A stretch of DNA of 64,000 nt from Shouchella patagoniensis (GTDB lineage: Bacteria; Bacillota; Bacilli; Bacillales; Bacillaceae_D): positions 2,354,565 through 2,418,564 of the forward strand of contig NZ_KV917377.1 in the NCBI RefSeq assembly GCF_002019705.1. Reading direction: 5' to 3'. The translations under genes and the position numbers were made by a program. Position 1 is the stretch's first letter; every line of letters starts with the position of its first letter. A model generated the notes under the pieces. The model saw only the letters and a program-made list of their open reading frames with translations, had not been told where the DNA came from and made no database searches. Below are positions 1 to 64,000 of this stretch, one piece after another.

Positions 1-52
1 AAACTTCGAGGAAGAGAGGAACGTGCTCTTAGCTTTGTATTTTTTATGTCAC

Positions 53-730
53 TCAAGTCTTAAAACAGTTCCGTTCCCCTTCAACTAGTACCCTCATGAT
101 GTCGGTCACTTTATTGAAAACATACGTTGCTCCAGCACTAGTTAATTCAGCAGCTGACCCATACCCATATGTAACCCCAATTGAATCGATTCCACATGTT
201 TTAGCCCCAATTATATCGTGGGAACGATCACCAATCATAATGACTTCGTTCAAATCTGTATTGCCTAGTTTCGTTAATACGTCAAAAATAATTTCGTTCT
301 TATGACGTCTTGTCCCATCCATATTGCTCCCAACGATTAAATCAAACAACTGATCCATTTGAAAATAATCAAGGATTGCTTCTGCAAAAAGGGTTGGCTT
401 AGATGTTGCTACTGCAAGTGTCAAACCTGATGCTTTTAGATCTCCAAGCATTGGCACGATGCCTTCGTATAGTGTATTTTCGTACATACCAATTGTCTTA
501 TACCGTTCACGGTAGTAACCAAGTGCCACCTGAATTTGTTTATCCGTCATTTGAAAATACTGTTTAAATGAATCTTGCAAAGGTGGCCCTATAAACAAAT
601 CCAACTTCTGTTTTTCCAAAGTAGAGATTCCCATTTTTTGCAGCGCGTACGTCATTGATTGAATGATTCCTTCTTTTGGATCTGATAGGGTTCCATCTAA
701 ATCAAACAAAACGACTCGATACTTCTTCAT
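53..730 (-). CDS. HAD-family phosphatase (phosphoglycolate phosphatase-like)
   Basis: A 225-residue soluble hydrolase of the haloacid dehalogenase superfamily. The N-terminus carries motif I (VVLFDLDGTLSD), whose two aspartates are the nucleophile and the acid/base. Motif II lies in VATSKPT and motif III/IV in IMIGDRSHDIIGAK, and the helical cap between them is of the C1 type found in Gph/PpaX-like enzymes. The likely reaction is hydrolysis of a small phosphate ester such as 2-phosphoglycolate or a sugar phosphate; the substrate cannot be read from sequence. The start is placed at the ATG that gives MKKYRVV because a G-rich ribosome binding site (AGGGGGCGG) sits just before it; a longer frame six codons upstream has no such site. 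It is followed on the same strand by no gene in the window and is preceded by the iclR gene, so it could belong to the sugar-acid regulon, but that is inference. Confidence 0.85.
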   Translation of the reverse strand: MKKYRVVLFDLDGTLSDPKEGIIQSMTYALQKMGISTLEKQKLDLFIGPPLQDSFKQYFQMTDKQIQVALGYYRERYKTIGMYENTLYEGIVPMLGDLKASGLTLAVATSKPTLFAEAILDYFQMDQLFDLIVGSNMDGTRRHKNEIIFDVLTKLGNTDLNEVIMIGDRSHDIIGAKTCGIDSIGVTYGYGSAAELTSAGATYVFNKVTDIMRVLVEGERNCFKT

Positions 731-775
731 TTGCCGCCCCCTACTCATCAGTCTTACCTATTTTCTATACTCGCC

Positions 776-1537
776 TTATCCATTCCATCCAAATTCTCTT
801 GATATGCGCGCTGCTGTTTCTCTCACTTCTGAAATTAACCTCTCCTCTAAGAAATCATAAGAGATTCGATTCATCGGCCCGGAAACACTAAAACTACCTA
901 TCGTTTTTTGATTGAAATCGTAGATAGGGCATGCAATACACCTTACCCCTTCTGTGATTTCCTGATCATCTATCGCATAGGATTGGTCTTTAATACGCTT
1001 GATTTCTTCCGTTAATTTTTCAACTGAATCAATGGTATATGGCGTTAATTTTTTGAAATCAAATGTAGAAACAACGGTTTCATATTTCTCATGATCCATG
1101 CCTGCAAGCATCATTTTACCGACTGCAGTGCAGTACATCGGCGCTTTGCTTCCAACTCGTGAGTACATGGCAATTGGCTGCGTACTTTCAATCTTATCGA
1201 TATATAAAGCCATTCCATTGTCCTCGATACATAAATGAACGGTTTCATTGATTTCTTGTGAAAGCTGCAATAGATGAGGCCTTGAACTCGTAATCAGATC
1301 ATGATCATCAAGGAAATGGGTCGCTAAACTGATCACTTGGTATCCCATTCGATATCGTTCCGTCTCTTGATCCTGACGTACATAATTGAGGTTTGATAAC
1401 GTTGCTAACAATCGATGAACGGTTCCCTTAGACAGACTTGCTTCAGCCGCTAGTTCTGTCAGTTTTATTCCTTTTGGATGCTTGGAAAGAATCTCTAATA
1501 TCGTGAAGGCTCTCTCTAATGATTGCACATTTGACAT
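776..1537 (-). CDS. IclR-family transcriptional regulator
   Basis: A 253-residue regulator. The N-terminal winged helix-turn-helix spans about residues 5-70 (SLERAFTILEILSKHPKG, then LSKGTVHRLLATLSNL). The C-terminal IclR effector domain follows, with the conserved MYCTAVGKMMLAG segment and the IACPIYDFNQKTIGSFSVSG core. Such proteins bind a small acid or sugar-acid effector and usually control an adjacent catabolic operon. Here the divergent operon starts 200 bases away and encodes a TRAP transporter and three dehydrogenases, so that operon is the expected target. The start chosen (MSNVQS) has a good AAAGGTGG site nine bases upstream; a 15-residue longer frame lacks one. The closest named relatives are KdgR-like proteins, but the ligand is unknown. 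Confidence 0.9.
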   Translation of the reverse strand: MSNVQSLERAFTILEILSKHPKGIKLTELAAEASLSKGTVHRLLATLSNLNYVRQDQETERYRMGYQVISLATHFLDDHDLITSSRPHLLQLSQEINETVHLCIEDNGMALYIDKIESTQPIAMYSRVGSKAPMYCTAVGKMMLAGMDHEKYETVVSTFDFKKLTPYTIDSVEKLTEEIKRIKDQSYAIDDQEITEGVRCIACPIYDFNQKTIGSFSVSGPMNRISYDFLEERLISEVRETAARISREFGWNG

Positions 1538-1623
1538 GCAGCTCGTCCACCTTTTTATTGTACTATCTTTAGTCTCTATCATAGAGGAAGCGTGCTAGGT
1601 TTGTAAAACACGCTTTTTTAAAA

Positions 1624-1637
1624 AGAAAACGTTTGCA
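1624..1637 (+). promoter_or_regulatory. cre-like CcpA site
   Basis: AGAAAACGTTTGCA matches the Bacillus cre consensus TGWAARCGYTWNCW at 13 of 14 positions, only the first base differing. It overlaps the -35 element of the catabolic operon promoter, a position that would repress transcription in the presence of preferred sugars. Confidence 0.65.
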
Positions 1638-1662
1638 ATTTTAAAACAACGCCCTTTATAAT
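1633..1662 (+). promoter_or_regulatory. Sigma-A promoter of the dehydrogenase/TRAP operon
   Basis: TTGCAA (1633-1638) and TATAAT (1657-1662) are separated by 18 bases, upstream of the hydroxyacid dehydrogenase gene. The -10 is a perfect consensus. The cre-like site overlaps the -35, and an IclR-type palindrome lies just downstream. Confidence 0.65.
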
Positions 1663-1687
1663 AAACACATACATTAAATGAAACACA

Positions 1688-1704
1688 GTTCCATTATACG
1701 GAAC
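1688..1704 (+). promoter_or_regulatory. Probable IclR operator palindrome
   Basis: GTTCC and GGAAC flank a seven-base centre (GTTCCATTATACGGAAC). The site lies 25 bases downstream of the -10 and 36 bases before the first start codon. Many IclR-family operators have this GTTCC-N7-GGAAC form, so this is the likely binding site of the divergently encoded regulator. The assignment rests on pattern and position only. Confidence 0.55.
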
Positions 1705-1739
1705 CAACTACAACTTTTATAGAATGTGAGGAGAAAGAC

Positions 1740-2705
1740 ATGATTACCAAACATGTATGCATTACAGATTGCGATCACGACACAATTGATCAAGAAACAA
1801 CCATATTTAACAACAACGATCTTTCCTTTTCCTTGCACCAATGGACAACCGAAGACGAGATCATTAAAAACGGACAAAACGCAACGGTGCTCATTAACCA
1901 ATACGCCCCCATTACAAAAAGCGTATTTGAAGCATTGCCACAATTAAGACTAGTTGTTCGGTACGGCGTTGGTGTGAATAACGTCGATTTGCAAGCAGCA
2001 ACCGAGCACAACGTCCAAGTATGCAATGTACCGGATTATGGTACACAGGAAGTCGCAGACCATGCTCTGGCTTTTATGCTCTCGTTCACCCGTGGAATCC
2101 ACAAGATGACAAATGAAGTGAAACAAGGAAGTTGGAACTATCAAACGGCTGTACCTTTATATCGCCACCGCAAGCAGACAATCGGTGTTATCGGCCTTGG
2201 ACGTATTGGAACCGCTTTCGCACAAAAAGCGCATGCCCTTGGATGCCGTATCATCGGTTTTGATGCTCACTCATCAACTGCTCAAACAGTCGAATCCTAT
2301 ATTGAACAAGTTGATTTTCAGACGTTAGTAAAAGAAGCCGATGTTGTATCAATTCATTGCCCCCTTGAAAAAGCGCACCATCTTATTGGTAAAGACGAAT
2401 TGGGATTAATGAAAAAATCGGCTTATTTAATCAATGTTTCAAGGGGTGGCATTATTGATGAAGAGGCACTTGATTGGGCTCTTTTCAACAACGAAATCGC
2501 CGGCGCTGCAGTAGATGTATTGGAAACCGAACCAGCCACACAAAGCAATCCACTCTTTACCCATTCGTCCTTTTTATGTACGCCACATATGGCATGGTAT
2601 TCAGAAGAAGCAGCAATCGAACTCAAAGAGAAAGTAGCGTTCGAGGCAGTCCGTTTTTTAAAGGGTGAAGCGGTCCATTATCCCGTAAATCGATTAGAGC
2701 AATGA
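1740..2705 (+). CDS. D-isomer 2-hydroxyacid dehydrogenase family protein
   Basis: A 321-residue cytosolic NAD(P)-dependent oxidoreductase of the SerA/C-terminal-binding-protein group. It has the family's split architecture: the substrate domain with LVVRYGVGVNNVDL, then the Rossmann domain with the nucleotide motif VIGLGRIG. After these come the catalytic arginine region NVSRGGIIDE, the glutamate in LETEP, and the histidine in CTPHMAWYS. The enzyme would interconvert a 2-hydroxy and a 2-oxo acid. It is the first gene of the operon, followed by a TRAP transporter after a 13-base gap, which suggests its substrate is the imported acid or a product of it. The start has a GAGGAG ribosome binding site. 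A role in phosphoglycerate oxidation is less likely because of the catabolic context. Confidence 0.88.
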   Translation: MITKHVCITDCDHDTIDQETTIFNNNDLSFSLHQWTTEDEIIKNGQNATVLINQYAPITKSVFEALPQLRLVVRYGVGVNNVDLQAATEHNVQVCNVPDYGTQEVADHALAFMLSFTRGIHKMTNEVKQGSWNYQTAVPLYRHRKQTIGVIGLGRIGTAFAQKAHALGCRIIGFDAHSSTAQTVESYIEQVDFQTLVKEADVVSIHCPLEKAHHLIGKDELGLMKKSAYLINVSRGGIIDEEALDWALFNNEIAGAAVDVLETEPATQSNPLFTHSSFLCTPHMAWYSEEAAIELKEKVAFEAVRFLKGEAVHYPVNRLEQ

Positions 2706-2718
2706 AAGGAGTAACACA

Positions 2719-3738
2719 ATGAGGAGATTAACTGGATTTAGTGTCGCTTTCCTTGCGTTTGTCCTTGCAGGATGCAATTCAGAAGGGAGTTCCGTAGGGT
2801 CAGTCGCACCTCCTGACACGGATGCGACAATCATCCGTGTCTCATTTAACCAGCCTGAACATAACCCCCAATTTATTGCCCTTGAACAAATGGGGGAGCG
2901 TTTAAAAGAGAGGACTGACGGTGAGTATGAGGTGCTCATTTACCCAAATGAACTTCTAGGTGCCCAAAGAGAATCGATTGAACTTGTACAAACGGGGGCC
3001 ATCGATATGGCGGTCATTGTAGGTAGTTTAATGGAAAATTTTGTTGATGAATTTGCTGTTTTTAATTTGCCTTACGTTTTTCACTCTAAAGAGCATCAAA
3101 TGAACGTCCTCAACGACGAGCAAATCGTTTCTGACTTGTATCAATCGCTAGAAGATGACGGCATTTCGGTCTTGGGCGCTTTTCATGGCGGTGTTCGAAA
3201 TGTCTATAACACGCGTCACCCGATTGAAACTCCTGCTGATTTAAGTGGGTTAAAAATACGCATTATTGAAAGCGATACCAACATTCAAATGATGAGACAA
3301 ATGGGTGGCACAGGTACACCGATGGGGCAAGGTGAAGTATACACCGCGATCCAATCTGGTGTTCTTGACGGTGGAGAGAACAATGAATTAATTTATTCAA
3401 GTTTAAATCATGTAGAAATTGCGCCTTATTATTCTTATACACAACATTTAATGGTTCCTGACTACATCATTAGCAGCACTCAATTATTGGATGGAATGAC
3501 GGAAGAACATAAAGAGATCTTTATGGAAGAAATACAATTTGCGATTGATGAACAAGTTGCTCTCTTTGACGAAGAAGTGGAGCAGTCCATCGCTGCTGCA
3601 ACTGAGGCGGGGGCCACATTTAATGATGTGGATATGGAAGCGTTCCAACAAGCGGTTCAACCTGTCATTGATAGCCGTTTACAAACACAAGAAGCCCGCG
3701 AGCTCTATGAAAGAGTACAACATGAAGCAAATCAATAG
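2719..3738 (+). CDS. dctP: TRAP transporter solute-binding lipoprotein, DctP family
   Basis: A 339-residue extracytoplasmic solute receptor. The signal peptide ends in a lipobox (VLAGC), so the mature protein is anchored to the outer face of the membrane. The DctP fold is recognisable from the opening beta strand (IIRVSFNQPEHNPQ), from LSGLKIRIIES, which carries the arginine that usually binds a substrate carboxylate, and from GEVYTAIQSGVLDGGENN. It delivers an organic or sugar acid to the DctQM membrane proteins encoded next. A strong AAAGGAG site precedes the ATG. The exact ligand is not predictable, but the neighbouring dehydrogenases point to a sugar acid such as a hexuronate or aldonate. 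Confidence 0.92.
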   Translation: MRRLTGFSVAFLAFVLAGCNSEGSSVGSVAPPDTDATIIRVSFNQPEHNPQFIALEQMGERLKERTDGEYEVLIYPNELLGAQRESIELVQTGAIDMAVIVGSLMENFVDEFAVFNLPYVFHSKEHQMNVLNDEQIVSDLYQSLEDDGISVLGAFHGGVRNVYNTRHPIETPADLSGLKIRIIESDTNIQMMRQMGGTGTPMGQGEVYTAIQSGVLDGGENNELIYSSLNHVEIAPYYSYTQHLMVPDYIISSTQLLDGMTEEHKEIFMEEIQFAIDEQVALFDEEVEQSIAAATEAGATFNDVDMEAFQQAVQPVIDSRLQTQEARELYERVQHEANQ

Positions 3739-3753
3739 TCTGGAGGTAGGACA

Positions 3754-4233
3754 TTGGATAAAACAAAATCAAGCTTAGATTCTTTCTTACGCACCTTATG
3801 TATCATTCTTTTTGCCTTTCTCGTTTTGCTTGTTACATGGCAAGTGATTACGCGATTCGTATTTAATGCGCCTAGTTCCTTTTCTGAAGAACTTGCAAAG
3901 TACATATTTGTCTGGCTTGCATTATTTGGTGGCGCTTTTGTGTTTGGAGAAAAAGGACATATGGCCATTGAATTTATTAAAGACAAGTTCTCAGAGAAGA
4001 TTCGGTATGCGACCGAATGGTTTATTGAAGTCATCACCATCGTGTTTGCGACTCTTGTGATGATCGTCGGCGGCATTCAGCTCGTCATGATGACATGGTC
4101 CCAAACGTCAGCATCTCTAGGAGTACCTGTTGGTCTTCTCTATTTTGCTGTTCCATTAAGTGGTTTATTTATTGTACTTTATTGTGTGCACCATCTGTAT
4201 CAATTAACAAAAAACAACCCCCAACATCGTTAA
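3754..4233 (+). CDS. dctQ: TRAP transporter small permease, DctQ family
   Basis: A 159-residue integral membrane protein with four predicted transmembrane segments, the usual number for DctQ subunits. The family pattern of tryptophan and glutamate between helices 1 and 2 is present (FSEELAKYIFVWLALFGGAF). It pairs with the large permease encoded next. Translation starts at TTG, 10 bases after a GGAGGT site; no ATG fits the frame. It lies 15 bases after dctP and ends 11 bases before the dctM start, so the three subunits are co-transcribed. Confidence 0.88.
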   Translation: MDKTKSSLDSFLRTLCIILFAFLVLLVTWQVITRFVFNAPSSFSEELAKYIFVWLALFGGAFVFGEKGHMAIEFIKDKFSEKIRYATEWFIEVITIVFATLVMIVGGIQLVMMTWSQTSASLGVPVGLLYFAVPLSGLFIVLYCVHHLYQLTKNNPQHR

Positions 4234-4244
4234 GGAGGACAAAC

Positions 4245-5552
4245 ATGGATTTAGCACTTCAAGCTGCACTTCTGCTGTTTTTTATCATTGGCATCCTACT
4301 TGTTGTCGGTGTCCCCATTAGCATCAGCGTCGGGATCGGATCAATGGTTGCGATGTTTAGCATCGTCGGTTTTAATAACGGACTCGTTTCATCCGCCCAA
4401 CGACTCTTTACCGGGATGAATTCCTTTACGCTTCTCGCTATTCCTTTCTTTGTTCTTGCTGGCGTCATTATGAACAATGGCGGCATTGCGCACCGTTTAA
4501 TTAACTTGGCAAAAGTGTTAAGCGGAAGATTGCCAGGCTCGCTCGCTCATACAAATGTTGTTGCAAACATGCTGTTTGGCTCAATTAGTGGGTCGGCGGT
4601 CGCATCCGCAGCGGCTGTGGGCCAAACGATGTCTCCCTTGCAAAAAAAGGAAGGGTATAAACAAGAGTTTAGCGCTGCCGTTAATATTGGCTCTGCACCT
4701 GCCGGAATGATTATTCCACCAAGTAATACACTGATTGTCTATTCATTAGCAAGTGGTGGCACGTCCATCGCTGCTCTATTTATTGCTGGCTACTTGCCAG
4801 GGATTTTATGGGGGCTTGCTTGTATGGCTGTTATCTTTTTTATGGCAAAGCGCCAAAAGATGCCAACATCAGAGCGCGTTAGTATGAAGCAAGCGTTTCA
4901 AACCTTCTTGCAAGCGATTCCAAGTTTATTATTAATCGTTGTCGTAATAGGCGGGATTGTTGGCGGCGTTTTTACAGCCACGGAAGGATCTGCGATCGCT
5001 GTGCTGTATTCATTGATTCTCTCCTTTATCTATCGATCGATCAAGATTGCGGATATGCCTGATATTTTCCTTGCCGCAACACGAACGACTGTTATCGTCA
5101 TTTTCTTAATTGGTGTATCGATGATTATGTCATGGGTTATGGCATTTACAAACATACCGGCATTACTCGCCAATTCGTTATTTGGATTCACAGACAATAT
5201 TATTATCATTCTCTTACTTATGAATCTCGTTTTGCTTCTTATTGGAACATTTCTTGATCCAACACCAGCGATTCTCATCTTCACACCTATTTTTTGGCCC
5301 ATTGCCCAAAGCTACGGCGTTGATCCCGTTCATTTCGGTATTATGATTGTCATTAATTTAAGCATCGGAACCATTACGCCACCAATGGGACCCGTCCTCT
5401 TTGTTGGAACGAAAGTCGCAGGTCTTCGGCTAGAATCAGTTTTAAAACCGTTAATGCCGTTTTTCTTTGTAACTGTTGTTGTGTTATTACTCGTTACGTT
5501 TATTCCAGAAATTACATTAATTGTCCCAGAGTTACTTGGGTTATTTGATTAA
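4245..5552 (+). CDS. dctM: TRAP transporter large permease, DctM family
   Basis: A 435-residue polytopic membrane protein, the ion-coupled permease of the TRAP system. Around twelve hydrophobic segments are visible, with the family's conserved stretches LLAIPFFVLAGVIMNNGG, GSISGSAVASAAAVG and GSAPAGMIIPPSN near the N-terminal half and IGTITPPMGPVLF near the C-terminus. Sodium usually drives such systems. The start is the ATG that follows AAGGAGG; a frame open 50 codons further upstream reads through dctQ and has no initiation signal. It is followed by two dehydrogenase genes. Confidence 0.92.
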   Translation: MDLALQAALLLFFIIGILLVVGVPISISVGIGSMVAMFSIVGFNNGLVSSAQRLFTGMNSFTLLAIPFFVLAGVIMNNGGIAHRLINLAKVLSGRLPGSLAHTNVVANMLFGSISGSAVASAAAVGQTMSPLQKKEGYKQEFSAAVNIGSAPAGMIIPPSNTLIVYSLASGGTSIAALFIAGYLPGILWGLACMAVIFFMAKRQKMPTSERVSMKQAFQTFLQAIPSLLLIVVVIGGIVGGVFTATEGSAIAVLYSLILSFIYRSIKIADMPDIFLAATRTTVIVIFLIGVSMIMSWVMAFTNIPALLANSLFGFTDNIIIILLLMNLVLLLIGTFLDPTPAILIFTPIFWPIAQSYGVDPVHFGIMIVINLSIGTITPPMGPVLFVGTKVAGLRLESVLKPLMPFFFVTVVVLLLVTFIPEITLIVPELLGLFD

Positions 5553-5575
5553 GAAAAAATTAGGAGTGGTATTTT

Positions 5576-6586
5576 ATGAAAGCGATTATCTATACAGGTC
5601 CTAACCAGGTAGAGACAAGAGAAAAAGAGATCCTACCTTCTTCAAATCCTGTTCGCATCCGCGTTTCACATGTTGGCATTTGCGGCACAGATTTAAACAT
5701 TTTTGCAGGCACACACCCCCGTGCGACAGCGCCCCTTGTCATGGGGCACGAACTATCAGGAACAATCGAGAGTGGACACCCTCACTTGCCAAAAGGAACC
5801 GCGATCACCGTGAATCCGTTGCTTTCCTGTGGCCAATGTACGTCTTGCCAATCAGGCTTTCCTCATGTTTGTGAAACCTTGAAACTAATTGGAATTGATT
5901 CTGATGGGGGCATGGCGGAATTTGTTGATGTTCCAGTTTCAAATGTGATTCAACTTCCATCGAAACTGCCTCTTCAAGATGGGGCACTAGCTGAACCCGT
6001 GGCGGTTTCGGTTCACGCCGTGAGACAAAGCAATTATAAGCCAGGAGATCAAGCGGTTGTGTTTGGTGCTGGAACAATCGGTCTGTGCACGGCACTCACC
6101 CTTAGAGCTTTTGGGGCAACCAATCCAATTATTGTTGAAACAAATACAGATCGCTTACGCAAAGCCGAGGAACTTGGCTTTCAAACGATCCATCCGCAGA
6201 CGGTTAACCCAACATCTGCCATTAAAGAACTAACGGGTGAGACTGGTTGTGACATCGTCTTTGACTGCGCCGGACACCCTGCCGTTTTGACCGAGTTAAC
6301 CGAGTGCATAAAAGCCAGAGGGACGATTGTTATTGTCGCAGCATACAAAAAGCCGGCCGAGGTAAATTTGCTGCAAGGCATGTTTAAAGAGTTAACGATG
6401 CAATTCGTGCGCGTTTATACGGATAAAGACTTTGAGATCGCGCTGTCGCTTTTAGCTCAAAAAATCTATTCACCTATCATTACGCATATTCTCTCTCCAG
6501 ACAAAGCAATGGACGGATTCTCACTCTTAACAAGACCTACCGACGCAATTAAAGTACTATTTGAGTTTGGCAAAGGAGCAAGATAG
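5576..6586 (+). CDS. Zinc-dependent alcohol/sorbitol/threonine dehydrogenase family protein
   Basis: A 336-residue medium-chain dehydrogenase. The catalytic zinc ligands are present as ICGTDLN near residue 37 and GHELSG near residue 60. The structural zinc cluster is present as CGQCTSCQSGFPHVC, and the Rossmann motif is GAGTIG. It would oxidise a secondary hydroxyl of a polyol, sugar acid or amino acid with NAD(P). It is the fourth step of the IclR-linked operon, 23 bases after dctM and two bases before the next gene. The closest named families are L-threonine 3-dehydrogenase and galactitol/gluconate-type dehydrogenases; the context favours a sugar acid. Confidence 0.88.
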   Translation: MKAIIYTGPNQVETREKEILPSSNPVRIRVSHVGICGTDLNIFAGTHPRATAPLVMGHELSGTIESGHPHLPKGTAITVNPLLSCGQCTSCQSGFPHVCETLKLIGIDSDGGMAEFVDVPVSNVIQLPSKLPLQDGALAEPVAVSVHAVRQSNYKPGDQAVVFGAGTIGLCTALTLRAFGATNPIIVETNTDRLRKAEELGFQTIHPQTVNPTSAIKELTGETGCDIVFDCAGHPAVLTELTECIKARGTIVIVAAYKKPAEVNLLQGMFKELTMQFVRVYTDKDFEIALSLLAQKIYSPIITHILSPDKAMDGFSLLTRPTDAIKVLFEFGKGAR

Positions 6587-6588
6587 GC

Positions 6589-7344
6589 ATGCATTCATTA
6601 TTTGACTTAAAAGGAAAAGTAGCAGTCGTCACTGGCGGAAGCCGAGGGCTTGGAAAAGAAATTGCACGAGGGCTTGCAAGTGCGGGCGCAGACGTAGTCA
6701 CCCTTTCTCGTTCGGAACAGTTGGATGTTGAACATGAATTAAAACAATACGGGGTACGTGCACGATCGCTTGCTTTTGATTTAACAAACTTTGATCACTA
6801 TGATTCTCTGCTTGATCAAATCGAAAGCGAGTTAGGTCCAATTGATATTTGGGTAAATAATGCTGGCGTTCAAGCACGTTATCCCGCAGTTGACTTCCCA
6901 AAGAGCGAGTGGGATTTTGTGATGGATGTCAATGCCAACGCAGTCTTTTATTTATGTCAAAAAGTCGGTAAACGGATGATCGAGGCAGGTGGCGGAAAGA
7001 TCATCAATATGGCTTCCCTGCTCTCGTTTCAAGGTGGCTACACCGTTCCAGCTTATGCCGCAAGTAAAGGAGCCGTCATGCAGTTTACAAAATCTCTTGC
7101 AAATGAATGGGCCGAACACCATGTCAATATTAACTGCATCGCACCAGGTTATATGGCAACGGATATGAACGAAGCCTTACTAAATGACCAAACCAGAAGC
7201 AAACAAATTCTTGAGCGCATCCCCGCAAAACGATGGGGAACACCTTCTGATATTCAAGGAGCAGCGATCTTTTTAGCTTCCCCAGCCTCCAATTATGTAA
7301 ATGGATTCACGCTAGCGGTCGATGGTGGTTGGCTAGGAAGATAG
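6589..7344 (+). CDS. Short-chain dehydrogenase, KduD/gluconate 5-dehydrogenase-like
   Basis: A 251-residue SDR. The cofactor motif VTGGSRGLGKEIA lies near residue 15, the NNAG motif near residue 86, and the catalytic tetrad serine sits in MASLLSF with YAASKGA (Tyr and Lys). Length and the segment LFDLKGKVAVVTGG match 2-dehydro-3-deoxygluconate 5-dehydrogenase (KduD) and gluconate 5-dehydrogenase (IdnO/GnO). It probably reduces or oxidises C5 of a keto-sugar acid. It is the last gene of the operon; a rho-independent terminator follows within 20 bases. The ribosome binding site AAAGGAG overlaps the end of the preceding gene. Confidence 0.87.
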   Translation: MHSLFDLKGKVAVVTGGSRGLGKEIARGLASAGADVVTLSRSEQLDVEHELKQYGVRARSLAFDLTNFDHYDSLLDQIESELGPIDIWVNNAGVQARYPAVDFPKSEWDFVMDVNANAVFYLCQKVGKRMIEAGGGKIINMASLLSFQGGYTVPAYAASKGAVMQFTKSLANEWAEHHVNINCIAPGYMATDMNEALLNDQTRSKQILERIPAKRWGTPSDIQGAAIFLASPASNYVNGFTLAVDGGWLGR

Positions 7345-7361
7345 CACCCCTTCCTCATGGA

Positions 7362-7389
7362 AAGATGGCTTAACAGCCATCTTTTTTTA
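7362..7389 (+). terminator. Rho-independent terminator of the IclR-linked operon
   Basis: A nine-base stem (AAGATGGCT / AGCCATCTT) with a four-base loop is followed directly by a run of seven T, 18 bases after the SDR stop codon. Confidence 0.85.
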
Positions 7390-7653
7390 ATTTCTCCATT
7401 CCACACCTTATCACCACTCGCTATACGTGCTTCCAGTCCTCCTGCTCCATGATTGTTTGGTGTTTCTTCACCCGTGTGATTGATTAGAAAAGAGGAAGAA
7501 AGACTTTATATTCCTACTGAGATTCAAGCAGATCAACCATTTTATGAATAATAAAACGAAGTAGACTGAATTCTTGAGCGCTAAGACGAACCATGAGAGA
7601 CTATATTTATTCTAATCATTGGTCACTATACGAATATGAAGGTGGTTACAATC
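7390..7653. other. Intergenic region with a possible gene remnant
   Basis: No complete gene is seen. A short open stretch on the plus strand (about 7480-7550) translates to a plausible protein end (KEEERLYIPTEIQADQPFYE) preceded immediately by an in-frame stop. It could be the tail of a lost gene. The remainder supplies the upstream region of the next gene, whose promoter I cannot fix. Confidence 0.3.
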
Positions 7654-8301
7654 ATGCTATTAAAATATGTGATATGCGAAGTTGCACCTCATAAACAAGA
7701 GGCATTCTCTTCCCAACAATCTAGTTGGAACGACTTATCTCAAGTGAGTGGTTTCTTGGGCCAAGCAGGTGGATGGGATAACACGCATGTGAAAAAGGCG
7801 CACATCATCTCGTTATGGGAAAACGAAGACCATTACCAATCATTTATGGAGAATCATCATGATGCAATCTACGCTCACTCAAATCAAGCTGAATCCATTT
7901 CTACCATAGCTGTAGAATTGTTTAAAATTTCCGTCCCCATTCATGGTCTCTCAGATGAATTAACTGCTTTCTTGCATAAAAGCTCTTTCATCCGTGTTGC
8001 TCAATCATTCATAAAACCATTTAAGCAAGCATTGTTTACCGAAAAACAAAAGCATCTATGGAATCCACGCATGGCTTCAACAAAGGCAATGATCAGCGGG
8101 GTGTTCGGCGAGTCTTGTCGAACGAACCGCCTCTTTATTACCGTAACTGGCTGGACCAGTGAAAACGAACATGACAGCTATCAGCTGAACCTATTACCAT
8201 CATTAAAGGCTCAAGCAAAGACCCGAGACGATATTGAATCAATTGAACGTGCTGCGTTTCTACCGGTTGACGACTGGACTGTTACGCCTACGTTTTTATA
8301 A
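7654..8301 (+). CDS. YdbC-like protein with antibiotic-monooxygenase-type (DUF4937) N-terminal domain
   Basis: A 215-residue cytosolic protein. The N-terminal 90 residues look like a small ferredoxin-like ABM/DUF4937 domain (MLLKYVICEVAPHKQEAFSS, then SGFLGQAGGW and SLWENEDHYQSFMENHHDAI). The C-terminal half resembles a second copy of such a fold (FITVTGWTSENEHDSY). Bacillus YdbC proteins share this arrangement and are of unknown function. The start is the ATG after GAAGGTGGT; an upstream in-frame ATG six codons earlier lacks a good site. It stands alone. Confidence 0.7.
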   Translation: MLLKYVICEVAPHKQEAFSSQQSSWNDLSQVSGFLGQAGGWDNTHVKKAHIISLWENEDHYQSFMENHHDAIYAHSNQAESISTIAVELFKISVPIHGLSDELTAFLHKSSFIRVAQSFIKPFKQALFTEKQKHLWNPRMASTKAMISGVFGESCRTNRLFITVTGWTSENEHDSYQLNLLPSLKAQAKTRDDIESIERAAFLPVDDWTVTPTFL

Positions 8302-8326
8302 TAACCACTCGTTTTCAGAATAGGAA

Positions 8327-8351
8327 AAGCCTACATTTTGAGTGTAGGCTT
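8327..8351 (+). terminator. Hairpin downstream of the YdbC-like gene
   Basis: A nine-base perfect stem (AAGCCTACA / TGTAGGCTT) with a seven-base loop starts 25 bases after the stop codon. It has no clear T run on the plus strand, so terminator activity is uncertain. Confidence 0.45.
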
Positions 8352-8434
8352 GAGGTTGTCTGAACAGGACTCTTGTCAGACTTGGAGTGGGCGACAGATG
8401 CGCATAATGTCACTCTTTCTATTGATGTTCTATT

Positions 8435-8597
8435 AATCTCCGCTTGTGTCTCGCGAATCTCCGACTTGTGCATTGAATTTCCGCTTTCCCAATTCAATCT
8501 CCGCTTTTTCTTCGCTAATCTCCACATCCGGCTCGCGAATCTCCGACTTGCGCATTGAATTTCGCTTTCTCAATTTAATCTCCGCGTTTCCAAGATA
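8435..8597. repeat. Phased short-repeat array A (8 units of 19-21 bp)
   Basis: Eight imperfect units, each opening with AATCTCC or a one-base variant, start at 8435, 8456, 8476, 8496, 8517, 8538, 8558 and 8577. The spacings are 21, 20, 20, 21, 21, 20 and 19. Units at 8456 and 8538 are near-identical (AATCTCCGACTTGTGCATTG versus the same with GCG), which shows an 82-bp higher-order period made of four units. The spacing is not a multiple of three, so the overlapping open frames are not a heptad-repeat protein. The same unit type occurs at 15418 and 36991. Confidence 0.85.
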
Positions 8598-8991
8598 AAA
8601 AGAGACAAAATCGCGAAACACCGAGACAGTGTAAGCTTTTTGCAACCGAAAAGAACCGTTCGCATCCATCGTAACTAAATTCTGTCATACGCCCATGAAC
8701 CGCTTGTTCAATGCGCACTTTTCCTCATCTGCACGATATATTTTCCGTCCGGCTTTGTCTTTCTCACTTCCACGCATGCCAAACACGATCGCTCCCTCTT
8801 TTTCTCCATATATGAGATATAGCCAAAACATGACGCCTGCTCGTCCGTTAACAACGCTAAATAGATACGTTATCAACCACATAGTAAATTCACAATGGCT
8901 TTACCCATCCTTCATACTCTCTTTATTTAAATAGCTTATTGTGAAAGTAAGCCTTACAGGTTCATACCAATGAGGGAGGAGCTTGTATCTC
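8598..8991. other. Intergenic stretch with no convincing gene
   Basis: Open frames exist on both strands (8695-8934 plus, 8685-8882 minus). Neither has a ribosome binding site or a family I recognise, and they overlap each other. The minus-strand frame (NGRAGVMFWLYLIYGEKE) is slightly more protein-like and could be a decayed gene. Confidence 0.3.
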
Positions 8992-9114
8992 ATGCTTACA
9001 TTTCTTGGTTTGATAAGCGCTTACTTGTTCGTGGTGACGATTCTCTTAAGAACCCCTGTTAAAAGCAAAAAAAGGCAATCGATTATGAAACAAAAAAGAA
9101 GGGCTTTCCAGTAA
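8992..9114 (+). CDS. Small single-pass membrane protein, 40 aa
   Basis: A short gene with a clear GAGGGAGGA ribosome binding site 11 bases before its ATG. The product has one hydrophobic helix (residues 2-21, LTFLGLISAYLFVVTILLR) followed by a strongly basic tail rich in Lys and Arg. It is predicted to sit in the membrane with the tail inside. No family is recognised. A terminator begins inside its last codons, which supports real transcription. Function unknown. Confidence 0.5.
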   Translation: MLTFLGLISAYLFVVTILLRTPVKSKKRQSIMKQKRRAFQ

Positions 9115-9136
9115 CGGAAAGCCTCTTCTTTTTTTA
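9097..9136 (+). terminator. Terminator after the 40-aa gene (shared with hmp)
   Basis: A GC-containing stem (AGAAGGGCTTTCC pairing with GGAAAGCCTCTTCT with one bulge) is followed by a run of T on the plus strand. It sits between two converging genes and may stop both. Confidence 0.75.
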
Positions 9137-9139
9137 TGC

Positions 9140-10309
9140 TTATACTGGAATAAGAGGTGTGAATACTTCAAAATGAACCTGTTTTTGGCTGACGCCTAAT
9201 TCTTGTAACTTCTTTTCCATTTGCTGAACAAATGATATCGGTCCACAAATATAAAACTGTTGTTCATTTTCGTTAATCAAATGATCAACTGTCATCTCGC
9301 TTGAATCAGAATCTCGATCATACACTTCGTAACGAAGAGATTGATAAGCAGAAGCGAGTTCTTCCATCTCGGACCGCAACGCATAAGAATTCCTATTTGC
9401 AGTGAAGTGGACAAATGTAACAGCGCGATTAGGCTGTGTCGCTAGAGCACTCTTCGCAATGCTTGTTAGTGGAGTAATACCAATCCCAGCACTCATTAGC
9501 ACAAGATCTCCCTCTCCATTTTCAGGAGTAAACTCTCCTGCTGGAGCCGTTAATTCAACCACAGCCCCTTCTGCTAATCCATGCATATACCACGACACCG
9601 TTCCTTGTACATCTTTTGTCTCTTCTCTCTTGATCGATAATCTGTAATAAGATTGATTTGGTTTATCCGACAAACTGTATTGACGCAAATGTGTATAGTG
9701 ATCCGATTGGCTGTACCCTTTCACAGTTACATATTGCCCTGGCTCAAACGTTGGTAGGCTCTTCCCGTCTTCAGGTACAAGGTAAAGCGAGACAACTTCT
9801 TTCGTTTCCTGTTCTTTCCGCTGCACAATAAAACGCCGAAACCCTTCCCAACTGCTTTCACTGGTATCTTTGTACAGCTCAGCCTCCACTGAGATAAACA
9901 CATCAGCTATAATATCGTAAGCGTTAGCCCATGCATCAAGAAGTTCATTTGTTGCTGAAGAGCCAAGAACTTTCTTAATTGCCTCAAGCAAATGCTCCCC
10001 TACAATCGGGTAATGTTCTGGCTTTACTTGAAGGCTTCGATGCTTATGAGCGATTTGTTTTACTACTGGCAACAACTCTTCTAAGTTTTCAATGTTCGCT
10101 GCAGCAGCATATAGTGTATTTGCTAAGGCTTGTTGTTGCTTGTCCTGCTTTTGGTTGGCGTGATTAAACAGGTTTAAAAGTTCCGGGTGTGCTTCAAACA
10201 AATCTGCATAAAATCGTTTTGTAATGGTCAAACCATGTTCTGCAAGGACTGGGACACTTGATTTGATAAGTTCGACCTGTTGTTCGCTAAGTTGTTTTGA
10301 CATCTCCAT
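9140..10309 (-). CDS. hmp: Flavohemoprotein Hmp (nitric oxide dioxygenase)
   Basis: A 389-residue cytosolic enzyme that converts nitric oxide and O2 to nitrate using NAD(P)H. The N-terminal globin domain (about residues 1-140) starts with LSEQQVELIKSSVPVLAEHG and contains the haem-side sequence QIAHKHRSLQVKPEHY with the proximal histidine. The FAD-binding domain carries LRQYSLSD (the RxYS motif). The NAD domain carries LMSAGIGITPL and FYICGPISF. Length is typical for the family (about 395-410). The start codon could be either of two ATGs two codons apart. It is divergent from nsrR, and an NsrR-type palindrome covers its promoter, so it is expected to be induced by nitrosative stress. Confidence 0.95.
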   Translation of the reverse strand: MEMSKQLSEQQVELIKSSVPVLAEHGLTITKRFYADLFEAHPELLNLFNHANQKQDKQQQALANTLYAAAANIENLEELLPVVKQIAHKHRSLQVKPEHYPIVGEHLLEAIKKVLGSSATNELLDAWANAYDIIADVFISVEAELYKDTSESSWEGFRRFIVQRKEQETKEVVSLYLVPEDGKSLPTFEPGQYVTVKGYSQSDHYTHLRQYSLSDKPNQSYYRLSIKREETKDVQGTVSWYMHGLAEGAVVELTAPAGEFTPENGEGDLVLMSAGIGITPLTSIAKSALATQPNRAVTFVHFTANRNSYALRSEMEELASAYQSLRYEVYDRDSDSSEMTVDHLINENEQQFYICGPISFVQQMEKKLQELGVSQKQVHFEVFTPLIPV

Positions 10310-10317
10310 CCACGCCC

Positions 10318-10346
10318 TTAAAGTTATATATGAAATACAACTTTAA
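10318..10346 (-). promoter_or_regulatory. NsrR-type operator in front of hmp
   Basis: A 29-bp interrupted palindrome with arms TTAAAGTT and AACTTTAA and AT-rich centre; 12 of 14 arm positions pair. It lies between the -10 of hmp and its start codon, the location and AT-rich dyad form expected for NsrR sites in Bacillus. Confidence 0.7.
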
Positions 10347-10373
10347 GTATAAACCGATTACAATTAATAACAA
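10346..10373 (-). promoter_or_regulatory. hmp promoter
   Basis: On the minus strand TTGTTA (10368-10373) and TATACT (10346-10351) are separated by 16 bases. The -10 abuts the NsrR-type palindrome, so bound NsrR would block transcription start. Confidence 0.6.
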
Positions 10374-10457
10374 GGTGCTCCACCTTTTCGTCATAAAATA
10401 GACCTAATTTAAGATAAAGATTACGATATACTAGAAAGAATAAAGAGGTGATTTGTT

Positions 10458-10892
10458 ATTCAACTAACGACGTATACTGATTATGCCTTAAGAGCATTGC
10501 TATATATCGGAAGCCAACCGGCTGGGAAACGTGCCCAAGTTAAAGAGATTGCTAGCGCATATCATATATCGCTTCATCATTTGCAAAAAATTGTCCATGA
10601 GCTTGGCAAATCTGGCCTTATTGAGACAGTAAGAGGAAAGAATGGCGGTATTATGCTTGCCAAGGAACCTCAAGAAATTGGAATCGGTATGCTCATTCGT
10701 ACTCTCGAAGGTATGGATTTGGTCGAATGTTTTAATGAAAACGGCCAATGCGCGATTCAATGTGCTTGTAAACTAAAATCGGTGCTACATGAAGCACAGC
10801 AAGCATTTCTTGCTGTACTTGATCGCTATACACTTGATGACCTCCTTCATAACAAGTCTGATCTGTACAGTCTATTTCAACAACAAACATGA
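10458..10892 (+). CDS. nsrR: Rrf2-family nitric-oxide-sensing repressor NsrR, probable ATT start
   Basis: A 144-residue winged-helix repressor that carries an iron-sulfur cluster. The N-terminal sequence QLTTYTDYALRALLYIG is the conserved Rrf2 start. The recognition region is ISLHHLQKIVHELGKSG, followed by the wing TVRGKNGGIMLA. The cluster ligands lie in CFNENGQCAIQCAC (Cys91, 98, 102, 104). The conserved N-terminus requires initiation at the ATT at 10458: a GAGGTGA ribosome binding site ends six bases before it, and an in-frame TGA overlaps that site, so no upstream start is possible. The first ordinary start (TTG, 10497) would remove 13 residues of the DNA-binding domain. It is divergent from hmp and probably represses it. 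Confidence 0.88.
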   Translation: MQLTTYTDYALRALLYIGSQPAGKRAQVKEIASAYHISLHHLQKIVHELGKSGLIETVRGKNGGIMLAKEPQEIGIGMLIRTLEGMDLVECFNENGQCAIQCACKLKSVLHEAQQAFLAVLDRYTLDDLLHNKSDLYSLFQQQT

Positions 10893-11268
10893 ATGCATGA
10901 ACCAACATGCCTCATGTTTGTTGGGTATTGAGGTAAAATACCAATGAATCATCTTTTGTTCCAACAATGTCCTTCAACTTAAAAGAAGGAGATTGTCAAT
11001 TTAAGCCGAAATATATAATCTTCAAATGCTGTTTAAACTTGCTATAATAGAAATGAGAGCGATTACACTAAAAAGCGTCATATTATCTAACAAGAAATCA
11101 GATCATTCTCTCTTTTCAATGACAAGAGATTCAGCTATTATTAACAGATATATCTGTTACATAACAACTAAGTTATTCGATAAAGAAAGGAGAGATGGAT
11201 AAAACGCTTTATACAATACAACATAAATGAACGCTTAGAAAATTCATCTATCATTAGGGGGATGTATA
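10893..11268. other. Long leader region before the amino-acid symporter gene
   Basis: Just after nsrR an 11-base inverted repeat (CAACAAACATG ... CATGTTTGTTG) lacks a T run but may end nsrR transcription. A promoter lies at 11021-11048, leaving a leader of about 220 bases that contains a perfect 16-bp palindrome (AACAGATATATCTGTT, 11143-11158). I searched by eye for glycine, T-box and SAM riboswitch cores and saw none. Confidence 0.5.
11021..11048 (+). promoter_or_regulatory. Promoter of the AGCS symporter gene
   Basis: TTCAAA (11021-11026) and a perfect TATAAT (11043-11048) with 16 bases between them. Confidence 0.5.
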
Positions 11269-12729
11269 GTGGAAGATCTTTTAAGAGCGATTAATGGCGT
11301 TTTATGGAGTTCGCCAGTCGTTTACACATTATTAGGAGTCGGGCTTTTATTTTCAATATTAACTCGATTCTCTCAAGTACGTCATATTAAAGATATGTTC
11401 GTCCTTATGTTTACCGGTAAGAAGTCCGATGCGGGTGTCTCCTCATTCCAAGCTTTATCCGTTGCACTTGCCGGTCGTGTCGGGACAGGAAATATCGCGG
11501 GCGTCGCTTCTGCTATTTTCTATGGTGGACCTGGCGCTGTATTCTGGATGTGGGCGATTGCTTTCTTAGGAGCCTCAAGCGCCTTTATTGAATCAACTTT
11601 AGCTCAAGTGTATAAAGACAAGCACGAGGGTCAGTATCGTGGGGGTCCCGCATTCTATATCGAAAAAGGAATGGGCACCAAATGGTTTGGTATTATTTTC
11701 GCCATAGCCGCCCTAATCGCTATGTCCATACTGATGCCTGGTGTTCAATCAAATGCCATCGCCGCCGCGGTAGATAATGCGTTTGCTGTTCCACCGTGGG
11801 TAACTGGGCTTGTTTTAGTCTTATTCTTAGGGCTTATTATTTTAGGTGGAATTAAATGGATTGCCACTACAGCCTCCTTTATTGTTCCATTTATGGCCAT
11901 CGCGTATATGCTGATGGCAGGAGTAATTATAGGGATGAATATTACTGCTGTTCCAGAAACCATCCAACTTATTGTTAGCAGTGCGTTTGGTATGGATTCC
12001 ATTTTCGGTGGACTTTTAGGTAGTGCAATTGCCTGGGGAGTTATGCGGGGGGTTTATTCGAACGAGGCTGGTCAAGGAACAGGTGCCCATGCGGCAGCCG
12101 CTGCTGAAGTATCTCACCCTGCGAAACAAGGACTTGTGCAATCCGCCTCTGTTTATATTGATACATTACTTATCTGTTCTGCGACAGCATTTATGATTTT
12201 GTTCACAGGCATGTATAACACAACAAGCGGTGGCGATAATGACCCATTAGTTGTGGAAGGCATTCCTGGTGCAACCGTTGGTCCAGAGTTTACACAAGGA
12301 GCCATCAACAGTGTGTTTCCTGCGTTTGGAACGGGATTTGTCGCAATCGCGCTTTTATTCTTTGCCTTCACTACCATTATGGCTTATTACTATATCGCTG
12401 AAACAAATATCGCCTACTTAATGCGAGGACGAAAAGCCGCAATTCCAATGTTCCTCATCAAAATTGTTTTGCTTGGAGCGACCTACTTTGGTGCAGTTAG
12501 AACAGCTGAGAATGCTTGGTTACTAGGTGACATCGGTCTTGGTCTAATGGTTTGGATTAACGTCATTGCTATTCTGATTCTCGCTAAGCCAGCCTTGCAA
12601 TGTTTAAAAGATTACGAGGAACAAAAGAAACAAGGTCTTGATCCTGTCTTTAACCCGAAAAAATTAGGCATTAAAAATGCCACGTTCTGGGAAACTTACG
12701 TTGACCCTGAAAAACGAAAAAGTAGTTAA
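11269..12729 (+). CDS. Sodium:alanine/glycine symporter (AGCS family)
   Basis: A 486-residue polytopic membrane protein with about eleven hydrophobic segments. Family landmarks are ALAGRVGTGNIAGVASAI near residue 67, the MRGVYSNEAGQGTGAHAAAA segment in the middle, and YYYIAETNIAYL toward the end. AGCS proteins import alanine, glycine or glutamine with sodium, which suits a sodium-using alkaliphile. Translation begins at GTG after AGGGGGA. It is a single-gene transcript with its own promoter and a terminator 15 bases after the stop codon. AlsT/GlnT-type relatives in Bacillus are the closest; substrate choice is not determined. Confidence 0.92.
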   Translation: MEDLLRAINGVLWSSPVVYTLLGVGLLFSILTRFSQVRHIKDMFVLMFTGKKSDAGVSSFQALSVALAGRVGTGNIAGVASAIFYGGPGAVFWMWAIAFLGASSAFIESTLAQVYKDKHEGQYRGGPAFYIEKGMGTKWFGIIFAIAALIAMSILMPGVQSNAIAAAVDNAFAVPPWVTGLVLVLFLGLIILGGIKWIATTASFIVPFMAIAYMLMAGVIIGMNITAVPETIQLIVSSAFGMDSIFGGLLGSAIAWGVMRGVYSNEAGQGTGAHAAAAAEVSHPAKQGLVQSASVYIDTLLICSATAFMILFTGMYNTTSGGDNDPLVVEGIPGATVGPEFTQGAINSVFPAFGTGFVAIALLFFAFTTIMAYYYIAETNIAYLMRGRKAAIPMFLIKIVLLGATYFGAVRTAENAWLLGDIGLGLMVWINVIAILILAKPALQCLKDYEEQKKQGLDPVFNPKKLGIKNATFWETYVDPEKRKSS

Positions 12730-12743
12730 TGAAATGACTGTAA

Positions 12744-12775
12744 CCTCATTGAAGATTGTCTTCAATGGGGTTTTC
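12744..12775 (+). terminator. Terminator of the AGCS gene
   Basis: A 12-base stem (CCTCATTGAAGA / TCTTCAATGGGG, one G-T pair) with a three-base loop followed by TTTT. Confidence 0.8.
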
Positions 12776-12837
12776 AGTGAATCATATAATCATATTGCCG
12801 TATTGAAGTTCTCTTAAAATAAAAAACAGTGCTTGTC

Positions 12838-13587
12838 CTATGCTTTCAACAGCCGCTCAAGCAATTGATTAAACGTATTTGCTTCCGCAAGAGGAAGTCC
12901 ATGACCGACATCCGATATAGCAAATCTTTCAAAATGAGGAAATCTTTCTTCTAGCACCTTCGCTGACCTTTTAATCGCTCGATTCTCCTTTGACCCGATT
13001 GTAATTAGCCCCTTACAAACGACCTCCTTCACCCTAGACGGCAGCTCATAAGAGATACTTTCTTGGACCGTTTCAGCAAGCAATGCTGCTGGCATTCGCT
13101 TTGCCTCTGCGAAATAGCATTCAAAATCATCCTCTGTAATATGGAGTGTTTTCGCTTGCAACTTAGAAAAGGATCGCCACTTAACCAACGGAGCGCTTGA
13201 ATAAAGAAGCGGCTTTATGAATGGTCGAACAATTGGCATGGGCTTTATAGAACCACTATTAAACATCACTCGATTTATCTGACTCCCATTTTGATGCAGC
13301 ATCTCTAGTGCGATCTGCGAACCTAAGGAAAAACCAACAACCGTCACTTCCTTCCCTTGAGCCTTCTCCTTTATAAGCGATAGCAAACGCTTTGCTGTCT
13401 CTACGATCGAGAAAGACTTATCACTGCTCTTCCCGTGCCCAGGTAAATCGGGCGCGAGGCAATGATACTCTTCTTCAAAATAAGCAAGCTGATTTTTCCA
13501 CATCCAACTGCTAACACCACCCCCATGTAAAAAGAGAATGAGCGGTCCGTCTGTATTTCCAGATTCATTGATATAAATGAGAATCAC
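12838..13587 (-). CDS. Alpha/beta-fold hydrolase
   Basis: A 249-residue hydrolase. The oxyanion segment is LFLHGGGVSSWMW, the nucleophile elbow is VVGFSLGS (serine), the acid follows the GLITIGSKE strand region, and the catalytic histidine is in SDVGHGLPL. This family includes esterases, lactonases and C-C hydrolases; no specific substrate can be assigned. The frame opens at a GTG with only a weak ribosome binding site. A better-placed AGGTGA lies five bases before an in-frame ATT three codons later, so the real start may be the ATT at 13578. It is a lone gene facing the AGCS terminator. Confidence 0.82.
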   Translation of the reverse strand: MILIYINESGNTDGPLILFLHGGGVSSWMWKNQLAYFEEEYHCLAPDLPGHGKSSDKSFSIVETAKRLLSLIKEKAQGKEVTVVGFSLGSQIALEMLHQNGSQINRVMFNSGSIKPMPIVRPFIKPLLYSSAPLVKWRSFSKLQAKTLHITEDDFECYFAEAKRMPAALLAETVQESISYELPSRVKEVVCKGLITIGSKENRAIKRSAKVLEERFPHFERFAISDVGHGLPLAEANTFNQLLERLLKA

Positions 13588-13616
13588 CTACTTTCATCAT
13601 GATTTAGACAATAAAC

Positions 13617-13776
13617 TTACATTTTTTCCTTCAAAAGAGAGTGTGCGAGGCCGTAAGCACTTATATGGGTGATATAAAGCCCCATCAACAAAAAGAATGC
13701 TAGTTTAGGGTCCCTCTACAAAAGTAACAATACCTCAACAGAGAATGAGCGTCACTAGAGACACATTCCAAGCCAT
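13617..13776 (-). pseudogene. Decayed small membrane protein following the XRE gene
   Basis: Directly after the XRE stop codon the minus strand encodes two hydrophobic pieces in different frames: MAWNVSLVTLILC near the start, and KLAFFLLMGLYITHISAYG through to a stop near 13617. XRE regulators of this size are often paired with a small multi-pass membrane protein. The pieces read as such a protein broken by frameshifts and stops. There is no close homologue I can name. Confidence 0.4.
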
Positions 13777-13778
13777 TG

Positions 13779-13979
13779 TTACCCAATATTTTCATCCCCT
13801 TCAAATAGAAAGATCTCTTCAATTTGACAATCTAACAATTGAGAAATTTTATGTGCCAGTACCAAGGAAGGTTTGTATTTTCCATTTTCTAAAGAAATAA
13901 TCGTTTGTCTTGAAACATGAAGCCGCTCCGACATTGTTTCCTGGGTTAAGCCGAACTCTTTTCGCTTTTCACGTATCAA
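13779..13979 (-). CDS. Small XRE/Cro-type helix-turn-helix regulator
   Basis: A 66-residue DNA-binding protein, almost entirely an HTH_3 domain: IREKRKEFGLTQETMSERL, then VSRQTIISLENGKYKPSL with the recognition helix. The C-terminal tail IEEIFLFE is typical of the YozG-like mini-regulators of Bacillus. The frame opens at a TTG. A GAGGTGA site lies seven bases before an in-frame ATA at 13986-13988, which would give the more usual opening MKSLIREKRKE, so initiation at ATA is possible. The partner membrane gene downstream is degraded. Confidence 0.82.
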   Translation of the reverse strand: MIREKRKEFGLTQETMSERLHVSRQTIISLENGKYKPSLVLAHKISQLLDCQIEEIFLFEGDENIG

Positions 13980-14207
13980 CGATTTTATCGAGTCACCTCT
14001 AATGTAAAGTTAACTGTACATAAAGTATACTTTACTTAGTGAATTTAGCAAAGTTTAAATATTCTTTTATTAATGGGCTATGATAATAATCAATTGTCCT
14101 ATCACGTGGGAAAAAGCAATTTCAATATCGTTCGTACACAAACTACGTTGACAAAACGATTCATTTTCCGATATAGTTGTTACACGAACTAATTAGGAGG
14201 ACTTCAC

Positions 14208-14645
14208 TTGCTTCATTCTCTTGATGAATCCATTGGTTTTATGACCGCCCAAACACACCGTGCGATGATCCGTCTTCTAACCGCTCATTTGAAAACGTAT
14301 CAGATCACGCCAGAGCAATGGACCGTCTTAAAACGACTCAACAAACACGGAGATTTAACGCAAAAAGAATTGTCTCAAGTTGCGGAAAAAGACAAAGCAA
14401 CATTAACACGGATTCTTGACATTCTCGGTCGTAAAAAGCTTATTGAGCGTAAACAGAACAATCAAGACAAGCGGTCATTTTTAGTTGGACTAACTCAAAC
14501 AGGTGAACAGCTGTATGAAACTGTGAAACCTACAATAGAGAAGTTATTTAGCGAAACGATTGCCGATGGCATTTCCGAAGAAGAGCTTGAGCTGTTTTAT
14601 GATGTTCTTACACGCCTTAGAGAGAATAGTTCTCGTTCTTATTAA
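14208..14645 (+). CDS. MarR-family transcriptional regulator
   Basis: A 145-residue dimeric winged-helix repressor. The central domain reads ITPEQWTVLKRLNKHGDLTQKELS, then KDKATLTRILDILGRKKLIER and the wing KQNNQDKRSFLVGLT, followed by the dimerisation helix. It begins at TTG with AGGAGG seven bases upstream. It overlaps the operon of the membrane protein encoded 17 bases downstream, which is its likely target. Effector unknown; MarR proteins commonly respond to phenolics or oxidants. Confidence 0.9.
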   Translation: MLHSLDESIGFMTAQTHRAMIRLLTAHLKTYQITPEQWTVLKRLNKHGDLTQKELSQVAEKDKATLTRILDILGRKKLIERKQNNQDKRSFLVGLTQTGEQLYETVKPTIEKLFSETIADGISEEELELFYDVLTRLRENSSRSY

Positions 14646-14662
14646 CGAAGGAGTTATCAGCA

Positions 14663-15307
14663 TTGAAGATTACACAACGTTATTGTTTTTTTGCCGTCGG
14701 CCTTTTTTTTATGGGCTTTGGCATCTCACTCACTGCAAAATCGGAATTAGGTAATTCTCCGATATCGAGTGTTCCTTATGTCCTGAGTTTAGGTTTTCCA
14801 CTGACTCTTGGAACCTTTACGATTCTTTTATTATCGGTTTTCATTCTCATTCAAGTACTCTTATTAGGAAAAAATTTTCCACCAATCCAGTTCATTCAAT
14901 TAGCACTTGCTCCTTTACTAGGCATATGCATTGACTTTGGCATGGTGCTTGCTTCATTCATCAAACCAAGTACGCTTCTTGAACAACTGACGCTTCTTTT
15001 ACTTGGTTGTCTTTTTGTTGCGATTGGTGTTTATATTCAAGTGGAAGCAAAAACAGTAATGAATGCTGGGGAAGCCATTGTAAAAGTATTATCTGAAATA
15101 ACGAAGATTGAATTTGGCACGATGAAAATGATCTTTGATTGGTCACTCGTTGCTATTGGTGTCTTGTTTTCTTTTCTTTTATTTGGGGAACTACGTGGAA
15201 TTGGGATTGGGACAATTATTTCCGCTTTCCTCGTTGGATTTTTAATTAAAGGCATTCGCAAACTAATTGGTACAAGACGTTTCCATACAAAAAAGGAGGA
15301 TGCATAG
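14663..15307 (+). CDS. YczE/YyaS-type integral membrane protein
   Basis: A 214-residue protein with about five hydrophobic segments. The opening FFAVGLFFMGFGISLTAKSE, the ELGNSPISSVPYVLS loop and the MNAGEAIVKVLSEITK loop are hallmarks of the YczE/YitT-like family (DUF6198). YczE in Bacillus subtilis influences production of a lipopeptide, but the molecular role of the family is unclear. It starts at TTG with a GAAGGAG site and is co-transcribed with the marR gene. Its last codons lie inside a 37-bp sequence that is duplicated 261 bp downstream. Confidence 0.82.
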   Translation: MKITQRYCFFAVGLFFMGFGISLTAKSELGNSPISSVPYVLSLGFPLTLGTFTILLLSVFILIQVLLLGKNFPPIQFIQLALAPLLGICIDFGMVLASFIKPSTLLEQLTLLLLGCLFVAIGVYIQVEAKTVMNAGEAIVKVLSEITKIEFGTMKMIFDWSLVAIGVLFSFLLFGELRGIGIGTIISAFLVGFLIKGIRKLIGTRRFHTKKEDA

Positions 15308-15318
15308 GCATTCTCCTT
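15282..15318. repeat. 37-bp direct repeat, copy 1 (contains terminator)
   Basis: It begins TCCATACAAAAAAGGAGG and ends GCATTCTCCTT, and holds the end of the yczE gene plus a hairpin (AAAAGGAG.ATGC / GCAT.CTCCTTTT). Copy 2 at 15543-15579 matches at 35 of 37 positions. Together they bracket repeat array B. Confidence 0.85.
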
Positions 15319-15417
15319 TTTGTTACCCGACAAAGTTGATATCTACCAAGAAAAAATGAATCCTCTTCAGACTAGGATTGAGTGATTCGAGTGACGACAA
15401 CCATTCATCTAACAGGG

Positions 15418-15540
15418 AATCTCCGCTTTCCCCAGCCAGTCTCCACACTTTTCTCTTGCATCTCCACTTTCAGCTCGTAATTCTCCGCATCACGCACTGA
15501 ATCTCCCCTTTCCTTAGCCAATCTCCACATTTTATGTTCC
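15418..15540. repeat. Phased short-repeat array B (6 units of 20-21 bp)
   Basis: Units start at 15418, 15438, 15459, 15480, 15500 and 15520, spaced 20, 21, 21, 20 and 20, each with (A/C)NTCTCC at the start. Units at 15418 and 15500 are close relatives (CTTTCCCCAGCC versus CTTTCCTTAGCC), again an 82-bp period of four units, as in array A. A following unit boundary would fall at 15541, exactly where the second copy of the flanking 37-bp repeat begins. The array lies between the converging yczE and tetR genes. Confidence 0.85.
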
Positions 15541-15542
15541 AA

Positions 15543-15579
15543 TCCATACAAAAAAGGAGAATACATAGGCATTCTCCTT
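15543..15579. repeat. 37-bp direct repeat, copy 2 (terminator of tetR)
   Basis: This is the second copy of the sequence at 15282-15318, with two G-to-A differences. Its inverted repeat AAGGAGAAT / ATTCTCCTT with a T run on the minus strand should end the tetR transcript, and the tetR stop codon lies in it. Confidence 0.85.
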
Positions 15580-16159
15580 ACGCTTTTATTCCTCGCCAAT
15601 AGACAGCCCAGACCGTTTCTAAGTGTCGTTCAACTTCTTCCAACGTATAAAACGTTGTTTCATTTGCCAGACCATCAATCAAATAAAAATACGTATGCGC
15701 GATATTTGCTGCATCAAGCTCATTCGTTATTTCATTCGCCTCTTGTCCGCGAGCAATCACCTCTTCAACAATTGCCCTTGCTTGCTTATCGCTTTCTTCG
15801 GCACTTGTAGCAAGCTGCTCTTCAAGACCTTGGGGAGGATACTGAATAAACCGATTATAAAACTGAAGACTTGTATCATTTTGGGCGAGGTCTTGTAAGT
15901 GTATTTTCATTGAGTTGAATAGCAACGTCTCAATATTGTTTGACTCAGACTCGAGTGAAGTTTTTACAAACTCCACATATTCATCAGCCATTTTTTTATT
16001 AATATCTATAAACAATGCTTCTTTGCTTTTATAGTGAGCATACAACGAAGGTTTCTTAATGCCAACCTTCTCCGCGATTTTTGCCATCGATGTTCCTTCA
16101 TAGCCATTCACTGCAAAAAGTTCCATACTCTCTGCTAAAATTTTCTCTTTTGTGTGCAT
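15578..16159 (-). CDS. TetR/AcrR-family transcriptional repressor
   Basis: A 193-residue repressor. The N-terminal HTH domain reads KILAESMELFAVNGYEGTS, then MAKIAEKVGIKKPSLYAHYK, the classic TetR helix-turn-helix. The C-terminal ligand/dimer domain is variable. It is divergent from an MFS exporter gene, with two inverted repeats in the 208-bp gap, so it very likely represses both. The start ATG has AAAGGAG six bases upstream; a GTG one codon earlier is too close to it. Confidence 0.92.
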   Translation of the reverse strand: MHTKEKILAESMELFAVNGYEGTSMAKIAEKVGIKKPSLYAHYKSKEALFIDINKKMADEYVEFVKTSLESESNNIETLLFNSMKIHLQDLAQNDTSLQFYNRFIQYPPQGLEEQLATSAEESDKQARAIVEEVIARGQEANEITNELDAANIAHTYFYLIDGLANETTFYTLEEVERHLETVWAVYWRGIKA

Positions 16160-16202
16160 CACGTACTCCTTTACAACAAAATCAATCTACGTTATAATCC
16201 TC

Positions 16203-16220
16203 TAACGACCGATCGGTAGG
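16203..16220. promoter_or_regulatory. TetR operator, site 1
   Basis: The perfect ten-base palindrome ACCGATCGGT (16208-16217) lies within CTAACGACCGATCGGTAGG, about 45 bases upstream of the tetR start. It shares CTAACGA and GGTAGG with site 2. Confidence 0.6.
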
Positions 16221-16281
16221 TTTTATTTATTGTAACTTTTTTTCTGCTATATGTAAAGGGACTCTCACGCCACTTTACCCT

Positions 16282-16295
16282 ACCTATCGTTAGGT
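16282..16295. promoter_or_regulatory. TetR operator, site 2
   Basis: The inverted repeat ACCTA-TCGT-TAGGT lies 72 bases upstream of the MFS gene. In the opposite orientation it reads CTAACGATAGGTAGG, sharing both ends with site 1. Confidence 0.55.
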
Positions 16296-16367
16296 TTTAC
16301 ATTATTTTATGGGATCTGGTCACACTATTTTGAAGCGATATCGATCCTTAGAGGAGAAACAAACGAT

Positions 16368-17573
16368 ATGGAACAACACTCTTTATTCAAAAATCGCACA
16401 TTCGTGCTTCTACTAATTGCTGGTGTCTTTGCCGTTGTTGGTTTCAGCATGTTCCTGACAACAACAACTTGGTACGTTGTCACAATACTAGGCTCTGCCA
16501 GTTCACTTGGTCTCGTCCTTATTGCAGCAACAGTGCCCCGATTACTAATGATGGCTTTTGGTGGAGTACTTGCGGATAAATATAAAAAAACAACCATCAT
16601 GTTTGGAACGAATTTGTTGCAAGCAGTGCTCTTATTTTCAATTTACTTGCTTGTTGATACAGATACAATGACACTTGGTATTTTGCTTGGACTAGCAGGA
16701 CTATTCGGTATGCTGGACGCATTTTTTGGACCAGCCAGTTCTTCGATGATTCCAAAGATCGTCGAAAAATCGCAGCTCCAACAAGCCAATGCTTATTTCC
16801 AAGGGGTCGACCAAGTATCTTTTATTGCCGGCCCAGTCATCGCTGGTCTCATCATGGAAACAAATACAATTTCCACAAGTTATTTGGTTGCAATGATCCT
16901 TGTCCTTTTATCAGCAGTCGTGATATTCCCACCGTTTATTAAAGAGGCGCCTGTAGAAAACAAAGTTGTTCAAAGTCCGTTAAACGATTTACGAGAAGGA
17001 TTTTTTTATATTCGCAACTCCCATTTTCTGTTAACAGGCTTAGTTGTCTTAATTACCTTGAACTTCTTTGTGTTTGGTGCGCTTCATATCGCCATTCCAT
17101 TGCTCGTTGATTTACATGGCGGAACACCAATTAACTTAAGTTATATGGAAGTGAGCCTCGGTTTAGGAATGGTCACGAGTACAGTACTGCTAAGTTTTGT
17201 CCAAATTAAGCGAAGAGGGTTCACTTCTCTCCTTGGTTTATTTGCGTCATTAGCAGCTTTACTCGTCTTTAGTTTCGCACCAAACCTGACCTTCTTAACA
17301 GCGGTTGTCTTTATCATTGGTTTTTCCATGTCCTTTGTGTTTATTCCATTCTTTACAGCTGCACAGGAAGGGACCGATAGCCGTTTAATGGGACGTGTAA
17401 TGAGTATCATTTTCCTTGCGATGAACGGATTCGATCCAATTGCTTACGGACTAGTTAGTGCTTTTGTAGCCATCGACATTCCGATTCAGTTGATTCTATT
17501 CTGCTTGGCAATCGCAGGACTTGTTATTGCGAGTACAGTCTTTTTTAAAGCAAAATCGTATTTACGCTCATAA
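16368..17573 (+). CDS. MFS multidrug-type efflux transporter
   Basis: A 401-residue transporter with twelve predicted helices, of the DHA3 (macrolide-efflux-like) drug:H+ antiporter group. The motif-A-like loop GGVLADKYKKTTIM after helix 2 and the FDPIAYGLVSA segment near the end fit this group. Its gene is divergent from tetR across two shared operators, the standard arrangement of a ligand-induced drug pump. The start ATG follows GGAGAAAC. A strong terminator comes right after the stop codon. Substrate unknown. Confidence 0.9.
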   Translation: MEQHSLFKNRTFVLLLIAGVFAVVGFSMFLTTTTWYVVTILGSASSLGLVLIAATVPRLLMMAFGGVLADKYKKTTIMFGTNLLQAVLLFSIYLLVDTDTMTLGILLGLAGLFGMLDAFFGPASSSMIPKIVEKSQLQQANAYFQGVDQVSFIAGPVIAGLIMETNTISTSYLVAMILVLLSAVVIFPPFIKEAPVENKVVQSPLNDLREGFFYIRNSHFLLTGLVVLITLNFFVFGALHIAIPLLVDLHGGTPINLSYMEVSLGLGMVTSTVLLSFVQIKRRGFTSLLGLFASLAALLVFSFAPNLTFLTAVVFIIGFSMSFVFIPFFTAAQEGTDSRLMGRVMSIIFLAMNGFDPIAYGLVSAFVAIDIPIQLILFCLAIAGLVIASTVFFKAKSYLRS

Positions 17574-17577
17574 GTCT

Positions 17578-17610
17578 AAGTCGCTTTCTTTAATTGAAAG
17601 CGACTTTTTT
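17578..17610 (+). terminator. Terminator of the MFS gene
   Basis: An 11-base perfect stem (AAGTCGCTTTC / GAAAGCGACTT) with a seven-base loop followed by TTTTTT. Confidence 0.9.
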
Positions 17611-17632
17611 ACTATAGCGCCTAAAGCATACA

Positions 17633-17665
17633 GAAAAATCCAGTTAGAGTAGCTCTAACTGGATT
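17633..17665 (-). terminator. Terminator of the DUF1537/TRAP/aldolase operon
   Basis: A 13-base perfect stem (AATCCAGTTAGAG / CTCTAACTGGATT) with a three-base loop. The run of A before it on the plus strand is the T run of a minus-strand terminator, 19 bases after the aldolase stop codon. Confidence 0.85.
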
Positions 17666-17683
17666 ACTCATATTCAATCGTAT

Positions 17684-18328
17684 CTAGTCCCAATCACGGG
17701 CCGGTTTGTACCCAGAATGATGAAGAAAGTGTTTGACGGTTTCATCACTAAGACCGTTTAACGAAATGTTTTTTTCTAACGCAAGAATATGCATATGCGC
17801 TGTGTACTCCAACGTTTGTAAAGCTGTCCGAGCTTCCTTAATATTCACATCACAAACAATAATGCCATGATTCTCGAGTAAAAAGATATTGGCTTTTTTC
17901 GCACTTTCTTTAACCGCTTGAGCAAGCTCCCTACTCCCAGGTTGGTAAAATGGGATTCGCTCGATACGTTCCAAATAATACATTGATTCAACAAAATAAT
18001 TCGAAGGTATTTGTAAATTGGAATTGGCAATAAATGTGCTATAAAAAGGAGATGCGTGAAGAACGGCATTGATTTCTGGACGTTCCTCATAAATTCCTTC
18101 ATGCATTAAAAACTCTTTCGATGGTTTCTTCCCCGCCAAATGTTCTCCATCTTTACAATAAGAGAAATCATCTAGTTCCAATTCGCCCAAATAGGTTCCT
18201 GTAGCCGATATAAAATAACCGTCTTCACACCTAGCGCTAATGTTTCCGGCGGTACCCCATGCGAGGTTTTTATCCATCATAAATTTACCGGTCTTCTGTA
18301 GATCCAATAATATGGCATGATTGTTCAT
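17684..18328 (-). CDS. Class II aldolase/adducin family protein
   Basis: A 214-residue protein of the L-fuculose/L-rhamnulose-phosphate aldolase, ribulose-phosphate epimerase and oxo-tetronate-phosphate decarboxylase fold. The phosphate-binding GNIS (28-31), SATG (41-44), the Glu in PSKE (Glu72), the first zinc histidine (His91) and the third in ENHG (His154) are present. The second zinc histidine of the HxH motif is replaced: the sequence reads VLHASPF, with serine at 93. It is the last gene of an operon with a DUF1537 kinase, so a role on a phosphorylated four- to six-carbon acid is likely. Start: ATG eight bases after AAAGGAG. Confidence 0.85.
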   Translation of the reverse strand: MNNHAILLDLQKTGKFMMDKNLAWGTAGNISARCEDGYFISATGTYLGELELDDFSYCKDGEHLAGKKPSKEFLMHEGIYEERPEINAVLHASPFYSTFIANSNLQIPSNYFVESMYYLERIERIPFYQPGSRELAQAVKESAKKANIFLLENHGIIVCDVNIKEARTALQTLEYTAHMHILALEKNISLNGLSDETVKHFLHHSGYKPARDWD

Positions 18329-18352
18329 TTTGTTCACTCCTTTTATGCGTTT

Positions 18353-19627
18353 TTACTTCATCCATTGAACCACTGTGGTTGTGATCGAAGGAATAAACGT
18401 AATAATTAACAAGCAAATAAGAACAGCGATATATAACGGTATAAGGCTAATCGTCAATTTATCCATTCGCAGTTTCCCTATTTTAGAAACCACAAACAAG
18501 TTTAGACCTAGAGGTGGGGTAACCATACCAATGGCAAGAGTGACAATCATCACAATACCAAAGTGAACCGGATCTATTCCTAATTCAGAAGCTACAGGTA
18601 CTAAAATTGGAGCGAGAATGATAATCGACGCATTCGTTTCCATAAACATACCGACTAAAAGTAGTAATAAAACAACAATCCCTAAAAAGATAAATGGATT
18701 TTCTGATATTGAAGTAATAATACCTGCCACCTGTTGCGGAACGTTTTCTATCGTCAAAATCCAACTAAATAGTCCTGCTGTGGCAAGGATTAGCATAATA
18801 GTCGACGTTGTAATTGAGGCTTGTGAAAGGATCGTTTTAAATGTACTTATATTGATTGCTCGATAAACAAACACACCTACAATAAATGCATAAGCTACAG
18901 CTACACCTGCGGCTTCTGTTGCCGTAAACAGCCCTGTATAAATTCCACCTAAAATGATTACTGGCATGATGATTGCTGGAATCGCTTTTACAAAGGCTAC
19001 TCCTATTTCTTTTCCGCTTTTCTTTTCTTCTTTAGAGTAATTACGTTTCTTTGAAAGGATATACACGGTTATAATAAGCCCGATCCCGATTATGATCCCA
19101 GGTACCATACCGGCGATAAATAAGTCTCCTATGGATGCCCCAACCGCTGTGCCGTAAAGGATTAACGGGATACTTGGTGGCATAATAATTCCAAGAGTCC
19201 CTGAAACAGCTTGTACACCTCCAGCAAACTCTTTGTCATACCCACGAGTGATCATTGCTGGTATTAAAATTGCTCCAAGAGCTGCCGTTGCGGCTACACT
19301 TGAACCAGATATCGCCGCGAAAAACATTGTTGTAACAATGGTAACAACAGCTAATCCACCAGTCAGATGCCCTGTAAGAGCATTAGCTAAGTTAATCAAC
19401 CTCTGCGATATTCCTCCGTATTCCATTATGACCCCAGCTAAGATGAACAAAGGGATTGCAAGTAACGGAAACGAATCCAAAGATACGAATGCTCTTTGTG
19501 CTAACGTCAATAAAGAGATATCGCCAGCAACCATCATTGCAAGACTAGTTGATAAACCGAGTGCGATGGCAACAGGTACACCGATTAAAAATAACGTTAT
19601 CAACGATACGAGTAACACCATAATCAT
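18353..19627 (-). CDS. dctM: TRAP transporter large permease, DctM family
   Basis: A 424-residue polytopic permease. Conserved DctM stretches are LLAIPLFILAGVIMEYGG, AISGSSVAATAALGAILIP, IMPPSIPLILYG and IGMVTPPLGLNLFV. It overlaps the dctQ gene by four bases (ATGA), which indicates translational coupling. It is only moderately similar to the DctM at 4245-5552, so the two TRAP systems are separate paralogues rather than a recent duplication. Confidence 0.92.
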   Translation of the reverse strand: MIMVLLVSLITLFLIGVPVAIALGLSTSLAMMVAGDISLLTLAQRAFVSLDSFPLLAIPLFILAGVIMEYGGISQRLINLANALTGHLTGGLAVVTIVTTMFFAAISGSSVAATAALGAILIPAMITRGYDKEFAGGVQAVSGTLGIIMPPSIPLILYGTAVGASIGDLFIAGMVPGIIIGIGLIITVYILSKKRNYSKEEKKSGKEIGVAFVKAIPAIIMPVIILGGIYTGLFTATEAAGVAVAYAFIVGVFVYRAINISTFKTILSQASITTSTIMLILATAGLFSWILTIENVPQQVAGIITSISENPFIFLGIVVLLLLLVGMFMETNASIIILAPILVPVASELGIDPVHFGIVMIVTLAIGMVTPPLGLNLFVVSKIGKLRMDKLTISLIPLYIAVLICLLIITFIPSITTTVVQWMK

Positions 19628-20130
19628 TGGTCTTCACCAACTATTCTATCTATATGTTTATTGCCATTGCTCGGGCTTATCAATAAAGCTATAATGTTCG
19701 CTAACATGACAAGTGCACCAAGCGGGATGGCCGCATAAGCCCAAGCCATTGAGTATTGTAAGGTCGGAGTAGACTGGTCTACAACCATATACGTTAGTTG
19801 ACTTCCGTAATATACCAACAACAGACAAAAGAGGGCGCTGATCCATAAAATCATTTTTTGTAAACGTTCCTTATTCTTTTGCTTGATAACATCTAATAAA
19901 AAATCAATCGCAATATGCTGGTTGTAACGCATCGCTAGTCCTGACCCTAAAAAAACAATATATATCATTAAGTATCGAGCAATTTCTTCCGTCCAACTAA
20001 GAGGAACATTAATGACAAAACGGGTTGTCACTTGTAAAACAACCAATAAAGCTAAAATCACAAGCATGATTGATACCAAATATTTAATCCCATTATTTAA
20101 GCTGTCAATGATTTTGATATACGTATTCAT
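19624..20130 (-). CDS. dctQ: TRAP transporter small permease, DctQ family
   Basis: A 168-residue protein with four hydrophobic segments. The family segment FVINVPLSWTEEIARYLMIY between helices 1 and 2 is clear. A GAGGGAG site precedes the ATG. It sits between the binding-protein gene and the large-permease gene and forms the membrane complex with DctM. Confidence 0.88.
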   Translation of the reverse strand: MNTYIKIIDSLNNGIKYLVSIMLVILALLVVLQVTTRFVINVPLSWTEEIARYLMIYIVFLGSGLAMRYNQHIAIDFLLDVIKQKNKERLQKMILWISALFCLLLVYYGSQLTYMVVDQSTPTLQYSMAWAYAAIPLGALVMLANIIALLISPSNGNKHIDRIVGEDQ

Positions 20131-20135
20131 CGGTC

Positions 20136-21125
20136 TTACTCCCTCATACTTTGTATCGTGTCATAGAGATCTCTACCGTACTTGTCCGCTAATCTCTCAT
20201 TCACGTCTTGAACCGCATCTCTAAACGGCTCTTGGTCGACTTCAATTACTTCAACCCCTTCATCAACCATCAATTGAAGTGCCGCTTCCTCTTCAGAGAA
20301 AACGATTTCATTTTGGTACATACGAGCCTCTTCTGCTGCTTCTAATACGGCACCTCTCTCACTTTCCGTTAAATCTTCAAATGTCTTTTCACTCATGAGT
20401 AACTGAACGTACCCAAATACATGATCTGTCATCACAAGATAATCCTGTACTTCATGAATACGGGCACTTGCAGTAAACTCAATTGGATTCTCTTGAGCAT
20501 CAATTACCCCTGTCTGCAAAGACGAATACACTTCCCCAAAGTTCATCGGAGTTGGACTTGCCCCCATTGCTTTCCATCCTTCCACTGAAGCTTCAATATT
20601 CGGAACTCGAATCTTTGTCCCTCTCAAATCTTCAGGAGATTCAACAAGCTTGTTGGTCGTTAGTTCTCTCGGTCCACGCAACCAAAACTCAAGTCCTCGC
20701 ACACCTGTCTCTTCTAATGTTTCATTTTGTAATCGCTTTCCATCTTCACCATAAACAAATTCTTCTAAATGATCCAAATCTTCAAATAAGTAAGGAAGCT
20801 CTAAGATTGAGTACGGCTCATGGAAGTTTGACATGACGCCTGCAACTAAAGCAAAATCAACCGATCCTATTTGCATTCCTTCTACTAAATCTCGGTCAGC
20901 TCCTAAAGTAGAGCTTGGATATACCTCTACTTTAACGGAGCCTTCCGTTTTTTCATTAACTAATTCTGCAAACCGCAGTGATCCTTTATGCCAAGCATTT
21001 GACTCACTTTGAATATGCCCTAACCTTAGTAAGGTCGGTTCCTTTTCCGCAGATGAACTTTGGTTACAAGCTGCAAGCATTAAAGCAACAACCGAAATTG
21101 GTATGAAACTCTTTCCTATTTTCAC
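20136..21125 (-). CDS. dctP: TRAP transporter solute-binding lipoprotein, DctP family
   Basis: A 329-residue lipoprotein. The signal peptide ends in LMLAAC, giving a lipid-anchored binding protein. DctP features are LRLGHIQSESNAWHKGS, then LRGTKIRVPNIEASVEGWK with the carboxylate-binding arginine, and GEVYSSLQTGVIDAQENP. It begins at GTG; its ribosome binding site (AGGAGGAG) overlaps the end of the dehydrogenase gene upstream. The ligand is probably a hydroxylated carboxylic acid, judging from the kinase and aldolase in the operon. Confidence 0.92.
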   Translation of the reverse strand: MKIGKSFIPISVVALMLAACNQSSSAEKEPTLLRLGHIQSESNAWHKGSLRFAELVNEKTEGSVKVEVYPSSTLGADRDLVEGMQIGSVDFALVAGVMSNFHEPYSILELPYLFEDLDHLEEFVYGEDGKRLQNETLEETGVRGLEFWLRGPRELTTNKLVESPEDLRGTKIRVPNIEASVEGWKAMGASPTPMNFGEVYSSLQTGVIDAQENPIEFTASARIHEVQDYLVMTDHVFGYVQLLMSEKTFEDLTESERGAVLEAAEEARMYQNEIVFSEEEAALQLMVDEGVEVIEVDQEPFRDAVQDVNERLADKYGRDLYDTIQSMRE

Positions 21126-21127
21126 TA

Positions 21128-22162
21128 TTACTCCTCCTGTTCAAAAGAAACGATGACTTTTACGGAGTGATCCTGTTTTTTATCAACCATTTCAAACCCT
21201 CGGCCCGCTTGTTTATAAGACAACTTATGAGAAATGACCTTATCTACATCGAGTTCACCTTTAGCGATAATCTCTAATGCTTGTTCACTATCAGGTCGAT
21301 TGTACGTCATACATCCAACGACTTCTTTTTCATTCTGTTGAAGTTGTTCGATATCAATAGATTGCTCACCATGGAACATCGCTACCGTTACAACTCTTCC
21401 ACCTTTTTTTAATAGATTCAGTGCATCATTTAAAATTCCTGGTACACCAGCTGTAATAAAGACTTTATCAAATGAACCATTAAAGGTTGCTTTTGCTTCT
21501 TTCATCCACGTTGGATTGTCTTTAAGGTTAACCACAGCTGAAGCACCCATGTCTTTAGCAACGTCAAGCGAGTATTCAAGTACATCTGTAACCATCACAT
21601 CATTCACACCCCTGGCTTTAACCGCAATTAAAGTAAGTAAGCCAATTGGGCCTGCACCTAATATTGCTACGCGATCCGTTGATTGAACATCCCCTTTAAA
21701 AGCAGCATGAACACCAACTGCTAATGGTTCTACAAGGACGCCTTGATCATAGCTAACGGATTCTGGTAAAGCAATCACTTGAGCCTCAGGTGAAACGAAA
21801 TACTCGGCCATCGTCCCTAACCAATCGCCCATTCCTGGAGCTAACCGTTTATCGGAATAATTGACATTACCTGTGAAGACACCTTCACTCTCACCCGTAC
21901 CTATTTGCGGCTCAACGGTAACACGATCACCAACTTGAAACTTCGTCACAGCACCCCCTATCTTAACGACTTCACCAGCCACTTCATGGCCGATGACGAC
22001 AGGTGGTTTACGAAAAGGGTGAAGCCCCTTATACGTATGAATGTCTGATCCACAAATACCAGCAACAGCAACTTTGATAAGCACTTCATCTTTCTTAACT
22101 ACTGGTATTTCAATTTCTTGAATGCTTATTTTCTCTGCATCCTCTACAAATACGGCTTTCAC
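21128..22162 (-). CDS. Zinc-dependent medium-chain dehydrogenase
   Basis: A 344-residue oxidoreductase. Catalytic zinc residues occur in GICGSDIHTYKG and VIGHEVAGE, and the nucleotide fold carries LGAGPIGLL. The structural-zinc loop is altered: where most relatives have four cysteines, this one has VEPQIGTGESEGVFTGN with no cysteines, so it probably binds only the catalytic zinc. It would oxidise a hydroxyl of the imported sugar acid with NAD(P). It begins at GTG after GGGAGAGA and is two bases from dctP. Confidence 0.86.
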   Translation of the reverse strand: MKAVFVEDAEKISIQEIEIPVVKKDEVLIKVAVAGICGSDIHTYKGLHPFRKPPVVIGHEVAGEVVKIGGAVTKFQVGDRVTVEPQIGTGESEGVFTGNVNYSDKRLAPGMGDWLGTMAEYFVSPEAQVIALPESVSYDQGVLVEPLAVGVHAAFKGDVQSTDRVAILGAGPIGLLTLIAVKARGVNDVMVTDVLEYSLDVAKDMGASAVVNLKDNPTWMKEAKATFNGSFDKVFITAGVPGILNDALNLLKKGGRVVTVAMFHGEQSIDIEQLQQNEKEVVGCMTYNRPDSEQALEIIAKGELDVDKVISHKLSYKQAGRGFEMVDKKQDHSVKVIVSFEQEE

Positions 22163-22192
22163 AAATGATCTCTCCCTTTATATACGAACAAC

Positions 22193-22825
22193 CTACTGAA
22201 AATACATCATTTTCGACTCAAACAGGTGTTTTTTCATTAGTTCCGAGCATTTCTCATCTCTTGCTTTTAATGCAGCAAGGATTTCCAAGTGCTCTGCGTA
22301 AAATTTTTGAACTCTTGTTGGATCTTTCTTTAAATGCCGAAGTGTAATTCGACGCAAATGGTCTTGATAGTTTAATAAAATTTTCGTAATCTCACTATTT
22401 CCACTGAATTCACTAATAGCAAGGTGAAATTCATGATCAAGTGTAGCAAACTTCTTCACGTCTTTTTCAATAGCTGCCTGTTCTGTAGCGGCTACATTTT
22501 CTTCTAACTCTCTAACCTGTTCAACCGATATACGTTGATAAATATCCTGACAGTTAAACGTTTCTAGTGCGATTCTCAAATTATAAATATCATTAATCCG
22601 CTCAATCGATATATCAATGACAATAATTCCTTGTTTGGAAGAAACACTCACAAATCCTTCAGACTCCAAACGAACGAGTGCATTCTTAATTGGTGTCTTA
22701 CTCATGCCTAACTCATCAATTAATGTTCGTTCAGAGAGAAATTGTCCCGCCTCATAATATTCTTCAAGAATTTTTTCTTTGATTTTTTCATAAGCAACGT
22801 CTTTTAATAACATATTCTTGTTCAT
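22193..22825 (-). CDS. GntR-family regulator, FCD subfamily
   Basis: A 210-residue regulator. The N-terminal winged helix reads LSERTLIDELGMSKTPIKNALVRLESEGFVS. The C-terminal FCD domain of six helices contains the metal-binding residues (Asp and His in ATLDHEFHLAIS and later His). FCD regulators bind a metal-chelated carboxylate, consistent with an acid-sugar operon. It lies inside the operon it probably controls, 10 bases after the kinase gene. A later start at the fifth codon (ATG, 22813) is possible. Confidence 0.9.
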   Translation of the reverse strand: MNKNMLLKDVAYEKIKEKILEEYYEAGQFLSERTLIDELGMSKTPIKNALVRLESEGFVSVSSKQGIIVIDISIERINDIYNLRIALETFNCQDIYQRISVEQVRELEENVAATEQAAIEKDVKKFATLDHEFHLAISEFSGNSEITKILLNYQDHLRRITLRHLKKDPTRVQKFYAEHLEILAALKARDEKCSELMKKHLFESKMMYFQ

Positions 22826-22834
22826 TCCTTTTAT

Positions 22835-24175
22835 TTAATTAGAGCCGGATTGAAAGACTTTATTAAAAAACGCTGGACCGCCTAGCTGCCCACTTTTCAA
22901 TGCAATCTCTAATCCATCATATTTAGCGCTCTCTGAATATGCTAAACATAAAGGAGCTCCTGGCGCAATAGAATCTAATACTTCTAGGCCATAGATATCG
23001 AGATTAGAAGTTACAAAACCAGATGTATCGCCACCAGAAATGATGACTCTACGGATATCTACCTTGTCCAAAACTTGTTTTGTCCAAATCCCTAACATTT
23101 CTCCGATATATCTACCAATTTGATCTTTCGGCACACCGTTTTCGATTAAATGCTTTTTTGTATTTAAAATAATTGGATCATCTGCACCTTTGGCTGTATA
23201 GATGACGACTCGTTTCTTTTCTTCGATCTGTTGTGCAATCGTCTCTAAAAATTGTCCTGCCTTCACTTCATCCGTATATAACTCGCATGGAATTTGAACC
23301 AAATGAAAACCCGCTTTTTCAGCTTCATCAAGTTGCATTTTTGTTACTTCGGAGACGCTCCCTGAAACAGCAAAGAGCTTCTCAGCCTTACTTGGGTTAA
23401 CAACCCGATCCATTTGATCCATTTTGTTTTTGTGTTTCATCATATCTCCAAGCGCGTATTCAATTCCAGATGATCCAACCAAAAATTGTGCTTGGTCGCT
23501 TCTTTTTTCCCAGAGCATTTCTGAAAACTTTTTAATATGTGTATCATTCATTGCATCAAACAGTGTGATTCCACTTGACTTTTCTTCTTCTTCAATCAAT
23601 TCAATAGCCGTTTTCGTTTCTAAGTCACGCACAGTTACCTTGGTCACTTTTTGATTTGTCTGCTCTTGTAAATGTTTCGCGAGATCCGCTTCATTCATTG
23701 GAGTTACTGGATGCTTGGACATTACAGGGTGCATATCTAATCGATAAACTTCATTATTAAAAACAGCAAAATGATTCCCGAAAATTGTATATCTCCCCAA
23801 ATTAGGTGCGGCAACTAACAACGGAAAAGTGAAACCATTAAAATAATTTCTCGCTAAATCACTAGCAAAACCAATACTCCCAACTTCTGGAGAAGAATCA
23901 AAAGTTGAGCATACTTTATAATGGACAAAATAAGGATTAAGCGTTTTTAAAAATTCATAAATAGGCAATAATTCTTCTTTCATTCCATCTAAACCTTTTG
24001 CTCTCGCGGTTCCAGCTATCCCAATACAATCAACATTCCTAAAACGGTTTAACAATTCTTTATTAGGAATTCTTAAGAAAAGAATTGTCTTCAACCCATA
24101 ACGATCGAGAGCTTCCATTGCATCCGTAGACCCAGTGAAATCGTCCCCATAAAACCCTAATAAATATCTTTTCAA
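22835..24175 (-). CDS. Four-carbon acid sugar kinase family protein (DUF1537)
   Basis: A 446-residue ATP-dependent kinase of the OtnK/DtnK/OiaK group. The N-terminal substrate domain opens with GFYGDDFTGSTDAMEAL, and the C-terminal nucleotide domain carries VIISGGDTSGFV, APGAPLCLAYS and LALKSGQLGG-like sequence (seen as IALKSGQLGG). Family members phosphorylate tetronates or 3-oxo acid sugars. The YGDDFTGSTD opening is, as far as I recall, more like the branch containing 3-oxoisoapionate kinase than classical OtnK. It is the first gene of the operon. The frame extends five codons upstream to an ATG without a ribosome binding site; the TTG after GGTGGTG is preferred. Confidence 0.85.
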   Translation of the reverse strand: MKRYLLGFYGDDFTGSTDAMEALDRYGLKTILFLRIPNKELLNRFRNVDCIGIAGTARAKGLDGMKEELLPIYEFLKTLNPYFVHYKVCSTFDSSPEVGSIGFASDLARNYFNGFTFPLLVAAPNLGRYTIFGNHFAVFNNEVYRLDMHPVMSKHPVTPMNEADLAKHLQEQTNQKVTKVTVRDLETKTAIELIEEEEKSSGITLFDAMNDTHIKKFSEMLWEKRSDQAQFLVGSSGIEYALGDMMKHKNKMDQMDRVVNPSKAEKLFAVSGSVSEVTKMQLDEAEKAGFHLVQIPCELYTDEVKAGQFLETIAQQIEEKKRVVIYTAKGADDPIILNTKKHLIENGVPKDQIGRYIGEMLGIWTKQVLDKVDIRRVIISGGDTSGFVTSNLDIYGLEVLDSIAPGAPLCLAYSESAKYDGLEIALKSGQLGGPAFFNKVFQSGSN

Positions 24176-24198
24176 CTCATTCACCACCATCGAAATCT

Positions 24199-24214
24199 AA
24201 CTTAGATCTAAGTT
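24199..24214 (-). promoter_or_regulatory. Perfect 16-bp palindrome, likely GntR operator
   Basis: AACTTAGATCTAAGTT lies between the operon's -10 and the kinase start. Its symmetry and place suit an operator for the FCD regulator encoded as second gene. Confidence 0.55.
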
Positions 24215-24226
24215 GTATCTGAATAG

Positions 24227-24255
24227 ATCGTACCAACAACATTTTTGTATGTCAA
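24227..24255 (-). promoter_or_regulatory. Promoter of the DUF1537/TRAP operon
   Basis: On the minus strand a perfect TTGACA (24250-24255) is followed after 17 bases by TACGAT (24227-24232), about 50 bases before the kinase start. Confidence 0.65.
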
Positions 24256-24423
24256 TATAAAAATAAAAGCGATTTCATAAAAGACGTTACCTCTCCTATT
24301 CTTTTCTACTTTAAAATCATCGCGTATACCTCCGTTTTTCGATCACACATAAATGACTCTTAAAAATAAAGGCTTTATCCAATTTCTTCACGATTGAAAC
24401 CCCTACCATTTTTCAGAATCCAC

Positions 24424-24452
24424 TTGACATTCACTCATTTGCATATGATAAT
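24424..24452 (+). promoter_or_regulatory. Promoter of the lacI-type gene
   Basis: TTGACA (24424-24429), a 17-base spacer, then GATAAT (24447-24452). The operator at 24456-24477 follows immediately. Confidence 0.75.
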
Positions 24453-24455
24453 CTG

Positions 24456-24477
24456 TTTACGAAAACGTTTACGTAAA
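24456..24477 (+). promoter_or_regulatory. LacI-family operator 1
   Basis: The interrupted palindrome TTTACG-AAAACGT-TTACGTAAA has the CG-centred form of LacI/GalR operators. Read on the other strand it shares ACGTAAACG with operator 2 at 25519. Its place just after the -10 indicates autoregulation. Confidence 0.65.
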
Positions 24478-24489
24478 GGTGGGGAGCAG

Positions 24490-25497
24490 GTGAACAAACC
24501 TACGATAAAAGACGTTGCTAAAGAAGCAAACGTTTCTATTGCCACCGTTTCCCGTATTATTAATAACGGAGTAGGCTACTCTGCCAAAACAAAAGACCTT
24601 GTTATGCAAACGGTTCAAAAAATGGGTTACTCCCCAAATGCGATTGCTCGCGGGCTTATTAACAAGCAAAGCAATACGATTGGTGTGCTTATGCCCGAAT
24701 TATCAGGACTCGTTAGCGCAGAGATTTTACACGGCATTGAAAAAGCTGCCCATAGTCAGGGCCAGAGTGTGATTGTTTGCAACACAGCATCTGTAGGAGG
24801 GCAGACACTCGATTATTTAAAACTGCTCCAGGAAAAGCAGGTTGACGGTGTTCTTTTCACAAGCCAATTTCTTACGCATGAATATGCCGATTTTATAAAG
24901 AAAATGGGCGTACCAGTGATCACGATTTCTGCCTATTCAGAAGACAGAGCCACCCCTGCTGTACGGGTGGATGATGAAACAGCCGCTTACGATGCCGTTA
25001 AATACTTACTGCAACAAGGGCACAGTGAAATCGGGATGATTAGTGGTTCACCTGGAGATAGACTTGCCGGAGCTCCCCGTATCGAGGGTTATAAAAAAGC
25101 GTTACACGACGAAGGCATTCCTTTTGATAAGACAAAAGTCGTTTGGCGAAACGGCTTTTACTTTGAAGACGGGCGAGAAGCATGTTCTCAACTACTGAAT
25201 GAACACCCTACGATTACGGCTCTATTCGCTGCTAGTGACGAGCTTGCCGTCGGTGCCATGACATCTGCAGCTGAACAAGGTATTCAAGTTCCCGATCAGC
25301 TTTCAATCATTGGTTATGATGGGACGAAATTAAGCGCTATGGTTCTTCCACCATTAACAACTGTATCGCAAAATTTTATTGAAATGGGCGAGACAGCTGC
25401 TACTTTACTACTTGATTCCATTCAAACCGGAGTCACTAGTAAAGGGGCAACTATACAACATCAAATTATTGAACGGAAATCAGTGAGGAAACTCTAG
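24490..25497 (+). CDS. LacI/GalR-family regulator of a sugar ABC transporter
   Basis: A 335-residue repressor. The DNA-binding domain opens with TIKDVAKEANVSIATVSRII, followed by the hinge helix (NAIARGLINKQ). The periplasmic-binding-protein-like effector domain contains IGVLMPELSGLVSAEIL, RVDDETAAYDAVKYLL and the family-typical end PPLTTVSQNFIEMG. Initiation is at GTG, four bases after GGTGGGGAG. Matching operators precede both its own gene and the transporter genes downstream, so it controls this locus. The inducer is a sugar of unknown identity. Confidence 0.92.
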   Translation: MNKPTIKDVAKEANVSIATVSRIINNGVGYSAKTKDLVMQTVQKMGYSPNAIARGLINKQSNTIGVLMPELSGLVSAEILHGIEKAAHSQGQSVIVCNTASVGGQTLDYLKLLQEKQVDGVLFTSQFLTHEYADFIKKMGVPVITISAYSEDRATPAVRVDDETAAYDAVKYLLQQGHSEIGMISGSPGDRLAGAPRIEGYKKALHDEGIPFDKTKVVWRNGFYFEDGREACSQLLNEHPTITALFAASDELAVGAMTSAAEQGIQVPDQLSIIGYDGTKLSAMVLPPLTTVSQNFIEMGETAATLLLDSIQTGVTSKGATIQHQIIERKSVRKL

Positions 25498-25518
25498 TTT
25501 CCTTGTTTTTTTGGACCG

Positions 25519-25539
25519 TTACGTAAACGCTTACGTAAA
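25519..25539 (+). promoter_or_regulatory. LacI-family operator 2
   Basis: The palindrome TTACGTAAACGCTTACGTAA lies 22 bases after the lacI stop codon and about 95 bases before the transporter operon, and matches operator 1. Confidence 0.7.
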
Positions 25540-25634
25540 TGTATTTTCCATCTAATTATAAGCTTGTTGGTATGACTTTTCGTTTTATGAAATCGTTCTC
25601 TTATTTAACAAAACGACCTAGGAAGGTGTTATTT

Positions 25635-26861
25635 ATGAAATGGATCGCGTCTCTCTCGATTGTTTCTACTTTATTGTTTGTTGCTGGCTGTTCCAATCAT
25701 CAAGCCGATGATGGAAAAGTGGAACTTGAATTGTTTTCAAATAAGGCAGAAAACATCGGTACGTATCAAAAACTAATTGAACGATTTGAAGCTGAACATG
25801 ACGATATTTCAATTAACCTGTATGCGCCACCAGATGCGGAAACATTACTCCGCACACGGCTTGTCAAAGATGACATGCCAGATATGTTAGCAATTGGCGG
25901 TAGCGCCATTTATGCAGAACTTTCTCAAGCTGGCATTCTTGTTGATTACAGTGGCGATCCGATGCTTAATGGAATTCAAGATGCTTATTTATCAATGATT
26001 TCTGAATTGGAAGGTCCCGAACAGACAGGAATCCACGGTGTACCATTTGCCGCAAATGCCAATACAGTCATATACAACAAACAAAAACTAGATGAACTTA
26101 ACCTTGAAGTCCCAAAAACATGGGATGATTTCATCTATGCACTTGAAACAGCCCAATCAGCTGGCGAAATTCCTATCTATTTTACATTCCAAGATGCTTG
26201 GACAACGATGCCCGTTTGGAATTCTATTTCTGGCGTTTTGCAACCAGAACAGTTCGCAACGAAAAAAACAGAAGGGGCGCTCACATTTGCTCAAACCCAC
26301 CAGGAAGCAACGGGTAAACTACTGACTTTACTCGACTACGGTCATGATCGTATGTACGGGATTGGCTATGACGATGGCAACCGTGCTTTCGCACAAGGAG
26401 AAGGGCTTTTTTACTTCCAAGGAAACTGGGCAGTGCCAGAAATTTTAACAACAAATCCAGACATGGACCTTGGCGTCTTTGCAATGCCCACTACTAACGA
26501 ACTTGAGGAGAACAAGCTTGTATCAGGGGTGGATGTGTTATTTTCGACACTTAAAGATTCAGAGCATCCAGACGAAGCCGCAGCCTTTATTGAATTTATG
26601 TTAGAAGAAGAACAGTCCGAACAGTACATGGCTGAACAAGCGGCATTCTCGGTTCTTGATGGCGTCTTGTCCGATGATCCCTACATGAGTGGAATCCGTG
26701 ATGACTTTGCTGAAGGATCTATTACTAGTTTCCCAGACCACTTCTATCCGCCTGGCATGGGTGTGGAGAATATGGTCCAAGAATTTATGTATCGTAAAAA
26801 CGCAGATGATTTCCTCAATCGGCTGGACCGAGAGTGGGATCAAATCCAACTACGGTTTTAG
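25635..26861 (+). CDS. Sugar ABC transporter substrate-binding lipoprotein (family 1)
   Basis: A 408-residue extracellular binding protein of the CUT1 (MalE/MsmE-like) class. The lipobox is FVAGC near residue 20. Family signatures include a hinge strand NANTVIYNKQKLDELNLEVP with PKTWDDF next to it, and the terminal cleft region ALTFAQTHQEATG. It captures an oligosaccharide or glycoside for the two permeases encoded next. The start is fixed by GGAAGGTG six bases before the ATG; the frame upstream lacks a signal. No ATPase gene is nearby, so a shared MsmX-type ATPase probably energises it. Confidence 0.92.
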   Translation: MKWIASLSIVSTLLFVAGCSNHQADDGKVELELFSNKAENIGTYQKLIERFEAEHDDISINLYAPPDAETLLRTRLVKDDMPDMLAIGGSAIYAELSQAGILVDYSGDPMLNGIQDAYLSMISELEGPEQTGIHGVPFAANANTVIYNKQKLDELNLEVPKTWDDFIYALETAQSAGEIPIYFTFQDAWTTMPVWNSISGVLQPEQFATKKTEGALTFAQTHQEATGKLLTLLDYGHDRMYGIGYDDGNRAFAQGEGLFYFQGNWAVPEILTTNPDMDLGVFAMPTTNELEENKLVSGVDVLFSTLKDSEHPDEAAAFIEFMLEEEQSEQYMAEQAAFSVLDGVLSDDPYMSGIRDDFAEGSITSFPDHFYPPGMGVENMVQEFMYRKNADDFLNRLDREWDQIQLRF

Positions 26862-26876
26862 AAAGGGGAAAAGATA

Positions 26877-27740
26877 ATGAAATCTAGACAACGCACTTTT
26901 TTGCTTATGACGATACCTGCACTTGTTCTTTTCTTTTTCTTTCATACTTTTCCACTGCTCCAAGGCGTCTTTTACAGCTTTACAAATTGGCGCGGTTACG
27001 GCGAATGGGATTTCGTTGGTTTCTCAAACTACTTAAACGTTTTCCAAGACATGCGTGCGTGGAGTGCCTACGGCTTTACTTTCCAATTTGCCATTGTTTC
27101 AACAATTTTAGTTAATATCTTTGCATTGCTTATTGCTCTTGGCTTAAATGCCAAGATTAAGTTCCAGAAAACATTAAGAGCCGTTTATTTTCTACCAAAT
27201 ATTTTAAGCATTTTAATTGTCGGCTACATTTTCCAATTTATATTCACACTCTTTCTGCCACAAATCGCTGATTTCTTAGGTATCAACGCACTTGCAACCA
27301 ATATTCTTGGGAGCCCTGATTATGCCTGGATCGGTGTTGTTATCATGGCTGTATGGCAAGCAACAGCCTTTAATGTCATCTTATACTTAGCTGGACTTCA
27401 AACCGTGTCTGAAGACGTATATGAAGCAGCAGCTATTGATGGAGCGCGTCCTTGGCGTAGGTTCTGGAGTATTACGTTTCCGATGATCGCTCCATTCTTC
27501 ACAATCAATATGGTGTTAGCCTTAAAAAACTTCTTAATGGTTTTTGATCATATTATCGCTTTAACTGGTGGTGGGCCAGGATATGCAACAGAGTCCATCT
27601 CTGTTTTAATTTTCCGTGGAGGTTTTGAAGGCAGTCAATTTGGTTATCAATCGGCTAATGCCGTGATTTACTTCATTGTCATTGTCGCCATTTCCATCTT
27701 TCAACTTCGCGTTTTACAAAAAAGGGAGGTGCAGCAGTAA
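26877..27740 (+). CDS. Sugar ABC transporter permease (MalF-like)
   Basis: A 287-residue inner permease with six predicted helices. The cytoplasmic ATPase-contact loop (EAA motif) reads YEAAAIDGARPWRRFWSITFP. It is typical of CUT1 transporters. It lies 15 bases after the binding-protein gene and its stop overlaps the next start (TAATG). Confidence 0.93.
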   Translation: MKSRQRTFLLMTIPALVLFFFFHTFPLLQGVFYSFTNWRGYGEWDFVGFSNYLNVFQDMRAWSAYGFTFQFAIVSTILVNIFALLIALGLNAKIKFQKTLRAVYFLPNILSILIVGYIFQFIFTLFLPQIADFLGINALATNILGSPDYAWIGVVIMAVWQATAFNVILYLAGLQTVSEDVYEAAAIDGARPWRRFWSITFPMIAPFFTINMVLALKNFLMVFDHIIALTGGGPGYATESISVLIFRGGFEGSQFGYQSANAVIYFIVIVAISIFQLRVLQKREVQQ

Positions 27741-28570
27741 TGGCGAAGAAACAAAAGAAGAAAAGAAATTGGCTCGTCACGAGCTTGCTCATTCTTGGTT
27801 CACTCGTTATTCTTTTTCCACTGTATTTAACAATCAATATTGCCTTAAAAACACCGCAAGAAATGGGTGAACCTTTGTTGTCGCTACCTAACGAATGGCG
27901 CTTTCAAAATTTCGCTGATGCGATGGAGCTAACCAATTTCTTTAGCGCGTTCACAAATAGCTTTATTGTTACCACAGCAGTCGTTGTCTTAACTGTGTTA
28001 AGCAATTCTCTTGTTTCTTATGCCATTGCCCGCAATATGCATAAAGGCTTTTACAAAGCGCTTTTTTATTATTTTGTTAGTGCCATGTTTGTGCCATTTC
28101 CCATTATTATGTTGCCTCTCGTTCGTCAGACGGCGATTTGGAACATGGACAATTTGTTTGGCTTAATCGTGCTTTACATCGTCTTTCAATTATCATTTAA
28201 CGTATTCATTTATGTTGGCTACATTAAATCGATTCCAGTTGAACTTGAAGAAGCAGCCGTGATGGACGGGGCAAGTTCTTGGGGCATCTTTTGGAAAGTC
28301 ATCTTTCCACTGCTCGGGCCAATGAATGCGACTGTGGCGATTTTAACTGCTCTATATGCTTGGAATGATTTCCTGCTGCCGCTTGTTATTCTAACAGACC
28401 CAGCGGATGCAACTTTGCCATTGACTCAGTACATCTTCCAATCAGAGTTTAGCACCAATTACAATTTGGCCTTTGCTTCTTACTTATTGGCCATGCTCCC
28501 GATGATCCTCGTTTATTTAATTGCACAACGTTGGATTATCGGGAATGTGACACGAGGTGCGATCAAGTAA
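27740..28570 (+). CDS. Sugar ABC transporter permease (MalG-like)
   Basis: A 276-residue permease with six helices and the EAA loop EEAAVMDGASSWGIFWKVIF. The end (AQRWIIGNVTRGAIK) matches the usual C-terminus of MalG-type proteins (YFVxGLTxGAVK). Translation is coupled to the preceding permease. A GC-rich terminator follows. Confidence 0.93.
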   Translation: MAKKQKKKRNWLVTSLLILGSLVILFPLYLTINIALKTPQEMGEPLLSLPNEWRFQNFADAMELTNFFSAFTNSFIVTTAVVVLTVLSNSLVSYAIARNMHKGFYKALFYYFVSAMFVPFPIIMLPLVRQTAIWNMDNLFGLIVLYIVFQLSFNVFIYVGYIKSIPVELEEAAVMDGASSWGIFWKVIFPLLGPMNATVAILTALYAWNDFLLPLVILTDPADATLPLTQYIFQSEFSTNYNLAFASYLLAMLPMILVYLIAQRWIIGNVTRGAIK

Positions 28571-28576
28571 GGGAAA

Positions 28577-28604
28577 AATGCCGCCCACTTAAACGGGCGG
28601 CATT
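28577..28604 (+). terminator. Terminator of the sugar ABC operon
   Basis: A ten-base stem (AATGCCGCCC / GGGCGGCATT) with an eight-base loop, then CTTTCC. It may serve both converging genes. Confidence 0.8.
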
Positions 28605-28626
28605 CTTTCCTATTATCTTATTCAAC

Positions 28627-29586
28627 TCATGCACTTCCTCGTTCAATTAATTTCACTTCAATCTCTTCCTGCGAGATTTCCTCTGCAAGTGCCTGCCTGA
28701 ATGTCTTACGTCCAATTTCACTTAGTTTCATGTCCACTGTTGTTAACTGAAAGATACGGGAAATAGGTTGGTTATCAAAGCCTATAACAGCAAGTTCTGT
28801 GCCAATCTGTATCCCTTGTTCTCGTGCTGCCGTAATGGCGCCGCTCGCCACTTGATCACTTGTCAGCATAAGAGCAGTCGGGCGGACGTCTAACTTTGAC
28901 CACTGCCTAATAAGCTCCACTCCATCTTCAAAATGAAAACAATGACTAAATACATACTCACTCCGGTACGGTTGGTTGATTTCAGTTAAGAAATCACGGT
29001 AAGCAGTAGCTCGTTGCACGCTATTTGTCCCTTCAAGCCGACCGATTGAATAGCCAATTTGATCATGTCCTTTTGCATGCAAATACGTAAGGGCTTGTTT
29101 AAAAACAGCATAATGGTTTACGTACGTTCCGCTCATCTTCGTATGTAACGTTTTTTCATACAACACAATATTCCCGTATTGGGTATACGGTTCAATTACC
29201 TCTAGCTGACACGTTCTCGAACAAATGATGAGCGCGTCCACTTGCCTATACTTAAGCATCTCCAGCGCCTCTACTTCTCGACTTTCTTCATACTTGGTTT
29301 GAATAAACACGAGTTTGTAACGACTCTGAAATGCTTCCTCCGCCATCCCCTCAAGAAGAGCAGCGAAATAAGGGCGGTTTGTAAAAGGGACAACCACACC
29401 AACCATAAACGTTTTTCCTGTACTTAAATGTACAGCATTAATATTGCGATCGTAGCGATGTTTTTTAATCACTTGTTCCACTGCGTTACGTTTTTCTTCA
29501 CTCACATAAGGATGCCCGTTTAATACTCTGGAAACGGTTGATACAGAGACATTTGCCTCCTTTGCAATCTGCCGGATATTTGCCAT
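28627..29586 (-). CDS. LacI-family regulator, CcpB-like
   Basis: A 319-residue repressor. The HTH opens with MANIRQIAKEANVSVSTVSR, then the hinge region VLNGHPYVSEEKRNAV. The N-terminal 40 residues are close to what I recall of Bacillus CcpB. The effector domain is present (VGVVVPFTNRPYFAALLEG, and LMLTSDQVASGAITAA). The start chosen is the ATG giving MANI; a longer frame of 19 codons runs across a palindrome and is not preferred. Its target may be itself and the divergent genes. Confidence 0.88.
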   Translation of the reverse strand: MANIRQIAKEANVSVSTVSRVLNGHPYVSEEKRNAVEQVIKKHRYDRNINAVHLSTGKTFMVGVVVPFTNRPYFAALLEGMAEEAFQSRYKLVFIQTKYEESREVEALEMLKYRQVDALIICSRTCQLEVIEPYTQYGNIVLYEKTLHTKMSGTYVNHYAVFKQALTYLHAKGHDQIGYSIGRLEGTNSVQRATAYRDFLTEINQPYRSEYVFSHCFHFEDGVELIRQWSKLDVRPTALMLTSDQVASGAITAAREQGIQIGTELAVIGFDNQPISRIFQLTTVDMKLSEIGRKTFRQALAEEISQEEIEVKLIERGSA

Positions 29587-29615
29587 CGGTACAATCGCCT
29601 CTTTTCTTCTTGCTC

Positions 29616-29629
29616 TGAAACGCGTTTCA
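29616..29629. promoter_or_regulatory. Perfect 14-bp palindrome, LacI-type operator
   Basis: TGAAACGCGTTTCA lies 30 bases upstream of the CcpB-like start and 41 bases before the small membrane-protein gene on the other strand. It has the CG centre of LacI-family sites but departs from cre at two central positions. Confidence 0.6.
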
Positions 29630-29670
29630 TCTTGTATGCTCATTTTATCAACTCAATAGGAGGAATAAAA

Positions 29671-29814
29671 ATGGTACTTCTAGCTGGTATTGGCTCACTT
29701 CTCTTCATGTGCAATTCCATTCTTACACTAACTTATATCGCTTGCAAGGCTAAGCAAACAAAAGATTCGAAAGCAAAAAAACAAGACCCCTTTCACTTCT
29801 TATTTGATGTCTAG
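29671..29814 (+). CDS. Small membrane protein, 47 aa
   Basis: A perfect TAGGAGG site lies seven bases before the ATG. One hydrophobic helix (residues 1-24, with GIGSLLFMCNSILTLTYIAC) is followed by a basic, Lys-rich tail ending in HFLFDV. No family recognised. Resembles the 40-aa gene at 8992 only in general design. Confidence 0.5.
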   Translation: MVLLAGIGSLLFMCNSILTLTYIACKAKQTKDSKAKKQDPFHFLFDV

Positions 29815-29992
29815 AAACAACCATCACCTTCTAAGTAAACAAACAGTAGAACCTCCCTTCTACCTGTAAGCGCTCCATTAATCTTCATCTTTTTATTCTT
29901 ACAAAAGGCTAGACATCCACCTCGTATTGCTGTATCTTTGGTATTCGTTTGCGCGAAATGGATGCGCAGAAAAAAAGGGAGGGATGCTAAAG

Positions 29993-31168
29993 ATGGCTCG
30001 CTTAATGAATAATCGAAAACTAATTTTAACCATTTTTATGATGGGGACTTTTGCAGTTGGAATGACGGAATATGTAGTGACAGGTCTCTTAACCGAATTC
30101 GCAAGGGATTTAAATGTCAGCGTGTCGACAACGGGGCTTTTGCTTAGTGTCTATGCGATAAGCGTAGCAGTCTTTGGCCCCATCCTACGGATTCTCACCA
30201 TTAAATATTCACCAAAACCACTTTTGATTGGGCTCGTTTCCCTCTTTATTGTCAGCAATATTGTTGCGGCAACTGCTCCCAATTTCGAGGTGTTATTGTT
30301 ATCTCGCCTCATGTCAGCAGCCATGCATGCCCCGTTCTTTGGCTTATGTATGTCTATGGCGATTAATTTGTCTGCGCCTGAAAAACGCACAAGCGCGATT
30401 GCATCCGTTCAAGGGGGCTTGACGATCGCCGTTATGATCGGTGTTCCATTTGGGTCATATCTTGGCGGTGTACTTGACTGGCGCATGGTCTTTTGGTTCC
30501 TCGTTGTCCTTGGAATCATTGTTTTACTCGGTCTAATTACGTTTGTTCCAAACGATAAGCATACAGAGATTCCTCAGCTAAAAAAGGAATTACATGCGTT
30601 GCGCAACAGAAATGTGCTATGGGTGTTAGCCATTATCGTATTTGGCTTTTCCGGCGTGTTCACAGCTTATACGTTTAAAGAACCGATGCTCCGAGAGTTT
30701 GCTGGATTTGGTGTTACCGGCGTTACATTTGGCCTGTTTGCTTTTGGACTTGGCGCTGTTATTGGCAATTTCGCTTCAGGTCGTGTGCTTCCAAGTAAAC
30801 TAACAAAAATATTGATGTTTACCTTGATTGGGCTCGCAGCAGTGCTTGCCTCATTAACCTTTCTGTTACAAGTACCTGGTGTTGCATTTCTTATCTGCTT
30901 CTTATTTGGCGCAGGTACGTTTGGTACAACACCACTTTTAAATGCAAAAGTCATTTTGGCCGCAAAGGAAGCCCCCATGCTTTCTGGTACAATTGCCGCT
31001 TCCATCTTTAATGTAGCGAACGCGATAGGCGCGACACTCGGTACCATCTTCTTAAACGCCGGTTTTAGCTATACAATGATTACGTTTGCAGCAGCAGGCA
31101 TTATTTTATTCGGTCTCGTGCTCACCATCATTACGAGTTGGGTTGAAGACAAAACCTTATTTGAATAG
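29993..31168 (+). CDS. MFS transporter, AraJ/PbuE-like exporter
   Basis: A 391-residue twelve-helix transporter of the DHA1 class. The opening TFAVGMTEYVVTGLLTEFA is the mark of the AraJ/YdhP/PbuE cluster, which exports nucleosides, sugars or drugs. The start with the best spacing is the ATG at 29993, ten bases after AAGGGAGG; another ATG three codons earlier touches the ribosome binding site. A terminator follows. Substrate unknown. Confidence 0.88.
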   Translation: MARLMNNRKLILTIFMMGTFAVGMTEYVVTGLLTEFARDLNVSVSTTGLLLSVYAISVAVFGPILRILTIKYSPKPLLIGLVSLFIVSNIVAATAPNFEVLLLSRLMSAAMHAPFFGLCMSMAINLSAPEKRTSAIASVQGGLTIAVMIGVPFGSYLGGVLDWRMVFWFLVVLGIIVLLGLITFVPNDKHTEIPQLKKELHALRNRNVLWVLAIIVFGFSGVFTAYTFKEPMLREFAGFGVTGVTFGLFAFGLGAVIGNFASGRVLPSKLTKILMFTLIGLAAVLASLTFLLQVPGVAFLICFLFGAGTFGTTPLLNAKVILAAKEAPMLSGTIAASIFNVANAIGATLGTIFLNAGFSYTMITFAAAGIILFGLVLTIITSWVEDKTLFE

Positions 31169-31170
31169 GA

Positions 31171-31206
31171 AAAAGAGTGTTGCGCTTGCTGCAACACTCT
31201 TTTCTT
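31171..31206. terminator. Bidirectional terminator between MFS and AraC genes
   Basis: A 13-base stem (AAAAGAGTGTTGC / GCAACACTCTTTT) with T on both strands between convergent genes. Confidence 0.85.
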
Positions 31207-31218
31207 TTTACGGACAAC

Positions 31219-32040
31219 CTACTTCTTTTTTACAGGTATCCAAATTTCTGTTTTTTCATCCGTTCCTTTAACCATTTCAGGAGCTTCTGCTAGTTCATAA
31301 CCAGAGATAGGGAACCACTCGGTATACACTCGCTCCCATGTAGTTAATAATGCATCTGGCATCTCTCCTATCGCTTGAAATACTGCCCACGTTTGGGGAG
31401 AGATCGCAAGTTGTTCTAGTTCTTTTGGACATGGTTTGCTAGTCGCTGTTGCAATATAGTAATCGACATCCCCATTCTCTTTTGTTAATGAAACATGTAA
31501 GATGCCCGAAAACGAAGTATTATCATAGGGCTTAACAGCCTCTTCAATTTCCTCAAGATGTGCCCACATTGCTGGGTTGAATTCGGATTCACCTGTAGAC
31601 ACGGTTTCTTTTTTTCCCACAACAGTAAATGCTTCTTTCTCCACAAACCTATAGTTCATTTCGACATCTCCCTTAATCGCCATTTGAAAGGTCATCATCG
31701 GATACGCTTTTAATGGAACGTCCGTATTTTTTACTGAACTAGGAGTGACTTCATGCAGCATTTGAAACGCTCTTGAAAAGGAATCAGGTGATTTATAACC
31801 ATACTTCATAGCCACATCAATGACTCTTACATTCCTTTCTTTTAACTCAAAAGCGGCTAAGGTCAAACGTCTTCTGCGAATATATTCCGTTAATGAGATC
31901 CCAGCTATGAATGAAAACATACGTCTAAAATGATGCTCTGAAAAGTATGCAATCCTTGCAACCTCTGCATAATCAATCTCTTCATCCAAATTGTTTTCAA
32001 TATAGCTTACTGCGGCATTCATATTTTTAAGCATATCCAT
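31219..32040 (-). CDS. AraC-type regulator with GyrI-like effector domain
   Basis: A 273-residue protein. The N-terminal AraC DNA-binding domain holds two helix-turn-helix units (YAEVARIAYFSEHHFRRMFS and VIDVAMKYGYKSPDSFSRAF). The C-terminal 150 residues are a GyrI-like small-molecule-binding domain, ending TEIWIPVKK. Such proteins (Rob- or YdeE-like) sense hydrophobic compounds or stress. GAGGTTA precedes the ATG. It is a single gene; its target is not evident. Confidence 0.88.
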   Translation of the reverse strand: MDMLKNMNAAVSYIENNLDEEIDYAEVARIAYFSEHHFRRMFSFIAGISLTEYIRRRRLTLAAFELKERNVRVIDVAMKYGYKSPDSFSRAFQMLHEVTPSSVKNTDVPLKAYPMMTFQMAIKGDVEMNYRFVEKEAFTVVGKKETVSTGESEFNPAMWAHLEEIEEAVKPYDNTSFSGILHVSLTKENGDVDYYIATATSKPCPKELEQLAISPQTWAVFQAIGEMPDALLTTWERVYTEWFPISGYELAEAPEMVKGTDEKTEIWIPVKKK

Positions 32041-32242
32041 TTAAATAACCTCCCTTCGCTTTTAAGAATAACAAGATAGCTAATGAACCATCCGATTCAC
32101 ATTGTTCAGATTTGTAGGGTTGTATACATATACGTAATTAATACTATCATAAACATATTATTCCTTAGTTATTTAGCAGGTTGTTTAAACAATGTTAAAA
32201 AGGAACCGCAAGTTACGTACATTGTTATTTCCACATGAACAC

Positions 32243-32458
32243 TTACAATGGCGCAATACGCAATCGAGAAGCAACTCGTTGAAGCTCCTCTTTACTTGCT
32301 GTTAAATCATTGTTCAGCCTGTTGTTTAGGAACAACGAGTGTATGTCCTTAACGAATAGGACGAATATCTAAAAAGGCAACACACCACTCGTCTTCATAA
32401 ACCATTTGACTCTCCATTTTTTCGCTGCAATTGCACAAAATAGACAGCTTTTATCCAC
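32243..32458 (-). pseudogene. HIT-family (histidine triad) protein pseudogene
   Basis: The minus strand keeps a fine ribosome binding site (GGGAGGT) and a GTG start followed by VDKSCLFCAIA, the CxxC zinc element of HIT hydrolases. After a one-base loss in an A6 run the frame continues as MESQMVYEDEWCVAFLDIRP, then a TAA stop where relatives have lysine, then GHTLVVPKQQAEQ. A further frame change leads to DLTASKEELQRVASRLRIA and a stop. The HxHxH triad is missing. This is a decayed HIT gene with two frameshifts and at least one nonsense mutation. Confidence 0.75.
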
Positions 32459-32634
32459 GTAAATCTACCTCCCTTATTGTTTGAAAGACGGACTTAAGAC
32501 GTTTCCAACGTCAAACAATCTATCATTGAACTAATACGCTAGAAACAATAAAATCCCTGGCAAAGGAAACGATTCCACACAAAAGTAAAAGGTGATACGA
32601 TAGAAAGCAAGAGTCATTCAGGAGGTTCTACACC

Positions 32635-32897
32635 ATGTTATTTTTCTAAAAAAGTCCGAAGCCATTATCCGTTATCTGTTTTTATTCCTTTTTTTCGTCT
32701 TCTTAATTGGTTCTATCACCTTGTCAAAAGAGAACATAACGGATCAAATCATTTTATATGGTATTGCTGGTATTTCTGCGATTGGCATTGTTACAGGTAT
32801 CAACCATATTCAAATGGAGCGCATAAGCGCCATATTTGAAATTGTGTTTTGTAGTCTTGCACTTATCCTTATCTTTTTTTGTTATTTAATCAATTGA
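32635..32897 (+). pseudogene. Frameshifted small membrane protein gene
   Basis: A GGAGG site lies nine bases before an ATG, but the frame ends after four codons (ATG TTA TTT TTC TAA). In the -1 frame a complete reading of about 84 codons begins at once (KKSEAIIRYLFLFLFFVFLI) and continues with two more hydrophobic stretches to a TGA 15 bases before the ASCH gene. One extra T in the T5 run would restore an 87-residue three-helix membrane protein. It is a one-base frameshift, a sequence error, or a slippage-controlled gene. No family recognised. Confidence 0.65.
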
Positions 32898-32912
32898 TCG
32901 GAGGATTTACAT

Positions 32913-33392
32913 ATGGAGCAATGTGATACTGCTGAAACGCTCTGGCAAGTGTACTTACAGAAAAATCCCCACGCCAAGTCAAAGGGCTACAGCGCTTTTG
33001 CTTTTGGTGACGGATCAAAAGCAATGGCTGATGAGCTTAGTGCCCTTGTAGTTCAAGGAGAAAAAACAGGGACTTCCTCTGCTTTTGCTTTGTACGGAGA
33101 GGAACCACTTCCAAAAGTAGGCGATTTTAGCGTGGTTTTAGATGGCGACGGCGATGCTGTTGCGATCATTGAATGCCTAGCAGTTGACCTTATCCCTTAT
33201 CATGAAGTGACGGAAGCACACGCCTTATCAGAAGGGGAGGGTGACCGCACGCTTGATTACTGGAAAAGCGTACACGAACCTTTTTTTACGAGCGAATTAG
33301 AAAACGTGGGGCACGTCTTTTCAACCGATATGATCGTCGTATTTGAACGTTTTAACGTTGTTCATTTGCCCCAACAGAAGAAGAACAGCTAG
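32913..33392 (+). CDS. ASCH-domain protein
   Basis: A 159-residue protein with an ASCH (PUA-like) fold, recognised by VVQGEKTGTSSAF (the GxKxxT element) and the strand PKVGDFSVVLDGDGDAVAIIE. ASCH proteins bind nucleic acid or modified nucleosides. The later helix contains LDYWKSVHEPFF, a feature of the YqfB/YtfA-like set. It starts after CGGAGG and is followed 11 bases later by a GNAT gene, so the two are co-transcribed, possibly together with the frameshifted gene in front. Confidence 0.8.
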   Translation: MEQCDTAETLWQVYLQKNPHAKSKGYSAFAFGDGSKAMADELSALVVQGEKTGTSSAFALYGEEPLPKVGDFSVVLDGDGDAVAIIECLAVDLIPYHEVTEAHALSEGEGDRTLDYWKSVHEPFFTSELENVGHVFSTDMIVVFERFNVVHLPQQKKNS

Positions 33393-33403
33393 GAGGCTTT
33401 TCG

Positions 33404-33847
33404 GTGAAATTTACACTTGTGCAAAGCACGATTGAGGATAAACCATATATCTCTGACTTACGAATGACTGCATTAGCAGATGACTTTAATCGCCATCATT
33501 TACCTGATGAACAAGTCTTATCACGCTTTAATGAAAACTTCAATCCCGACACAACCTACTTGATTAAAATCCACGAGGAAACGATTGGTTGTATCGGCAT
33601 CCGCCCTGTAGGCGATGAAGTGATGCTGAAAAACTTTTACCTTGATCCCGCCTACCAAGGCAAAGGGATTGGTCGTGCTGTGTTTCAATCTGTTCTCGAT
33701 CAACACCAAGACAAACGAGTCATTACATTAATGATATTCAAAGGAAGCCGAGCAAAAAAACGCTATGAAACATTTGGTTTCTCTGTGGTTGATGCAAATG
33801 AACGGGTAGAAACAATGTGTTTATATAACAAAGTGGGCCTCAAATAA
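33404..33847 (+). CDS. GNAT-family N-acetyltransferase
   Basis: A 147-residue acetyltransferase. The acetyl-CoA binding motif lies in FYLDPAYQGKGIGRAVFQS (Q/RxxGxG), with the preceding beta strand IGCIGIRPVGDEVMLKN. Substrate unknown; small single-domain GNATs modify amines or peptides. It begins at GTG after AGGAGG. A strong terminator follows. Confidence 0.88.
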   Translation: MKFTLVQSTIEDKPYISDLRMTALADDFNRHHLPDEQVLSRFNENFNPDTTYLIKIHEETIGCIGIRPVGDEVMLKNFYLDPAYQGKGIGRAVFQSVLDQHQDKRVITLMIFKGSRAKKRYETFGFSVVDANERVETMCLYNKVGLK

Positions 33848-33868
33848 ATGGGGCCCACTTCTTTTTAT
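33831..33868 (+). terminator. Terminator after the GNAT gene
   Basis: A nine-base stem (AAGTGGGCC / GGCCCACTT) with a twelve-base loop spans the stop codon and is followed by CTTTTTATTTT. Confidence 0.85.
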
Positions 33869-33875
33869 TTTAGCG

Positions 33876-34670
33876 TTAAAAAAATTCATTTAATCCGTTT
33901 GCAAAATAATGATAGTCTTCCTTGCTAATTGGTTCTGCCCCATACCCGTTGAAGAATAGTGTATAGTCAGTATTTTTTTGAAAAAGGCTCGGTTTTGGTC
34001 GCACTGCTAATGCAACATCATAGCGTGGATCACCGTAAGCTCCCCCGGCCCAGTCAATCACGCCAGAGATCTTCCGATTATGAACCAGCACATTATCAAT
34101 AGTAAAATCACCATGAATCAGTGTTTGTTTAACCGGTTGAGGACGGTTTTCCACTATTTCTTTCAACAGTTCACTCGTAACATCAACTTGATAATGGGTT
34201 AATTGATACGAAGCTTTTTTTAGCTGATTGTCTAGCCAAGATCCTTGTTGCTTCCATTCGTTTGGACAAGGTATCGAGTGGACTCTCGCTAGAATCTCTC
34301 CAAATTGGACGATTAACTCTTCCCGTCTCTTTTGATTTGATTCATTTGCAATTGCAAACCTCATCGTTTCACCTTGAAGACACTCCATTAACGCCCATGA
34401 ATGCCCCTTTTCATCTTCTTTAACATATACCTCTACATCCGGAACCGGCAATGTGGTTTTAATGGATAAAAGTGATAAAATATCGACTTCTTGTTCAAGC
34501 CAGGAACAATACAATGGTTCTCTTGTTCGTTTTAAAGCAAAATAATGGCCTTTTGCTTCTATTATCCCAACGTCAGAAGTATACCCTTGCCTCGGAAAAC
34601 GAATTCTATCTATTCTCCCAACAAAATGCTTTATGTCGTTCGGAATCTCGTTTATAGCGAACGGTCTCAT
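33876..34670 (-). CDS. Aminoglycoside phosphotransferase (APH)-fold kinase
   Basis: A 264-residue kinase-like protein. The catalytic loop is TLIHGDFTIDNVLV with the catalytic aspartate and asparagine, and the metal-binding aspartate is in GVIDWAGGAYGD. The N-lobe has RQGYTSDVGIIEAKGHYFALK with the ATP-binding lysine. Family members phosphorylate antibiotics, choline, homoserine or sugars; none can be chosen from sequence. AGGTGA stands six bases before the ATG used. Confidence 0.85.
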   Translation of the reverse strand: MRPFAINEIPNDIKHFVGRIDRIRFPRQGYTSDVGIIEAKGHYFALKRTREPLYCSWLEQEVDILSLLSIKTTLPVPDVEVYVKEDEKGHSWALMECLQGETMRFAIANESNQKRREELIVQFGEILARVHSIPCPNEWKQQGSWLDNQLKKASYQLTHYQVDVTSELLKEIVENRPQPVKQTLIHGDFTIDNVLVHNRKISGVIDWAGGAYGDPRYDVALAVRPKPSLFQKNTDYTLFFNGYGAEPISKEDYHYFANGLNEFF

Positions 34671-34721
34671 CAGCATTCACCTGCATTTACTTAGACATAA
34701 AAAAAAGCCCCTTTATAAAGG

Positions 34722-34735
34722 AACGAACGTTCGTT
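34722..34735. promoter_or_regulatory. 14-bp perfect palindrome between divergent genes
   Basis: AACGAACGTTCGTT lies about 50 bases upstream of the APH-type start. A second palindrome, CCTGGCCAGG, lies at 34848-34857 just before the ribosome binding site of the MFS gene. Either could be an operator; no regulator is encoded next to them. Confidence 0.4.
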
Positions 34736-34882
34736 TTTTAGTGCAGCGAAAGTGAGCAGAGGCTACATTGATTTTCATATTATTAGTATAATACAGAGAT
34801 TATTATAAGTCTATATTTTTTTCAGTTTATTTTGTATTCTTATGAAACCTGGCCAGGATAACAGAATGAGGAGATAAAAACT

Positions 34883-36121
34883 GTGTGGAAACAGTTAGAT
34901 CAAAACTTAAAAGTTCGTTTGTTAGGCGAAGGTTTATTTAATCTTTGTTATTGGATGTACTTTCCTTTTATCGCCCTGTATTTCAGTGCTACACTCGGGA
35001 CCAGTCTCGCTGGAGGGTTACTAATGTTGCCTCCCTTTATAAGCCTACTTGGAAATTTAGTAAGTGGTGGCTTAGCTGATTTCTATGGCAGAAGACCGAT
35101 TTTGTTGCTTGGCGCCGCCTTGCAAACCGTCATGTTTGCCATATTTGCTTGTTCATTCTCTCCGTGGGTTGATTATATCGCTTTCATTGGAGTTGGTCTT
35201 GGCGGAGCATTGTATCGTGCTCCTAGTTTGGCAATGGTCGCTGACCTGGTGACCGAGCAAGATCGTCGTAGTGTCTTTGCTTTATTTGCGACAACAAATA
35301 ATATAGGCTCAGTCATGGGTCCAGCCCTTGGTGCCATTTTCTTTTTCCACTACCGCCAACCATTGTTATTCATAACTGCTTGCGTCATGCTTATTTATAC
35401 GATTAGCATTTTTATTTTCATTAAGGAAAGCAAGCCATTACAGCCACATTCAACTAGTTGGAGCTTACTAAAAAATGCATTCGCCATTCTGAACAGCTAT
35501 AAACACATTTTTTCCGATTCGATCTTTTTGCGCTTCATTCTTGGTGGTGTTTTTTCGATTATGACCCTTATGCAACTTGATCTTTATTTAGCCTATTATG
35601 TAGTTCATCATGTACCAGCCCAACCGATTCACCCCTTTCAAAGTTGGCCATCATACCTCTTATCAAGTGAACAAATTTTCGGATATATGCTCGGACTGAA
35701 TGGACTCATGTTCGTCGCATTCATTTCACCACTCACTAAGCTAACGACACTATGGAAAGAACGTGACATCTTTATTGTCTCGTGTTTATTATCAGGCGTA
35801 GCGCTGTTTGCAATAGGCATGACAACATCTTTTTCTTTACTGCTATTAATGACAGCTGTTTTCACCTTAGGGGAAATCTTACGCGCCCCAGCCTCTGAAA
35901 GTTTTGTTAGTGCCTATGCACCAGCACATGCGAGAGCTACGTATATCAGTGCTTCGAATCTTCAATATACCGTCGGTCGTACACTCGCGCCAATATCAAT
36001 ACTCTTATCTGGAAAGCTTGGCACATCAACGATATTTTATTTATTGCTTGGCTTTTCTCTAATTGGCGCCTTGCTTTATGTAAGTATGTTTCGCGGTTAC
36101 GAATCAAAAGAGAGAATATAA
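34883..36121 (+). CDS. MFS multidrug-type transporter (YqjV-like)
   Basis: A 412-residue twelve-helix transporter. Motif A after helix 2 reads GGLADFYGRRPILLLG, the standard antiporter loop. Helix-linking segments (GVGLGGALYRAPSLAMVADLV) resemble MdtH/YqjV proteins. It begins at GTG nine bases after GAGGAG. Substrate unknown. Confidence 0.88.
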   Translation: MWKQLDQNLKVRLLGEGLFNLCYWMYFPFIALYFSATLGTSLAGGLLMLPPFISLLGNLVSGGLADFYGRRPILLLGAALQTVMFAIFACSFSPWVDYIAFIGVGLGGALYRAPSLAMVADLVTEQDRRSVFALFATTNNIGSVMGPALGAIFFFHYRQPLLFITACVMLIYTISIFIFIKESKPLQPHSTSWSLLKNAFAILNSYKHIFSDSIFLRFILGGVFSIMTLMQLDLYLAYYVVHHVPAQPIHPFQSWPSYLLSSEQIFGYMLGLNGLMFVAFISPLTKLTTLWKERDIFIVSCLLSGVALFAIGMTTSFSLLLLMTAVFTLGEILRAPASESFVSAYAPAHARATYISASNLQYTVGRTLAPISILLSGKLGTSTIFYLLLGFSLIGALLYVSMFRGYESKERI

Positions 36122-36128
36122 ATGAAAA

Positions 36129-36153
36129 ACTGCCCAATTCTTTATTGGGCAGT
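36129..36153. terminator. Hairpin after the MFS gene
   Basis: A ten-base stem (ACTGCCCAAT / ATTGGGCAGT) with a five-base loop lies eight bases after the stop codon. The T run is on the minus strand side only. Confidence 0.6.
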
Positions 36154-36259
36154 AACATACTTATTTGTTTTCTATTATCTCCATCTTCATTAGTTGCGGT
36201 TGAATATTTACTAAAAAATCATTTCTAATCGTTATAGAACTGTCAACAAGGAGGTTGCA

Positions 36260-36343
36260 ATGCGACTACACACATACAATCTTTTCGTAACTAAACGTCT
36301 ATTTAAACAAGACAAAACAAGCCCACCTCCGTTAGATTGGTAA
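36260..36343 (+). CDS. Possible 27-residue peptide gene
   Basis: AAGGAGG stands five bases before an ATG that opens a 27-codon frame (MRLHTYNLFVTKRLFK, then QDKTSPPPLDW). The ribosome binding site is among the best in the window. The product is basic and amphipathic in its first half, with a proline-rich end. It runs into the converging gene after six bases. Not recognised; it may be a small functional peptide or a chance frame. Confidence 0.4.
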   Translation: MRLHTYNLFVTKRLFKQDKTSPPPLDW

Positions 36344-36348
36344 GCTTG

Positions 36349-36810
36349 TTACATTTCTTCTCCTTCATTTTCTTCGATAAACTCTTGAAACCACTCTACT
36401 TCTAATGGACCATTAAGCAATTCAAACCCACTAGTTCCAATAATCATCACTCCTGTCTCTCCTAAAAAAACAATTGAAGGTTTGCTTTTCTGGTGGCTAA
36501 TGTAAAGTTCAAGAGGCTTTTCTTCTATGAACTGTTGGTGATACACATCTGTATCAACTCGTTTTACTTGATATTCCCCTAGAAATGAAACGACTTCTTC
36601 TACTAACGCCGGCTCCGTTGTATACCATTCATAGCCATTTTCTTTTTCCACATTATCACGCTCGACAGTGATGCCTAAAAGAAGTAGGTCTTCTTTGTTA
36701 AATGGAATAAGTTCAGCAAGATTTCGCTGCCGATTGTCATTTCCAACTTTAAGCATAATGGCAATTGCAATTCCCACACACACCGCTACAAGTACAATTC
36801 GTCTTTTCAT
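36349..36810 (-). CDS. Membrane-anchored protein of unknown function
   Basis: A 153-residue protein with an N-terminal hydrophobic anchor (IVLVAVCVGIAIAIMLKVG) and no cysteine at a lipobox position. The remainder, likely outside the cell, is acidic with mixed alpha/beta content and ends in a run of Glu. There is no family I recognise. The start is the ATG after GGCGGAAGG; a GTG one codon before is also possible. It is monocistronic. Confidence 0.65.
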   Translation of the reverse strand: MKRRIVLVAVCVGIAIAIMLKVGNDNRQRNLAELIPFNKEDLLLLGITVERDNVEKENGYEWYTTEPALVEEVVSFLGEYQVKRVDTDVYHQQFIEEKPLELYISHQKSKPSIVFLGETGVMIIGTSGFELLNGPLEVEWFQEFIEENEGEEM

Positions 36811-36887
36811 CACCTTCCGCCTTTGCCCGTTTTAAACATCTATATTCAACTTATCGGCAACTTACGCCTTCAGGTCTAGCAAACATA

Positions 36888-36913
36888 CAAAAAAAACCGT
36901 CTATTAAGACGGT
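36888..36913 (-). terminator. Minus-strand terminator beyond array C
   Basis: A seven-base stem (ACCGTCT / AGACGGT) with loop ATTA; the preceding A run is a T run on the minus strand. If it ends the GH2 gene transcript, that transcript would carry the whole repeat array in its 3' end. Confidence 0.7.
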
Positions 36914-36990
36914 CAGAAAGTGTTTATTCAGGTGAAATGAAAACGGTCGTTAATCTAAGAGCGCGTGACAAGGAACGATTAAGTTCTATG

Positions 36991-37257
36991 AATCTCAGAC
37001 TCCAGCATCCTATCTCCGCCTCTACAATCGAATCTACGTTCTTTCTTCTTAAATCTCCGCACTCATGCGCCGAATCTCCACTTCGATCTCACGAATCTCC
37101 GACTTCCGCATCCTTTCTCCACCTCTACAATCGAATCTCCACTCTTTCTTCTTAAATCTCCACCTTCATCCCTGAAATCTCCTCATTCAGCTCTTAAATT
37201 TTCTACTTCAGCATTAAATCTCCACATCAACAATCATATCTCCGCGTCCAACGTCTT
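36991..37257. repeat. Phased short-repeat array C (13 units of 20-21 bp)
   Basis: Units begin at 36991, 37011, 37031, 37052, 37073, 37094, 37114, 37134, 37155, 37176, 37197, 37217 and 37237. The spacings are 20, 20, 21, 21, 21 repeated twice, then 20, 20. Matching units recur every five (36991, 37094 and 37197 all have the ACTTC/ACTCC...GCAT type; 37011, 37114 and 37217 the ...ACAATC type), so a 103-bp block is present 2.5 times. The unit start AATCTCC is shared with arrays A and B. Not a CRISPR: no constant repeat and no unique spacers of equal length. Confidence 0.88.
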
Positions 37258-37290
37258 TATAACGATCATAACCAAACGTTTCTCGTCCCA

Positions 37291-39042
37291 TTAGCGATCA
37301 TTGATTGCTTTGACTTCATTTAGTTCCAGTTTTGGTTTGCGTTTTTCATCAAGCAAGCCATTTACCTCTTGCTGAACATCGGTGATTTGCGTATAACAAT
37401 AGCCAGTTACATAAGGCAATGCTTTAATTGCATCGGTGATGGCTTGATACCTGACAAGGAATTCTTCCTTTGATTTCACTTGGTTTCCGTAACCCCAACC
37501 ATCTTTTGTTGTAAATGCGATTCCACCGTATTCACTAATCAGTACAGGTTGGCCGTTGTATGCATATCCATTTGCAAACGGGTATTTTTCTTTATTGTGG
37601 AGGTTCTTATTACTAAGGAGCTCCTCCTTGTCTTTGTATCTCGCTAAAAAAGCATCCGCAAATTCTTCATAGTCGTGCAATGTGATAATGTCCGAAATCG
37701 TATGTTCCCAGCCATCATTTACGATGACAGGTCGCGTGTCATCCATTGCTTTTGTCGCATAATAAATCGATTCCGTAAATGCTTGTTGCTGCTTATTTGT
37801 GAAAATAGCGCCTACGCCCCACGATTCATTAAACGGCACCCAGGTCACAATCGACGGATAATGACTGAGCTGGTTCACGATTTCTTGCCACTCTGTTGTG
37901 AACATGCGGACGGCGTCAGTGGAATACGAATAGGCAGAGGGCATTTCTGCCCAAACAAGCAACCCTATTTGGTCACACAAATAATAAAAACGTTCATCTT
38001 CGATTTTTTGATGTTTACGGACGCCATTAAACCCCATTTCCTTGATTGCTTCAATATCTGCCTCAAGAGCTTCTACTGATGGAGCGGTTAAATTTGTATC
38101 AGGCCAGTACCCTTGATCCAAAATGAGTTTTTGATAGATTGGCCGATTATTTAAGAGCACTTGCCCCTGATGAATGGAAATTTTCCGTAACCCAAAATAA
38201 GAACGAGCTTTATCCATTTTTATTCCATTAGCGTGAACAGCAAAGGAGACATCATATAAATTCGGTTGTTCTGGCGTCCAATGGGCAATCTGCCATTCAT
38301 GAATCGTTGCCGTTAAATCAACGGTTACTTTTGTTGTCTTTCCTTCTGGAACAAACGAAATCCGTCTAACTTCCTTGCCTTTAAAGGAAATGACCGTTTC
38401 TACAACAGCCTTACTCCTCACTGCTTGTTCCGTTAATTTATAGTGAAACCTGACCGAGCTCTGGTCAAAATCGGGAACAATCTTCACTTCTTCAAGCCGT
38501 TGTTCTGCCACAAATTCCAACCACACCGTTTGCCAAATCCCTGTTGTCTGCACATACCAACACCCAAAGTTTTCATCAACCCAGCGCTGTTTTCCTCTAG
38601 GCTGTTGATCACTCATACTGTCTTCCACCCGGACAACCAGTTGTTGTGTTTTTTCATCTGTAAGATACGGGGTAATCGGAAAAGAAAAGGATGAATTTCC
38701 ACCTTGATGCGCTCCGGCATATTGACCGTTTACCCAAACCGTTGTTTCATAATCACTCGCTTGGAAATGCAGCAGCACGTCTTTTCCTTGCTGACTGTCT
38801 GGAATCGTTACTTCTTTTCCATACCAAACGACTGGATGAAACGTTTGTTTGTTAATCCCGCTTTCTTTTGTTTCGTACGAGTAAGGGACGGTAATGGTTT
38901 GATTAAAACGAGAAGTGTTGTACCAACGCTCTTTTTTTCCGCGATTTTCATCGTCAAATGAGAAATTCCATTCTCCGTTTAAATTTAACCAATCCTCTCT
39001 TACAAACCGAGGTCTAGGAAAACGATTGTCTATTTTATCCAT
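37291..39042 (-). CDS. Glycoside hydrolase family 2 protein
   Basis: A 583-residue glycosidase. Order of domains: N-terminal sugar-binding jelly roll (about 1-180, with REDWLNLNGEWNFSFDDE and QTTGIWQTVWLEF), immunoglobulin-like domain (180-280), and the catalytic TIM barrel. The acid/base glutamate is Glu406 in FNESWG, and the nucleophile is Glu504 in LISEYGG. Beta-galactosidase or beta-glucuronidase activity is the family norm. No signal peptide is seen, so it acts inside the cell. A regulator gene with a carbohydrate-binding-like half lies upstream on the same strand. The ATG has AAAGGAG seven bases upstream. Confidence 0.9.
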   Translation of the reverse strand: MDKIDNRFPRPRFVREDWLNLNGEWNFSFDDENRGKKERWYNTSRFNQTITVPYSYETKESGINKQTFHPVVWYGKEVTIPDSQQGKDVLLHFQASDYETTVWVNGQYAGAHQGGNSSFSFPITPYLTDEKTQQLVVRVEDSMSDQQPRGKQRWVDENFGCWYVQTTGIWQTVWLEFVAEQRLEEVKIVPDFDQSSVRFHYKLTEQAVRSKAVVETVISFKGKEVRRISFVPEGKTTKVTVDLTATIHEWQIAHWTPEQPNLYDVSFAVHANGIKMDKARSYFGLRKISIHQGQVLLNNRPIYQKLILDQGYWPDTNLTAPSVEALEADIEAIKEMGFNGVRKHQKIEDERFYYLCDQIGLLVWAEMPSAYSYSTDAVRMFTTEWQEIVNQLSHYPSIVTWVPFNESWGVGAIFTNKQQQAFTESIYYATKAMDDTRPVIVNDGWEHTISDIITLHDYEEFADAFLARYKDKEELLSNKNLHNKEKYPFANGYAYNGQPVLISEYGGIAFTTKDGWGYGNQVKSKEEFLVRYQAITDAIKALPYVTGYCYTQITDVQQEVNGLLDEKRKPKLELNEVKAINDR

Positions 39043-39084
39043 CAAAAAACTCCTTTGTTTGTTTTTTAATGTTACGAAATAATT

Positions 39085-39094
39085 GTTTATAAAC
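39085..39094. promoter_or_regulatory. Possible operator upstream of the GH2 gene
   Basis: The palindrome GTTTATAAAC (39085-39094) and a similar GTTTATTAAAAC (39104-39115) lie about 45-75 bases upstream of the GH2 start, an arrangement of two related sites that would suit the adjacent ArsR-like regulator. Confidence 0.4.
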
Positions 39095-39188
39095 GATATT
39101 TCTGTTTATTAAAACGAATCATACGCTTACATTTCTAAATTGTCAAATAGTTAATCAAAAAGCACGAACGTTATGTCCGCACTTTTCC

Positions 39189-40112
39189 TTATTCATAGAA
39201 ATGAATTCCTACTTTTAAATCTTGAGGATAATCACCAAATGCCTTGCCAAATAAGTTCATGCCGCCCTTATGCTCGGCATCTTCTTTTATACCAATTCGA
39301 ATGGTAATAAATTGTTTTTCTTGTAAGTGTAAATCAGCTAGTTGCACTGCTTTACAAGGAATATAGTCAATCATCGCCTGTTTTTCGTTTACTTCCCATG
39401 TTTTTAATGACCCATATTGGGTTCTTGTATTATCATACCAATGCGTTGGATTTAACTTCCCAGGACGGTCCCCAAAATCTCCGGGACTCGTCCACGTTCC
39501 AATATCGACACCATTTACCCACACCGTAATATCCGAGGGCCAATCATCGTTATAATTTGGAGCTTCAGAGCACAATTCGCATGAAAACGTAAAGCTACGT
39601 ATCTTTCTAACGTTTTTCGACTGAAATGGAAATTTATATTCAAAGAAGCCCGTTCGTGTCCAGAGAATTTGTGCCTCTACCCGATCTGGATGATAAAACT
39701 CCCCAGGCTCATCCTCGTTTAAAACCATTCCTTTTTTGTCGGCCATCCCACACGTTGGTGTAGCGAAAAAATCAACATAATGACCAATTGGCATATTCAT
39801 TTCATATGACTGCAATACTTCTCGCTTTTCTAGATGATTTAGGGCAATGTGGATATCATCAAAATTTCGTGTGCACATCTTCATTGCACCTCTACTCGCC
39901 GGTCGCAGCTCTGTGACAATAAGTCCAGCCTCTGTTAACACATTCACGTTTGATGCTGCTGTTGATACAGGGATATGAATCAAATTTGCTAGATCATGGA
40001 CGCTATAGCTCTGCTTGCTCAATAACTGAACCATACGAATTCGAATTTCCGTTGAAAGCGCATGCGATACTTTACGTAATTTTTCTGGTTCATTAATCGA
40101 CAACTCTAACAA
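39189..40112 (-). CDS. ArsR-like regulator with C-terminal carbohydrate-binding-like domain
   Basis: A 307-residue protein. The N-terminal 90 residues form an ArsR-type winged helix (KLRKVSHALSTEIRIRMVQL, then IPVSTAASNVNVLTEAGLI). The remaining 200 residues are rich in Trp, Tyr and Asp, predicted all-beta, with WPSDITVWVNGVDIGTW and LNPTHWYDNTRTQYGSL, resembling a sugar-binding jelly roll. This suggests a one-component sensor of a glycoside, controlling the GH2 gene encoded 146 bases downstream. Initiation is probably at TTG (GAGGTGA seven bases before); an ATG 12 codons upstream lacks a site. Confidence 0.8.
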   Translation of the reverse strand: MLELSINEPEKLRKVSHALSTEIRIRMVQLLSKQSYSVHDLANLIHIPVSTAASNVNVLTEAGLIVTELRPASRGAMKMCTRNFDDIHIALNHLEKREVLQSYEMNMPIGHYVDFFATPTCGMADKKGMVLNEDEPGEFYHPDRVEAQILWTRTGFFEYKFPFQSKNVRKIRSFTFSCELCSEAPNYNDDWPSDITVWVNGVDIGTWTSPGDFGDRPGKLNPTHWYDNTRTQYGSLKTWEVNEKQAMIDYIPCKAVQLADLHLQEKQFITIRIGIKEDAEHKGGMNLFGKAFGDYPQDLKVGIHFYE

Positions 40113-40156
40113 CAGGTCACCTCTTCTCCTCTTGATATAAGCATACACAACTGTAA

Positions 40157-40480
40157 CTAGATTTTTTCATTTGTTGATTTATCCTCTATCTTCCCGATGA
40201 CACTACCATTCTTCACTCGCTTTAACTGAGCCACAATAATGACGCTAATCACGCACAAAAGAAACCATGAACTCATTTTACCAATATGTACGATTGACCA
40301 AACCTCTTCTTGATTTGGATAGGTCCAAGCTCCGTAAAAAGTAACAATGTTTTCTGCGATCCATATTAAAAAACCAATTAAGAAAAACGCTAAGACCATA
40401 GGCATTTTTAACGTCTTCTTGTTCACGGTAAAGAAAACCATAGTCCGGAAAAAGAAAAGACATCGCTTGATGATACCCAA
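40157..40480 (-). pseudogene. C-terminal fragment of a DUF817 membrane protein (YoaT-like)
   Basis: The frame encodes RTMVFFTVNKKTLKMPMVLA, FFLIGFLIWIAENIVTFYGA, WTYPNQEEVWSIVHIGKMSS, the conserved C-terminal part of DUF817 proteins. Full-length relatives have about 270 residues, and the N-terminal two thirds are absent here. A second frame overlaps its beginning (40278-40499), consistent with a frameshift at the break. It is probably a remnant. Confidence 0.65.
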
Positions 40481-40689
40481 ATAAAATGAACGTTTTCATG
40501 TATTTTGTTCTCCTTTAATAAAGTCATAGATGACTATATCAAATTTTTGAAACGAGAAGGAGAATATTGAAAACTTCGATAATCGTACATAACTTTCAAT
40601 ACCAATGCTACACTTTCCTTGTTTTTATCGTGCTCTTACAATCATGAGAACGATACTTATTTTGATAAGCCATAGAAAGGAGAAAGTAG

Positions 40690-41003
40690 ATGGAGCATAA
40701 ACTGGATCTTATTTTAAAGAACTTGAAACATTCGATGTTGTAAAGAAAAGCGGTGAAGGATTAGAAACACAGGTTGGTCCCCTAGAAACAAGCGTTGGCG
40801 AATTATCAGAAATCGTTTTAGCATTACGTGATGGGCAAGAAGAAACGGAAGCAAAGCTTGATTCCTTATCAATGGGTGTCCATCAGATTAGCGGTGAGAC
40901 CGGTATGAAACAAGGACAAGAGCGAGAAGACAAAATTCTAGAATCGCTAGCGATGCGTTCGCTTGAACAAGAAACAGAACGTCGAGATATGAGGCGCATT
41001 TAA
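40690..41003 (+). pseudogene. Frameshifted coiled-coil protein gene
   Basis: AAAGGAG precedes an ATG opening MEHKLDLILKN, which stops after 17 codons. One missing A (TTAAAG where TTAAAAG would fit) puts the rest out of frame: LETFDVVKKSGEGLETQVGP, then a long charged heptad-like region to a TAA at 41001. The repaired product would be about 104 residues, mostly coiled coil with Glu and Leu spacing. No family named. It may be a real indel or a homopolymer sequence error. Confidence 0.65.
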
Positions 41004-41073
41004 GTAGCTTTTTTCTCGCTGAACTTAGTCGAGCTGTATCCACCACATACAGCGAATACAGCTCCCTTTCCGT

Positions 41074-41838
41074 TTATTCATTTATTCGTTTTATTGAAAT
41101 ACCATTTGCGCTCAACTTCTCGTGAACTTGTTTGGCAAATGCAAGGGCATGAGCGCCATCCCCATGAATACAGATTGTATCTGCGACAATATCAATCTCT
41201 TTGCCTTGTTCAGTAAGAACGTTTCCTTCCTGTACCATGCGCAACACTTGTTTACTCGCCTCTTCAGGGTCAAGAATAAGCGCATTTGGCGCCTTGCGCG
41301 ATGTTAAACTTCCATCTACTTGATAGGTTCGATCAGCAAACACTTCACTTGCCGTTTTCAACCCAACTTTTTTCCCGGCTTCGATTAACTTACTTCCCGC
41401 AAGTCCATATAAGACTAACTCTGGATTTAATTGATAGACTGCTTTTGCAATTGCCTCTGCAAGGGCTTCGTTTTTCGCAGCCATATTGTACAAAGCTCCA
41501 TGTGGTTTTACGTGATGAAGGACAGCGCCTTCTGCTGTAGCTATCCCACTCAGCGCACCGACTTGATAGAGAATAAGATCATAGCCTTCCTCTGGAGTAA
41601 TATCCATTGTTCTCCGACCAAAACCAACTAAATCAGGTAAGCCTGGATGAGCGCCAATCGCTACTTGATTCGTTACCGCAGATTGAACGGTTTTTCTCAT
41701 AATGCTCGGATCTCCTGCATGAAACCCACAAGCGATGTTAGCCGAAGAGATATAGTTCATCAACTCTTCGTCACTTCCCATTTTATACAGGCCATAACTT
41801 TCACCCATATCGCTGTTTAAATCAATTGTTTGTGTCAT
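41074..41838 (-). CDS. pxpA: 5-oxoprolinase subunit PxpA (LamB/YcsF family)
   Basis: A 254-residue protein of the LamB/YcsF family. The opening [20 protein letters not shown], then [16 protein letters not shown] and [15 protein letters not shown], define it. With PxpB and PxpC it hydrolyses 5-oxoproline to glutamate using ATP. Strong AGGAGG site. It is the last of five genes in the operon. Confidence 0.95.
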
Positions 41839-41865
41839 TTTTTCTCCTCCTAAGAATTACTCTCA

Positions 41866-43074
41866 TTACCCATTCCATAACTCAATGATGCCTTCAAGGG
41901 CTATATAACCAGCGCCCATCGTCACTAAAACAGTTAGAATTCCAAAAAGGAGTAACGCTGTTGGATGATGATAATCTCCAACAATTGATTTTTTCCGTGA
42001 TGCAATTAAAATCGTTGTTAAGACGATCGGTAAGATCAAACCGTTTAACGCCCCTGCTAATATTAAAAGCTGTACGGGTTGACCAATCGTTAAGAAAATG
42101 AGTGCAGAAATCGTTATAAATCCTGCGATAAACAAATTGTTTTTTTCGGCAAACACTGGATGGAACGACCTTAAAAAGGAGACGCTCGTGTATGCACAAC
42201 CAATAACAGAGCTAATCGCAGCTACGAAAAGGACGAGTCCAAATAAATAATAACCAACGTCACCTAATCCAACACGAAAAACCGTTGCCGCTGGGTTGTT
42301 CTCATCCAAGCTATAACCAGCTGATACTACACCGAGTACAGCCAGGAAAAGAAAAACACGCATGATACCAGTTGTTAAAATCCCGAGACTTGCGGCTCTT
42401 CCTACAAATTTCACATTCTCTTTTCCGGTGATCCCCGCATCCACAAGACGGTGTCCGCCAGCAAAAGAGATATAACCACCTACAGTCCCACCAACGATCG
42501 TGACAATTGGCAACAACAGGATCATATAATCCTGAGGTACAAATGCCCTGTACGCTGCTTCTTGAACGGGTGGCGCTGAATTAAACATGACATACCCAAC
42601 CATCAGTAACATCACGATTCCGCAAATTTGCATCACTCTGTCCATAACTGGTCCAAAGCGCTTAAATAAAAACAACCCTATTGTCAGAGCTGCAGTAATT
42701 AAACCACCTACAGCCAAAGGCAAATTAAATAAGACATTTAAACCGAGAGCGGCTCCGCCAATATTAGCAATATTAAAAGCAAAACCACCAAATAAAATGA
42801 GTGCCGCTATAACATAGCCAAGGCCTGGAAGAAGCTCGTTGGCAATTTCTTGACCTCTCTTCCCTGAAACGGAAATAACGCGCCAAATATTCATTTGGAC
42901 GCCACTATCAATAATAAGAGAGAGGAGGATAGCAAATGCAAAACTTGCTAAATACCGCTCTGTAAACTGCGCAGTTTGCGTTAAGAAAGCGGGTCCGATT
43001 GCCGAGGTTGCCATTAAAAATATGGCACCGCGTAAAAATCGGCTGCGGACTTTTTCGTTCACGGTATGATTCAT
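41866..43074 (-). CDS. ycsG: NRAMP-family transporter, YcsG-like
   Basis: A 402-residue protein with about eleven helices of the Nramp superfamily. The helix-1 region ATSAIGPAFLTQTAQFT differs from the metal-binding DPGN of true Mn/Fe carriers, which suggests that it moves something other than a divalent metal. Neighbouring genes for 5-oxoproline use point to an organic substrate, as inferred for YcsG. It begins directly after the DUF1445 stop codon. Confidence 0.85.
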   Translation of the reverse strand: MNHTVNEKVRSRFLRGAIFLMATSAIGPAFLTQTAQFTERYLASFAFAILLSLIIDSGVQMNIWRVISVSGKRGQEIANELLPGLGYVIAALILFGGFAFNIANIGGAALGLNVLFNLPLAVGGLITAALTIGLFLFKRFGPVMDRVMQICGIVMLLMVGYVMFNSAPPVQEAAYRAFVPQDYMILLLPIVTIVGGTVGGYISFAGGHRLVDAGITGKENVKFVGRAASLGILTTGIMRVFLFLAVLGVVSAGYSLDENNPAATVFRVGLGDVGYYLFGLVLFVAAISSVIGCAYTSVSFLRSFHPVFAEKNNLFIAGFITISALIFLTIGQPVQLLILAGALNGLILPIVLTTILIASRKKSIVGDYHHPTALLLFGILTVLVTMGAGYIALEGIIELWNG

Positions 43075-43869
43075 CTACAAGACCCCTAATTGTTCGTTTT
43101 TCACTGTTGTAATAAACATATGACCTGGCGCATGGGTGATCATTAAGTCTGGTTTACTTGCCATCGCAACTGCTTGCGGAGTGACTCCACATGCCCAAAA
43201 TACGGGTACTTCGCCTTCTTTTATCGTAACTGGATCACCAAAATCTGGTTGTGCAATCTCTTTTATGCCAATTGCGGCTGGATTCCCTATATGTATTGCT
43301 GCTCCATGAACAGACGGAAAGCGGGCGGTGACAAGACTTGTACGGATTGCCTGCTCTTCTGGCATTGGTCGCATACTTACCACGACATTTCCATGAAAGC
43401 GCCCTGCAGGTTCACAAGGAATCGATGTTTTGTACATGGGTACATTGACATCTTCTTCTTGGTGACGAATCGGAATGCCATTTGCTAACAATGCATCTTC
43501 AAACGTGAAACTACAACCAATCAAGAAGCAAACCATCTCTTCTTCCCACAAAGACAGAATATCGGTACACTCTTCTGTAAATTCACCGTTACGATAGACC
43601 CGGTAGCGCGGGAGATCTGTGCGTAAGTCAGCATCAACGCCCATTTTCCTTGATGCGACAGACCCTATATCCGTTACATCAAGCAATGGACATGCCACTT
43701 GGTTTCGTTGACAAAAGAGAAGAAAATCATAAGCATATTCCTTACGTAAGATAACTAGATTGGCTTGCGCATATCCTCTTGCAAGCCCCGAAGTTGGTCC
43801 TGTATACGTCCCATTTCGAATCTGTTCCATTATCGATCCCCTATCGTTGGAATAGAATTCAATTGTCAT
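43075..43869 (-). CDS. ycsI: Putative hydro-lyase / D-glutamate cyclase-like protein (DUF1445, YcsI)
   Basis: A 264-residue enzyme of the DUF1445 family. The conserved YTGPTSGLARGYAQANLVIL opening and the later CSFTFEDALLANGI and WACGVTPQAVAMASKPDLMI are diagnostic. Some members convert D-glutamate to 5-oxo-D-proline, which would feed the 5-oxoprolinase encoded around it. The start is the ATG after GGGAGG; a six-residue longer frame lacks a site. Confidence 0.9.
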   Translation of the reverse strand: MTIEFYSNDRGSIMEQIRNGTYTGPTSGLARGYAQANLVILRKEYAYDFLLFCQRNQVACPLLDVTDIGSVASRKMGVDADLRTDLPRYRVYRNGEFTEECTDILSLWEEEMVCFLIGCSFTFEDALLANGIPIRHQEEDVNVPMYKTSIPCEPAGRFHGNVVVSMRPMPEEQAIRTSLVTARFPSVHGAAIHIGNPAAIGIKEIAQPDFGDPVTIKEGEVPVFWACGVTPQAVAMASKPDLMITHAPGHMFITTVKNEQLGVL

Positions 43870-43922
43870 CCTACACGCCTCCCACAAATCTCTTCTTTAG
43901 TCGTAACCTTATTGCCGTGTAC

Positions 43923-44954
43923 TTATTCTTTTCCTTCTAGCTTTCTTCTAATCTGCTTCCATTTCAATAAAATGCCATTCCTGCGCATGGCCATCGCTCT
44001 CTCATGCTCAAGGTATAGCTGCTCTGCCTCTTCAAGTGACACTTCTGTAAACGTAAACGAGTCTCCCGGGCGTAGTTGAGCAAGCTTGCTTACATCGACT
44101 GCCACCGTTTGCAACGCACGGGGGTAGCCACCTGTTGTTTGTCGGTCTGCCATAAGGATAATTAATTGTCCATCCGGAGGAGCTTGAACCGTTCCAAGTG
44201 CAACCGCTTCTGACAACAAACTAAATGATTCTTCTAATTGTATGGCTTCTTCTGATTCAAGACGGTAGCCCATTCGATCAGATTGACTCTTAATCGTAAA
44301 CGTTGCTTGAAACAATTTCTTTTTACTCTCGTCCGTCAAACGATGATAATGATTGCCACGAATGGCCCTAATAACAGACCGGTCATCGCTCTGTTCTTCA
44401 ATGATCGGGCTAAATACACGCCAGTCCGCTTCCCATAATCGATTTTGTTTGGTCGCCTCTTCCATTATGGGCCGTACAAGCTCGTTTGCCTCTCCAATCG
44501 TAAGCTGATCCCCTTTTTCGAGCTTCCTGCCATTAAACCCACCTAACCCTGCCCTTAAATAGGTACTTCTGCTTTCCATCGTGACGGGGACATCTATGCC
44601 ACCTGCTACTGCCAAATAAGTACGAATCCCTTTCTTTTTCACTTTAAAAGAAAGCGATGTTCCTTGTGGGACAAAGAAAGGAGTACCAAGTGTAGAGGGA
44701 TTTCCGTTCATATACGGGGTCATTCCATCTCCTGCAATGCAAATAAGGCAACCAGCTTGGAACGTAATGGTTGGTCCAATGAATGTCATTTCAAGTACGG
44801 CAGCATGCTCCTCGTTTCCTACAGCTATGTTTGCATTCCGTGCTGCCGTTCGATCCATCGCCCCACTTTCAACAACACCTTGATGGAGATACCCTCTACG
44901 ACCAAGATCTTGCACCGTGGTAAAAAGACCGCCTTCTTCAATGAGTAGAGCCAT
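43923..44954 (-). CDS. pxpC: 5-oxoprolinase subunit PxpC (KipA family)
   Basis: A 343-residue biotin-dependent-carboxylase-like protein. The opening LLIEEGGLFTTVQDLGRRGY, then GAMDRTAARNANIAVGN, and later SQSDRMGYRLE with TTGGYPR are the family marks. Its gene overlaps the end of pxpB by 17 bases, so the two are translationally coupled. Confidence 0.95.
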   Translation of the reverse strand: MALLIEEGGLFTTVQDLGRRGYLHQGVVESGAMDRTAARNANIAVGNEEHAAVLEMTFIGPTITFQAGCLICIAGDGMTPYMNGNPSTLGTPFFVPQGTSLSFKVKKKGIRTYLAVAGGIDVPVTMESRSTYLRAGLGGFNGRKLEKGDQLTIGEANELVRPIMEEATKQNRLWEADWRVFSPIIEEQSDDRSVIRAIRGNHYHRLTDESKKKLFQATFTIKSQSDRMGYRLESEEAIQLEESFSLLSEAVALGTVQAPPDGQLIILMADRQTTGGYPRALQTVAVDVSKLAQLRPGDSFTFTEVSLEEAEQLYLEHERAMAMRRNGILLKWKQIRRKLEGKE

Positions 44955-45669
44955 GATCCACCTCTTTCTTTCGCAGAAACTCAGCTTTGGAGATTGCTTT
45001 AAACGTAACGCGGTCTCCTGCTTTCAAAAGGCTCGGAACTTCTCTGTCTGTCGAGAAGAGTTCTAATGGGGTTTGTCCAATTAATTGCCAGCCTCCTGGA
45101 GTTGAGATTGGATAAACACCCGTCTGTTTTCCGGCGATGCCCACAGAACCAGCTGGAATCTCTGTCCTTGGATTCCCGTGACGTGATGTAGCAATTCGTT
45201 CATCCATACCTCCCAGAAACGGAAACCCCGGAGCAAAACCAATCATATAGACGAGGTATTCATTTGCTGTATGAAGATTAATCACTTCTTCCCGCGTTAA
45301 ACCATTTGTTTTTGCCACATGATCTAAGTCAGGTCCAAACTCGGCGTCGTAACAAACAGGAATGGTTATCTGTTCTCCTATTTGTTTTTCCTCATGCATG
45401 TCAGCAAGACCAATGCGCTCCTTTAAAAGTCGGATCACTTCTTCTGAGACACTTCTACATTTCGTATTTTTTACTAGTTCAATTGGATCGTAAAAAACAG
45501 TTACCCCAATATAGCTTGGTACCGCTTCTTGATAGCCACAAAATGGATTTTGATTAAGCTCTTTAAGTAACCTTTGAATCTGAGCATGTACTTCAGGGCT
45601 AGCATCCTTTCCAAGATTCACCGTAATGGATGTTTCACTTAGTGCATCAAATTCAGGTCTTTGCTCCAT
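44938..45669 (-). CDS. pxpB: 5-oxoprolinase subunit PxpB (KipI family)
   Basis: A 243-residue carboxyltransferase-domain protein. Typical segments: VSEEVIRLLKERIG, EFGPDLDHVAKTNGLTREEV, YMIGFAPGFPFLGGMDERIA, and TPGGWQLIGQTPLELF. In Bacillus subtilis the homologue KipI also inhibits sporulation kinase KinA. Start: the ATG seven bases after AAGGGGGG; a longer frame upstream is not supported. It is the first gene of the pxpB-pxpC-ycsI-ycsG-pxpA operon. Confidence 0.94.
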   Translation of the reverse strand: MEQRPEFDALSETSITVNLGKDASPEVHAQIQRLLKELNQNPFCGYQEAVPSYIGVTVFYDPIELVKNTKCRSVSEEVIRLLKERIGLADMHEEKQIGEQITIPVCYDAEFGPDLDHVAKTNGLTREEVINLHTANEYLVYMIGFAPGFPFLGGMDERIATSRHGNPRTEIPAGSVGIAGKQTGVYPISTPGGWQLIGQTPLELFSTDREVPSLLKAGDRVTFKAISKAEFLRKKEVDHGSTH

Positions 45670-45916
45670 TACCATGCCCCCCTTTAAACTGTTTTTTACA
45701 CTAGTAGTAAAGCGATCAAACATTTCGATTATTTCCTTATTCCTGTATAATCGCCTCATTAAACTTATTTAACATCATACCTAACCACAAGCACGATAAA
45801 AATCCACCGTTCGTTCTAATCCTATAAAAACAACGTTTAGCGGCAACTTCACCATTTTCGTGACTAACGGCACCCCTTTCGATCAAACTCGTTCTCTGGT
45901 TCACCTTTTATTTGGC

Positions 45917-46051
45917 TTACTTCCACCTTCTAATCCACTTAATCAAAAAACCGATCATTGCTATGCCAATAACGTTAAATGAAATTCCAAATGGCGTTAA
46001 CATAAGAATAAAAAAGAAAGAGCGGTTCAAAAAAAACAAATAAATGTCCAT
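45917..46051 (-). CDS. Small membrane protein, 44 aa
   Basis: A short frame from an ATG preceded by AAGGAAG and AGGACT. The product is almost all hydrophobic (FFFILMLTPFGISFNVIGIA) with a Trp/Arg/Lys-rich end (KWIRRWK), so it is probably a two-pass or single-pass membrane peptide. Unrecognised. Located between the pxpB and MFS genes. Confidence 0.4.
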   Translation of the reverse strand: MDIYLFFLNRSFFFILMLTPFGISFNVIGIAMIGFLIKWIRRWK

Positions 46052-46100
46052 AGTCCTGCACTTCCTTTTTCGGTGAATGAATACCTACACACTTTATCCC

Positions 46101-46118
46101 GGATCTCTAGAGGAGATC
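46101..46118. other. Hairpin downstream of the MFS gene
   Basis: GGATCTC and GAGATCC pair around a short loop. There is no T run on either side, so it may be a transcript-end stabiliser rather than a terminator. Confidence 0.35.
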
Positions 46119-46139
46119 CTCGTTCTTTATCATGAGAAT

Positions 46140-47333
46140 CTATGATGTTTCTGACGGTTTTTCTAATTTAGCCACTACGATTACCGGAAAAACACATAGT
46201 AGGAGAACACTAATAAAAATGAGTATCCCTAGCCATCCATAGAAATCATAGAACAGGCCACCTACTGTTCCAGCGACACTTGAACCTAGATAATAGGAAA
46301 CAAGATATAGAGAAGCGGCTTCTGCTCGGAACTTTCCAGCTAGTGTACTCACTGAGTTTGATGCAATTGAATGGCTTGCAAAAAAGCCAAATGTGAGGAT
46401 AAGTAATGCTGGTAGCTGTATGACTCCATAAGGAAGTACTGTCAGCCATGCTCCGGCTCCCATAATGAGCACGGAAATAAGCAAGATCCGACTCTTGCCG
46501 TATTGATCTGCTTTTTTCCCCATATAAACAGAGCTAAATGTACCCGCTAGATAACTAATAAATAAAAAACTTACAACCGTTTGACTAAATGAAAAAGGGG
46601 GGTCCATTAAATAAAAGCCGATGTAATTATAGATCGTAACAAAGCTACCCATTAACAAAAAACCTAACGAAACAAGTAACATCAATCGCTTTTGTTTTAA
46701 GGCGTTCAGGTATTTCCGTGTAGTCCCAGCTATTGAAAAAAGTTCCGTTTGTTTTCTTTGTGGCGGTGCCAACATCGTCATAAAGAGTATCGTTCCAGCC
46801 GCCGCTACAAGCGAAATAACAACAATCGCTATTCTCCAATCAAAAAAGTCCCCTATTGAACCTGCAATCAATCGTCCACCCATGCCACCAATTGAATTGC
46901 CTGCAATATATAACCCCATCATTTTTCCAATTCCGTCTTTATGGAATTCTTCTGCAATGTATGCCATCGCCATTGCTGGTACACCTGCTAGGAAGAAGCC
47001 AATAAGACCACGTAAGACGAGGAACCAAGTAAACGTTGGAGCAAATGCACTCATCAAGGATAAGCAAGTTGTGGCGATTAAAGAGGCTGTCATCAATGTT
47101 TTTCTTCCGAAACGGCTTGCTAGTGGTACGGCAAGGAGTAAACCAATTGCAAGCGTAGCTGTAGAAACAGAAAGTGACATACTCGCCCTTGACGGCGCTA
47201 CATTAAAAGCGTTAGTGAGCGATGGCATAAGCGGTTGAACGGTATAAAGAATTGAAAAGATAACAAAACCTGCAAAAAACAAAGCAAGAGCAGCCCTATT
47301 ATAAGCTGTCGTTCCCTCCTGAATGCCACTCAT
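46140..47333 (-). CDS. MFS transporter, YnfM-like
   Basis: A 397-residue twelve-helix transporter. The opening AALALFFAGFVIFSILYTVQ, PLMPSLTNAFNVAPSRASMS and the motif A loop PLASRFGRKTLM match the YnfM/YgaY-type group of putative exporters. The start has AAAGGAG six bases upstream; an 18-codon longer frame does not. No regulator is adjacent. Substrate unknown. Confidence 0.88.
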   Translation of the reverse strand: MSGIQEGTTAYNRAALALFFAGFVIFSILYTVQPLMPSLTNAFNVAPSRASMSLSVSTATLAIGLLLAVPLASRFGRKTLMTASLIATTCLSLMSAFAPTFTWFLVLRGLIGFFLAGVPAMAMAYIAEEFHKDGIGKMMGLYIAGNSIGGMGGRLIAGSIGDFFDWRIAIVVISLVAAAGTILFMTMLAPPQRKQTELFSIAGTTRKYLNALKQKRLMLLVSLGFLLMGSFVTIYNYIGFYLMDPPFSFSQTVVSFLFISYLAGTFSSVYMGKKADQYGKSRILLISVLIMGAGAWLTVLPYGVIQLPALLILTFGFFASHSIASNSVSTLAGKFRAEAASLYLVSYYLGSSVAGTVGGLFYDFYGWLGILIFISVLLLCVFPVIVVAKLEKPSETS

Positions 47334-47486
47334 TGCGAACTCCTTTCTTATGCAAAAAATCATATATGTAAAATTCAATTGATTCATACAAGCATGTTTT
47401 TTATTTCCTCAAGCATACACTACTAATAGACAGAAAAGCAGCCTGAGAGAAAAAGAGGATTTTCACCAGATAGGGCAAACTATTAT

Positions 47487-47500
47487 TGAAAGCGCTTTCT
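47487..47500 (+). promoter_or_regulatory. cre site (CcpA) before a sugar ABC operon
   Basis: TGAAAGCGCTTTCT matches the consensus TGWAARCGYTWNCW at all 14 positions, 103 bases upstream of the binding-protein gene. It implies catabolite control of the transporter. Confidence 0.75.
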
Positions 47501-47602
47501 TTTTTTCGAGTACTACATCTTAATCTGCTTCATTTTTGTCAGCAATGAAGACCCCATGTTGTGATGTCGTTTCATCAACTAACTTGATTTGGAGGGATTC
47601 TT

Positions 47603-48931
47603 TTGAAAAAGTGGCTAAAAGCAGCATTGCTCATCCCCGTCTCTGCTACCCTATTCTTCATAAGTGGTTGCTCTGATGACCAGGAGGCTTCAACAGACGG
47701 AGTCGAATTAACGTGGCTCGTCCGCAGTGACCCAAACTTGATTGAATGGGAACATCGTGTCATCGAAGAATTTGAAAAGGAAAATCCAGGAATCCGCGTT
47801 CGCTTACAAACGATTCCACAAAGAGAAATTGATCAAAAGCTTCAAACAATGATCGCTGGCGGTAATGTCCCTGATGTTTGGTCACCAAACTGGGCCGACT
47901 CTGGCTTTGGAAGTTACTACACAATGGGCGCATTAAAAAATTTAACACCTTACCTTGAAAAAGATCCAGATGTCCTTGATGGTATTGATGAAACTCTATT
48001 AGATATTTACGAAATGGAAGACGGCACTTACGGGTTGCCCATTTTATCTATGGGGTCGTTTCTGTATTATAATCGCGATTTATTTGATGACGCAGGCGTA
48101 GAAACCCCAACTACGGACTGGGAAGACAAGAGCTGGGATTGGGAAGCAATGGTCGAAGCAGCTACTGCCATTACACAAAACGATCTTTCTCCTACAGAAA
48201 GAATTTATGGCATTTTAAATGACAACTCACCAAATAAAGATGCCTGGATGTTTGGTGGCGATTTATTCGCCAAAGAAAGCTATGAAACAGGCATTCTAGT
48301 TGAACCAACAGTCACTTCCAACCCTCGAAACTATGAAGCCGTGCAACATAGGTATGATCTGATTAACAAATATGAAGTGATGCCGCCACAAAGTGAAATT
48401 GCCGCCTTACAACAACTAAGCGATCCATTTCTTAGCGGGCGTGTAGGCATGGTAATGAAAGGTGGATGGGGCACTAAACAATATGCATCAAGCGATCTTA
48501 ATTGGGGTATTGCCGCTTATCCGTATACAAATGATGAGCGTGAAATCCCACTATATGTTGACCCTTGGGCAATTAGTGAAGGCAGCAAGCACCCAGATGA
48601 AGCGTGGGAATTTCTGAAATTTCTAATGGACCCTGACAAGGCAGCCAAATGGATGGTAGAGATGACACTTGAAAGTCCTGCCCATAGTGGCTTAAAAGAG
48701 TTGTGGTATGAATTAATTTCCGAACGTACTGGCATTGCGATTGCCGAATTACGAAAAGCTGATGATGGAGCCCTTAAGTATGGACGCCCGACCGACAACC
48801 ATTTGATTTCGAATTTCGCACCATTAATAAAACATCAGAACATGACCGTTAATTCCATTTATGATCGCCGCAAAGGAGTAGAAGAAGGTCTGGAGGAATT
48901 ACAAGAGAACATCAGGTCATTAACTTACTAA
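47603..48931 (+). CDS. Sugar ABC transporter substrate-binding lipoprotein
   Basis: A 442-residue extracellular binding protein of CUT1 class. The lipobox is FISGC. Typical segments: VELTWLVRSDPNLIEWEHRV, IDQKLQTMIAGGNVPDVWSP, GSFLYYNRDLFDDAGVETP and the late GRVGMVMKGGWGTKQ. It starts at TTG after GGAGGG. It delivers an oligosaccharide to two permeases encoded downstream. No ATPase or regulator gene is linked. Confidence 0.92.
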   Translation: MKKWLKAALLIPVSATLFFISGCSDDQEASTDGVELTWLVRSDPNLIEWEHRVIEEFEKENPGIRVRLQTIPQREIDQKLQTMIAGGNVPDVWSPNWADSGFGSYYTMGALKNLTPYLEKDPDVLDGIDETLLDIYEMEDGTYGLPILSMGSFLYYNRDLFDDAGVETPTTDWEDKSWDWEAMVEAATAITQNDLSPTERIYGILNDNSPNKDAWMFGGDLFAKESYETGILVEPTVTSNPRNYEAVQHRYDLINKYEVMPPQSEIAALQQLSDPFLSGRVGMVMKGGWGTKQYASSDLNWGIAAYPYTNDEREIPLYVDPWAISEGSKHPDEAWEFLKFLMDPDKAAKWMVEMTLESPAHSGLKELWYELISERTGIAIAELRKADDGALKYGRPTDNHLISNFAPLIKHQNMTVNSIYDRRKGVEEGLEELQENIRSLTY

Positions 48932-48952
48932 ATGCAAAGGAGGAATTCCGCT

Positions 48953-49888
48953 ATGGAGGCAAAAACAAAGCACTCAATGAATAAGAATCCCCTGCGTAAA
49001 GTGACAATCGGGGCAAAGCGTGAAGAGAAATTCTTCTGGTTGTTCATATCACCATGGATTATTGGCTTCTTTCTCTTTATTATCGGCCCAATGATTGCAT
49101 CGCTTTACTTTAGCTTTACTGATTATGCTGTCATGTCAGATGTATCTTTTGTAGGTTTGCAAAATTTCATTAACCTCTTCCAAGATCCTTTGTTTTACCG
49201 CTCATTGTTCGTCACGTTTGCTTATGCAGCCCTTGCAGTTCCTTTTTCAATGCTTGTTGGTCTCGGTCTCGCGATGCTATTAAACGCAAAAATAAAAGGG
49301 CAAGCTTTTTTCCGAACCTTCTTTTATGCACCCTCGATTATCTCTGGTGTGTCCGTTGCGTTTTTATGGATGTGGATTTTAAATCCTCAATTCGGGATCG
49401 TTAACTCAATTATTTATGACGTCTTTGGCATTCAAGGTCCTGGTTGGTTTACCGATCCCTATACCGTTATCCCCTCTTTTGTATTAATGCAGCTAACCGC
49501 TGTTGGAAGCACAATGATTATTTTTCTAGCTAGCTTACAACAATTACCGAAAGAACTTTATGAAGCAGCCGCAATTGATGGAGCTAGTTCTTGGCGACGG
49601 TTTCGTAACATTACTGTCCCAATGATTTCACCAATCATCTTGTTTAATGGAGTCATTTCCTTAATTGCTTCTTTTCAAATCTTCACTCAAGCCTATGTCG
49701 TCACAAATGGCGGTCCAGATTGGATGTCTTACTTCTATGTTTATTACTTATTTGAAACAGCGTTTTTCCAAAACCGGATGGGCTATGCGTCTGCACAAGC
49801 TTGGATTTTATTCTTAGTTATTTTCGCTCTGACTTTTCTCATGCTTACGCTTTCGAGAAAATCTGTCCATTACGAATATGATAAATAA
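48953..49888 (+). CDS. Sugar ABC transporter permease (MalF-like)
   Basis: A 311-residue permease with six helices after a polar N-terminal stretch. EAA loop: YEAAAIDGASSWRRFRNITV. The ATG used has AAAGGAGG eight bases upstream; an ATG seven codons earlier overlaps that site and is not chosen. Confidence 0.92.
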   Translation: MEAKTKHSMNKNPLRKVTIGAKREEKFFWLFISPWIIGFFLFIIGPMIASLYFSFTDYAVMSDVSFVGLQNFINLFQDPLFYRSLFVTFAYAALAVPFSMLVGLGLAMLLNAKIKGQAFFRTFFYAPSIISGVSVAFLWMWILNPQFGIVNSIIYDVFGIQGPGWFTDPYTVIPSFVLMQLTAVGSTMIIFLASLQQLPKELYEAAAIDGASSWRRFRNITVPMISPIILFNGVISLIASFQIFTQAYVVTNGGPDWMSYFYVYYLFETAFFQNRMGYASAQAWILFLVIFALTFLMLTLSRKSVHYEYDK

Positions 49889-49902
49889 CAAGGAGGCCAC
49901 TT

Positions 49903-50769
49903 ATGAAGTTGACATTTAAGAAGACCAACTATTCCCCCGGAGAACTATCAAGCGGCGGCAAACTTCTTACGTATGCCGGACTCATTGTTGTCCTCTTCTT
50001 GTTTTTATTTCCGGTAGCTTGGATGGTGTTTACGTCACTAAAGTCACTTGAACAGATTGTATCTGAACCGTTATCTATTTTTCCCACTACCTGGAATTGG
50101 TCCAACTATCTTGAGGTATTCCAGAACCATCCGTTTTCAACCTATTTATGGAATACATCATGGTATACGATCGTTACCGTTGTTGGGACCGTCTTTTTCT
50201 CAGCATTTATTGCCTTCGGGTTTGCCCGTTTTCGTGCAAGAGGGCAGACATTTCTTTTCGCCTTGTTGCTTAGCACAATGATGTTGCCGCAACAAGTTGT
50301 GATGATCCCTCAATACTTGTTGTTTAATACAATTGGTTGGGTTGATTCCTATTTACCACTTACGGTGCCAATGATCGCCGGGAGTGCTTTTCTCATCTTT
50401 TTATTACGTCAGTTTTATCTTGGCTTGCCAAAAGAGCTTGATGAAGCGGTCACAATCGACGGCGGAGGTTACTTTACAATCTTCTTCCGCATCATCTTAC
50501 CTTTATCGCTACCAGCAATGGCAACGGCGGCCATTATTGAATTTATGTACCGGTGGAATGATTTAATGGGTCCACTTATCTACTTAAATTCACAAGAGCT
50601 TTACCCACTCTCACTTGGCTTAGCTAACTTTACAGCAGCATATGCTGCAACGCCGTGGCAGCTATTAATGGCGGCATCTGTCATGGCTGTTCTACCACCA
50701 CTCATTCTGTTCTTCTTTGCACAAAAATACTTTATCCAAGGTGTTGTGATATCTGGGACAAAAGGATAA
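49903..50769 (+). CDS. Sugar ABC transporter permease (MalG-like)
   Basis: A 288-residue permease, six helices, EAA loop DEAVTIDGGGYFTIFFRIIL, and the C-terminus QKYFIQGVVISGTKG in the usual YFxxG form. It follows the other permease by 14 bases with AAGGAGG in the gap. A long hairpin terminator follows. Confidence 0.92.
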   Translation: MKLTFKKTNYSPGELSSGGKLLTYAGLIVVLFLFLFPVAWMVFTSLKSLEQIVSEPLSIFPTTWNWSNYLEVFQNHPFSTYLWNTSWYTIVTVVGTVFFSAFIAFGFARFRARGQTFLFALLLSTMMLPQQVVMIPQYLLFNTIGWVDSYLPLTVPMIAGSAFLIFLLRQFYLGLPKELDEAVTIDGGGYFTIFFRIILPLSLPAMATAAIIEFMYRWNDLMGPLIYLNSQELYPLSLGLANFTAAYAATPWQLLMAASVMAVLPPLILFFFAQKYFIQGVVISGTKG

Positions 50770-50809
50770 AAAAGGGTCTATGTTTTATAGCAATGAATGA
50801 TCTAACGCT

Positions 50810-50864
50810 AAGCTTGTCGACATATTCTCGTAAAAGCGAGATTGTGGATTGACAAGCTTTTTTA
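50810..50864 (+). terminator. Terminator of the second sugar ABC operon
   Basis: An outer stem AAGCTTGTC / GACAAGCTT encloses a smaller stem (CTCG / CGAG) and is followed by TTTTTT. Confidence 0.8.
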
Positions 50865-50938
50865 CGCATAAATGAACAGGAATGAGCAACCCTTTCACCA
50901 TCATTTCATTGTAATGACCGGCACCTCATCACGCTTTT

Positions 50939-51661
50939 TTAGTTTGTTTCGCCCACTCTCCACGCACCCACTATCTCACACAGGTTAACCAATTCTCTTA
51001 CTCCTACATATTGGAGACGATTGCGTTCATCTAAACGGTGCAACGTTCGTTCCGTTACTTTTTGGGCAGCATCCATACTATGGCGCTCCACTGAATGCAC
51101 AATTTCCTTCATATCCTCAAGAAAATAAACGGTTGGGCGCATCGTCCGAATGATGAGGATTTGTCTAATATGCATTGGTGTAAACAAGCGATATCCATTG
51201 TCTGGGCTCCGTTCTGGTTTAATTAGTCCTTCTTGTTCCCAATGGCGAATCGCTGAAGGTGAGACATCCGTTAAAGTGGCGGCCTCTCCAATTGTCATAT
51301 GAGCTCTGAGCTTTTTGTCTTCAATTGGTGACAGATCCGGGTCTCGAAGTAATGTTAGTGTTTGTTCAGTTACTGATTTCTCATGGTTTAGCTTTGCTTG
51401 TTCGGCATTTACAATCCAGAGAGCCTCACTCGTTTGCCCTTGTGTCATTTTGCGCAGAATATCAACTGTACAAGCAAAACCAAACCCATTTGATAAGGCA
51501 CGAGTACAACGGAAATACGCCAAATGAACGTCTGTATATAAACGATAGTTTGACTTTGAACGTTCTGGTAGAGGGATAATGCCCCACGATTCATAATGAC
51601 GCATCGCACTCGTGCTTATATTCAGTTTACGCGCAATATCAACAGGCCGATGATACCTCAT
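50939..51661 (-). CDS. Regulator with two MerR-type DNA-binding domains
   Basis: A 240-residue protein with two separate MerR winged helices: residues about 3-65 (PVDIARKLNISTSAMRHYES, WGIIPLPERSKSNYRLYT) and about 122-185 (MTIGEAATLTDVSPSAIRHW, EQEGLIKPERSPDNGYRLFT). No effector-domain cysteines are seen. Ordinary MerR proteins have one such domain and dimerise; a tandem form could bind DNA as a monomer or bridge sites. It is divergent from the UvrA-like ATPase gene and is its probable regulator. Start after GGGGGG. Confidence 0.85.
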   Translation of the reverse strand: MRYHRPVDIARKLNISTSAMRHYESWGIIPLPERSKSNYRLYTDVHLAYFRCTRALSNGFGFACTVDILRKMTQGQTSEALWIVNAEQAKLNHEKSVTEQTLTLLRDPDLSPIEDKKLRAHMTIGEAATLTDVSPSAIRHWEQEGLIKPERSPDNGYRLFTPMHIRQILIIRTMRPTVYFLEDMKEIVHSVERHSMDAAQKVTERTLHRLDERNRLQYVGVRELVNLCEIVGAWRVGETN

Positions 51662-51870
51662 AGACGCCCCCCTCAAAAAAGTGTTCCTATACTATAGCAG
51701 TCTCTATCAATGGATACAAACATTCATTAAAAAGGTTTAAGTACCATGATAATGTTACCTTTCTTTACATCACTTATTCACACATAAACCTTATCACTTG
51801 CATGAGTGTTATAGAATGGAGCATGCTCCCTTAAAAAAGTGGAGAAACTAAATGGTAGTAGGAGGTTTTT

Positions 51871-54306
51871 ATGAACGGTATGATCAAAATTCGCGGTGCA
51901 CGGGAAAATAATTTAAAAAATATCTCTTTGGATATACCAAAACATCAGTTGATTGTTGTCACAGGTCCTTCTGGATCTGGAAAATCAACACTCGCTCTAG
52001 ACTTGTTGCAAAGAGAGTGCCAAAGACAGTACTTAGAATCTAGCGTCGGCTCGGCGGATTCAATTGCTAGACCTGATGTCGATTCAATTGATGGACTATC
52101 CCCATCAATTGGAGTGCATCAACAACAAGCCAATCGCAATCCTCGCTCAACCGTCGGAACGGTAACCGATTTGTATACGTATTTGCGTAATGTCTTTCAA
52201 AAAAGAGGTACGAGATTTTGTACATCATGTGGAACCTCAATCACTCCGCCTATTGATGATACAGTAGCGGTTTGTTGCTCAAACTGCGGCCAAAAACATG
52301 AACCTTTCACAAAAGCAGATTTTTCCTTTAACACTCCAAGTGGAGCCTGTCCTACATGTAGTGGTCTCGGTACAACAGTTGAAATTAAGAAATCAGCGGT
52401 ATTTTCTTTTGATAAAAGCTTGGAAGAAGGCGCGATTTCCATATGGAATGGTGCTGTCCTAGCTTATTATACGTCCATTTATGAAGCAGCAAAAAAACAC
52501 TACGGCCTTCCAAGTGATGCAAACAAACCTCTGTCCGAATACAGCGAAGCAGAAATGGATTTGTTAGCTTACGGTGTTGAAAGCAGTGAACTAAATAAGC
52601 ATTTCCCTGGGATAAAGCCTCCTAAGACGGCCGCAAAAGGGAAATTTGAAGGGATCCTGACAGGAATGTGGCGCCGTTACCAAGAGAAAGGAGGCGAATC
52701 AAGTGAAGCACCCTACTTCATTCCGACTCGCTGTACCGATTGCCATGGTGACCGTCTAAAGCAAGAGACGCGAACCGTCATTGTATGCGGGCGTACCCTT
52801 CCCCAACTTTCAAATATTTCCTTACAGGAACTCTCTGAATGGATTACACATACCCAGAAACATTTCTCAGATGCAGACGATTCTCTTTTAAATTCAGTCC
52901 TCTATGACTTAAAAACAAAAGTAAACCGCATCCTTCATGTGGGTCTTGGTTATTTATCACTTGATCGTAACTCAGTCACTTTGTCAGGCGGTGAATCCCA
53001 ACGCCTTCGACTCGCTTCCATTCTTGGGTCAGGCCTTACAGGTGTATTGTATTTACTTGATGAACCTACAGCAGGACTTCATCCCAAAGACACAGCTGGG
53101 CTTATTCATATCATGAAGCAACTACGTGATCTTGGTAACACGGTACTCGTCATTGAGCATGATCCACATGTTATCGCCGAAGCAGACCATGTCATAGATA
53201 TTGGACCTGGGGCAGGACGGTTTGGTGGTGAAATCGTAGGACAAGGAACACTTGAACAACTTAAAAGTCAACCAACATCGATTACAGGTACTTACTTAAA
53301 AGAAGCAAGTTCACTTCAAGGAAGCAACCGAACCGGCAATGGTCATTGGGTTAAATTGATCGAGGCGTCTAAACACAATTTAAAAAATGTCACAACCGCA
53401 ATTCCATTGCAGACGCTAGTCTCTATTTCTGGTGTATCTGGTTCAGGAAAATCAACCCTTGTGTTTGATGTGTTAGCTCAAGCAAAAGAGGACCATATCG
53501 ATGGGTGTAGAATGATTGAAGGTGCAGAACAGATCCATTCCATTATTCAAGTGGGGCAAACTCCAATTAGCCGAATGCAACGTTCAAACATCGCCACTTT
53601 TATGGACTTGTTCACACAACTACGGAAAGTATTTGCAAATCACTCTGCGGCAAAAGCGGCGGGCTTTACAGCAAAGAGCTTTTCTTTTAATACTCCAGGA
53701 GGCAGATGTGACCGTTGCGAAGGACTTGGTGTTGTTGATTTAGATATGCATTTTCTTTCCCACCTTCAAGTTACGTGTCCCGTGTGCAAAGGGAAGAGAT
53801 TCAAAGAAGAAGTGCTTGAAGTCACGTTTGAAGGCTATTCAATTGCCGATATGCTTGCCCTTCGAATTGAAGAAAGTTTATCTTTATTTACAAATCAAAA
53901 GAAACTCCATGACCTCTTAACCTTGTTATGTGAAGTCGGACTCGGTTACTTACAATGGGGACAGGCCTTAACCACTTTATCTGGTGGAGAAGCACAACGC
54001 ATCAAGTTAGCAAAGGAATTAAGTAAGAAAACATCCGGACACACGATGTATTTGCTTGATGAGCCTTCAGCGGGTTTACACCCAACAGATATAAAAAAGT
54101 TATTTGTTTTAGTTAACAAACTTGTTGATGCAGGCAATACAGTCATAATGGTTGAACATAACATCGACTTAATTGCTGCATCTGATTGGGTAATTGATAT
54201 GGGACCAGAAGGCGGAACTGCCGGTGGGACTGTCGTTGCAAGCGGTAAACCAGAAACCGTTGCCCAATCGAAAGCATCTTCGACTGCTGTTTTTTTACGT
54301 TCATAG
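51871..54306 (+). CDS. UvrA-like ABC ATPase (short, UvrA2 type)
   Basis: An 811-residue protein with two ABC ATPase modules. Walker A motifs are GPSGSGKST (32-40) and GVSGSGKST near residue 520. Signatures are TLSGGESQRLRLAS near 371 and TLSGGEAQRIKLAK near 703. Zinc elements include CTSCG, CSNCG, CPTCSGLG, CTDCHGDRL, CDRCEGLG and CPVCKGKRF. Normal UvrA is about 940-960 residues; the loss lies mostly between the first ABC halves, where UvrB would bind. Such paralogues are linked with resistance to DNA-binding drugs. AGGAGG precedes the ATG. Divergent from a double-MerR regulator. Confidence 0.9.
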   Translation: MNGMIKIRGARENNLKNISLDIPKHQLIVVTGPSGSGKSTLALDLLQRECQRQYLESSVGSADSIARPDVDSIDGLSPSIGVHQQQANRNPRSTVGTVTDLYTYLRNVFQKRGTRFCTSCGTSITPPIDDTVAVCCSNCGQKHEPFTKADFSFNTPSGACPTCSGLGTTVEIKKSAVFSFDKSLEEGAISIWNGAVLAYYTSIYEAAKKHYGLPSDANKPLSEYSEAEMDLLAYGVESSELNKHFPGIKPPKTAAKGKFEGILTGMWRRYQEKGGESSEAPYFIPTRCTDCHGDRLKQETRTVIVCGRTLPQLSNISLQELSEWITHTQKHFSDADDSLLNSVLYDLKTKVNRILHVGLGYLSLDRNSVTLSGGESQRLRLASILGSGLTGVLYLLDEPTAGLHPKDTAGLIHIMKQLRDLGNTVLVIEHDPHVIAEADHVIDIGPGAGRFGGEIVGQGTLEQLKSQPTSITGTYLKEASSLQGSNRTGNGHWVKLIEASKHNLKNVTTAIPLQTLVSISGVSGSGKSTLVFDVLAQAKEDHIDGCRMIEGAEQIHSIIQVGQTPISRMQRSNIATFMDLFTQLRKVFANHSAAKAAGFTAKSFSFNTPGGRCDRCEGLGVVDLDMHFLSHLQVTCPVCKGKRFKEEVLEVTFEGYSIADMLALRIEESLSLFTNQKKLHDLLTLLCEVGLGYLQWGQALTTLSGGEAQRIKLAKELSKKTSGHTMYLLDEPSAGLHPTDIKKLFVLVNKLVDAGNTVIMVEHNIDLIAASDWVIDMGPEGGTAGGTVVASGKPETVAQSKASSTAVFLRS

Positions 54307-54320
54307 ATTGAGTCATTTTT

Positions 54321-54368
54321 GCTTGTCGGCACTGTCCGTCCATACGGAGACGTCGACAAGCTTTTTTT
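54321..54368 (+). terminator. Terminator of the UvrA-like gene
   Basis: An outer stem GCTTGTCG / CGACAAGC with an inner stem GTCCGT / ACGGAGAC-like pairing, then TTTTTTT, beginning 15 bases after the stop codon. Confidence 0.85.
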
Positions 54369-54607
54369 ACTGCTAAGTGAGTGTACAGCTTCTTCACACA
54401 TCCTTTTGTTTCTGCTCATTGAGTAACAGATCGTTTCTAGAAACCAACTTGCAAAAACAAACAACGATGTCTTCTCCTCACGAAGACCGTCGTAAACCGA
54501 AGGACCTAATTTATTTTTTTTTGCATGATTGCTTACTAAATTGGGTAACCACTTAATGAAAGAGCGACTCGAATATCTCATAGTAGAACAAGAAAGGAGA
54601 ATGATTT

Positions 54608-55537
54608 TTGTTTTCACCATTTGACTGGCTTCGACTACTCATGTCTGCCCTTTTTATCCTCCCTCTTACAACCATCATACGTGAATCCGGCTATTATTTA
54701 GCGGCGAGTATTTTGGGGGGCACCAACAAAAAACTAATTATCGGTAGTGGTCCGATTTTATTTTCACTTAAAACCGTCGAAGTAAGACGCTACTTTTTTA
54801 TGTACAGTTGGATGCAATACGACGAACTTCGTCCAAGCAATCGTTTTTGGCACGGGTTCATCTATGCTTCTCCTATTTTAACAACAGGTGTCTGTGCGTT
54901 TACTGTTAATTCGCTAATTCTCTCTGGAACGTTAGATAATAACATTTTCTGGAGCACCTTTATCTTTTATTGTTTTTATTTTATGTTGTTTGATGTGATT
55001 CCTGTTTACCTTCCAGATGGTCAGCCAACAAATGGTCGAGCCATTTTTGATTTAGTCTGGCACGGAGAACGCTCTGATTATCTTAAACAGAAAAAAGAAG
55101 AGAATGATGAAAGCACTGATAATGAACGAAGCAACACCGAGGAGCAAGAGGAGACGATGCAACACCGCGATCGTGCCGAAGAAGAACGTGGAGACCACAT
55201 AGACCCGGAAAACGACGAAGATAGGACTGAATCTGACTCGTCCGATAATGAAGATACACCTGACCGCGGCTACACAGAAGCTCAAGAAGAAACGATTGAG
55301 AACCGCGATCGCGACGAAAAAGAACGTGGAGACCACACAGATCCGGATAACGATGAGAACAGTACTGAATCCGACTCGTCCGACTATGACAATACACACG
55401 ACCGCAGCCAAACAGAAGCCCAAGAAGAAACAATGAAAAATCGTGATCGAGATGAAAAAGAACGTGGGGATCACACGAACCCCGAAAACGACGAAAGCCA
55501 TAATCAGCCCAATCAAACGGATAAGCGTGACCGATAA
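54608..55537 (+). CDS. M50-like membrane protein without the protease motif, with acidic repeats
   Basis: A 309-residue protein. The first 160 residues hold four to five hydrophobic segments arranged as in site-2 protease (M50) relatives: TTIIRESGYYLAASILGG stands where HExxH with the following LGG normally occurs, and DVIPVYLPDGQPTNGRAIFD where the second Asp motif occurs. Both catalytic histidines are replaced (RESGY), so protease activity is unlikely. The C-terminal 145 residues are cytoplasmic-type, very acidic and repeated (EEQEET..., spacing 46 residues). It starts at TTG eight bases after AAAGGAGA. Family assignment is by pattern only. Confidence 0.65.
   Translation: MFSPFDWLRLLMSALFILPLTTIIRESGYYLAASILGGTNKKLIIGSGPILFSLKTVEVRRYFFMYSWMQYDELRPSNRFWHGFIYASPILTTGVCAFTVNSLILSGTLDNNIFWSTFIFYCFYFMLFDVIPVYLPDGQPTNGRAIFDLVWHGERSDYLKQKKEENDESTDNERSNTEEQEETMQHRDRAEEERGDHIDPENDEDRTESDSSDNEDTPDRGYTEAQEETIENRDRDEKERGDHTDPDNDENSTESDSSDYDNTHDRSQTEAQEETMKNRDRDEKERGDHTNPENDESHNQPNQTDKRDR
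55139..55500 (+). repeat. 138-bp tandem coding repeat (46-residue acidic unit)
   Basis: Copies start at 55139, 55277 and 55415, exactly 138 bp apart; the third is shortened. Each encodes E(E/A)QEET, then RDR..E(K/E)ERGDH, then D/N-P-E/D-N-D-E and a Ser/Asp-rich end. Copies 2 and 3 are more alike (RDRDEKERGDHT) than copy 1. Confidence 0.85.
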
Positions 55538-55551
55538 GTAATGATTTGTAT

Positions 55552-55583
55552 AAGCCTAGTCGCTATTGCCCTAGGCTTTTTGT
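55552..55583 (+). terminator. Terminator after the M50-like gene
   Basis: An eight-base stem (AAGCCTAG / CTAGGCTT) with an eleven-base loop, followed by TTTTTG. Confidence 0.8.
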
Positions 55584-55633
55584 TCTGAATGAAACCTACT
55601 AGCACTATAAATTCTGTTCGCACTTTATTCGTT

Positions 55634-56887
55634 TTAAATCACATTACTTTCCCGCTTCTCGTTTGAGCTTTGAACATCACTATGCCCTTTGTCTCCTTTG
55701 CCTTGATGATAAAATGCTTTCGCTAAATAATAGATACCAGGCAAAACAATGATACTTCCTGCAACAGCATAGGTTGAACGAGTCGTCAATCCGAGTGAAG
55801 TCCATGAGGCAAACAAGATCCCAAGTGGCATCGTTGCCCTAAAGATAAGAAGCCTAACCGCACTTATTTGGGCAAGTCGATTTCGTGGTGCCAGTCGTTG
55901 AAAAAGAGCAGCACTTTGGGCATTAAAGAGAGGAAAAGCAACCCCTCCAAAAAGTTCGCATCCCCATGCAAGCGGAACCGACTGCACAAAAAAGAGGAGA
56001 ACAAAAGAAAGACCACCACACACCAATCCGATGTACATCATCACTTCCGTTTTCGGAACGTACGCGAGTAAAATCGTACCAAGAACATAACCCGCCGGAA
56101 AAGCAGCGGCAAATAACGCATACTCCCATTGTGCACCGTCAAGCTCCATTCGGATAAACGGAATGCTTAACACCATTGTTGCACCAACAGCAAATTGAAC
56201 AGTGGATGAGAGCAAAGCAAGACGCAGCAATTGCGGTGCTCTGACAAAAGCGTTAAACCCATCTTTCATTTCAGAAATCCAAAATCGTTTTGACCAATTT
56301 GGTTTTAACTTCGTCCCGGTAGTTGGTATGTTAGCCAGGGCAAAATAACTAAGTACAAACAGTAGCGCGGACAGAATATACACCCCATGCATGGGCATGA
56401 CCATCAATAACAAAGCGGTCACACCTGGAGCGAGCACACTCATAACCCTCAATGTGCCATCCAACACACCATTCGCTTCTACCAGTACCTTCTCTTCACA
56501 AATTTCGGGAAGGAGGGAAAAAGACAAACTCGCATAGATTGGAGCAAGTAAACCGAGCACACATTGCAGGGCAATTAACCCCGTAATGGTGAGTGCATCC
56601 ACTCCCGATAAAAGGCTCAAGAAAGGAACAATGTACGCACATGCTCGAATCAGTTGGACTCTTCTTAGAACCGTTTCTTTGGCAACATAATTTAAAAACG
56701 GTGCACTAATCCCTTGCAACAGTAATGATGGGAGGAAATAGACAAGCCACAATGCTCCCATCCATTCCCTTGACCCTGTCAACTCAAATAAAATCAATCC
56801 ATTAATAATCGCCGCTGCTGCTCCACCAAATTCAGAAATAACTTCTCCAGCCCATAACGCTTTAAATGAACGGGAAAAGCGACTCAT
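55634..56887 (-). CDS. MFS transporter (DHA3-like) paired with ArsR regulator
   Basis: A 417-residue twelve-helix transporter. The opening SFKALWAGEVISEFGGAAAA and the loop after helix 2 fit the macrolide-efflux-like group. Its start overlaps the stop of the regulator gene by four bases (ATGA), so pump and regulator are made together. Substrate unknown. Confidence 0.88.
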   Translation of the reverse strand: MSRFSRSFKALWAGEVISEFGGAAAAIINGLILFELTGSREWMGALWLVYFLPSLLLQGISAPFLNYVAKETVLRRVQLIRACAYIVPFLSLLSGVDALTITGLIALQCVLGLLAPIYASLSFSLLPEICEEKVLVEANGVLDGTLRVMSVLAPGVTALLLMVMPMHGVYILSALLFVLSYFALANIPTTGTKLKPNWSKRFWISEMKDGFNAFVRAPQLLRLALLSSTVQFAVGATMVLSIPFIRMELDGAQWEYALFAAAFPAGYVLGTILLAYVPKTEVMMYIGLVCGGLSFVLLFFVQSVPLAWGCELFGGVAFPLFNAQSAALFQRLAPRNRLAQISAVRLLIFRATMPLGILFASWTSLGLTTRSTYAVAGSIIVLPGIYYLAKAFYHQGKGDKGHSDVQSSNEKRESNVI

Positions 56888-57915
56888 TTCACCTCTCCTA
56901 AAAACTGCTCCAATTTCCTCGAAAATAAATCAACCTTTGCTGGATTTGCCCTGTACACTCCTTTATCTACTTTTATGAACCTTGCTGCTTTTAATAATGA
57001 AAGCTGATGATGGAGTGTCGTTTTAGACATCTTAAAACGTTCGCTTAATTCTGCCAGAGAAGCAGGACCTACATATAATTGATAGAGCAATTGTAATCGA
57101 ATGTCATCCCCTAACGCTTTATGACCACGCACCAACTCATTTGAAGGCTTTCCTTTCTCCCGAAAATAATCTTCACTAAGGGGATAGAAAAACAATTTGG
57201 TTTCAGCAGATCTTTTTTCTAATACCCACGGACGATACGACACATGTGGAATTAACTTTATTGTCCATACACCTGGTTCAGGCAAATAACGTACACCCGT
57301 AATTCGTTCGATCTGTTCTTCCACATTTGCCTCCGCTAGTTGCTTATGCTGATCTTGTTCTTGTTTTAATAACTGCTGCCACTTACTCCAGTCTGGTTCA
57401 GCGGCAACTACCTTCTCCCAACCAAATAGAACAGAATCCATTAAATCCATTAGCTCTATTCTGGAATACCGACAAAGAGCCTCCACATAGCCTTCAAGGA
57501 ATTCATGACTTGAAAAACAAGCTGCAAACTCTTTCCTTGCTGCTAACGAGTCAATCGCCTGCATCCGTAGTGCTTCCTCTTTGCGTGATTTATAAGGTAA
57601 CATCACTTCATAAAAAGTATCGTTACTTAACTGTTTCATTCCGTTCGAAAATTGTTGAACTGTCTTCGCTGATAGCTTATCTTGAAGCATAATCAACCCT
57701 TGCCATACATTTGTTTGTTGGATAGTCTCTAAATCGCGCTTCAAAGAAGAAGTAATTTTTGCATTAGTCCAAGCCTGATCAAGTTCAAATGTATGTCGTA
57801 ATTGCTTGTACGTAAAACCGGAAATGCTAAGAATCAATTCCCATACTGGTGATGTTTCGACGATTAACTCTGCTCGTTCCACCTCTTCAGGAACATAATG
57901 CATGTCCATGTCCAT
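56884..57915 (-). CDS. ArsR-type regulator with long N-terminal DUF5937-like region
   Basis: A 343-residue protein. The winged helix is at the C-terminal end (LGDDIRLQLLYQLYVGPASL, AELSERFKMSKTTLHHQLSL, then IKVDKGVYRA). The first 250 residues are mainly helical and contain an acidic start (VERAELIVETSPVWELILSI) typical of regulators that follow the DUF5937 pattern. It presumably senses a compound exported by the coupled MFS protein. Start: ATG eight bases after GGAGG; ATGs two codons later are alternatives. Confidence 0.82.
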   Translation of the reverse strand: MDMDMHYVPEEVERAELIVETSPVWELILSISGFTYKQLRHTFELDQAWTNAKITSSLKRDLETIQQTNVWQGLIMLQDKLSAKTVQQFSNGMKQLSNDTFYEVMLPYKSRKEEALRMQAIDSLAARKEFAACFSSHEFLEGYVEALCRYSRIELMDLMDSVLFGWEKVVAAEPDWSKWQQLLKQEQDQHKQLAEANVEEQIERITGVRYLPEPGVWTIKLIPHVSYRPWVLEKRSAETKLFFYPLSEDYFREKGKPSNELVRGHKALGDDIRLQLLYQLYVGPASLAELSERFKMSKTTLHHQLSLLKAARFIKVDKGVYRANPAKVDLFSRKLEQFLGEVK

Positions 57916-58249
57916 CTCCTTCGCCTCCAATTCGATTTACACACATTCTATAATATACGAATTTAAATTTCAATAATTTTCGAATTAATTAATGGATGTT
58001 TCTCTTCTCTAATTCCATATACTTGGCGGCGTTAGAAGGAGGAAGTAAAACGTCTGGGGGAGTTACTGCTAGGATAAATGCTCCTTATAATTTGAATTTC
58101 TCTATGCGTGATATTATCTTCATGTAATTAGACTAAATGTGATGCTAGTTCTCTGAATATATCTATTAAACTGTAAATACTCTTGCACTCTTTCACTTCT
58201 TTTCCAAAGGAGTGGCTACAGGCCTTACAATTACGAATTAGGAAATCCA
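57916..58249. other. AT-rich intergenic region, no gene seen
   Basis: Next to the ArsR start it holds AT-rich sequence with the direct repeat CGAATT (57959 and 57983), a possible operator. The remainder shows no frame with a ribosome binding site. Confidence 0.5.
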
Positions 58250-58294
58250 AATATAAAAAAGTCTAATTTCTCGCTTTTAAAAGCGAGAAATTAG
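58250..58294 (-). terminator. Terminator of the AlkD-like gene: perfect 32-bp palindrome
   Basis: Two perfect 16-base arms (CTAATTTCTCGCTTTT / AAAAGCGAGAAATTAG, 58263-58294) with a T run on the minus strand. It lies 71 bases after the AlkD-like stop codon. Confidence 0.85.
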
Positions 58295-58364
58295 AAGCTT
58301 ACTTTCAGATCCTGTCCATATTGAGGCTTTGAATTCCTTTATTTTCACATCTTTTCAGTGGTAA

Positions 58365-59033
58365 CTAATTATTCATTCGTTTGTTAACTTCAATCGTAAT
58401 GAACCCCGGCAAATAATTGGGAGTACATCCTTTTGATACCATTTCATCTTTGTAAAGACCCGTTTTCTCACCAAGTTTAATACAACGTGCTCGATACTTT
58501 TCATCATAAACGCCTATCCAGCCTGCGGTGAAATTCATAGCCCATTGAACTTCCGGTTCTTCCTCCGTAATTTTAGCTTCAATTGCAGATAGTAAGTCTG
58601 CGTTGTTATCAGGCGGTGTTTGTCCAGTCCATCTCAATCGCCCTTGAAAATACCAGAAAGCTCGCCTTTGAAGAGCAGAAGGACTATTTTCCCATAACTC
58701 CATCAATGCAATGTTCATCTTGTTTTTGGTGAGCTGATTAGCCATTAACCAATCCATTAAGTTATTTCGCTCATCAAATGTGTGTGTCTGCATATCCTTA
58801 TCAAGCTTATTTAGTACATCTTGTGAAAGAAGTTTTTTGTCCATAATTAAGATTGCCAATAGTCTCGGCAAAAACTCTCCGCTTGACCAAAGTTCCATAG
58901 CTAGTTCGTGATCTTTTTTGATGTCCTTCGCGATTTTTCGTAAGTCGCCTAGTTTAGTTTTACTATTAATCTGAGTTAAAATGTTTTCTGCTTTTGATGA
59001 GCGTTTTATTTCTGTGCTTTTATTTTTATTCAT
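58365..59033 (-). CDS. DNA alkylation repair protein, AlkD-like HEAT repeat
   Basis: A 222-residue, all-helical protein resembling the AlkC/AlkD HEAT-repeat DNA glycosylases. Segments include LGDLRKIAKDIKKDHELAME, LWSSGEFLPRLLAILIMDKK, NNLMDWLMANQLTKNKMNIA and FWYFQGRLRWTGQ. These enzymes release alkylated bases such as 3-methyladenine. Start: ATG ten bases after AAGGAG. A 19-codon longer frame is not supported. Monocistronic. Confidence 0.82.
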   Translation of the reverse strand: MNKNKSTEIKRSSKAENILTQINSKTKLGDLRKIAKDIKKDHELAMELWSSGEFLPRLLAILIMDKKLLSQDVLNKLDKDMQTHTFDERNNLMDWLMANQLTKNKMNIALMELWENSPSALQRRAFWYFQGRLRWTGQTPPDNNADLLSAIEAKITEEEPEVQWAMNFTAGWIGVYDEKYRARCIKLGEKTGLYKDEMVSKGCTPNYLPGFITIEVNKRMNN

Positions 59034-59345
59034 ATGACACAACTCCTTATTAAAGCACTGTTTCATAATATGTCTGGCGTGATATATCAATAACTAAATT
59101 TCGTTATAAGTCTTATTGCATACAATTGTACCATAACAATGTAAAAGGAGTGATTCATATCGCCGTTACTTATGTTACGGTTTTCCACTACTAGTGCTAA
59201 ACTACATCTTCAACAATCTGGTCCGATTGTTGAACGAAATTTAAAAGCCAGTTATCATTATAAATGAACGTATCGCCATGCCAACTGATGATACGTATTC
59301 CCTATTGCTTTCTGGAAATTCAGAGGGCTTTTTTTATATAAAAAA
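59034..59345. other. Intergenic region with a hairpin and a doubtful small frame
   Basis: A perfect ten-base inverted repeat (TTCAACAATC / GATTGTTGAA) lies at 59209-59234. A good AAAGGAG at 59143 is followed by a 36-codon frame whose only possible starts are ATA or a late ATG. I cannot call it a gene. Confidence 0.4.
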
Positions 59346-59374
59346 ACAGAAACCCGCTTACTGCAAGTCCCTGT
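59346..59374 (-). terminator. Terminator of the ywqCDE operon
   Basis: On the minus strand ACAGGGACTTGC pairs with GCGGGTTTCTGT (four G-T pairs) around AGTAA, then a T run, eight bases after the ywqE stop codon. Confidence 0.75.
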
Positions 59375-59382
59375 TTTTATCG

Positions 59383-60159
59383 TTAAAACAAACCAAATCG
59401 TTTTTTCCTTTTCTTCACAACTCGTTCAGGCGGTTCAAGAAAAAGATGCTTATCACTCGCCAGTAACTGCGCATTTTCCTGAAACGCGTATGTATACGAT
59501 TGTCCATACTCATCTTCAAGCAACGTAAACGCTTCTTGAATTCGAAACGTGCGATTAGCTAGATTATGGGCATCAGAAGCAAGAACATGTACTAAGTTTG
59601 CTTCAATTAATTGGCGACTAAACGTTCCAATTTCTTTGCCAAAATAGCCAGTTAAACTTGATGTTGTCAGCTGACCAAGCGCACCGTTCTTAATCAGTTC
59701 ATATAATTTGTCGGGCGACTCTAAAAATACTTTATTTCGCTCCGGATGAGCAATAACGGGTATATACCCTTCTGAACTAACTTCGTAGAGCAGCCTTGTC
59801 GTATATGCTGGTATTTGATTAGTTGGTAATTCAATAAGGACATACTTGCTATTTGCCAAGCTTAACGCAGCACCTAACTTCAAGTCCTGGCGCATCTCTC
59901 CGTAAAGCCTAACTTCTTGGCCAGCTAGTACTTCTAGGGGGATGTCTTGCTTTATCAATTCTTTATTTAAGTTAGCAACCGCTTCAATAACTGAGGGCCC
60001 TTCATTCTGGAAGTTTGGATGTTGATGATGCGGTGTGGCAATAATCTTCGTTATGCCTTCTTCAACAGCTTTCTCTGCCATTAATAAACTGTCATCCAAT
60101 GTCTTCGCGCCGTCATCAATTCCAGCAAGAATATGGCTATGAATATCAATCACGTGCAC
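59383..60159 (-). CDS. ywqE: Tyrosine-protein phosphatase YwqE (CpsB/CapC, PHP family)
   Basis: A 258-residue manganese-dependent phosphatase of the PHP fold. Metal motifs: VIDIHSHILAGIDDG, ATPHHQHPNF, VIAHPERN and VLASDAHNL. It removes phosphate from tyrosines, mainly on the kinase encoded upstream. It starts at GTG. It is the third gene of ywqC-ywqD-ywqE. Confidence 0.93.
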   Translation of the reverse strand: MHVIDIHSHILAGIDDGAKTLDDSLLMAEKAVEEGITKIIATPHHQHPNFQNEGPSVIEAVANLNKELIKQDIPLEVLAGQEVRLYGEMRQDLKLGAALSLANSKYVLIELPTNQIPAYTTRLLYEVSSEGYIPVIAHPERNKVFLESPDKLYELIKNGALGQLTTSSLTGYFGKEIGTFSRQLIEANLVHVLASDAHNLANRTFRIQEAFTLLEDEYGQSYTYAFQENAQLLASDKHLFLEPPERVVKKRKKRFGLF

Positions 60160-60171
60160 TCACTACTTCCT

Positions 60172-60870
60172 TTATTGATAATAATAATAAGTTTTTTCAT
60201 CTACAGGTTTATTGTTTAATACCACACCTAAGAGATTCGCATTCGCTTTCAACAAGTTTGCTTTTGTTTTTTCCAACTCATCTCGATCCGTTCGTCCACT
60301 CGATGTCACAATAATCGTACCATCCACTTTATTTGATAGGATTTGCGCATCCGCAACAGCCATTACCGGTGGCGTATCAATAATAACGGAATCAAATACT
60401 TCTAATGCCTCTTGCAGCATAAGCTCCATCATTTTTGAGTTTAATAGTTCCGCTGGGTTTGGCGGGATTGGTCCACAAGTCAATAATGCCACATTTTCTA
60501 TTTGTGTCTCTTGAATGACGTCCTGTAATTTCTGTTGGCGAGTCAACACATTTGTTAGTCCCCGGTTGTTCATTAAATTAAACGTATAATGAGCCGTTGG
60601 CTTTCGCATATCTGCATCGATTAATAAAACACTATGACCGTTTTGTCCCATGACAACAGCTAAGTTCGATGCCGTTGTTGATTTTCCTTCACCTGGCCCT
60701 GCAGAGGTGACTAGGATCGATTTCACTTCTTTATCAACAGCCGAATATGCAATATTTGTACGAATCGTCCGATACTGTTCTGTAATCGGTGAATGTCGAT
60801 TCACGTCAGCAATCAATTGCCTTTTCTTTTGAATTTGCTTTTTGTTTCTTGACTTTTGCGCGCGTGCCAT
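60172..60870 (-). CDS. ywqD: Bacterial tyrosine kinase YwqD (CpsD/CapB, BY-kinase)
   Basis: A 232-residue cytosolic kinase. Walker A SAGPGEGKSTTAS, Walker A' VLLIDADMRKPTAHY, Walker B SVIIDTPPVMAVADAQI, and a C-terminal tyrosine cluster (TYYYYQ) that is autophosphorylated. It needs the membrane modulator encoded upstream. It controls polymer synthesis and other targets. AGGAG precedes the ATG. Confidence 0.94.
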   Translation of the reverse strand: MARAQKSRNKKQIQKKRQLIADVNRHSPITEQYRTIRTNIAYSAVDKEVKSILVTSAGPGEGKSTTASNLAVVMGQNGHSVLLIDADMRKPTAHYTFNLMNNRGLTNVLTRQQKLQDVIQETQIENVALLTCGPIPPNPAELLNSKMMELMLQEALEVFDSVIIDTPPVMAVADAQILSNKVDGTIIVTSSGRTDRDELEKTKANLLKANANLLGVVLNNKPVDEKTYYYYQ

Positions 60871-60887
60871 AACAATCTCCTACCTTT

Positions 60888-61589
60888 CTATGACGTCTTC
60901 TTTGACGAATCAATATTATCCATATTGGAGATTGCACCAAGCACAGGTAAACCAACAACCTTCTCAATATCTTTTTCATTTTTAATTGTTGTATCTAAAT
61001 ACTCAAGTAAAAATGAAAGACCAACTGCTGCCATCAGCCCTACTACAAAAGCAATTGCAATATTTAAGATAAGATTAGGACTAACAGGCGATGGACTTTC
61101 TCCTACTTCTGCTTCTGAGAGAATAGTGACGTTATCTTCCACACTATAAATCTCAGGAATTTGTTGTTGGAAGACGTTCGCAATGCGATTTACTAGCACA
61201 GTCGCTTCTTCTGGTGAAGGCGATTCTACAGTGACCAAGACAACTTGAGAGTTATTTTGGCTGCCAATCGAGATCATATTTTTTAATTCATTAACGGTTT
61301 GATCCAAGCCTTCTTCTTCAATCACTTGGTTTAAAATGATTGGACTAGTGATGATATCGCTATATGTATCAATAAGTTCAATATTTGTCCGTACATCAGC
61401 TTGTCGCAATTCGCCATTACCTACTGTTTGGTTCACTAACAATTGTGATTCCCGCTCATACATCGGTGTAATAAAAAAAGTGGTTGCTAGTGCACTAACA
61501 AGCATCGCCAGTAAAGGAATTAAGATGAGTATCTTCCATCGTTGCTTTAATGTTTGAAATATCTCTTTCAAACTAATTGTTTCTTCCAT
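60888..61589 (-). CDS. ywqC: Polysaccharide co-polymerase / kinase modulator YwqC (Wzz domain)
   Basis: A 233-residue membrane protein with two transmembrane helices (about 18-40 and 173-195) that flank an extracellular Wzz domain (ESQLLVNQTVGNGELRQADV, DTYSDIITSPIILNQVIEEE). The proline-rich segment before helix 2 reads GESPSPVSPNLI. It activates YwqD and regulates chain length. First gene of the operon; AGGAGG before the ATG. Confidence 0.92.
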   Translation of the reverse strand: MEETISLKEIFQTLKQRWKILILIPLLAMLVSALATTFFITPMYERESQLLVNQTVGNGELRQADVRTNIELIDTYSDIITSPIILNQVIEEEGLDQTVNELKNMISIGSQNNSQVVLVTVESPSPEEATVLVNRIANVFQQQIPEIYSVEDNVTILSEAEVGESPSPVSPNLILNIAIAFVVGLMAAVGLSFLLEYLDTTIKNEKDIEKVVGLPVLGAISNMDNIDSSKKTS

Positions 61590-61890
61590 TCGTTTTATAA
61601 CCTCCTAAAAACAGTGAAATCCATAACTCATCGAATTATATCATAATTTGCAGAATAATTTAGAATAAATCTGTCAGTTAATGCAATTTACATTTTTATT
61701 TCACTTTCTAAGGTCACAACTTCAGTTCAGCACATTGGTATAGTTTTCTTACTTAAAATTACAAAAAATAGTCCTTGTAGATTATCGAATCTTTCTTTAT
61801 TCTATTAAGAAGAATCTTTTAATTCATGTCTCTTTGTTTGATAGATTGTTTCTCACATCATTTATCTTCTATTTAGAAAGGCGTTTTGTA
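61590..61890. other. Divergent promoter region between ywqC and the LCP gene
   Basis: About 300 bases of AT-rich sequence with no gene. It must hold promoters for both transcripts, but I see no unambiguous -35/-10 pair or operator. Confidence 0.5.
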
Positions 61891-62817
61891 ATGAAAAAGA
61901 AACTCGCTTTAAAAGTAATCGGTCTTATCTTTGGGCTCGTATTCCTCGTTATTCTAGGTGTAGCTGCTTATTGGATTAACGATATCCGTACAACTGCAAA
62001 CAACATGTATACGCCCCTTGAAAACCGCGAAGGTTCATCACCACTCCGTGAAAAAGCCGTTGCAGAAGGCGAACCACTATCCATCTTACTTGCAGGTGTG
62101 GACCACACACCAGGACGAGAAGAGGATGTTGTCGGCCGATCTGACACCATTGTATTAATGACGCTAAATCCAGCTGAAGGAACAACAAAAATGCTCTCGA
62201 TTCCCCGTGATACACGGACTGAAATAGTCGGTCGAGGTACAACCGAAAAAATCAATCACGCTCATGCTTATGGCGATGCGCAAATGCTCATTGATACTGT
62301 AGAAAATGCCTTTGATATTCCAATTGATCATTATGCAAGCATTAATATGGAAGGATTCACGCGTCTCATTAATGCTTTTGGCGGAGTCAACGTTTACAAT
62401 GATTTGAGTTTTTCTATGAATGGTACACAGTTTAACGAAGGAAATATCCACTTAAACGGTGAAGATGCATTACTCTATTCCCGTATGCGTTATGAAGATC
62501 CTCGTGGCGATGCAGGACGTGCCAACCGCCAGCGCGACATCATTGAAGCGTTAATGGATGAAGCAGCTTCGCTTAGTTCCATTACAAAGGCCGGAGAAAT
62601 TTTAGATGTGTTAGACACGACCGTACGCACTGATTTATCCCTAGGCGATATGTGGTCTTATCAATCTGACTACCGTGCCGCACTTAATGAGATTGAACAA
62701 ATTGAAATTAGTTACACGGGTCAAACAATTGACTCCCTCTGGTATGCGATTGTTGCTGACGAAGAAAAAGCACGCGTCCGCAATGAGATGCGTAGCCATT
62801 TAGAGCTAGACGTTTAA
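61891..62817 (+). CDS. LytR-CpsA-Psr (LCP) family wall-polymer ligase
   Basis: A 308-residue membrane protein with an N-terminal anchor (LKVIGLIFGLVFLVILGVAA) and an extracellular LCP domain. The latter has DTIVLMTLNPAEGTTKMLSI, PRDTRTEIVG, GFTRLINAFGGVNV and YSRMRYEDPRGDAGRANRQR, with the arginines and aspartates that bind the lipid pyrophosphate. LCP enzymes attach teichoic acids or capsule to peptidoglycan. It is divergent from ywqCDE, consistent with an exopolymer locus. Start: ATG after GAAAGGCG. Confidence 0.93.
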   Translation: MKKKLALKVIGLIFGLVFLVILGVAAYWINDIRTTANNMYTPLENREGSSPLREKAVAEGEPLSILLAGVDHTPGREEDVVGRSDTIVLMTLNPAEGTTKMLSIPRDTRTEIVGRGTTEKINHAHAYGDAQMLIDTVENAFDIPIDHYASINMEGFTRLINAFGGVNVYNDLSFSMNGTQFNEGNIHLNGEDALLYSRMRYEDPRGDAGRANRQRDIIEALMDEAASLSSITKAGEILDVLDTTVRTDLSLGDMWSYQSDYRAALNEIEQIEISYTGQTIDSLWYAIVADEEKARVRNEMRSHLELDV

Positions 62818-62823
62818 ACAACT

Positions 62824-62862
62824 ACGCCCACTTTTCATTACGAAAGAGGGGCGTTTTCTTTT
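62824..62862 (+). terminator. Terminator after the LCP gene
   Basis: ACGCCC...CTTTT pairs with AAAG...GGGCGT around a short loop and is followed by TTTTCTTTTT. Confidence 0.75.
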
Positions 62863-62886
62863 TATAACAAGATAGGAGGTTTTCTG

Positions 62887-63372
62887 ATGCCCACTCTGGC
62901 AGATGCATTGACACTTCGAAGGAAAGGAGATCTGGAACAGTCAAATACAGTCATTGGTCAGCTTGTCGATGACGAACCAACAAATGCCGTCCTTCACTAC
63001 CAATATGCTTGGAGTTTTGACATTTTAGGAAAAGAAGCAAAAGCAGCACCACATTATGAACAAGCGATTCAACTCGGACTTAGCGGCAAAGACCTTGAAG
63101 GAGCTTACTTAGGACTTGGGAGTACTTACCGCACACTTGGACAGTATGACCAAGCGATTCAGACGTTTACGAATGGGCTTAAATCGTTTCCAGATAACAA
63201 GGCCCTACACACATTTCTTGCGATGGCATTATATAATACAAACCGGCATGCCGAAGCAATGGAGCTGTTATTAAACGCACTCGCCTTCACTTCAAATGAC
63301 CCCAACATCCAAGAGTACAAAAAAGCGATTCTTTTTTATTCCGACAAACTTGACCAAACGTGGATGGACTAA
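62887..63372 (+). CDS. Tetratricopeptide repeat protein
   Basis: A 161-residue protein with about three to four TPR units; typical helices are AVLHYQYAWSFDILGKEAKA, EGAYLGLGSTYRTLGQYDQA and ALHTFLAMALYNTNRHAEAM. It is predicted cytosolic and works as a protein-interaction scaffold. TAGGAGG precedes the ATG. It follows the LCP gene by 70 bases, across a terminator. Partner unknown. Confidence 0.88.
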   Translation: MPTLADALTLRRKGDLEQSNTVIGQLVDDEPTNAVLHYQYAWSFDILGKEAKAAPHYEQAIQLGLSGKDLEGAYLGLGSTYRTLGQYDQAIQTFTNGLKSFPDNKALHTFLAMALYNTNRHAEAMELLLNALAFTSNDPNIQEYKKAILFYSDKLDQTWMD

Positions 63373-63444
63373 TCGTCCAGATGATTACTAGTTATACGAC
63401 TCTCTTTTACGCTTCTGTATTATAAAATGATTTTTTCGCATGAA

Positions 63445-63476
63445 AAAACCTTTAGATCGTCGTATCTAAAGGTTTT
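63445..63476. terminator. Bidirectional terminator between the TPR and ggt genes
   Basis: A 13-base perfect stem (AAAACCTTTAGAT / ATCTAAAGGTTTT) with a six-base loop and T runs on both sides. Confidence 0.85.
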
Positions 63477-63482
63477 GTTTTT

Positions 63483-64000
63483 TTATTTGGATTGCTTTTT
63501 CCATTCGCCATTACGCCTGCTATCGGAAGCCCCGTCCAATTCTCTATCTGCCTTATTGTAAGAGAGCGCTTGGATGCCTCCAAAATACATCGCAAATGTA
63601 TTGATTTCCACATCATAGCCTAACTGAGCAAGCTCTTGGTACGTCCCTGTTGAAAAAGACGCTTCCATTTGCAACTCCTCATCCTCCATATAAAAACGAG
63701 GCGCATCAACTGCATCTTGTAAACTCTCTCCAAGCATCACATGGCGAATTAATGTCTGAGATAACACCGCTGGAATTCGGCGTCCACCAGGTGAGCCAAT
63801 ACCAATGACCTCATCTTCATTTGCCAAAATAGTTGGCGCCATGAAACTTCGAGGGCGCTTACCTGGCTCATACAAATTTGGACTACTTTCTGACTTGCTA
63901 AAATTGGTCAGAGCATTGTTCAAAAAGAATCCTTCTTCCACGTACTCCCCGGTACCAAAAAAGTTTCCAATTGTATTCGTTGTTGATACCATCATGCCAG
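63483..64000 (-). CDS. ggt: Gamma-glutamyltransferase, C-terminal part (cut by window edge)
   Basis: The visible 172 residues are the end of a gamma-glutamyltranspeptidase small subunit: MMVSTTNTIGNFFGTGEYVE, EGFFLNNALTNFS, GKRPRSFMAPTIL (the GxRPxSxMxP element), GIGSPGGRRIPAVLSQ. The catalytic Thr of the self-cleavage site lies outside the window. The gene continues beyond position 64000. It cleaves gamma-glutamyl bonds of glutathione or polyglutamate, outside the cell. Confidence 0.88.
   Translation of the reverse strand, partial: GMMVSTTNTIGNFFGTGEYVEEGFFLNNALTNFSKSESSPNLYEPGKRPRSFMAPTILANEDEVIGIGSPGGRRIPAVLSQTLIRHVMLGESLQDAVDAPRFYMEDEELQMEASFSTGTYQELAQLGYDVEINTFAMYFGGIQALSYNKADRELDGASDSRRNGEWKKQSK

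Follow-up and report, generated by a model that had tools for sequence, protein, structure and literature searches.

Two-turn AATCTCC repeat arrays at gene ends in Shouchella patagoniensis

Intergenic arrays built on AATCTCC in Shouchella patagoniensis are best explained as DNA elements, neither genes nor RNAs, whose units follow one another at two whole turns of the helix. The chances are about even that this DNA is phased on one helix face for protein binding or wrapping. A unit, 20 or 21 bp long, would combine a core of about 9 bp (here AATCTCC-purine-C) with a free 11-12 bp. Through repetition the cores would come to lie on the same face, as would patches rich in A+T that recur roughly every 10.3 bp. 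Along that face a candidate protein may bind cooperatively, or else the DNA may wrap around a protein, and a bent nucleoprotein particle would form in the silent stretch that follows gene ends. Its role could be to retain supercoils or to keep adjacent transcription units apart.

Arrays in the window and in the sister species

The window, the whole stretch of 64,000 nt that was analysed, holds three arrays.

7636..8301, + strand: gene left of array A, DUF4937 domain (Pfam)
8320..8350, - strand: terminator-like hairpin left of array A (own script)
8435..8597, + strand: array A, eight units in blocks of 82 bp, flanked by convergent genes
9140..10309, - strand: gene right of array A, globin and FAD/NAD reductase domains, flavohemoglobin-like
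14663..15307, + strand: gene left of array B, DUF6198
15282..15318, no strand: 37-nt direct repeat flanking array B, left copy, terminator-like hairpin
15418..15540, + strand: array B, 6 units, between convergent genes
15543..15579, no strand: right copy of the 37-nt direct repeat, 95% identical to the left copy
15578..16162, - strand: gene right of array B, TetR_N regulator
36349..36813, - strand: gene left of array C, without a Pfam match at 1e-5
36887..36914, - strand: terminator-like hairpin left of array C (own script)
36991..37257, + strand: array C, 13 units in blocks of 103 bp, lying downstream of a gene on the minus strand
37291..39045, - strand: gene right of array C, glycoside hydrolase family 2 (GH2)

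The repeat arrays that the earlier note had placed at these three sites are real, with every AATCTCC on the + strand. Successive units lie 21, 20, 20, 21, 21, 20 and 19 bp apart in array A, 20, 21, 21, 20 and 20 bp apart in array B, and 20, 20, 21, 21, 21, 20, 20, 21, 21, 21, 20 and 20 bp apart in array C. The pair ATCTCC-N13..16-ATCTCC occurs nine times in the window against 0.05 expected, a count reached in 0 of 100 shuffles. Genome-wide, the spaced pair pattern is found 42 times versus three for the reversed pattern. Of the proposed higher-order blocks, the 103-bp block of array C is recovered by Tandem Repeats Finder (1.9-2.5 copies) and the 82-bp block is clear in array A, but array B holds only about 1.5 copies of it.

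Further copies, for which the earlier note had proposed a search, were found both in the S. patagoniensis genome (nine loci in all) and in the sister species Bacillus sp. JCM 19041 (26 stretches). Across 27 arrays of the family, 150 steps are of 21 bp, 117 of 20 bp, two of 19 bp and none of 22 bp; whole-turn spacing thus accounts for 267 of the 269 steps. A regular alternation of 20 and 21 bp is not seen (21-21 occurs 85 times, 20-20 53 times and the mixed pair 101 times). The AATCTCC-R-C core is near-constant and the remaining bases of the unit are variable. At five of the nine loci, arrays A, B and C included, the sister species carries an array at the same site, with units mostly diverged or replaced. 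Among the literature matches listed, a small share of the matching open-licence literature, there is no prior account of such arrays.

The main rival is a dispersed, mostly neutral satellite, which we consider possible but somewhat unlikely. Slippage, unequal exchange and copying between loci would have spread the arrays, which would gather behind genes where insertions do little harm, and the helical period would come from manufacture and not from use. The higher-order blocks are satellite-like, unit types are shared across different loci and both species, and the comparison with the sister species yielded one filled/empty site pair, all of which favour this account. So does the patchy spread: only two of the 13 species of the genus have AATCTCC arrays, and the arrays are therefore dispensable. 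Flanking inverted or direct repeats were considered as insertion marks and set aside, since 47 arrays show no excess over shuffled pairs (inverted repeats scoring >=10 occur in 5/47 flank pairs versus 4.7 in shuffled pairs). The exception is the 37-nt repeat of array B, the sole direct repeat among the 47 flank pairs to exceed the shuffled-pair range.

Two anecdotal cases were also noted. At locus L257 a hairpin flanks the array on both sides, and at L240 the array sits within a possible terminator stem. Three matches of the family search, G016 among them, are known from their letters only.

Core constraint and position relative to genes

The core is more constrained than the spacer. Between block copies, changes affect 18/385 positions in the core and 87/688 after position 8 (P 1.4e-5), in the 7 of 35 arrays that passed the block filter, with copies within one array being non-independent. 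Between orthologous arrays the figures are 24/224 in the core and 112/405 outside it (P 3e-7), in a test that requires a recognisable core and so carries an ascertainment caveat. The arrays of the more distant genome G085 agree: in 13 of 14 rows (the exception is L407) core identity is 0.85-0.95 and that of the rest of the unit 0.33-0.51, where random letters give 0.26-0.33. Neutral decay should not preserve a core while spacers diverge, which argues against the satellite account.

The arrays shun divergent promoters and have no fixed strand. AATCTCC arrays lie between convergent genes in 13 of 24 cases (P 6.5e-5) and between divergent genes in one of 24 (P 0.018). The description of the arrays as lying after genes is true of the three in the window. 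Their common + orientation is likewise real there, but genome-wide five AATCTCC loci are on the + strand and four on the - strand, and beside codirectional genes the array runs five times with the genes and five times against them.

The earlier note had offered an RNA carrying a ladder of GGAGAUU as one inference. The absence of a fixed strand and the avoidance of divergent promoters make this unlikely. Whether as a transcribed minus strand with a ribosome-binding-like GGAGAUU ladder or as a chain of hairpins, an RNA function is in our judgement very improbable. Transcription from the GH2 gene may run through array C as far as the terminator-like hairpin, and in 5 of 20 strand tests on ten AATCTCC arrays the sequence folds better than spacer-shuffled controls (z < -2; lowest are the minus strands of L246 at -3.4 and array B at -2.9). 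However, the remaining 15 tests give z between -1.8 and +1.6, the loci searched have no Rfam match within their arrays, and the array part of 19 aligned elements from a related genus shows no conserved pairing. Cores in other genera are without GGAG, and the period fits B-DNA and not an RNA need.

Helical periods and the 10-bp rhythm in other genera

The same geometry recurs with other cores. When about 2 Mb of sequence from four or five Bacillales genomes was surveyed without a preset core, we collected 40 non-coding, non-CRISPR-like arrays, seven of them known beforehand. Of these, 36 have either two-turn steps of 20-21 bp or five-turn steps of 51-53 bp (the latter seen in genome G152), and they carry many unrelated cores. 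Within the unit, an A+T/G+C harmonic of 10.2-10.5 bp (about 10.3 bp) is the strongest in 18 of 22 core families, a grouping of our own in which two rows take together every 19-22 bp array of one 10-kb locus. Column permutation gives P <0.05 in 10 of the 22 families and a combined P of 8.5e-9. Among ten 52-bp arrays (combined P 6e-7), six have the fifth harmonic, at about 10.4 bp, as their strongest. These P values come from our own scripts and a modest sample. The rhythm is borderline in the AATCTCC family of the window (12 arrays, median P 0.065) and is not significant in two other 20-bp families of the S. patagoniensis genome (P 0.45 and 0.79). Among viral contigs, at least 120 loci were passed through a repeat detector and most 21-bp arrays look coding; four non-coding arrays carry ATCTCC, the very letters used to select them.

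In the distant genus of G085 the array forms a dispersed element, with a fixed leader on one side (16/18 species) and usually six phased units (exactly six in 18 of 23 scored). The 10-bp rhythm is the strongest in 24 of 30 of these elements, and their cores differ from element to element. The element resembles a multi-copy dispersed repeat, which favours the neutral satellite, but neutrality would not yield the same 10-bp rhythm for unrelated cores, nor the usual six units. Growth by insertion, in which every short fragment added brings a new duplicate of the adjoining core, much as in a tiny CRISPR-like system or a target duplication, would yield constant cores and new spacers. The constant core with a near-random spacer fits, as do the one-sided leader and the element-specific cores. 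However, multi-unit blocks are copied together, the number of units is not open-ended but usually six, and in CACGC-type elements the core adjoining the leader differs, by eye, from the repeated core. We regard this process as highly unlikely.

It is also rather improbable that the arrays are termination or gyrase-docking repeats, analogues of the BIMEs of E. coli without a dedicated sequence-specific protein. The arrays stand at gene ends, and phased 10-bp G/C variation is what E. coli gyrase favours; BIME/REP elements and strong gyrase sites are, like the arrays, multi-copy and intergenic (PMC6379681). Gyrase, however, needs no sequence-specific core conserved across loci and two species. 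Unlike BIME/REP, the arrays are tandem two-turn units with a constant core, and their array part lacks a conserved hairpin; REP palindromes are not evident, with no conserved pairing in the array part of the 19 related elements and mixed folding in the ten AATCTCC arrays. The C-rich strand is not consistently transcribed, which argues against Rho; Rho sites were rejected on array C and L240, where it is not the transcribed strand.

Same-face binding, the other inference of the earlier note, is supported to the extent that two- and five-turn steps, the 10.3-bp rhythm with unrelated cores and the slower divergence of the core point to it.

Candidate proteins, known repeats and meaning

Which protein would be involved is a guess, and so is any benefit. 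Candidates are LrpC, gyrase or a ring like that of RemA, a protein that contains a LytTR-related domain. One proposal for RemA is that its rings wrap DNA bearing 10-bp periodic A+T-rich repeats. The binding regions of the RemA octamer ring in Bacillus subtilis have A+T-rich sites at a 10-bp period with modest sequence conservation, features that the arrays may share, although the rhythm is borderline in the window family; the sites described there are promoter-upstream, whereas the arrays, with their strict core, are found at gene ends (PMC8481266). A RemA-like gene (PF04025) is present in 20/20 genomes, array-bearing and array-free alike. The direct repeats bound by LytTR domains measure 9-10 bp and are 21 bp apart, and the operators of AgrA and SilA, with 11-12 bp between repeats and 21 bp in total, agree with the arrays in spacing and core size; the operators described there are pairs upstream of promoters, whereas the arrays are 4-30 units between gene ends (PMC2766830). 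A LytTR gene (PF04397) occurs in 18/20 genomes and does not separate array-bearing from array-free.

The 20/21-bp reach and the asymmetric core with a purine are reminiscent of MmeI-type (Type IIL) enzymes. The MmeI family (PF20473) is missing from G000, G036 and nine g67 genomes and matches in 4 of 30 genomes (G077 strongly; G030, G085 and G122 weakly), and the arrays of G077, G085 and G122 have other cores. A Type IIL footprint was rejected, since PF20473 does not follow ATCTCC-R arrays. A possible likeness of ATCTCCACA to a DnaA box was set aside because of the unrelated cores in other genera. CRISPR arrays have repeats above ~20 bp and spacers above ~25 bp; the arrays described here do not fit, the whole unit being 20/21 bp. 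Eukaryotic higher-order repeats of the alpha-satellite kind have monomer types that recur in blocks, as in the arrays, but differ in scale and setting, the array monomer being two turns and not nucleosome-sized.

Two bacterial repeats come close. BrickBuilt, a MITE of Porphyromonas gingivalis with a 23-bp minisatellite, is dispersed and intergenic with a leader and tandem units, but its 23-bp units are spacerless and its ends are inverted repeats (PMC4596501); in the arrays the units are of 20/21 bp and half variable, and inverted repeats in the flanks are no more frequent than chance. The TAACTGA repeats of Beggiatoaceae are likewise short intergenic direct repeats in many sets, but these heptamers lie mostly just 5' of start codons, the arrays at gene ends (PMC4679880).

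Should the arrays serve for docking or wrapping, they reveal where and how the bacterium organises intergenic supercoils, and they are ready bait for the protein. The recurrence of the geometry with unrelated letters would then mean that the shape of the helix is among the things visible to selection, and minisatellites so far neglected would become chromatin elements open to test. A neutral origin would still leave the strong two- and five-turn preference as an unexplained fact about how tandem repeats arise. More speculatively, and with considerable doubt, many Bacillales may have a chromatin-like layer in which lineage-specific satellites, each with its own core and two- or five-turn phasing, position DNA-wrapping protein particles of fixed size at gene ends. 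If true, this layer would parallel, in bacteria, the satellites that position nucleosomes and the higher-order ones of centromeres.

AATCTCC arrays in Shouchella patagoniensis and its sister species

The three phased arrays of the window (A, 8435-8597; B, 15418-15540; C, 36991-37257) have the positions and the build described in the earlier note. Shuffles of the window predict 0.05 occurrences of the pattern ATCTCC-N13..16-ATCTCC; the window has 9. The whole genome (4.65 Mb) contains 42, and 3 of the reversed pattern. After grouping, the genome holds nine AATCTCC loci; one extra match sits in an array whose core differs. When 28 three-unit pieces were made into a sequence-only profile, it returned the identical nine loci and one marginal site (E 0.006). 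As the earlier note had proposed, related genomes were searched with the profile too, and further copies came from both the source genome (at least 41 matches) and the sister species Bacillus sp. JCM 19041 (at least 74), the only two of 13 species of the genus to match among the best 150 candidates per genome. Family-wide, 3 of 41 genomes matched (these two and G016). Chaining gave 26 array stretches in JCM 19041, some of them parts of a single array at contig ends. The draft assembly of this species is interrupted within arrays, and several contigs terminate in them (e.g., the end of contig 77 and the start of contig 42).

One other repeat of the window is probably a coding repeat:
55145-55496: 2.6 copies of a 138-bp tandem repeat (78% matches) within ORF 54608-55537 (309 aa)

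The AATCTCC unit consists of the core, a purine at position 8, usually a C, and 11-12 variable bases, in which positions 10-12 show a weak preference for ATT. Chaining permitted steps of 19 to 22 bp and penalised 19 and 22; of 269 steps in 27 arrays of both species, 150 are 21 bp, 117 are 20, two are 19 and none is 22. The weaker JCM 19041 arrays, read later, contain two 22-bp steps and one 19-bp step. Seven arrays contain duplicated blocks of 4, 7, 11 or 14 units, and unit types are shared between different loci and between both species. That the arrays are a dispersed neutral satellite is the serious rival explanation. Between block copies, the seven core bases differ at 18/385 positions and the bases past position 8 at 87/688 (P 1.4e-5; 7 of 35 arrays passed the block filter, and pairs are not independent). 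Between orthologous arrays the counts are 24/224 and 112/405 (P 3e-7; unit pairs of equal length that differ by 35% or less), a test biased toward the core because the core was used to recognise units. The block test is less exposed to this bias. Position 8 is often altered (10/55 block pairs, 13/32 ortholog pairs); despite this frequent change, 93% of distinct units have a purine there.

For five of the nine loci (A, B, C, L241 and L245), an array also occupies the orthologous site in JCM 19041. Both genes flanking the array A ortholog are 70-87% identical, the array B ortholog is divided between two contig ends, and a single flank is visible for L241. There is also a filled/empty pair: one array of JCM 19041 (L257) corresponds to an empty site in the source genome (comparison with L240). 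Among 24 arrays with both neighbours visible (11 at contig or locus edges were left out, and orthologous pairs count double), 13 lie between convergent genes, 10 between codirectional genes (five along the gene direction, five opposite) and one between divergent genes. The convergent share of 13/24 compares with 0.18 expected from intergenic length (P 6.5e-5). As a post hoc remark, 6/9 loci lie on one side of dnaA, 82-679 kb away:
G000 (source genome), C1, ~2,740,852: dnaA-dnaN-recF-remB-gyrB cluster

Phased arrays with other cores

In a core-based search, the three-unit pattern matched 24 of 397 Bacillales genomes, part of them with single matches or matches coding in appearance; the reversed pattern matched 6. 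Genus g67 carries 21-bp arrays of TATCTCC-R-GTTG (7/9 sampled genomes match), and position 8 is a purine in almost every unit of the loci read in six genomes.

A core-agnostic detector (chains of at least four 8-mers, 7/8 matching, at step p or p+1) was run on 464 kb of the source genome, window included, and on 400 kb each of G152 (g67), G328, G085 and G029. It found no arrays in shuffled copies of eight loci from each of three genomes. Arrays labelled non-coding fell at 20.3-21 bp in 6/7 cases in the source genome (array C counts as two rows and array B falls below the detector), at two- or five-turn periods in 3/3 in G328, and at 20-21 bp in 13/14 in G085; of 16 in G152, five fell at 20.4-21.2 bp and nine at 51.3-53 bp. 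The two- and five-turn total is 36/40 with G029's eight arrays excluded, and 7 of the 36 were already known from pattern searches. G152, G328 and G085 had been picked for having an ATCTCC array; most arrays found in them bear other cores. Two further families occur in the source genome:
L328:12180-12631: non-coding 20/21-bp array, pyrimidine-rich core TTCCTGAGCT, 22 units
L330:15421-15766: non-coding 20/21-bp array, pyrimidine-rich core TGAGCTCCTC, 17 units

The surveyed 400 kb of the congener G029 holds no 20/21-bp arrays, only eight of 65-67 bp with GTCGCAC cores (L358, L359), which look like CRISPR. In the 400 kb of G152, ten 51-53 bp arrays (L339, L343, L344, L345, L347, L350, L354, L355, L357) are double the two-turn rows there. 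Several contain inverted motif pairs, e.g., TTGACAG / CTGTCAA. Three adjoining 21-bp arrays with cores alike yet distinct (CAACYGGAGATA, CAACGGGGATTA, CAACTGGTATTA) share a single intergenic region of this genome (L340:833-1250), and a SAM riboswitch (L345:18117-18231, minus strand) lies near a 52-bp array.

A set of 26 Bacillales loci, each of 10 kb and some overlapping G152 and other surveyed stretches, gave 13 further non-coding arrays, all with periods of 20.5-21.2 or 51.9-52.2 bp. Beyond Bacillales, 11 non-coding arrays bear ATCTCC, at loci selected by ATCTCC at 20-21 bp; of the ten remaining there, nine lie away from the two- and five-turn periods and one is of 53.7 bp.

A leader element in the genus of G085

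GCTCA-N14,15-CGCTCA-N14,15-CGCTCA occurs in 16/18 species of this genus, up to 204 times; the reversed GCTCA control gave 0-22, and 12/18 species reach at least three times their own control. The leader ACGGTACGTGTTC-N-ACACG is found in 16/18 species, 1 to 44 times, with a control of 0 in all. We analysed 30 of the 95 leaders of three genomes (L418-L447). A chain was detected via the CGCTCA core in 23, one of which, L433, has CACGCA cores; 18 of the 23 have exactly six units, and the steps are 72 of 20 bp, 36 of 21 and one of 19. Judged by eye, six of the remaining seven have phased cores of different sequence after the same leader, and L420 has no clear phased cores. The element is dispersed and combines a fixed leader with phased units, usually six of them. 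Its neighbours are codirectional in 21 cases (array to leader in 16, opposite in 5), convergent in 7, divergent in 1 and undetermined in 1. In an alignment of 19 elements, the leader has a conserved palindrome; conserved pairing is lacking within the array part.

Helical rhythm and possible binding proteins

A bent or wrapped element predicts A+T/G+C alternation once per turn, which for a 20.4-bp unit is the second harmonic and for a 52-bp unit the fifth. The second harmonic was largest in 20/29 arrays in a first run and, per family, top of six in 18/22. By unit-column permutation, 10/22 families have P <0.05 (combined 8.5e-9). For the AATCTCC family the result is borderline (median P 0.065); L328 and L330 fail the test (P 0.45, 0.79). 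Six of ten 52-bp arrays have the fifth harmonic as their largest (combined P 6e-7). The 10-bp harmonic is largest in 24/30 leader elements. A small one-turn peak (0.020-0.024 vs ~0.017) is present in ordinary intergenic sequence from these genomes as well; since repetition itself raises array power, the rhythm claim rests on the permutation test and not on the array/intergenic contrast.

We found no earlier description of these arrays among the matches listed in searches of open-licence literature. The arrays are real, far beyond chance, and more widely spread than the earlier note had it. Their shared factor is geometry, whole helical turns with a near-constant core; other common traits are a one-turn rhythm in most families, avoidance of divergent promoters and no fixed strand. 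The earlier note offered same-face binding by a protein or an RNA carrying a ladder of GGAGAUU. Of these two, same-face binding fits the geometry and is the reading favoured over RNA. Known one-face or wrapping proteins are candidates: RemA rings (PMC8481266), LrpC (named in the same paper), gyrase (PMC6379681) and the LytTR proteins of operators with 21-bp spacing (PMC2766830). The RemA family is present in 20/20 genomes and LytTR in 18/20; both also occur in genomes without AATCTCC arrays, so these searches do not pick a candidate. The geometry suits DNA that is read as DNA, by a protein on one face or by wrapping around a protein, and six to seven units (120-145 bp) would correspond to about one wrapping-protein particle.
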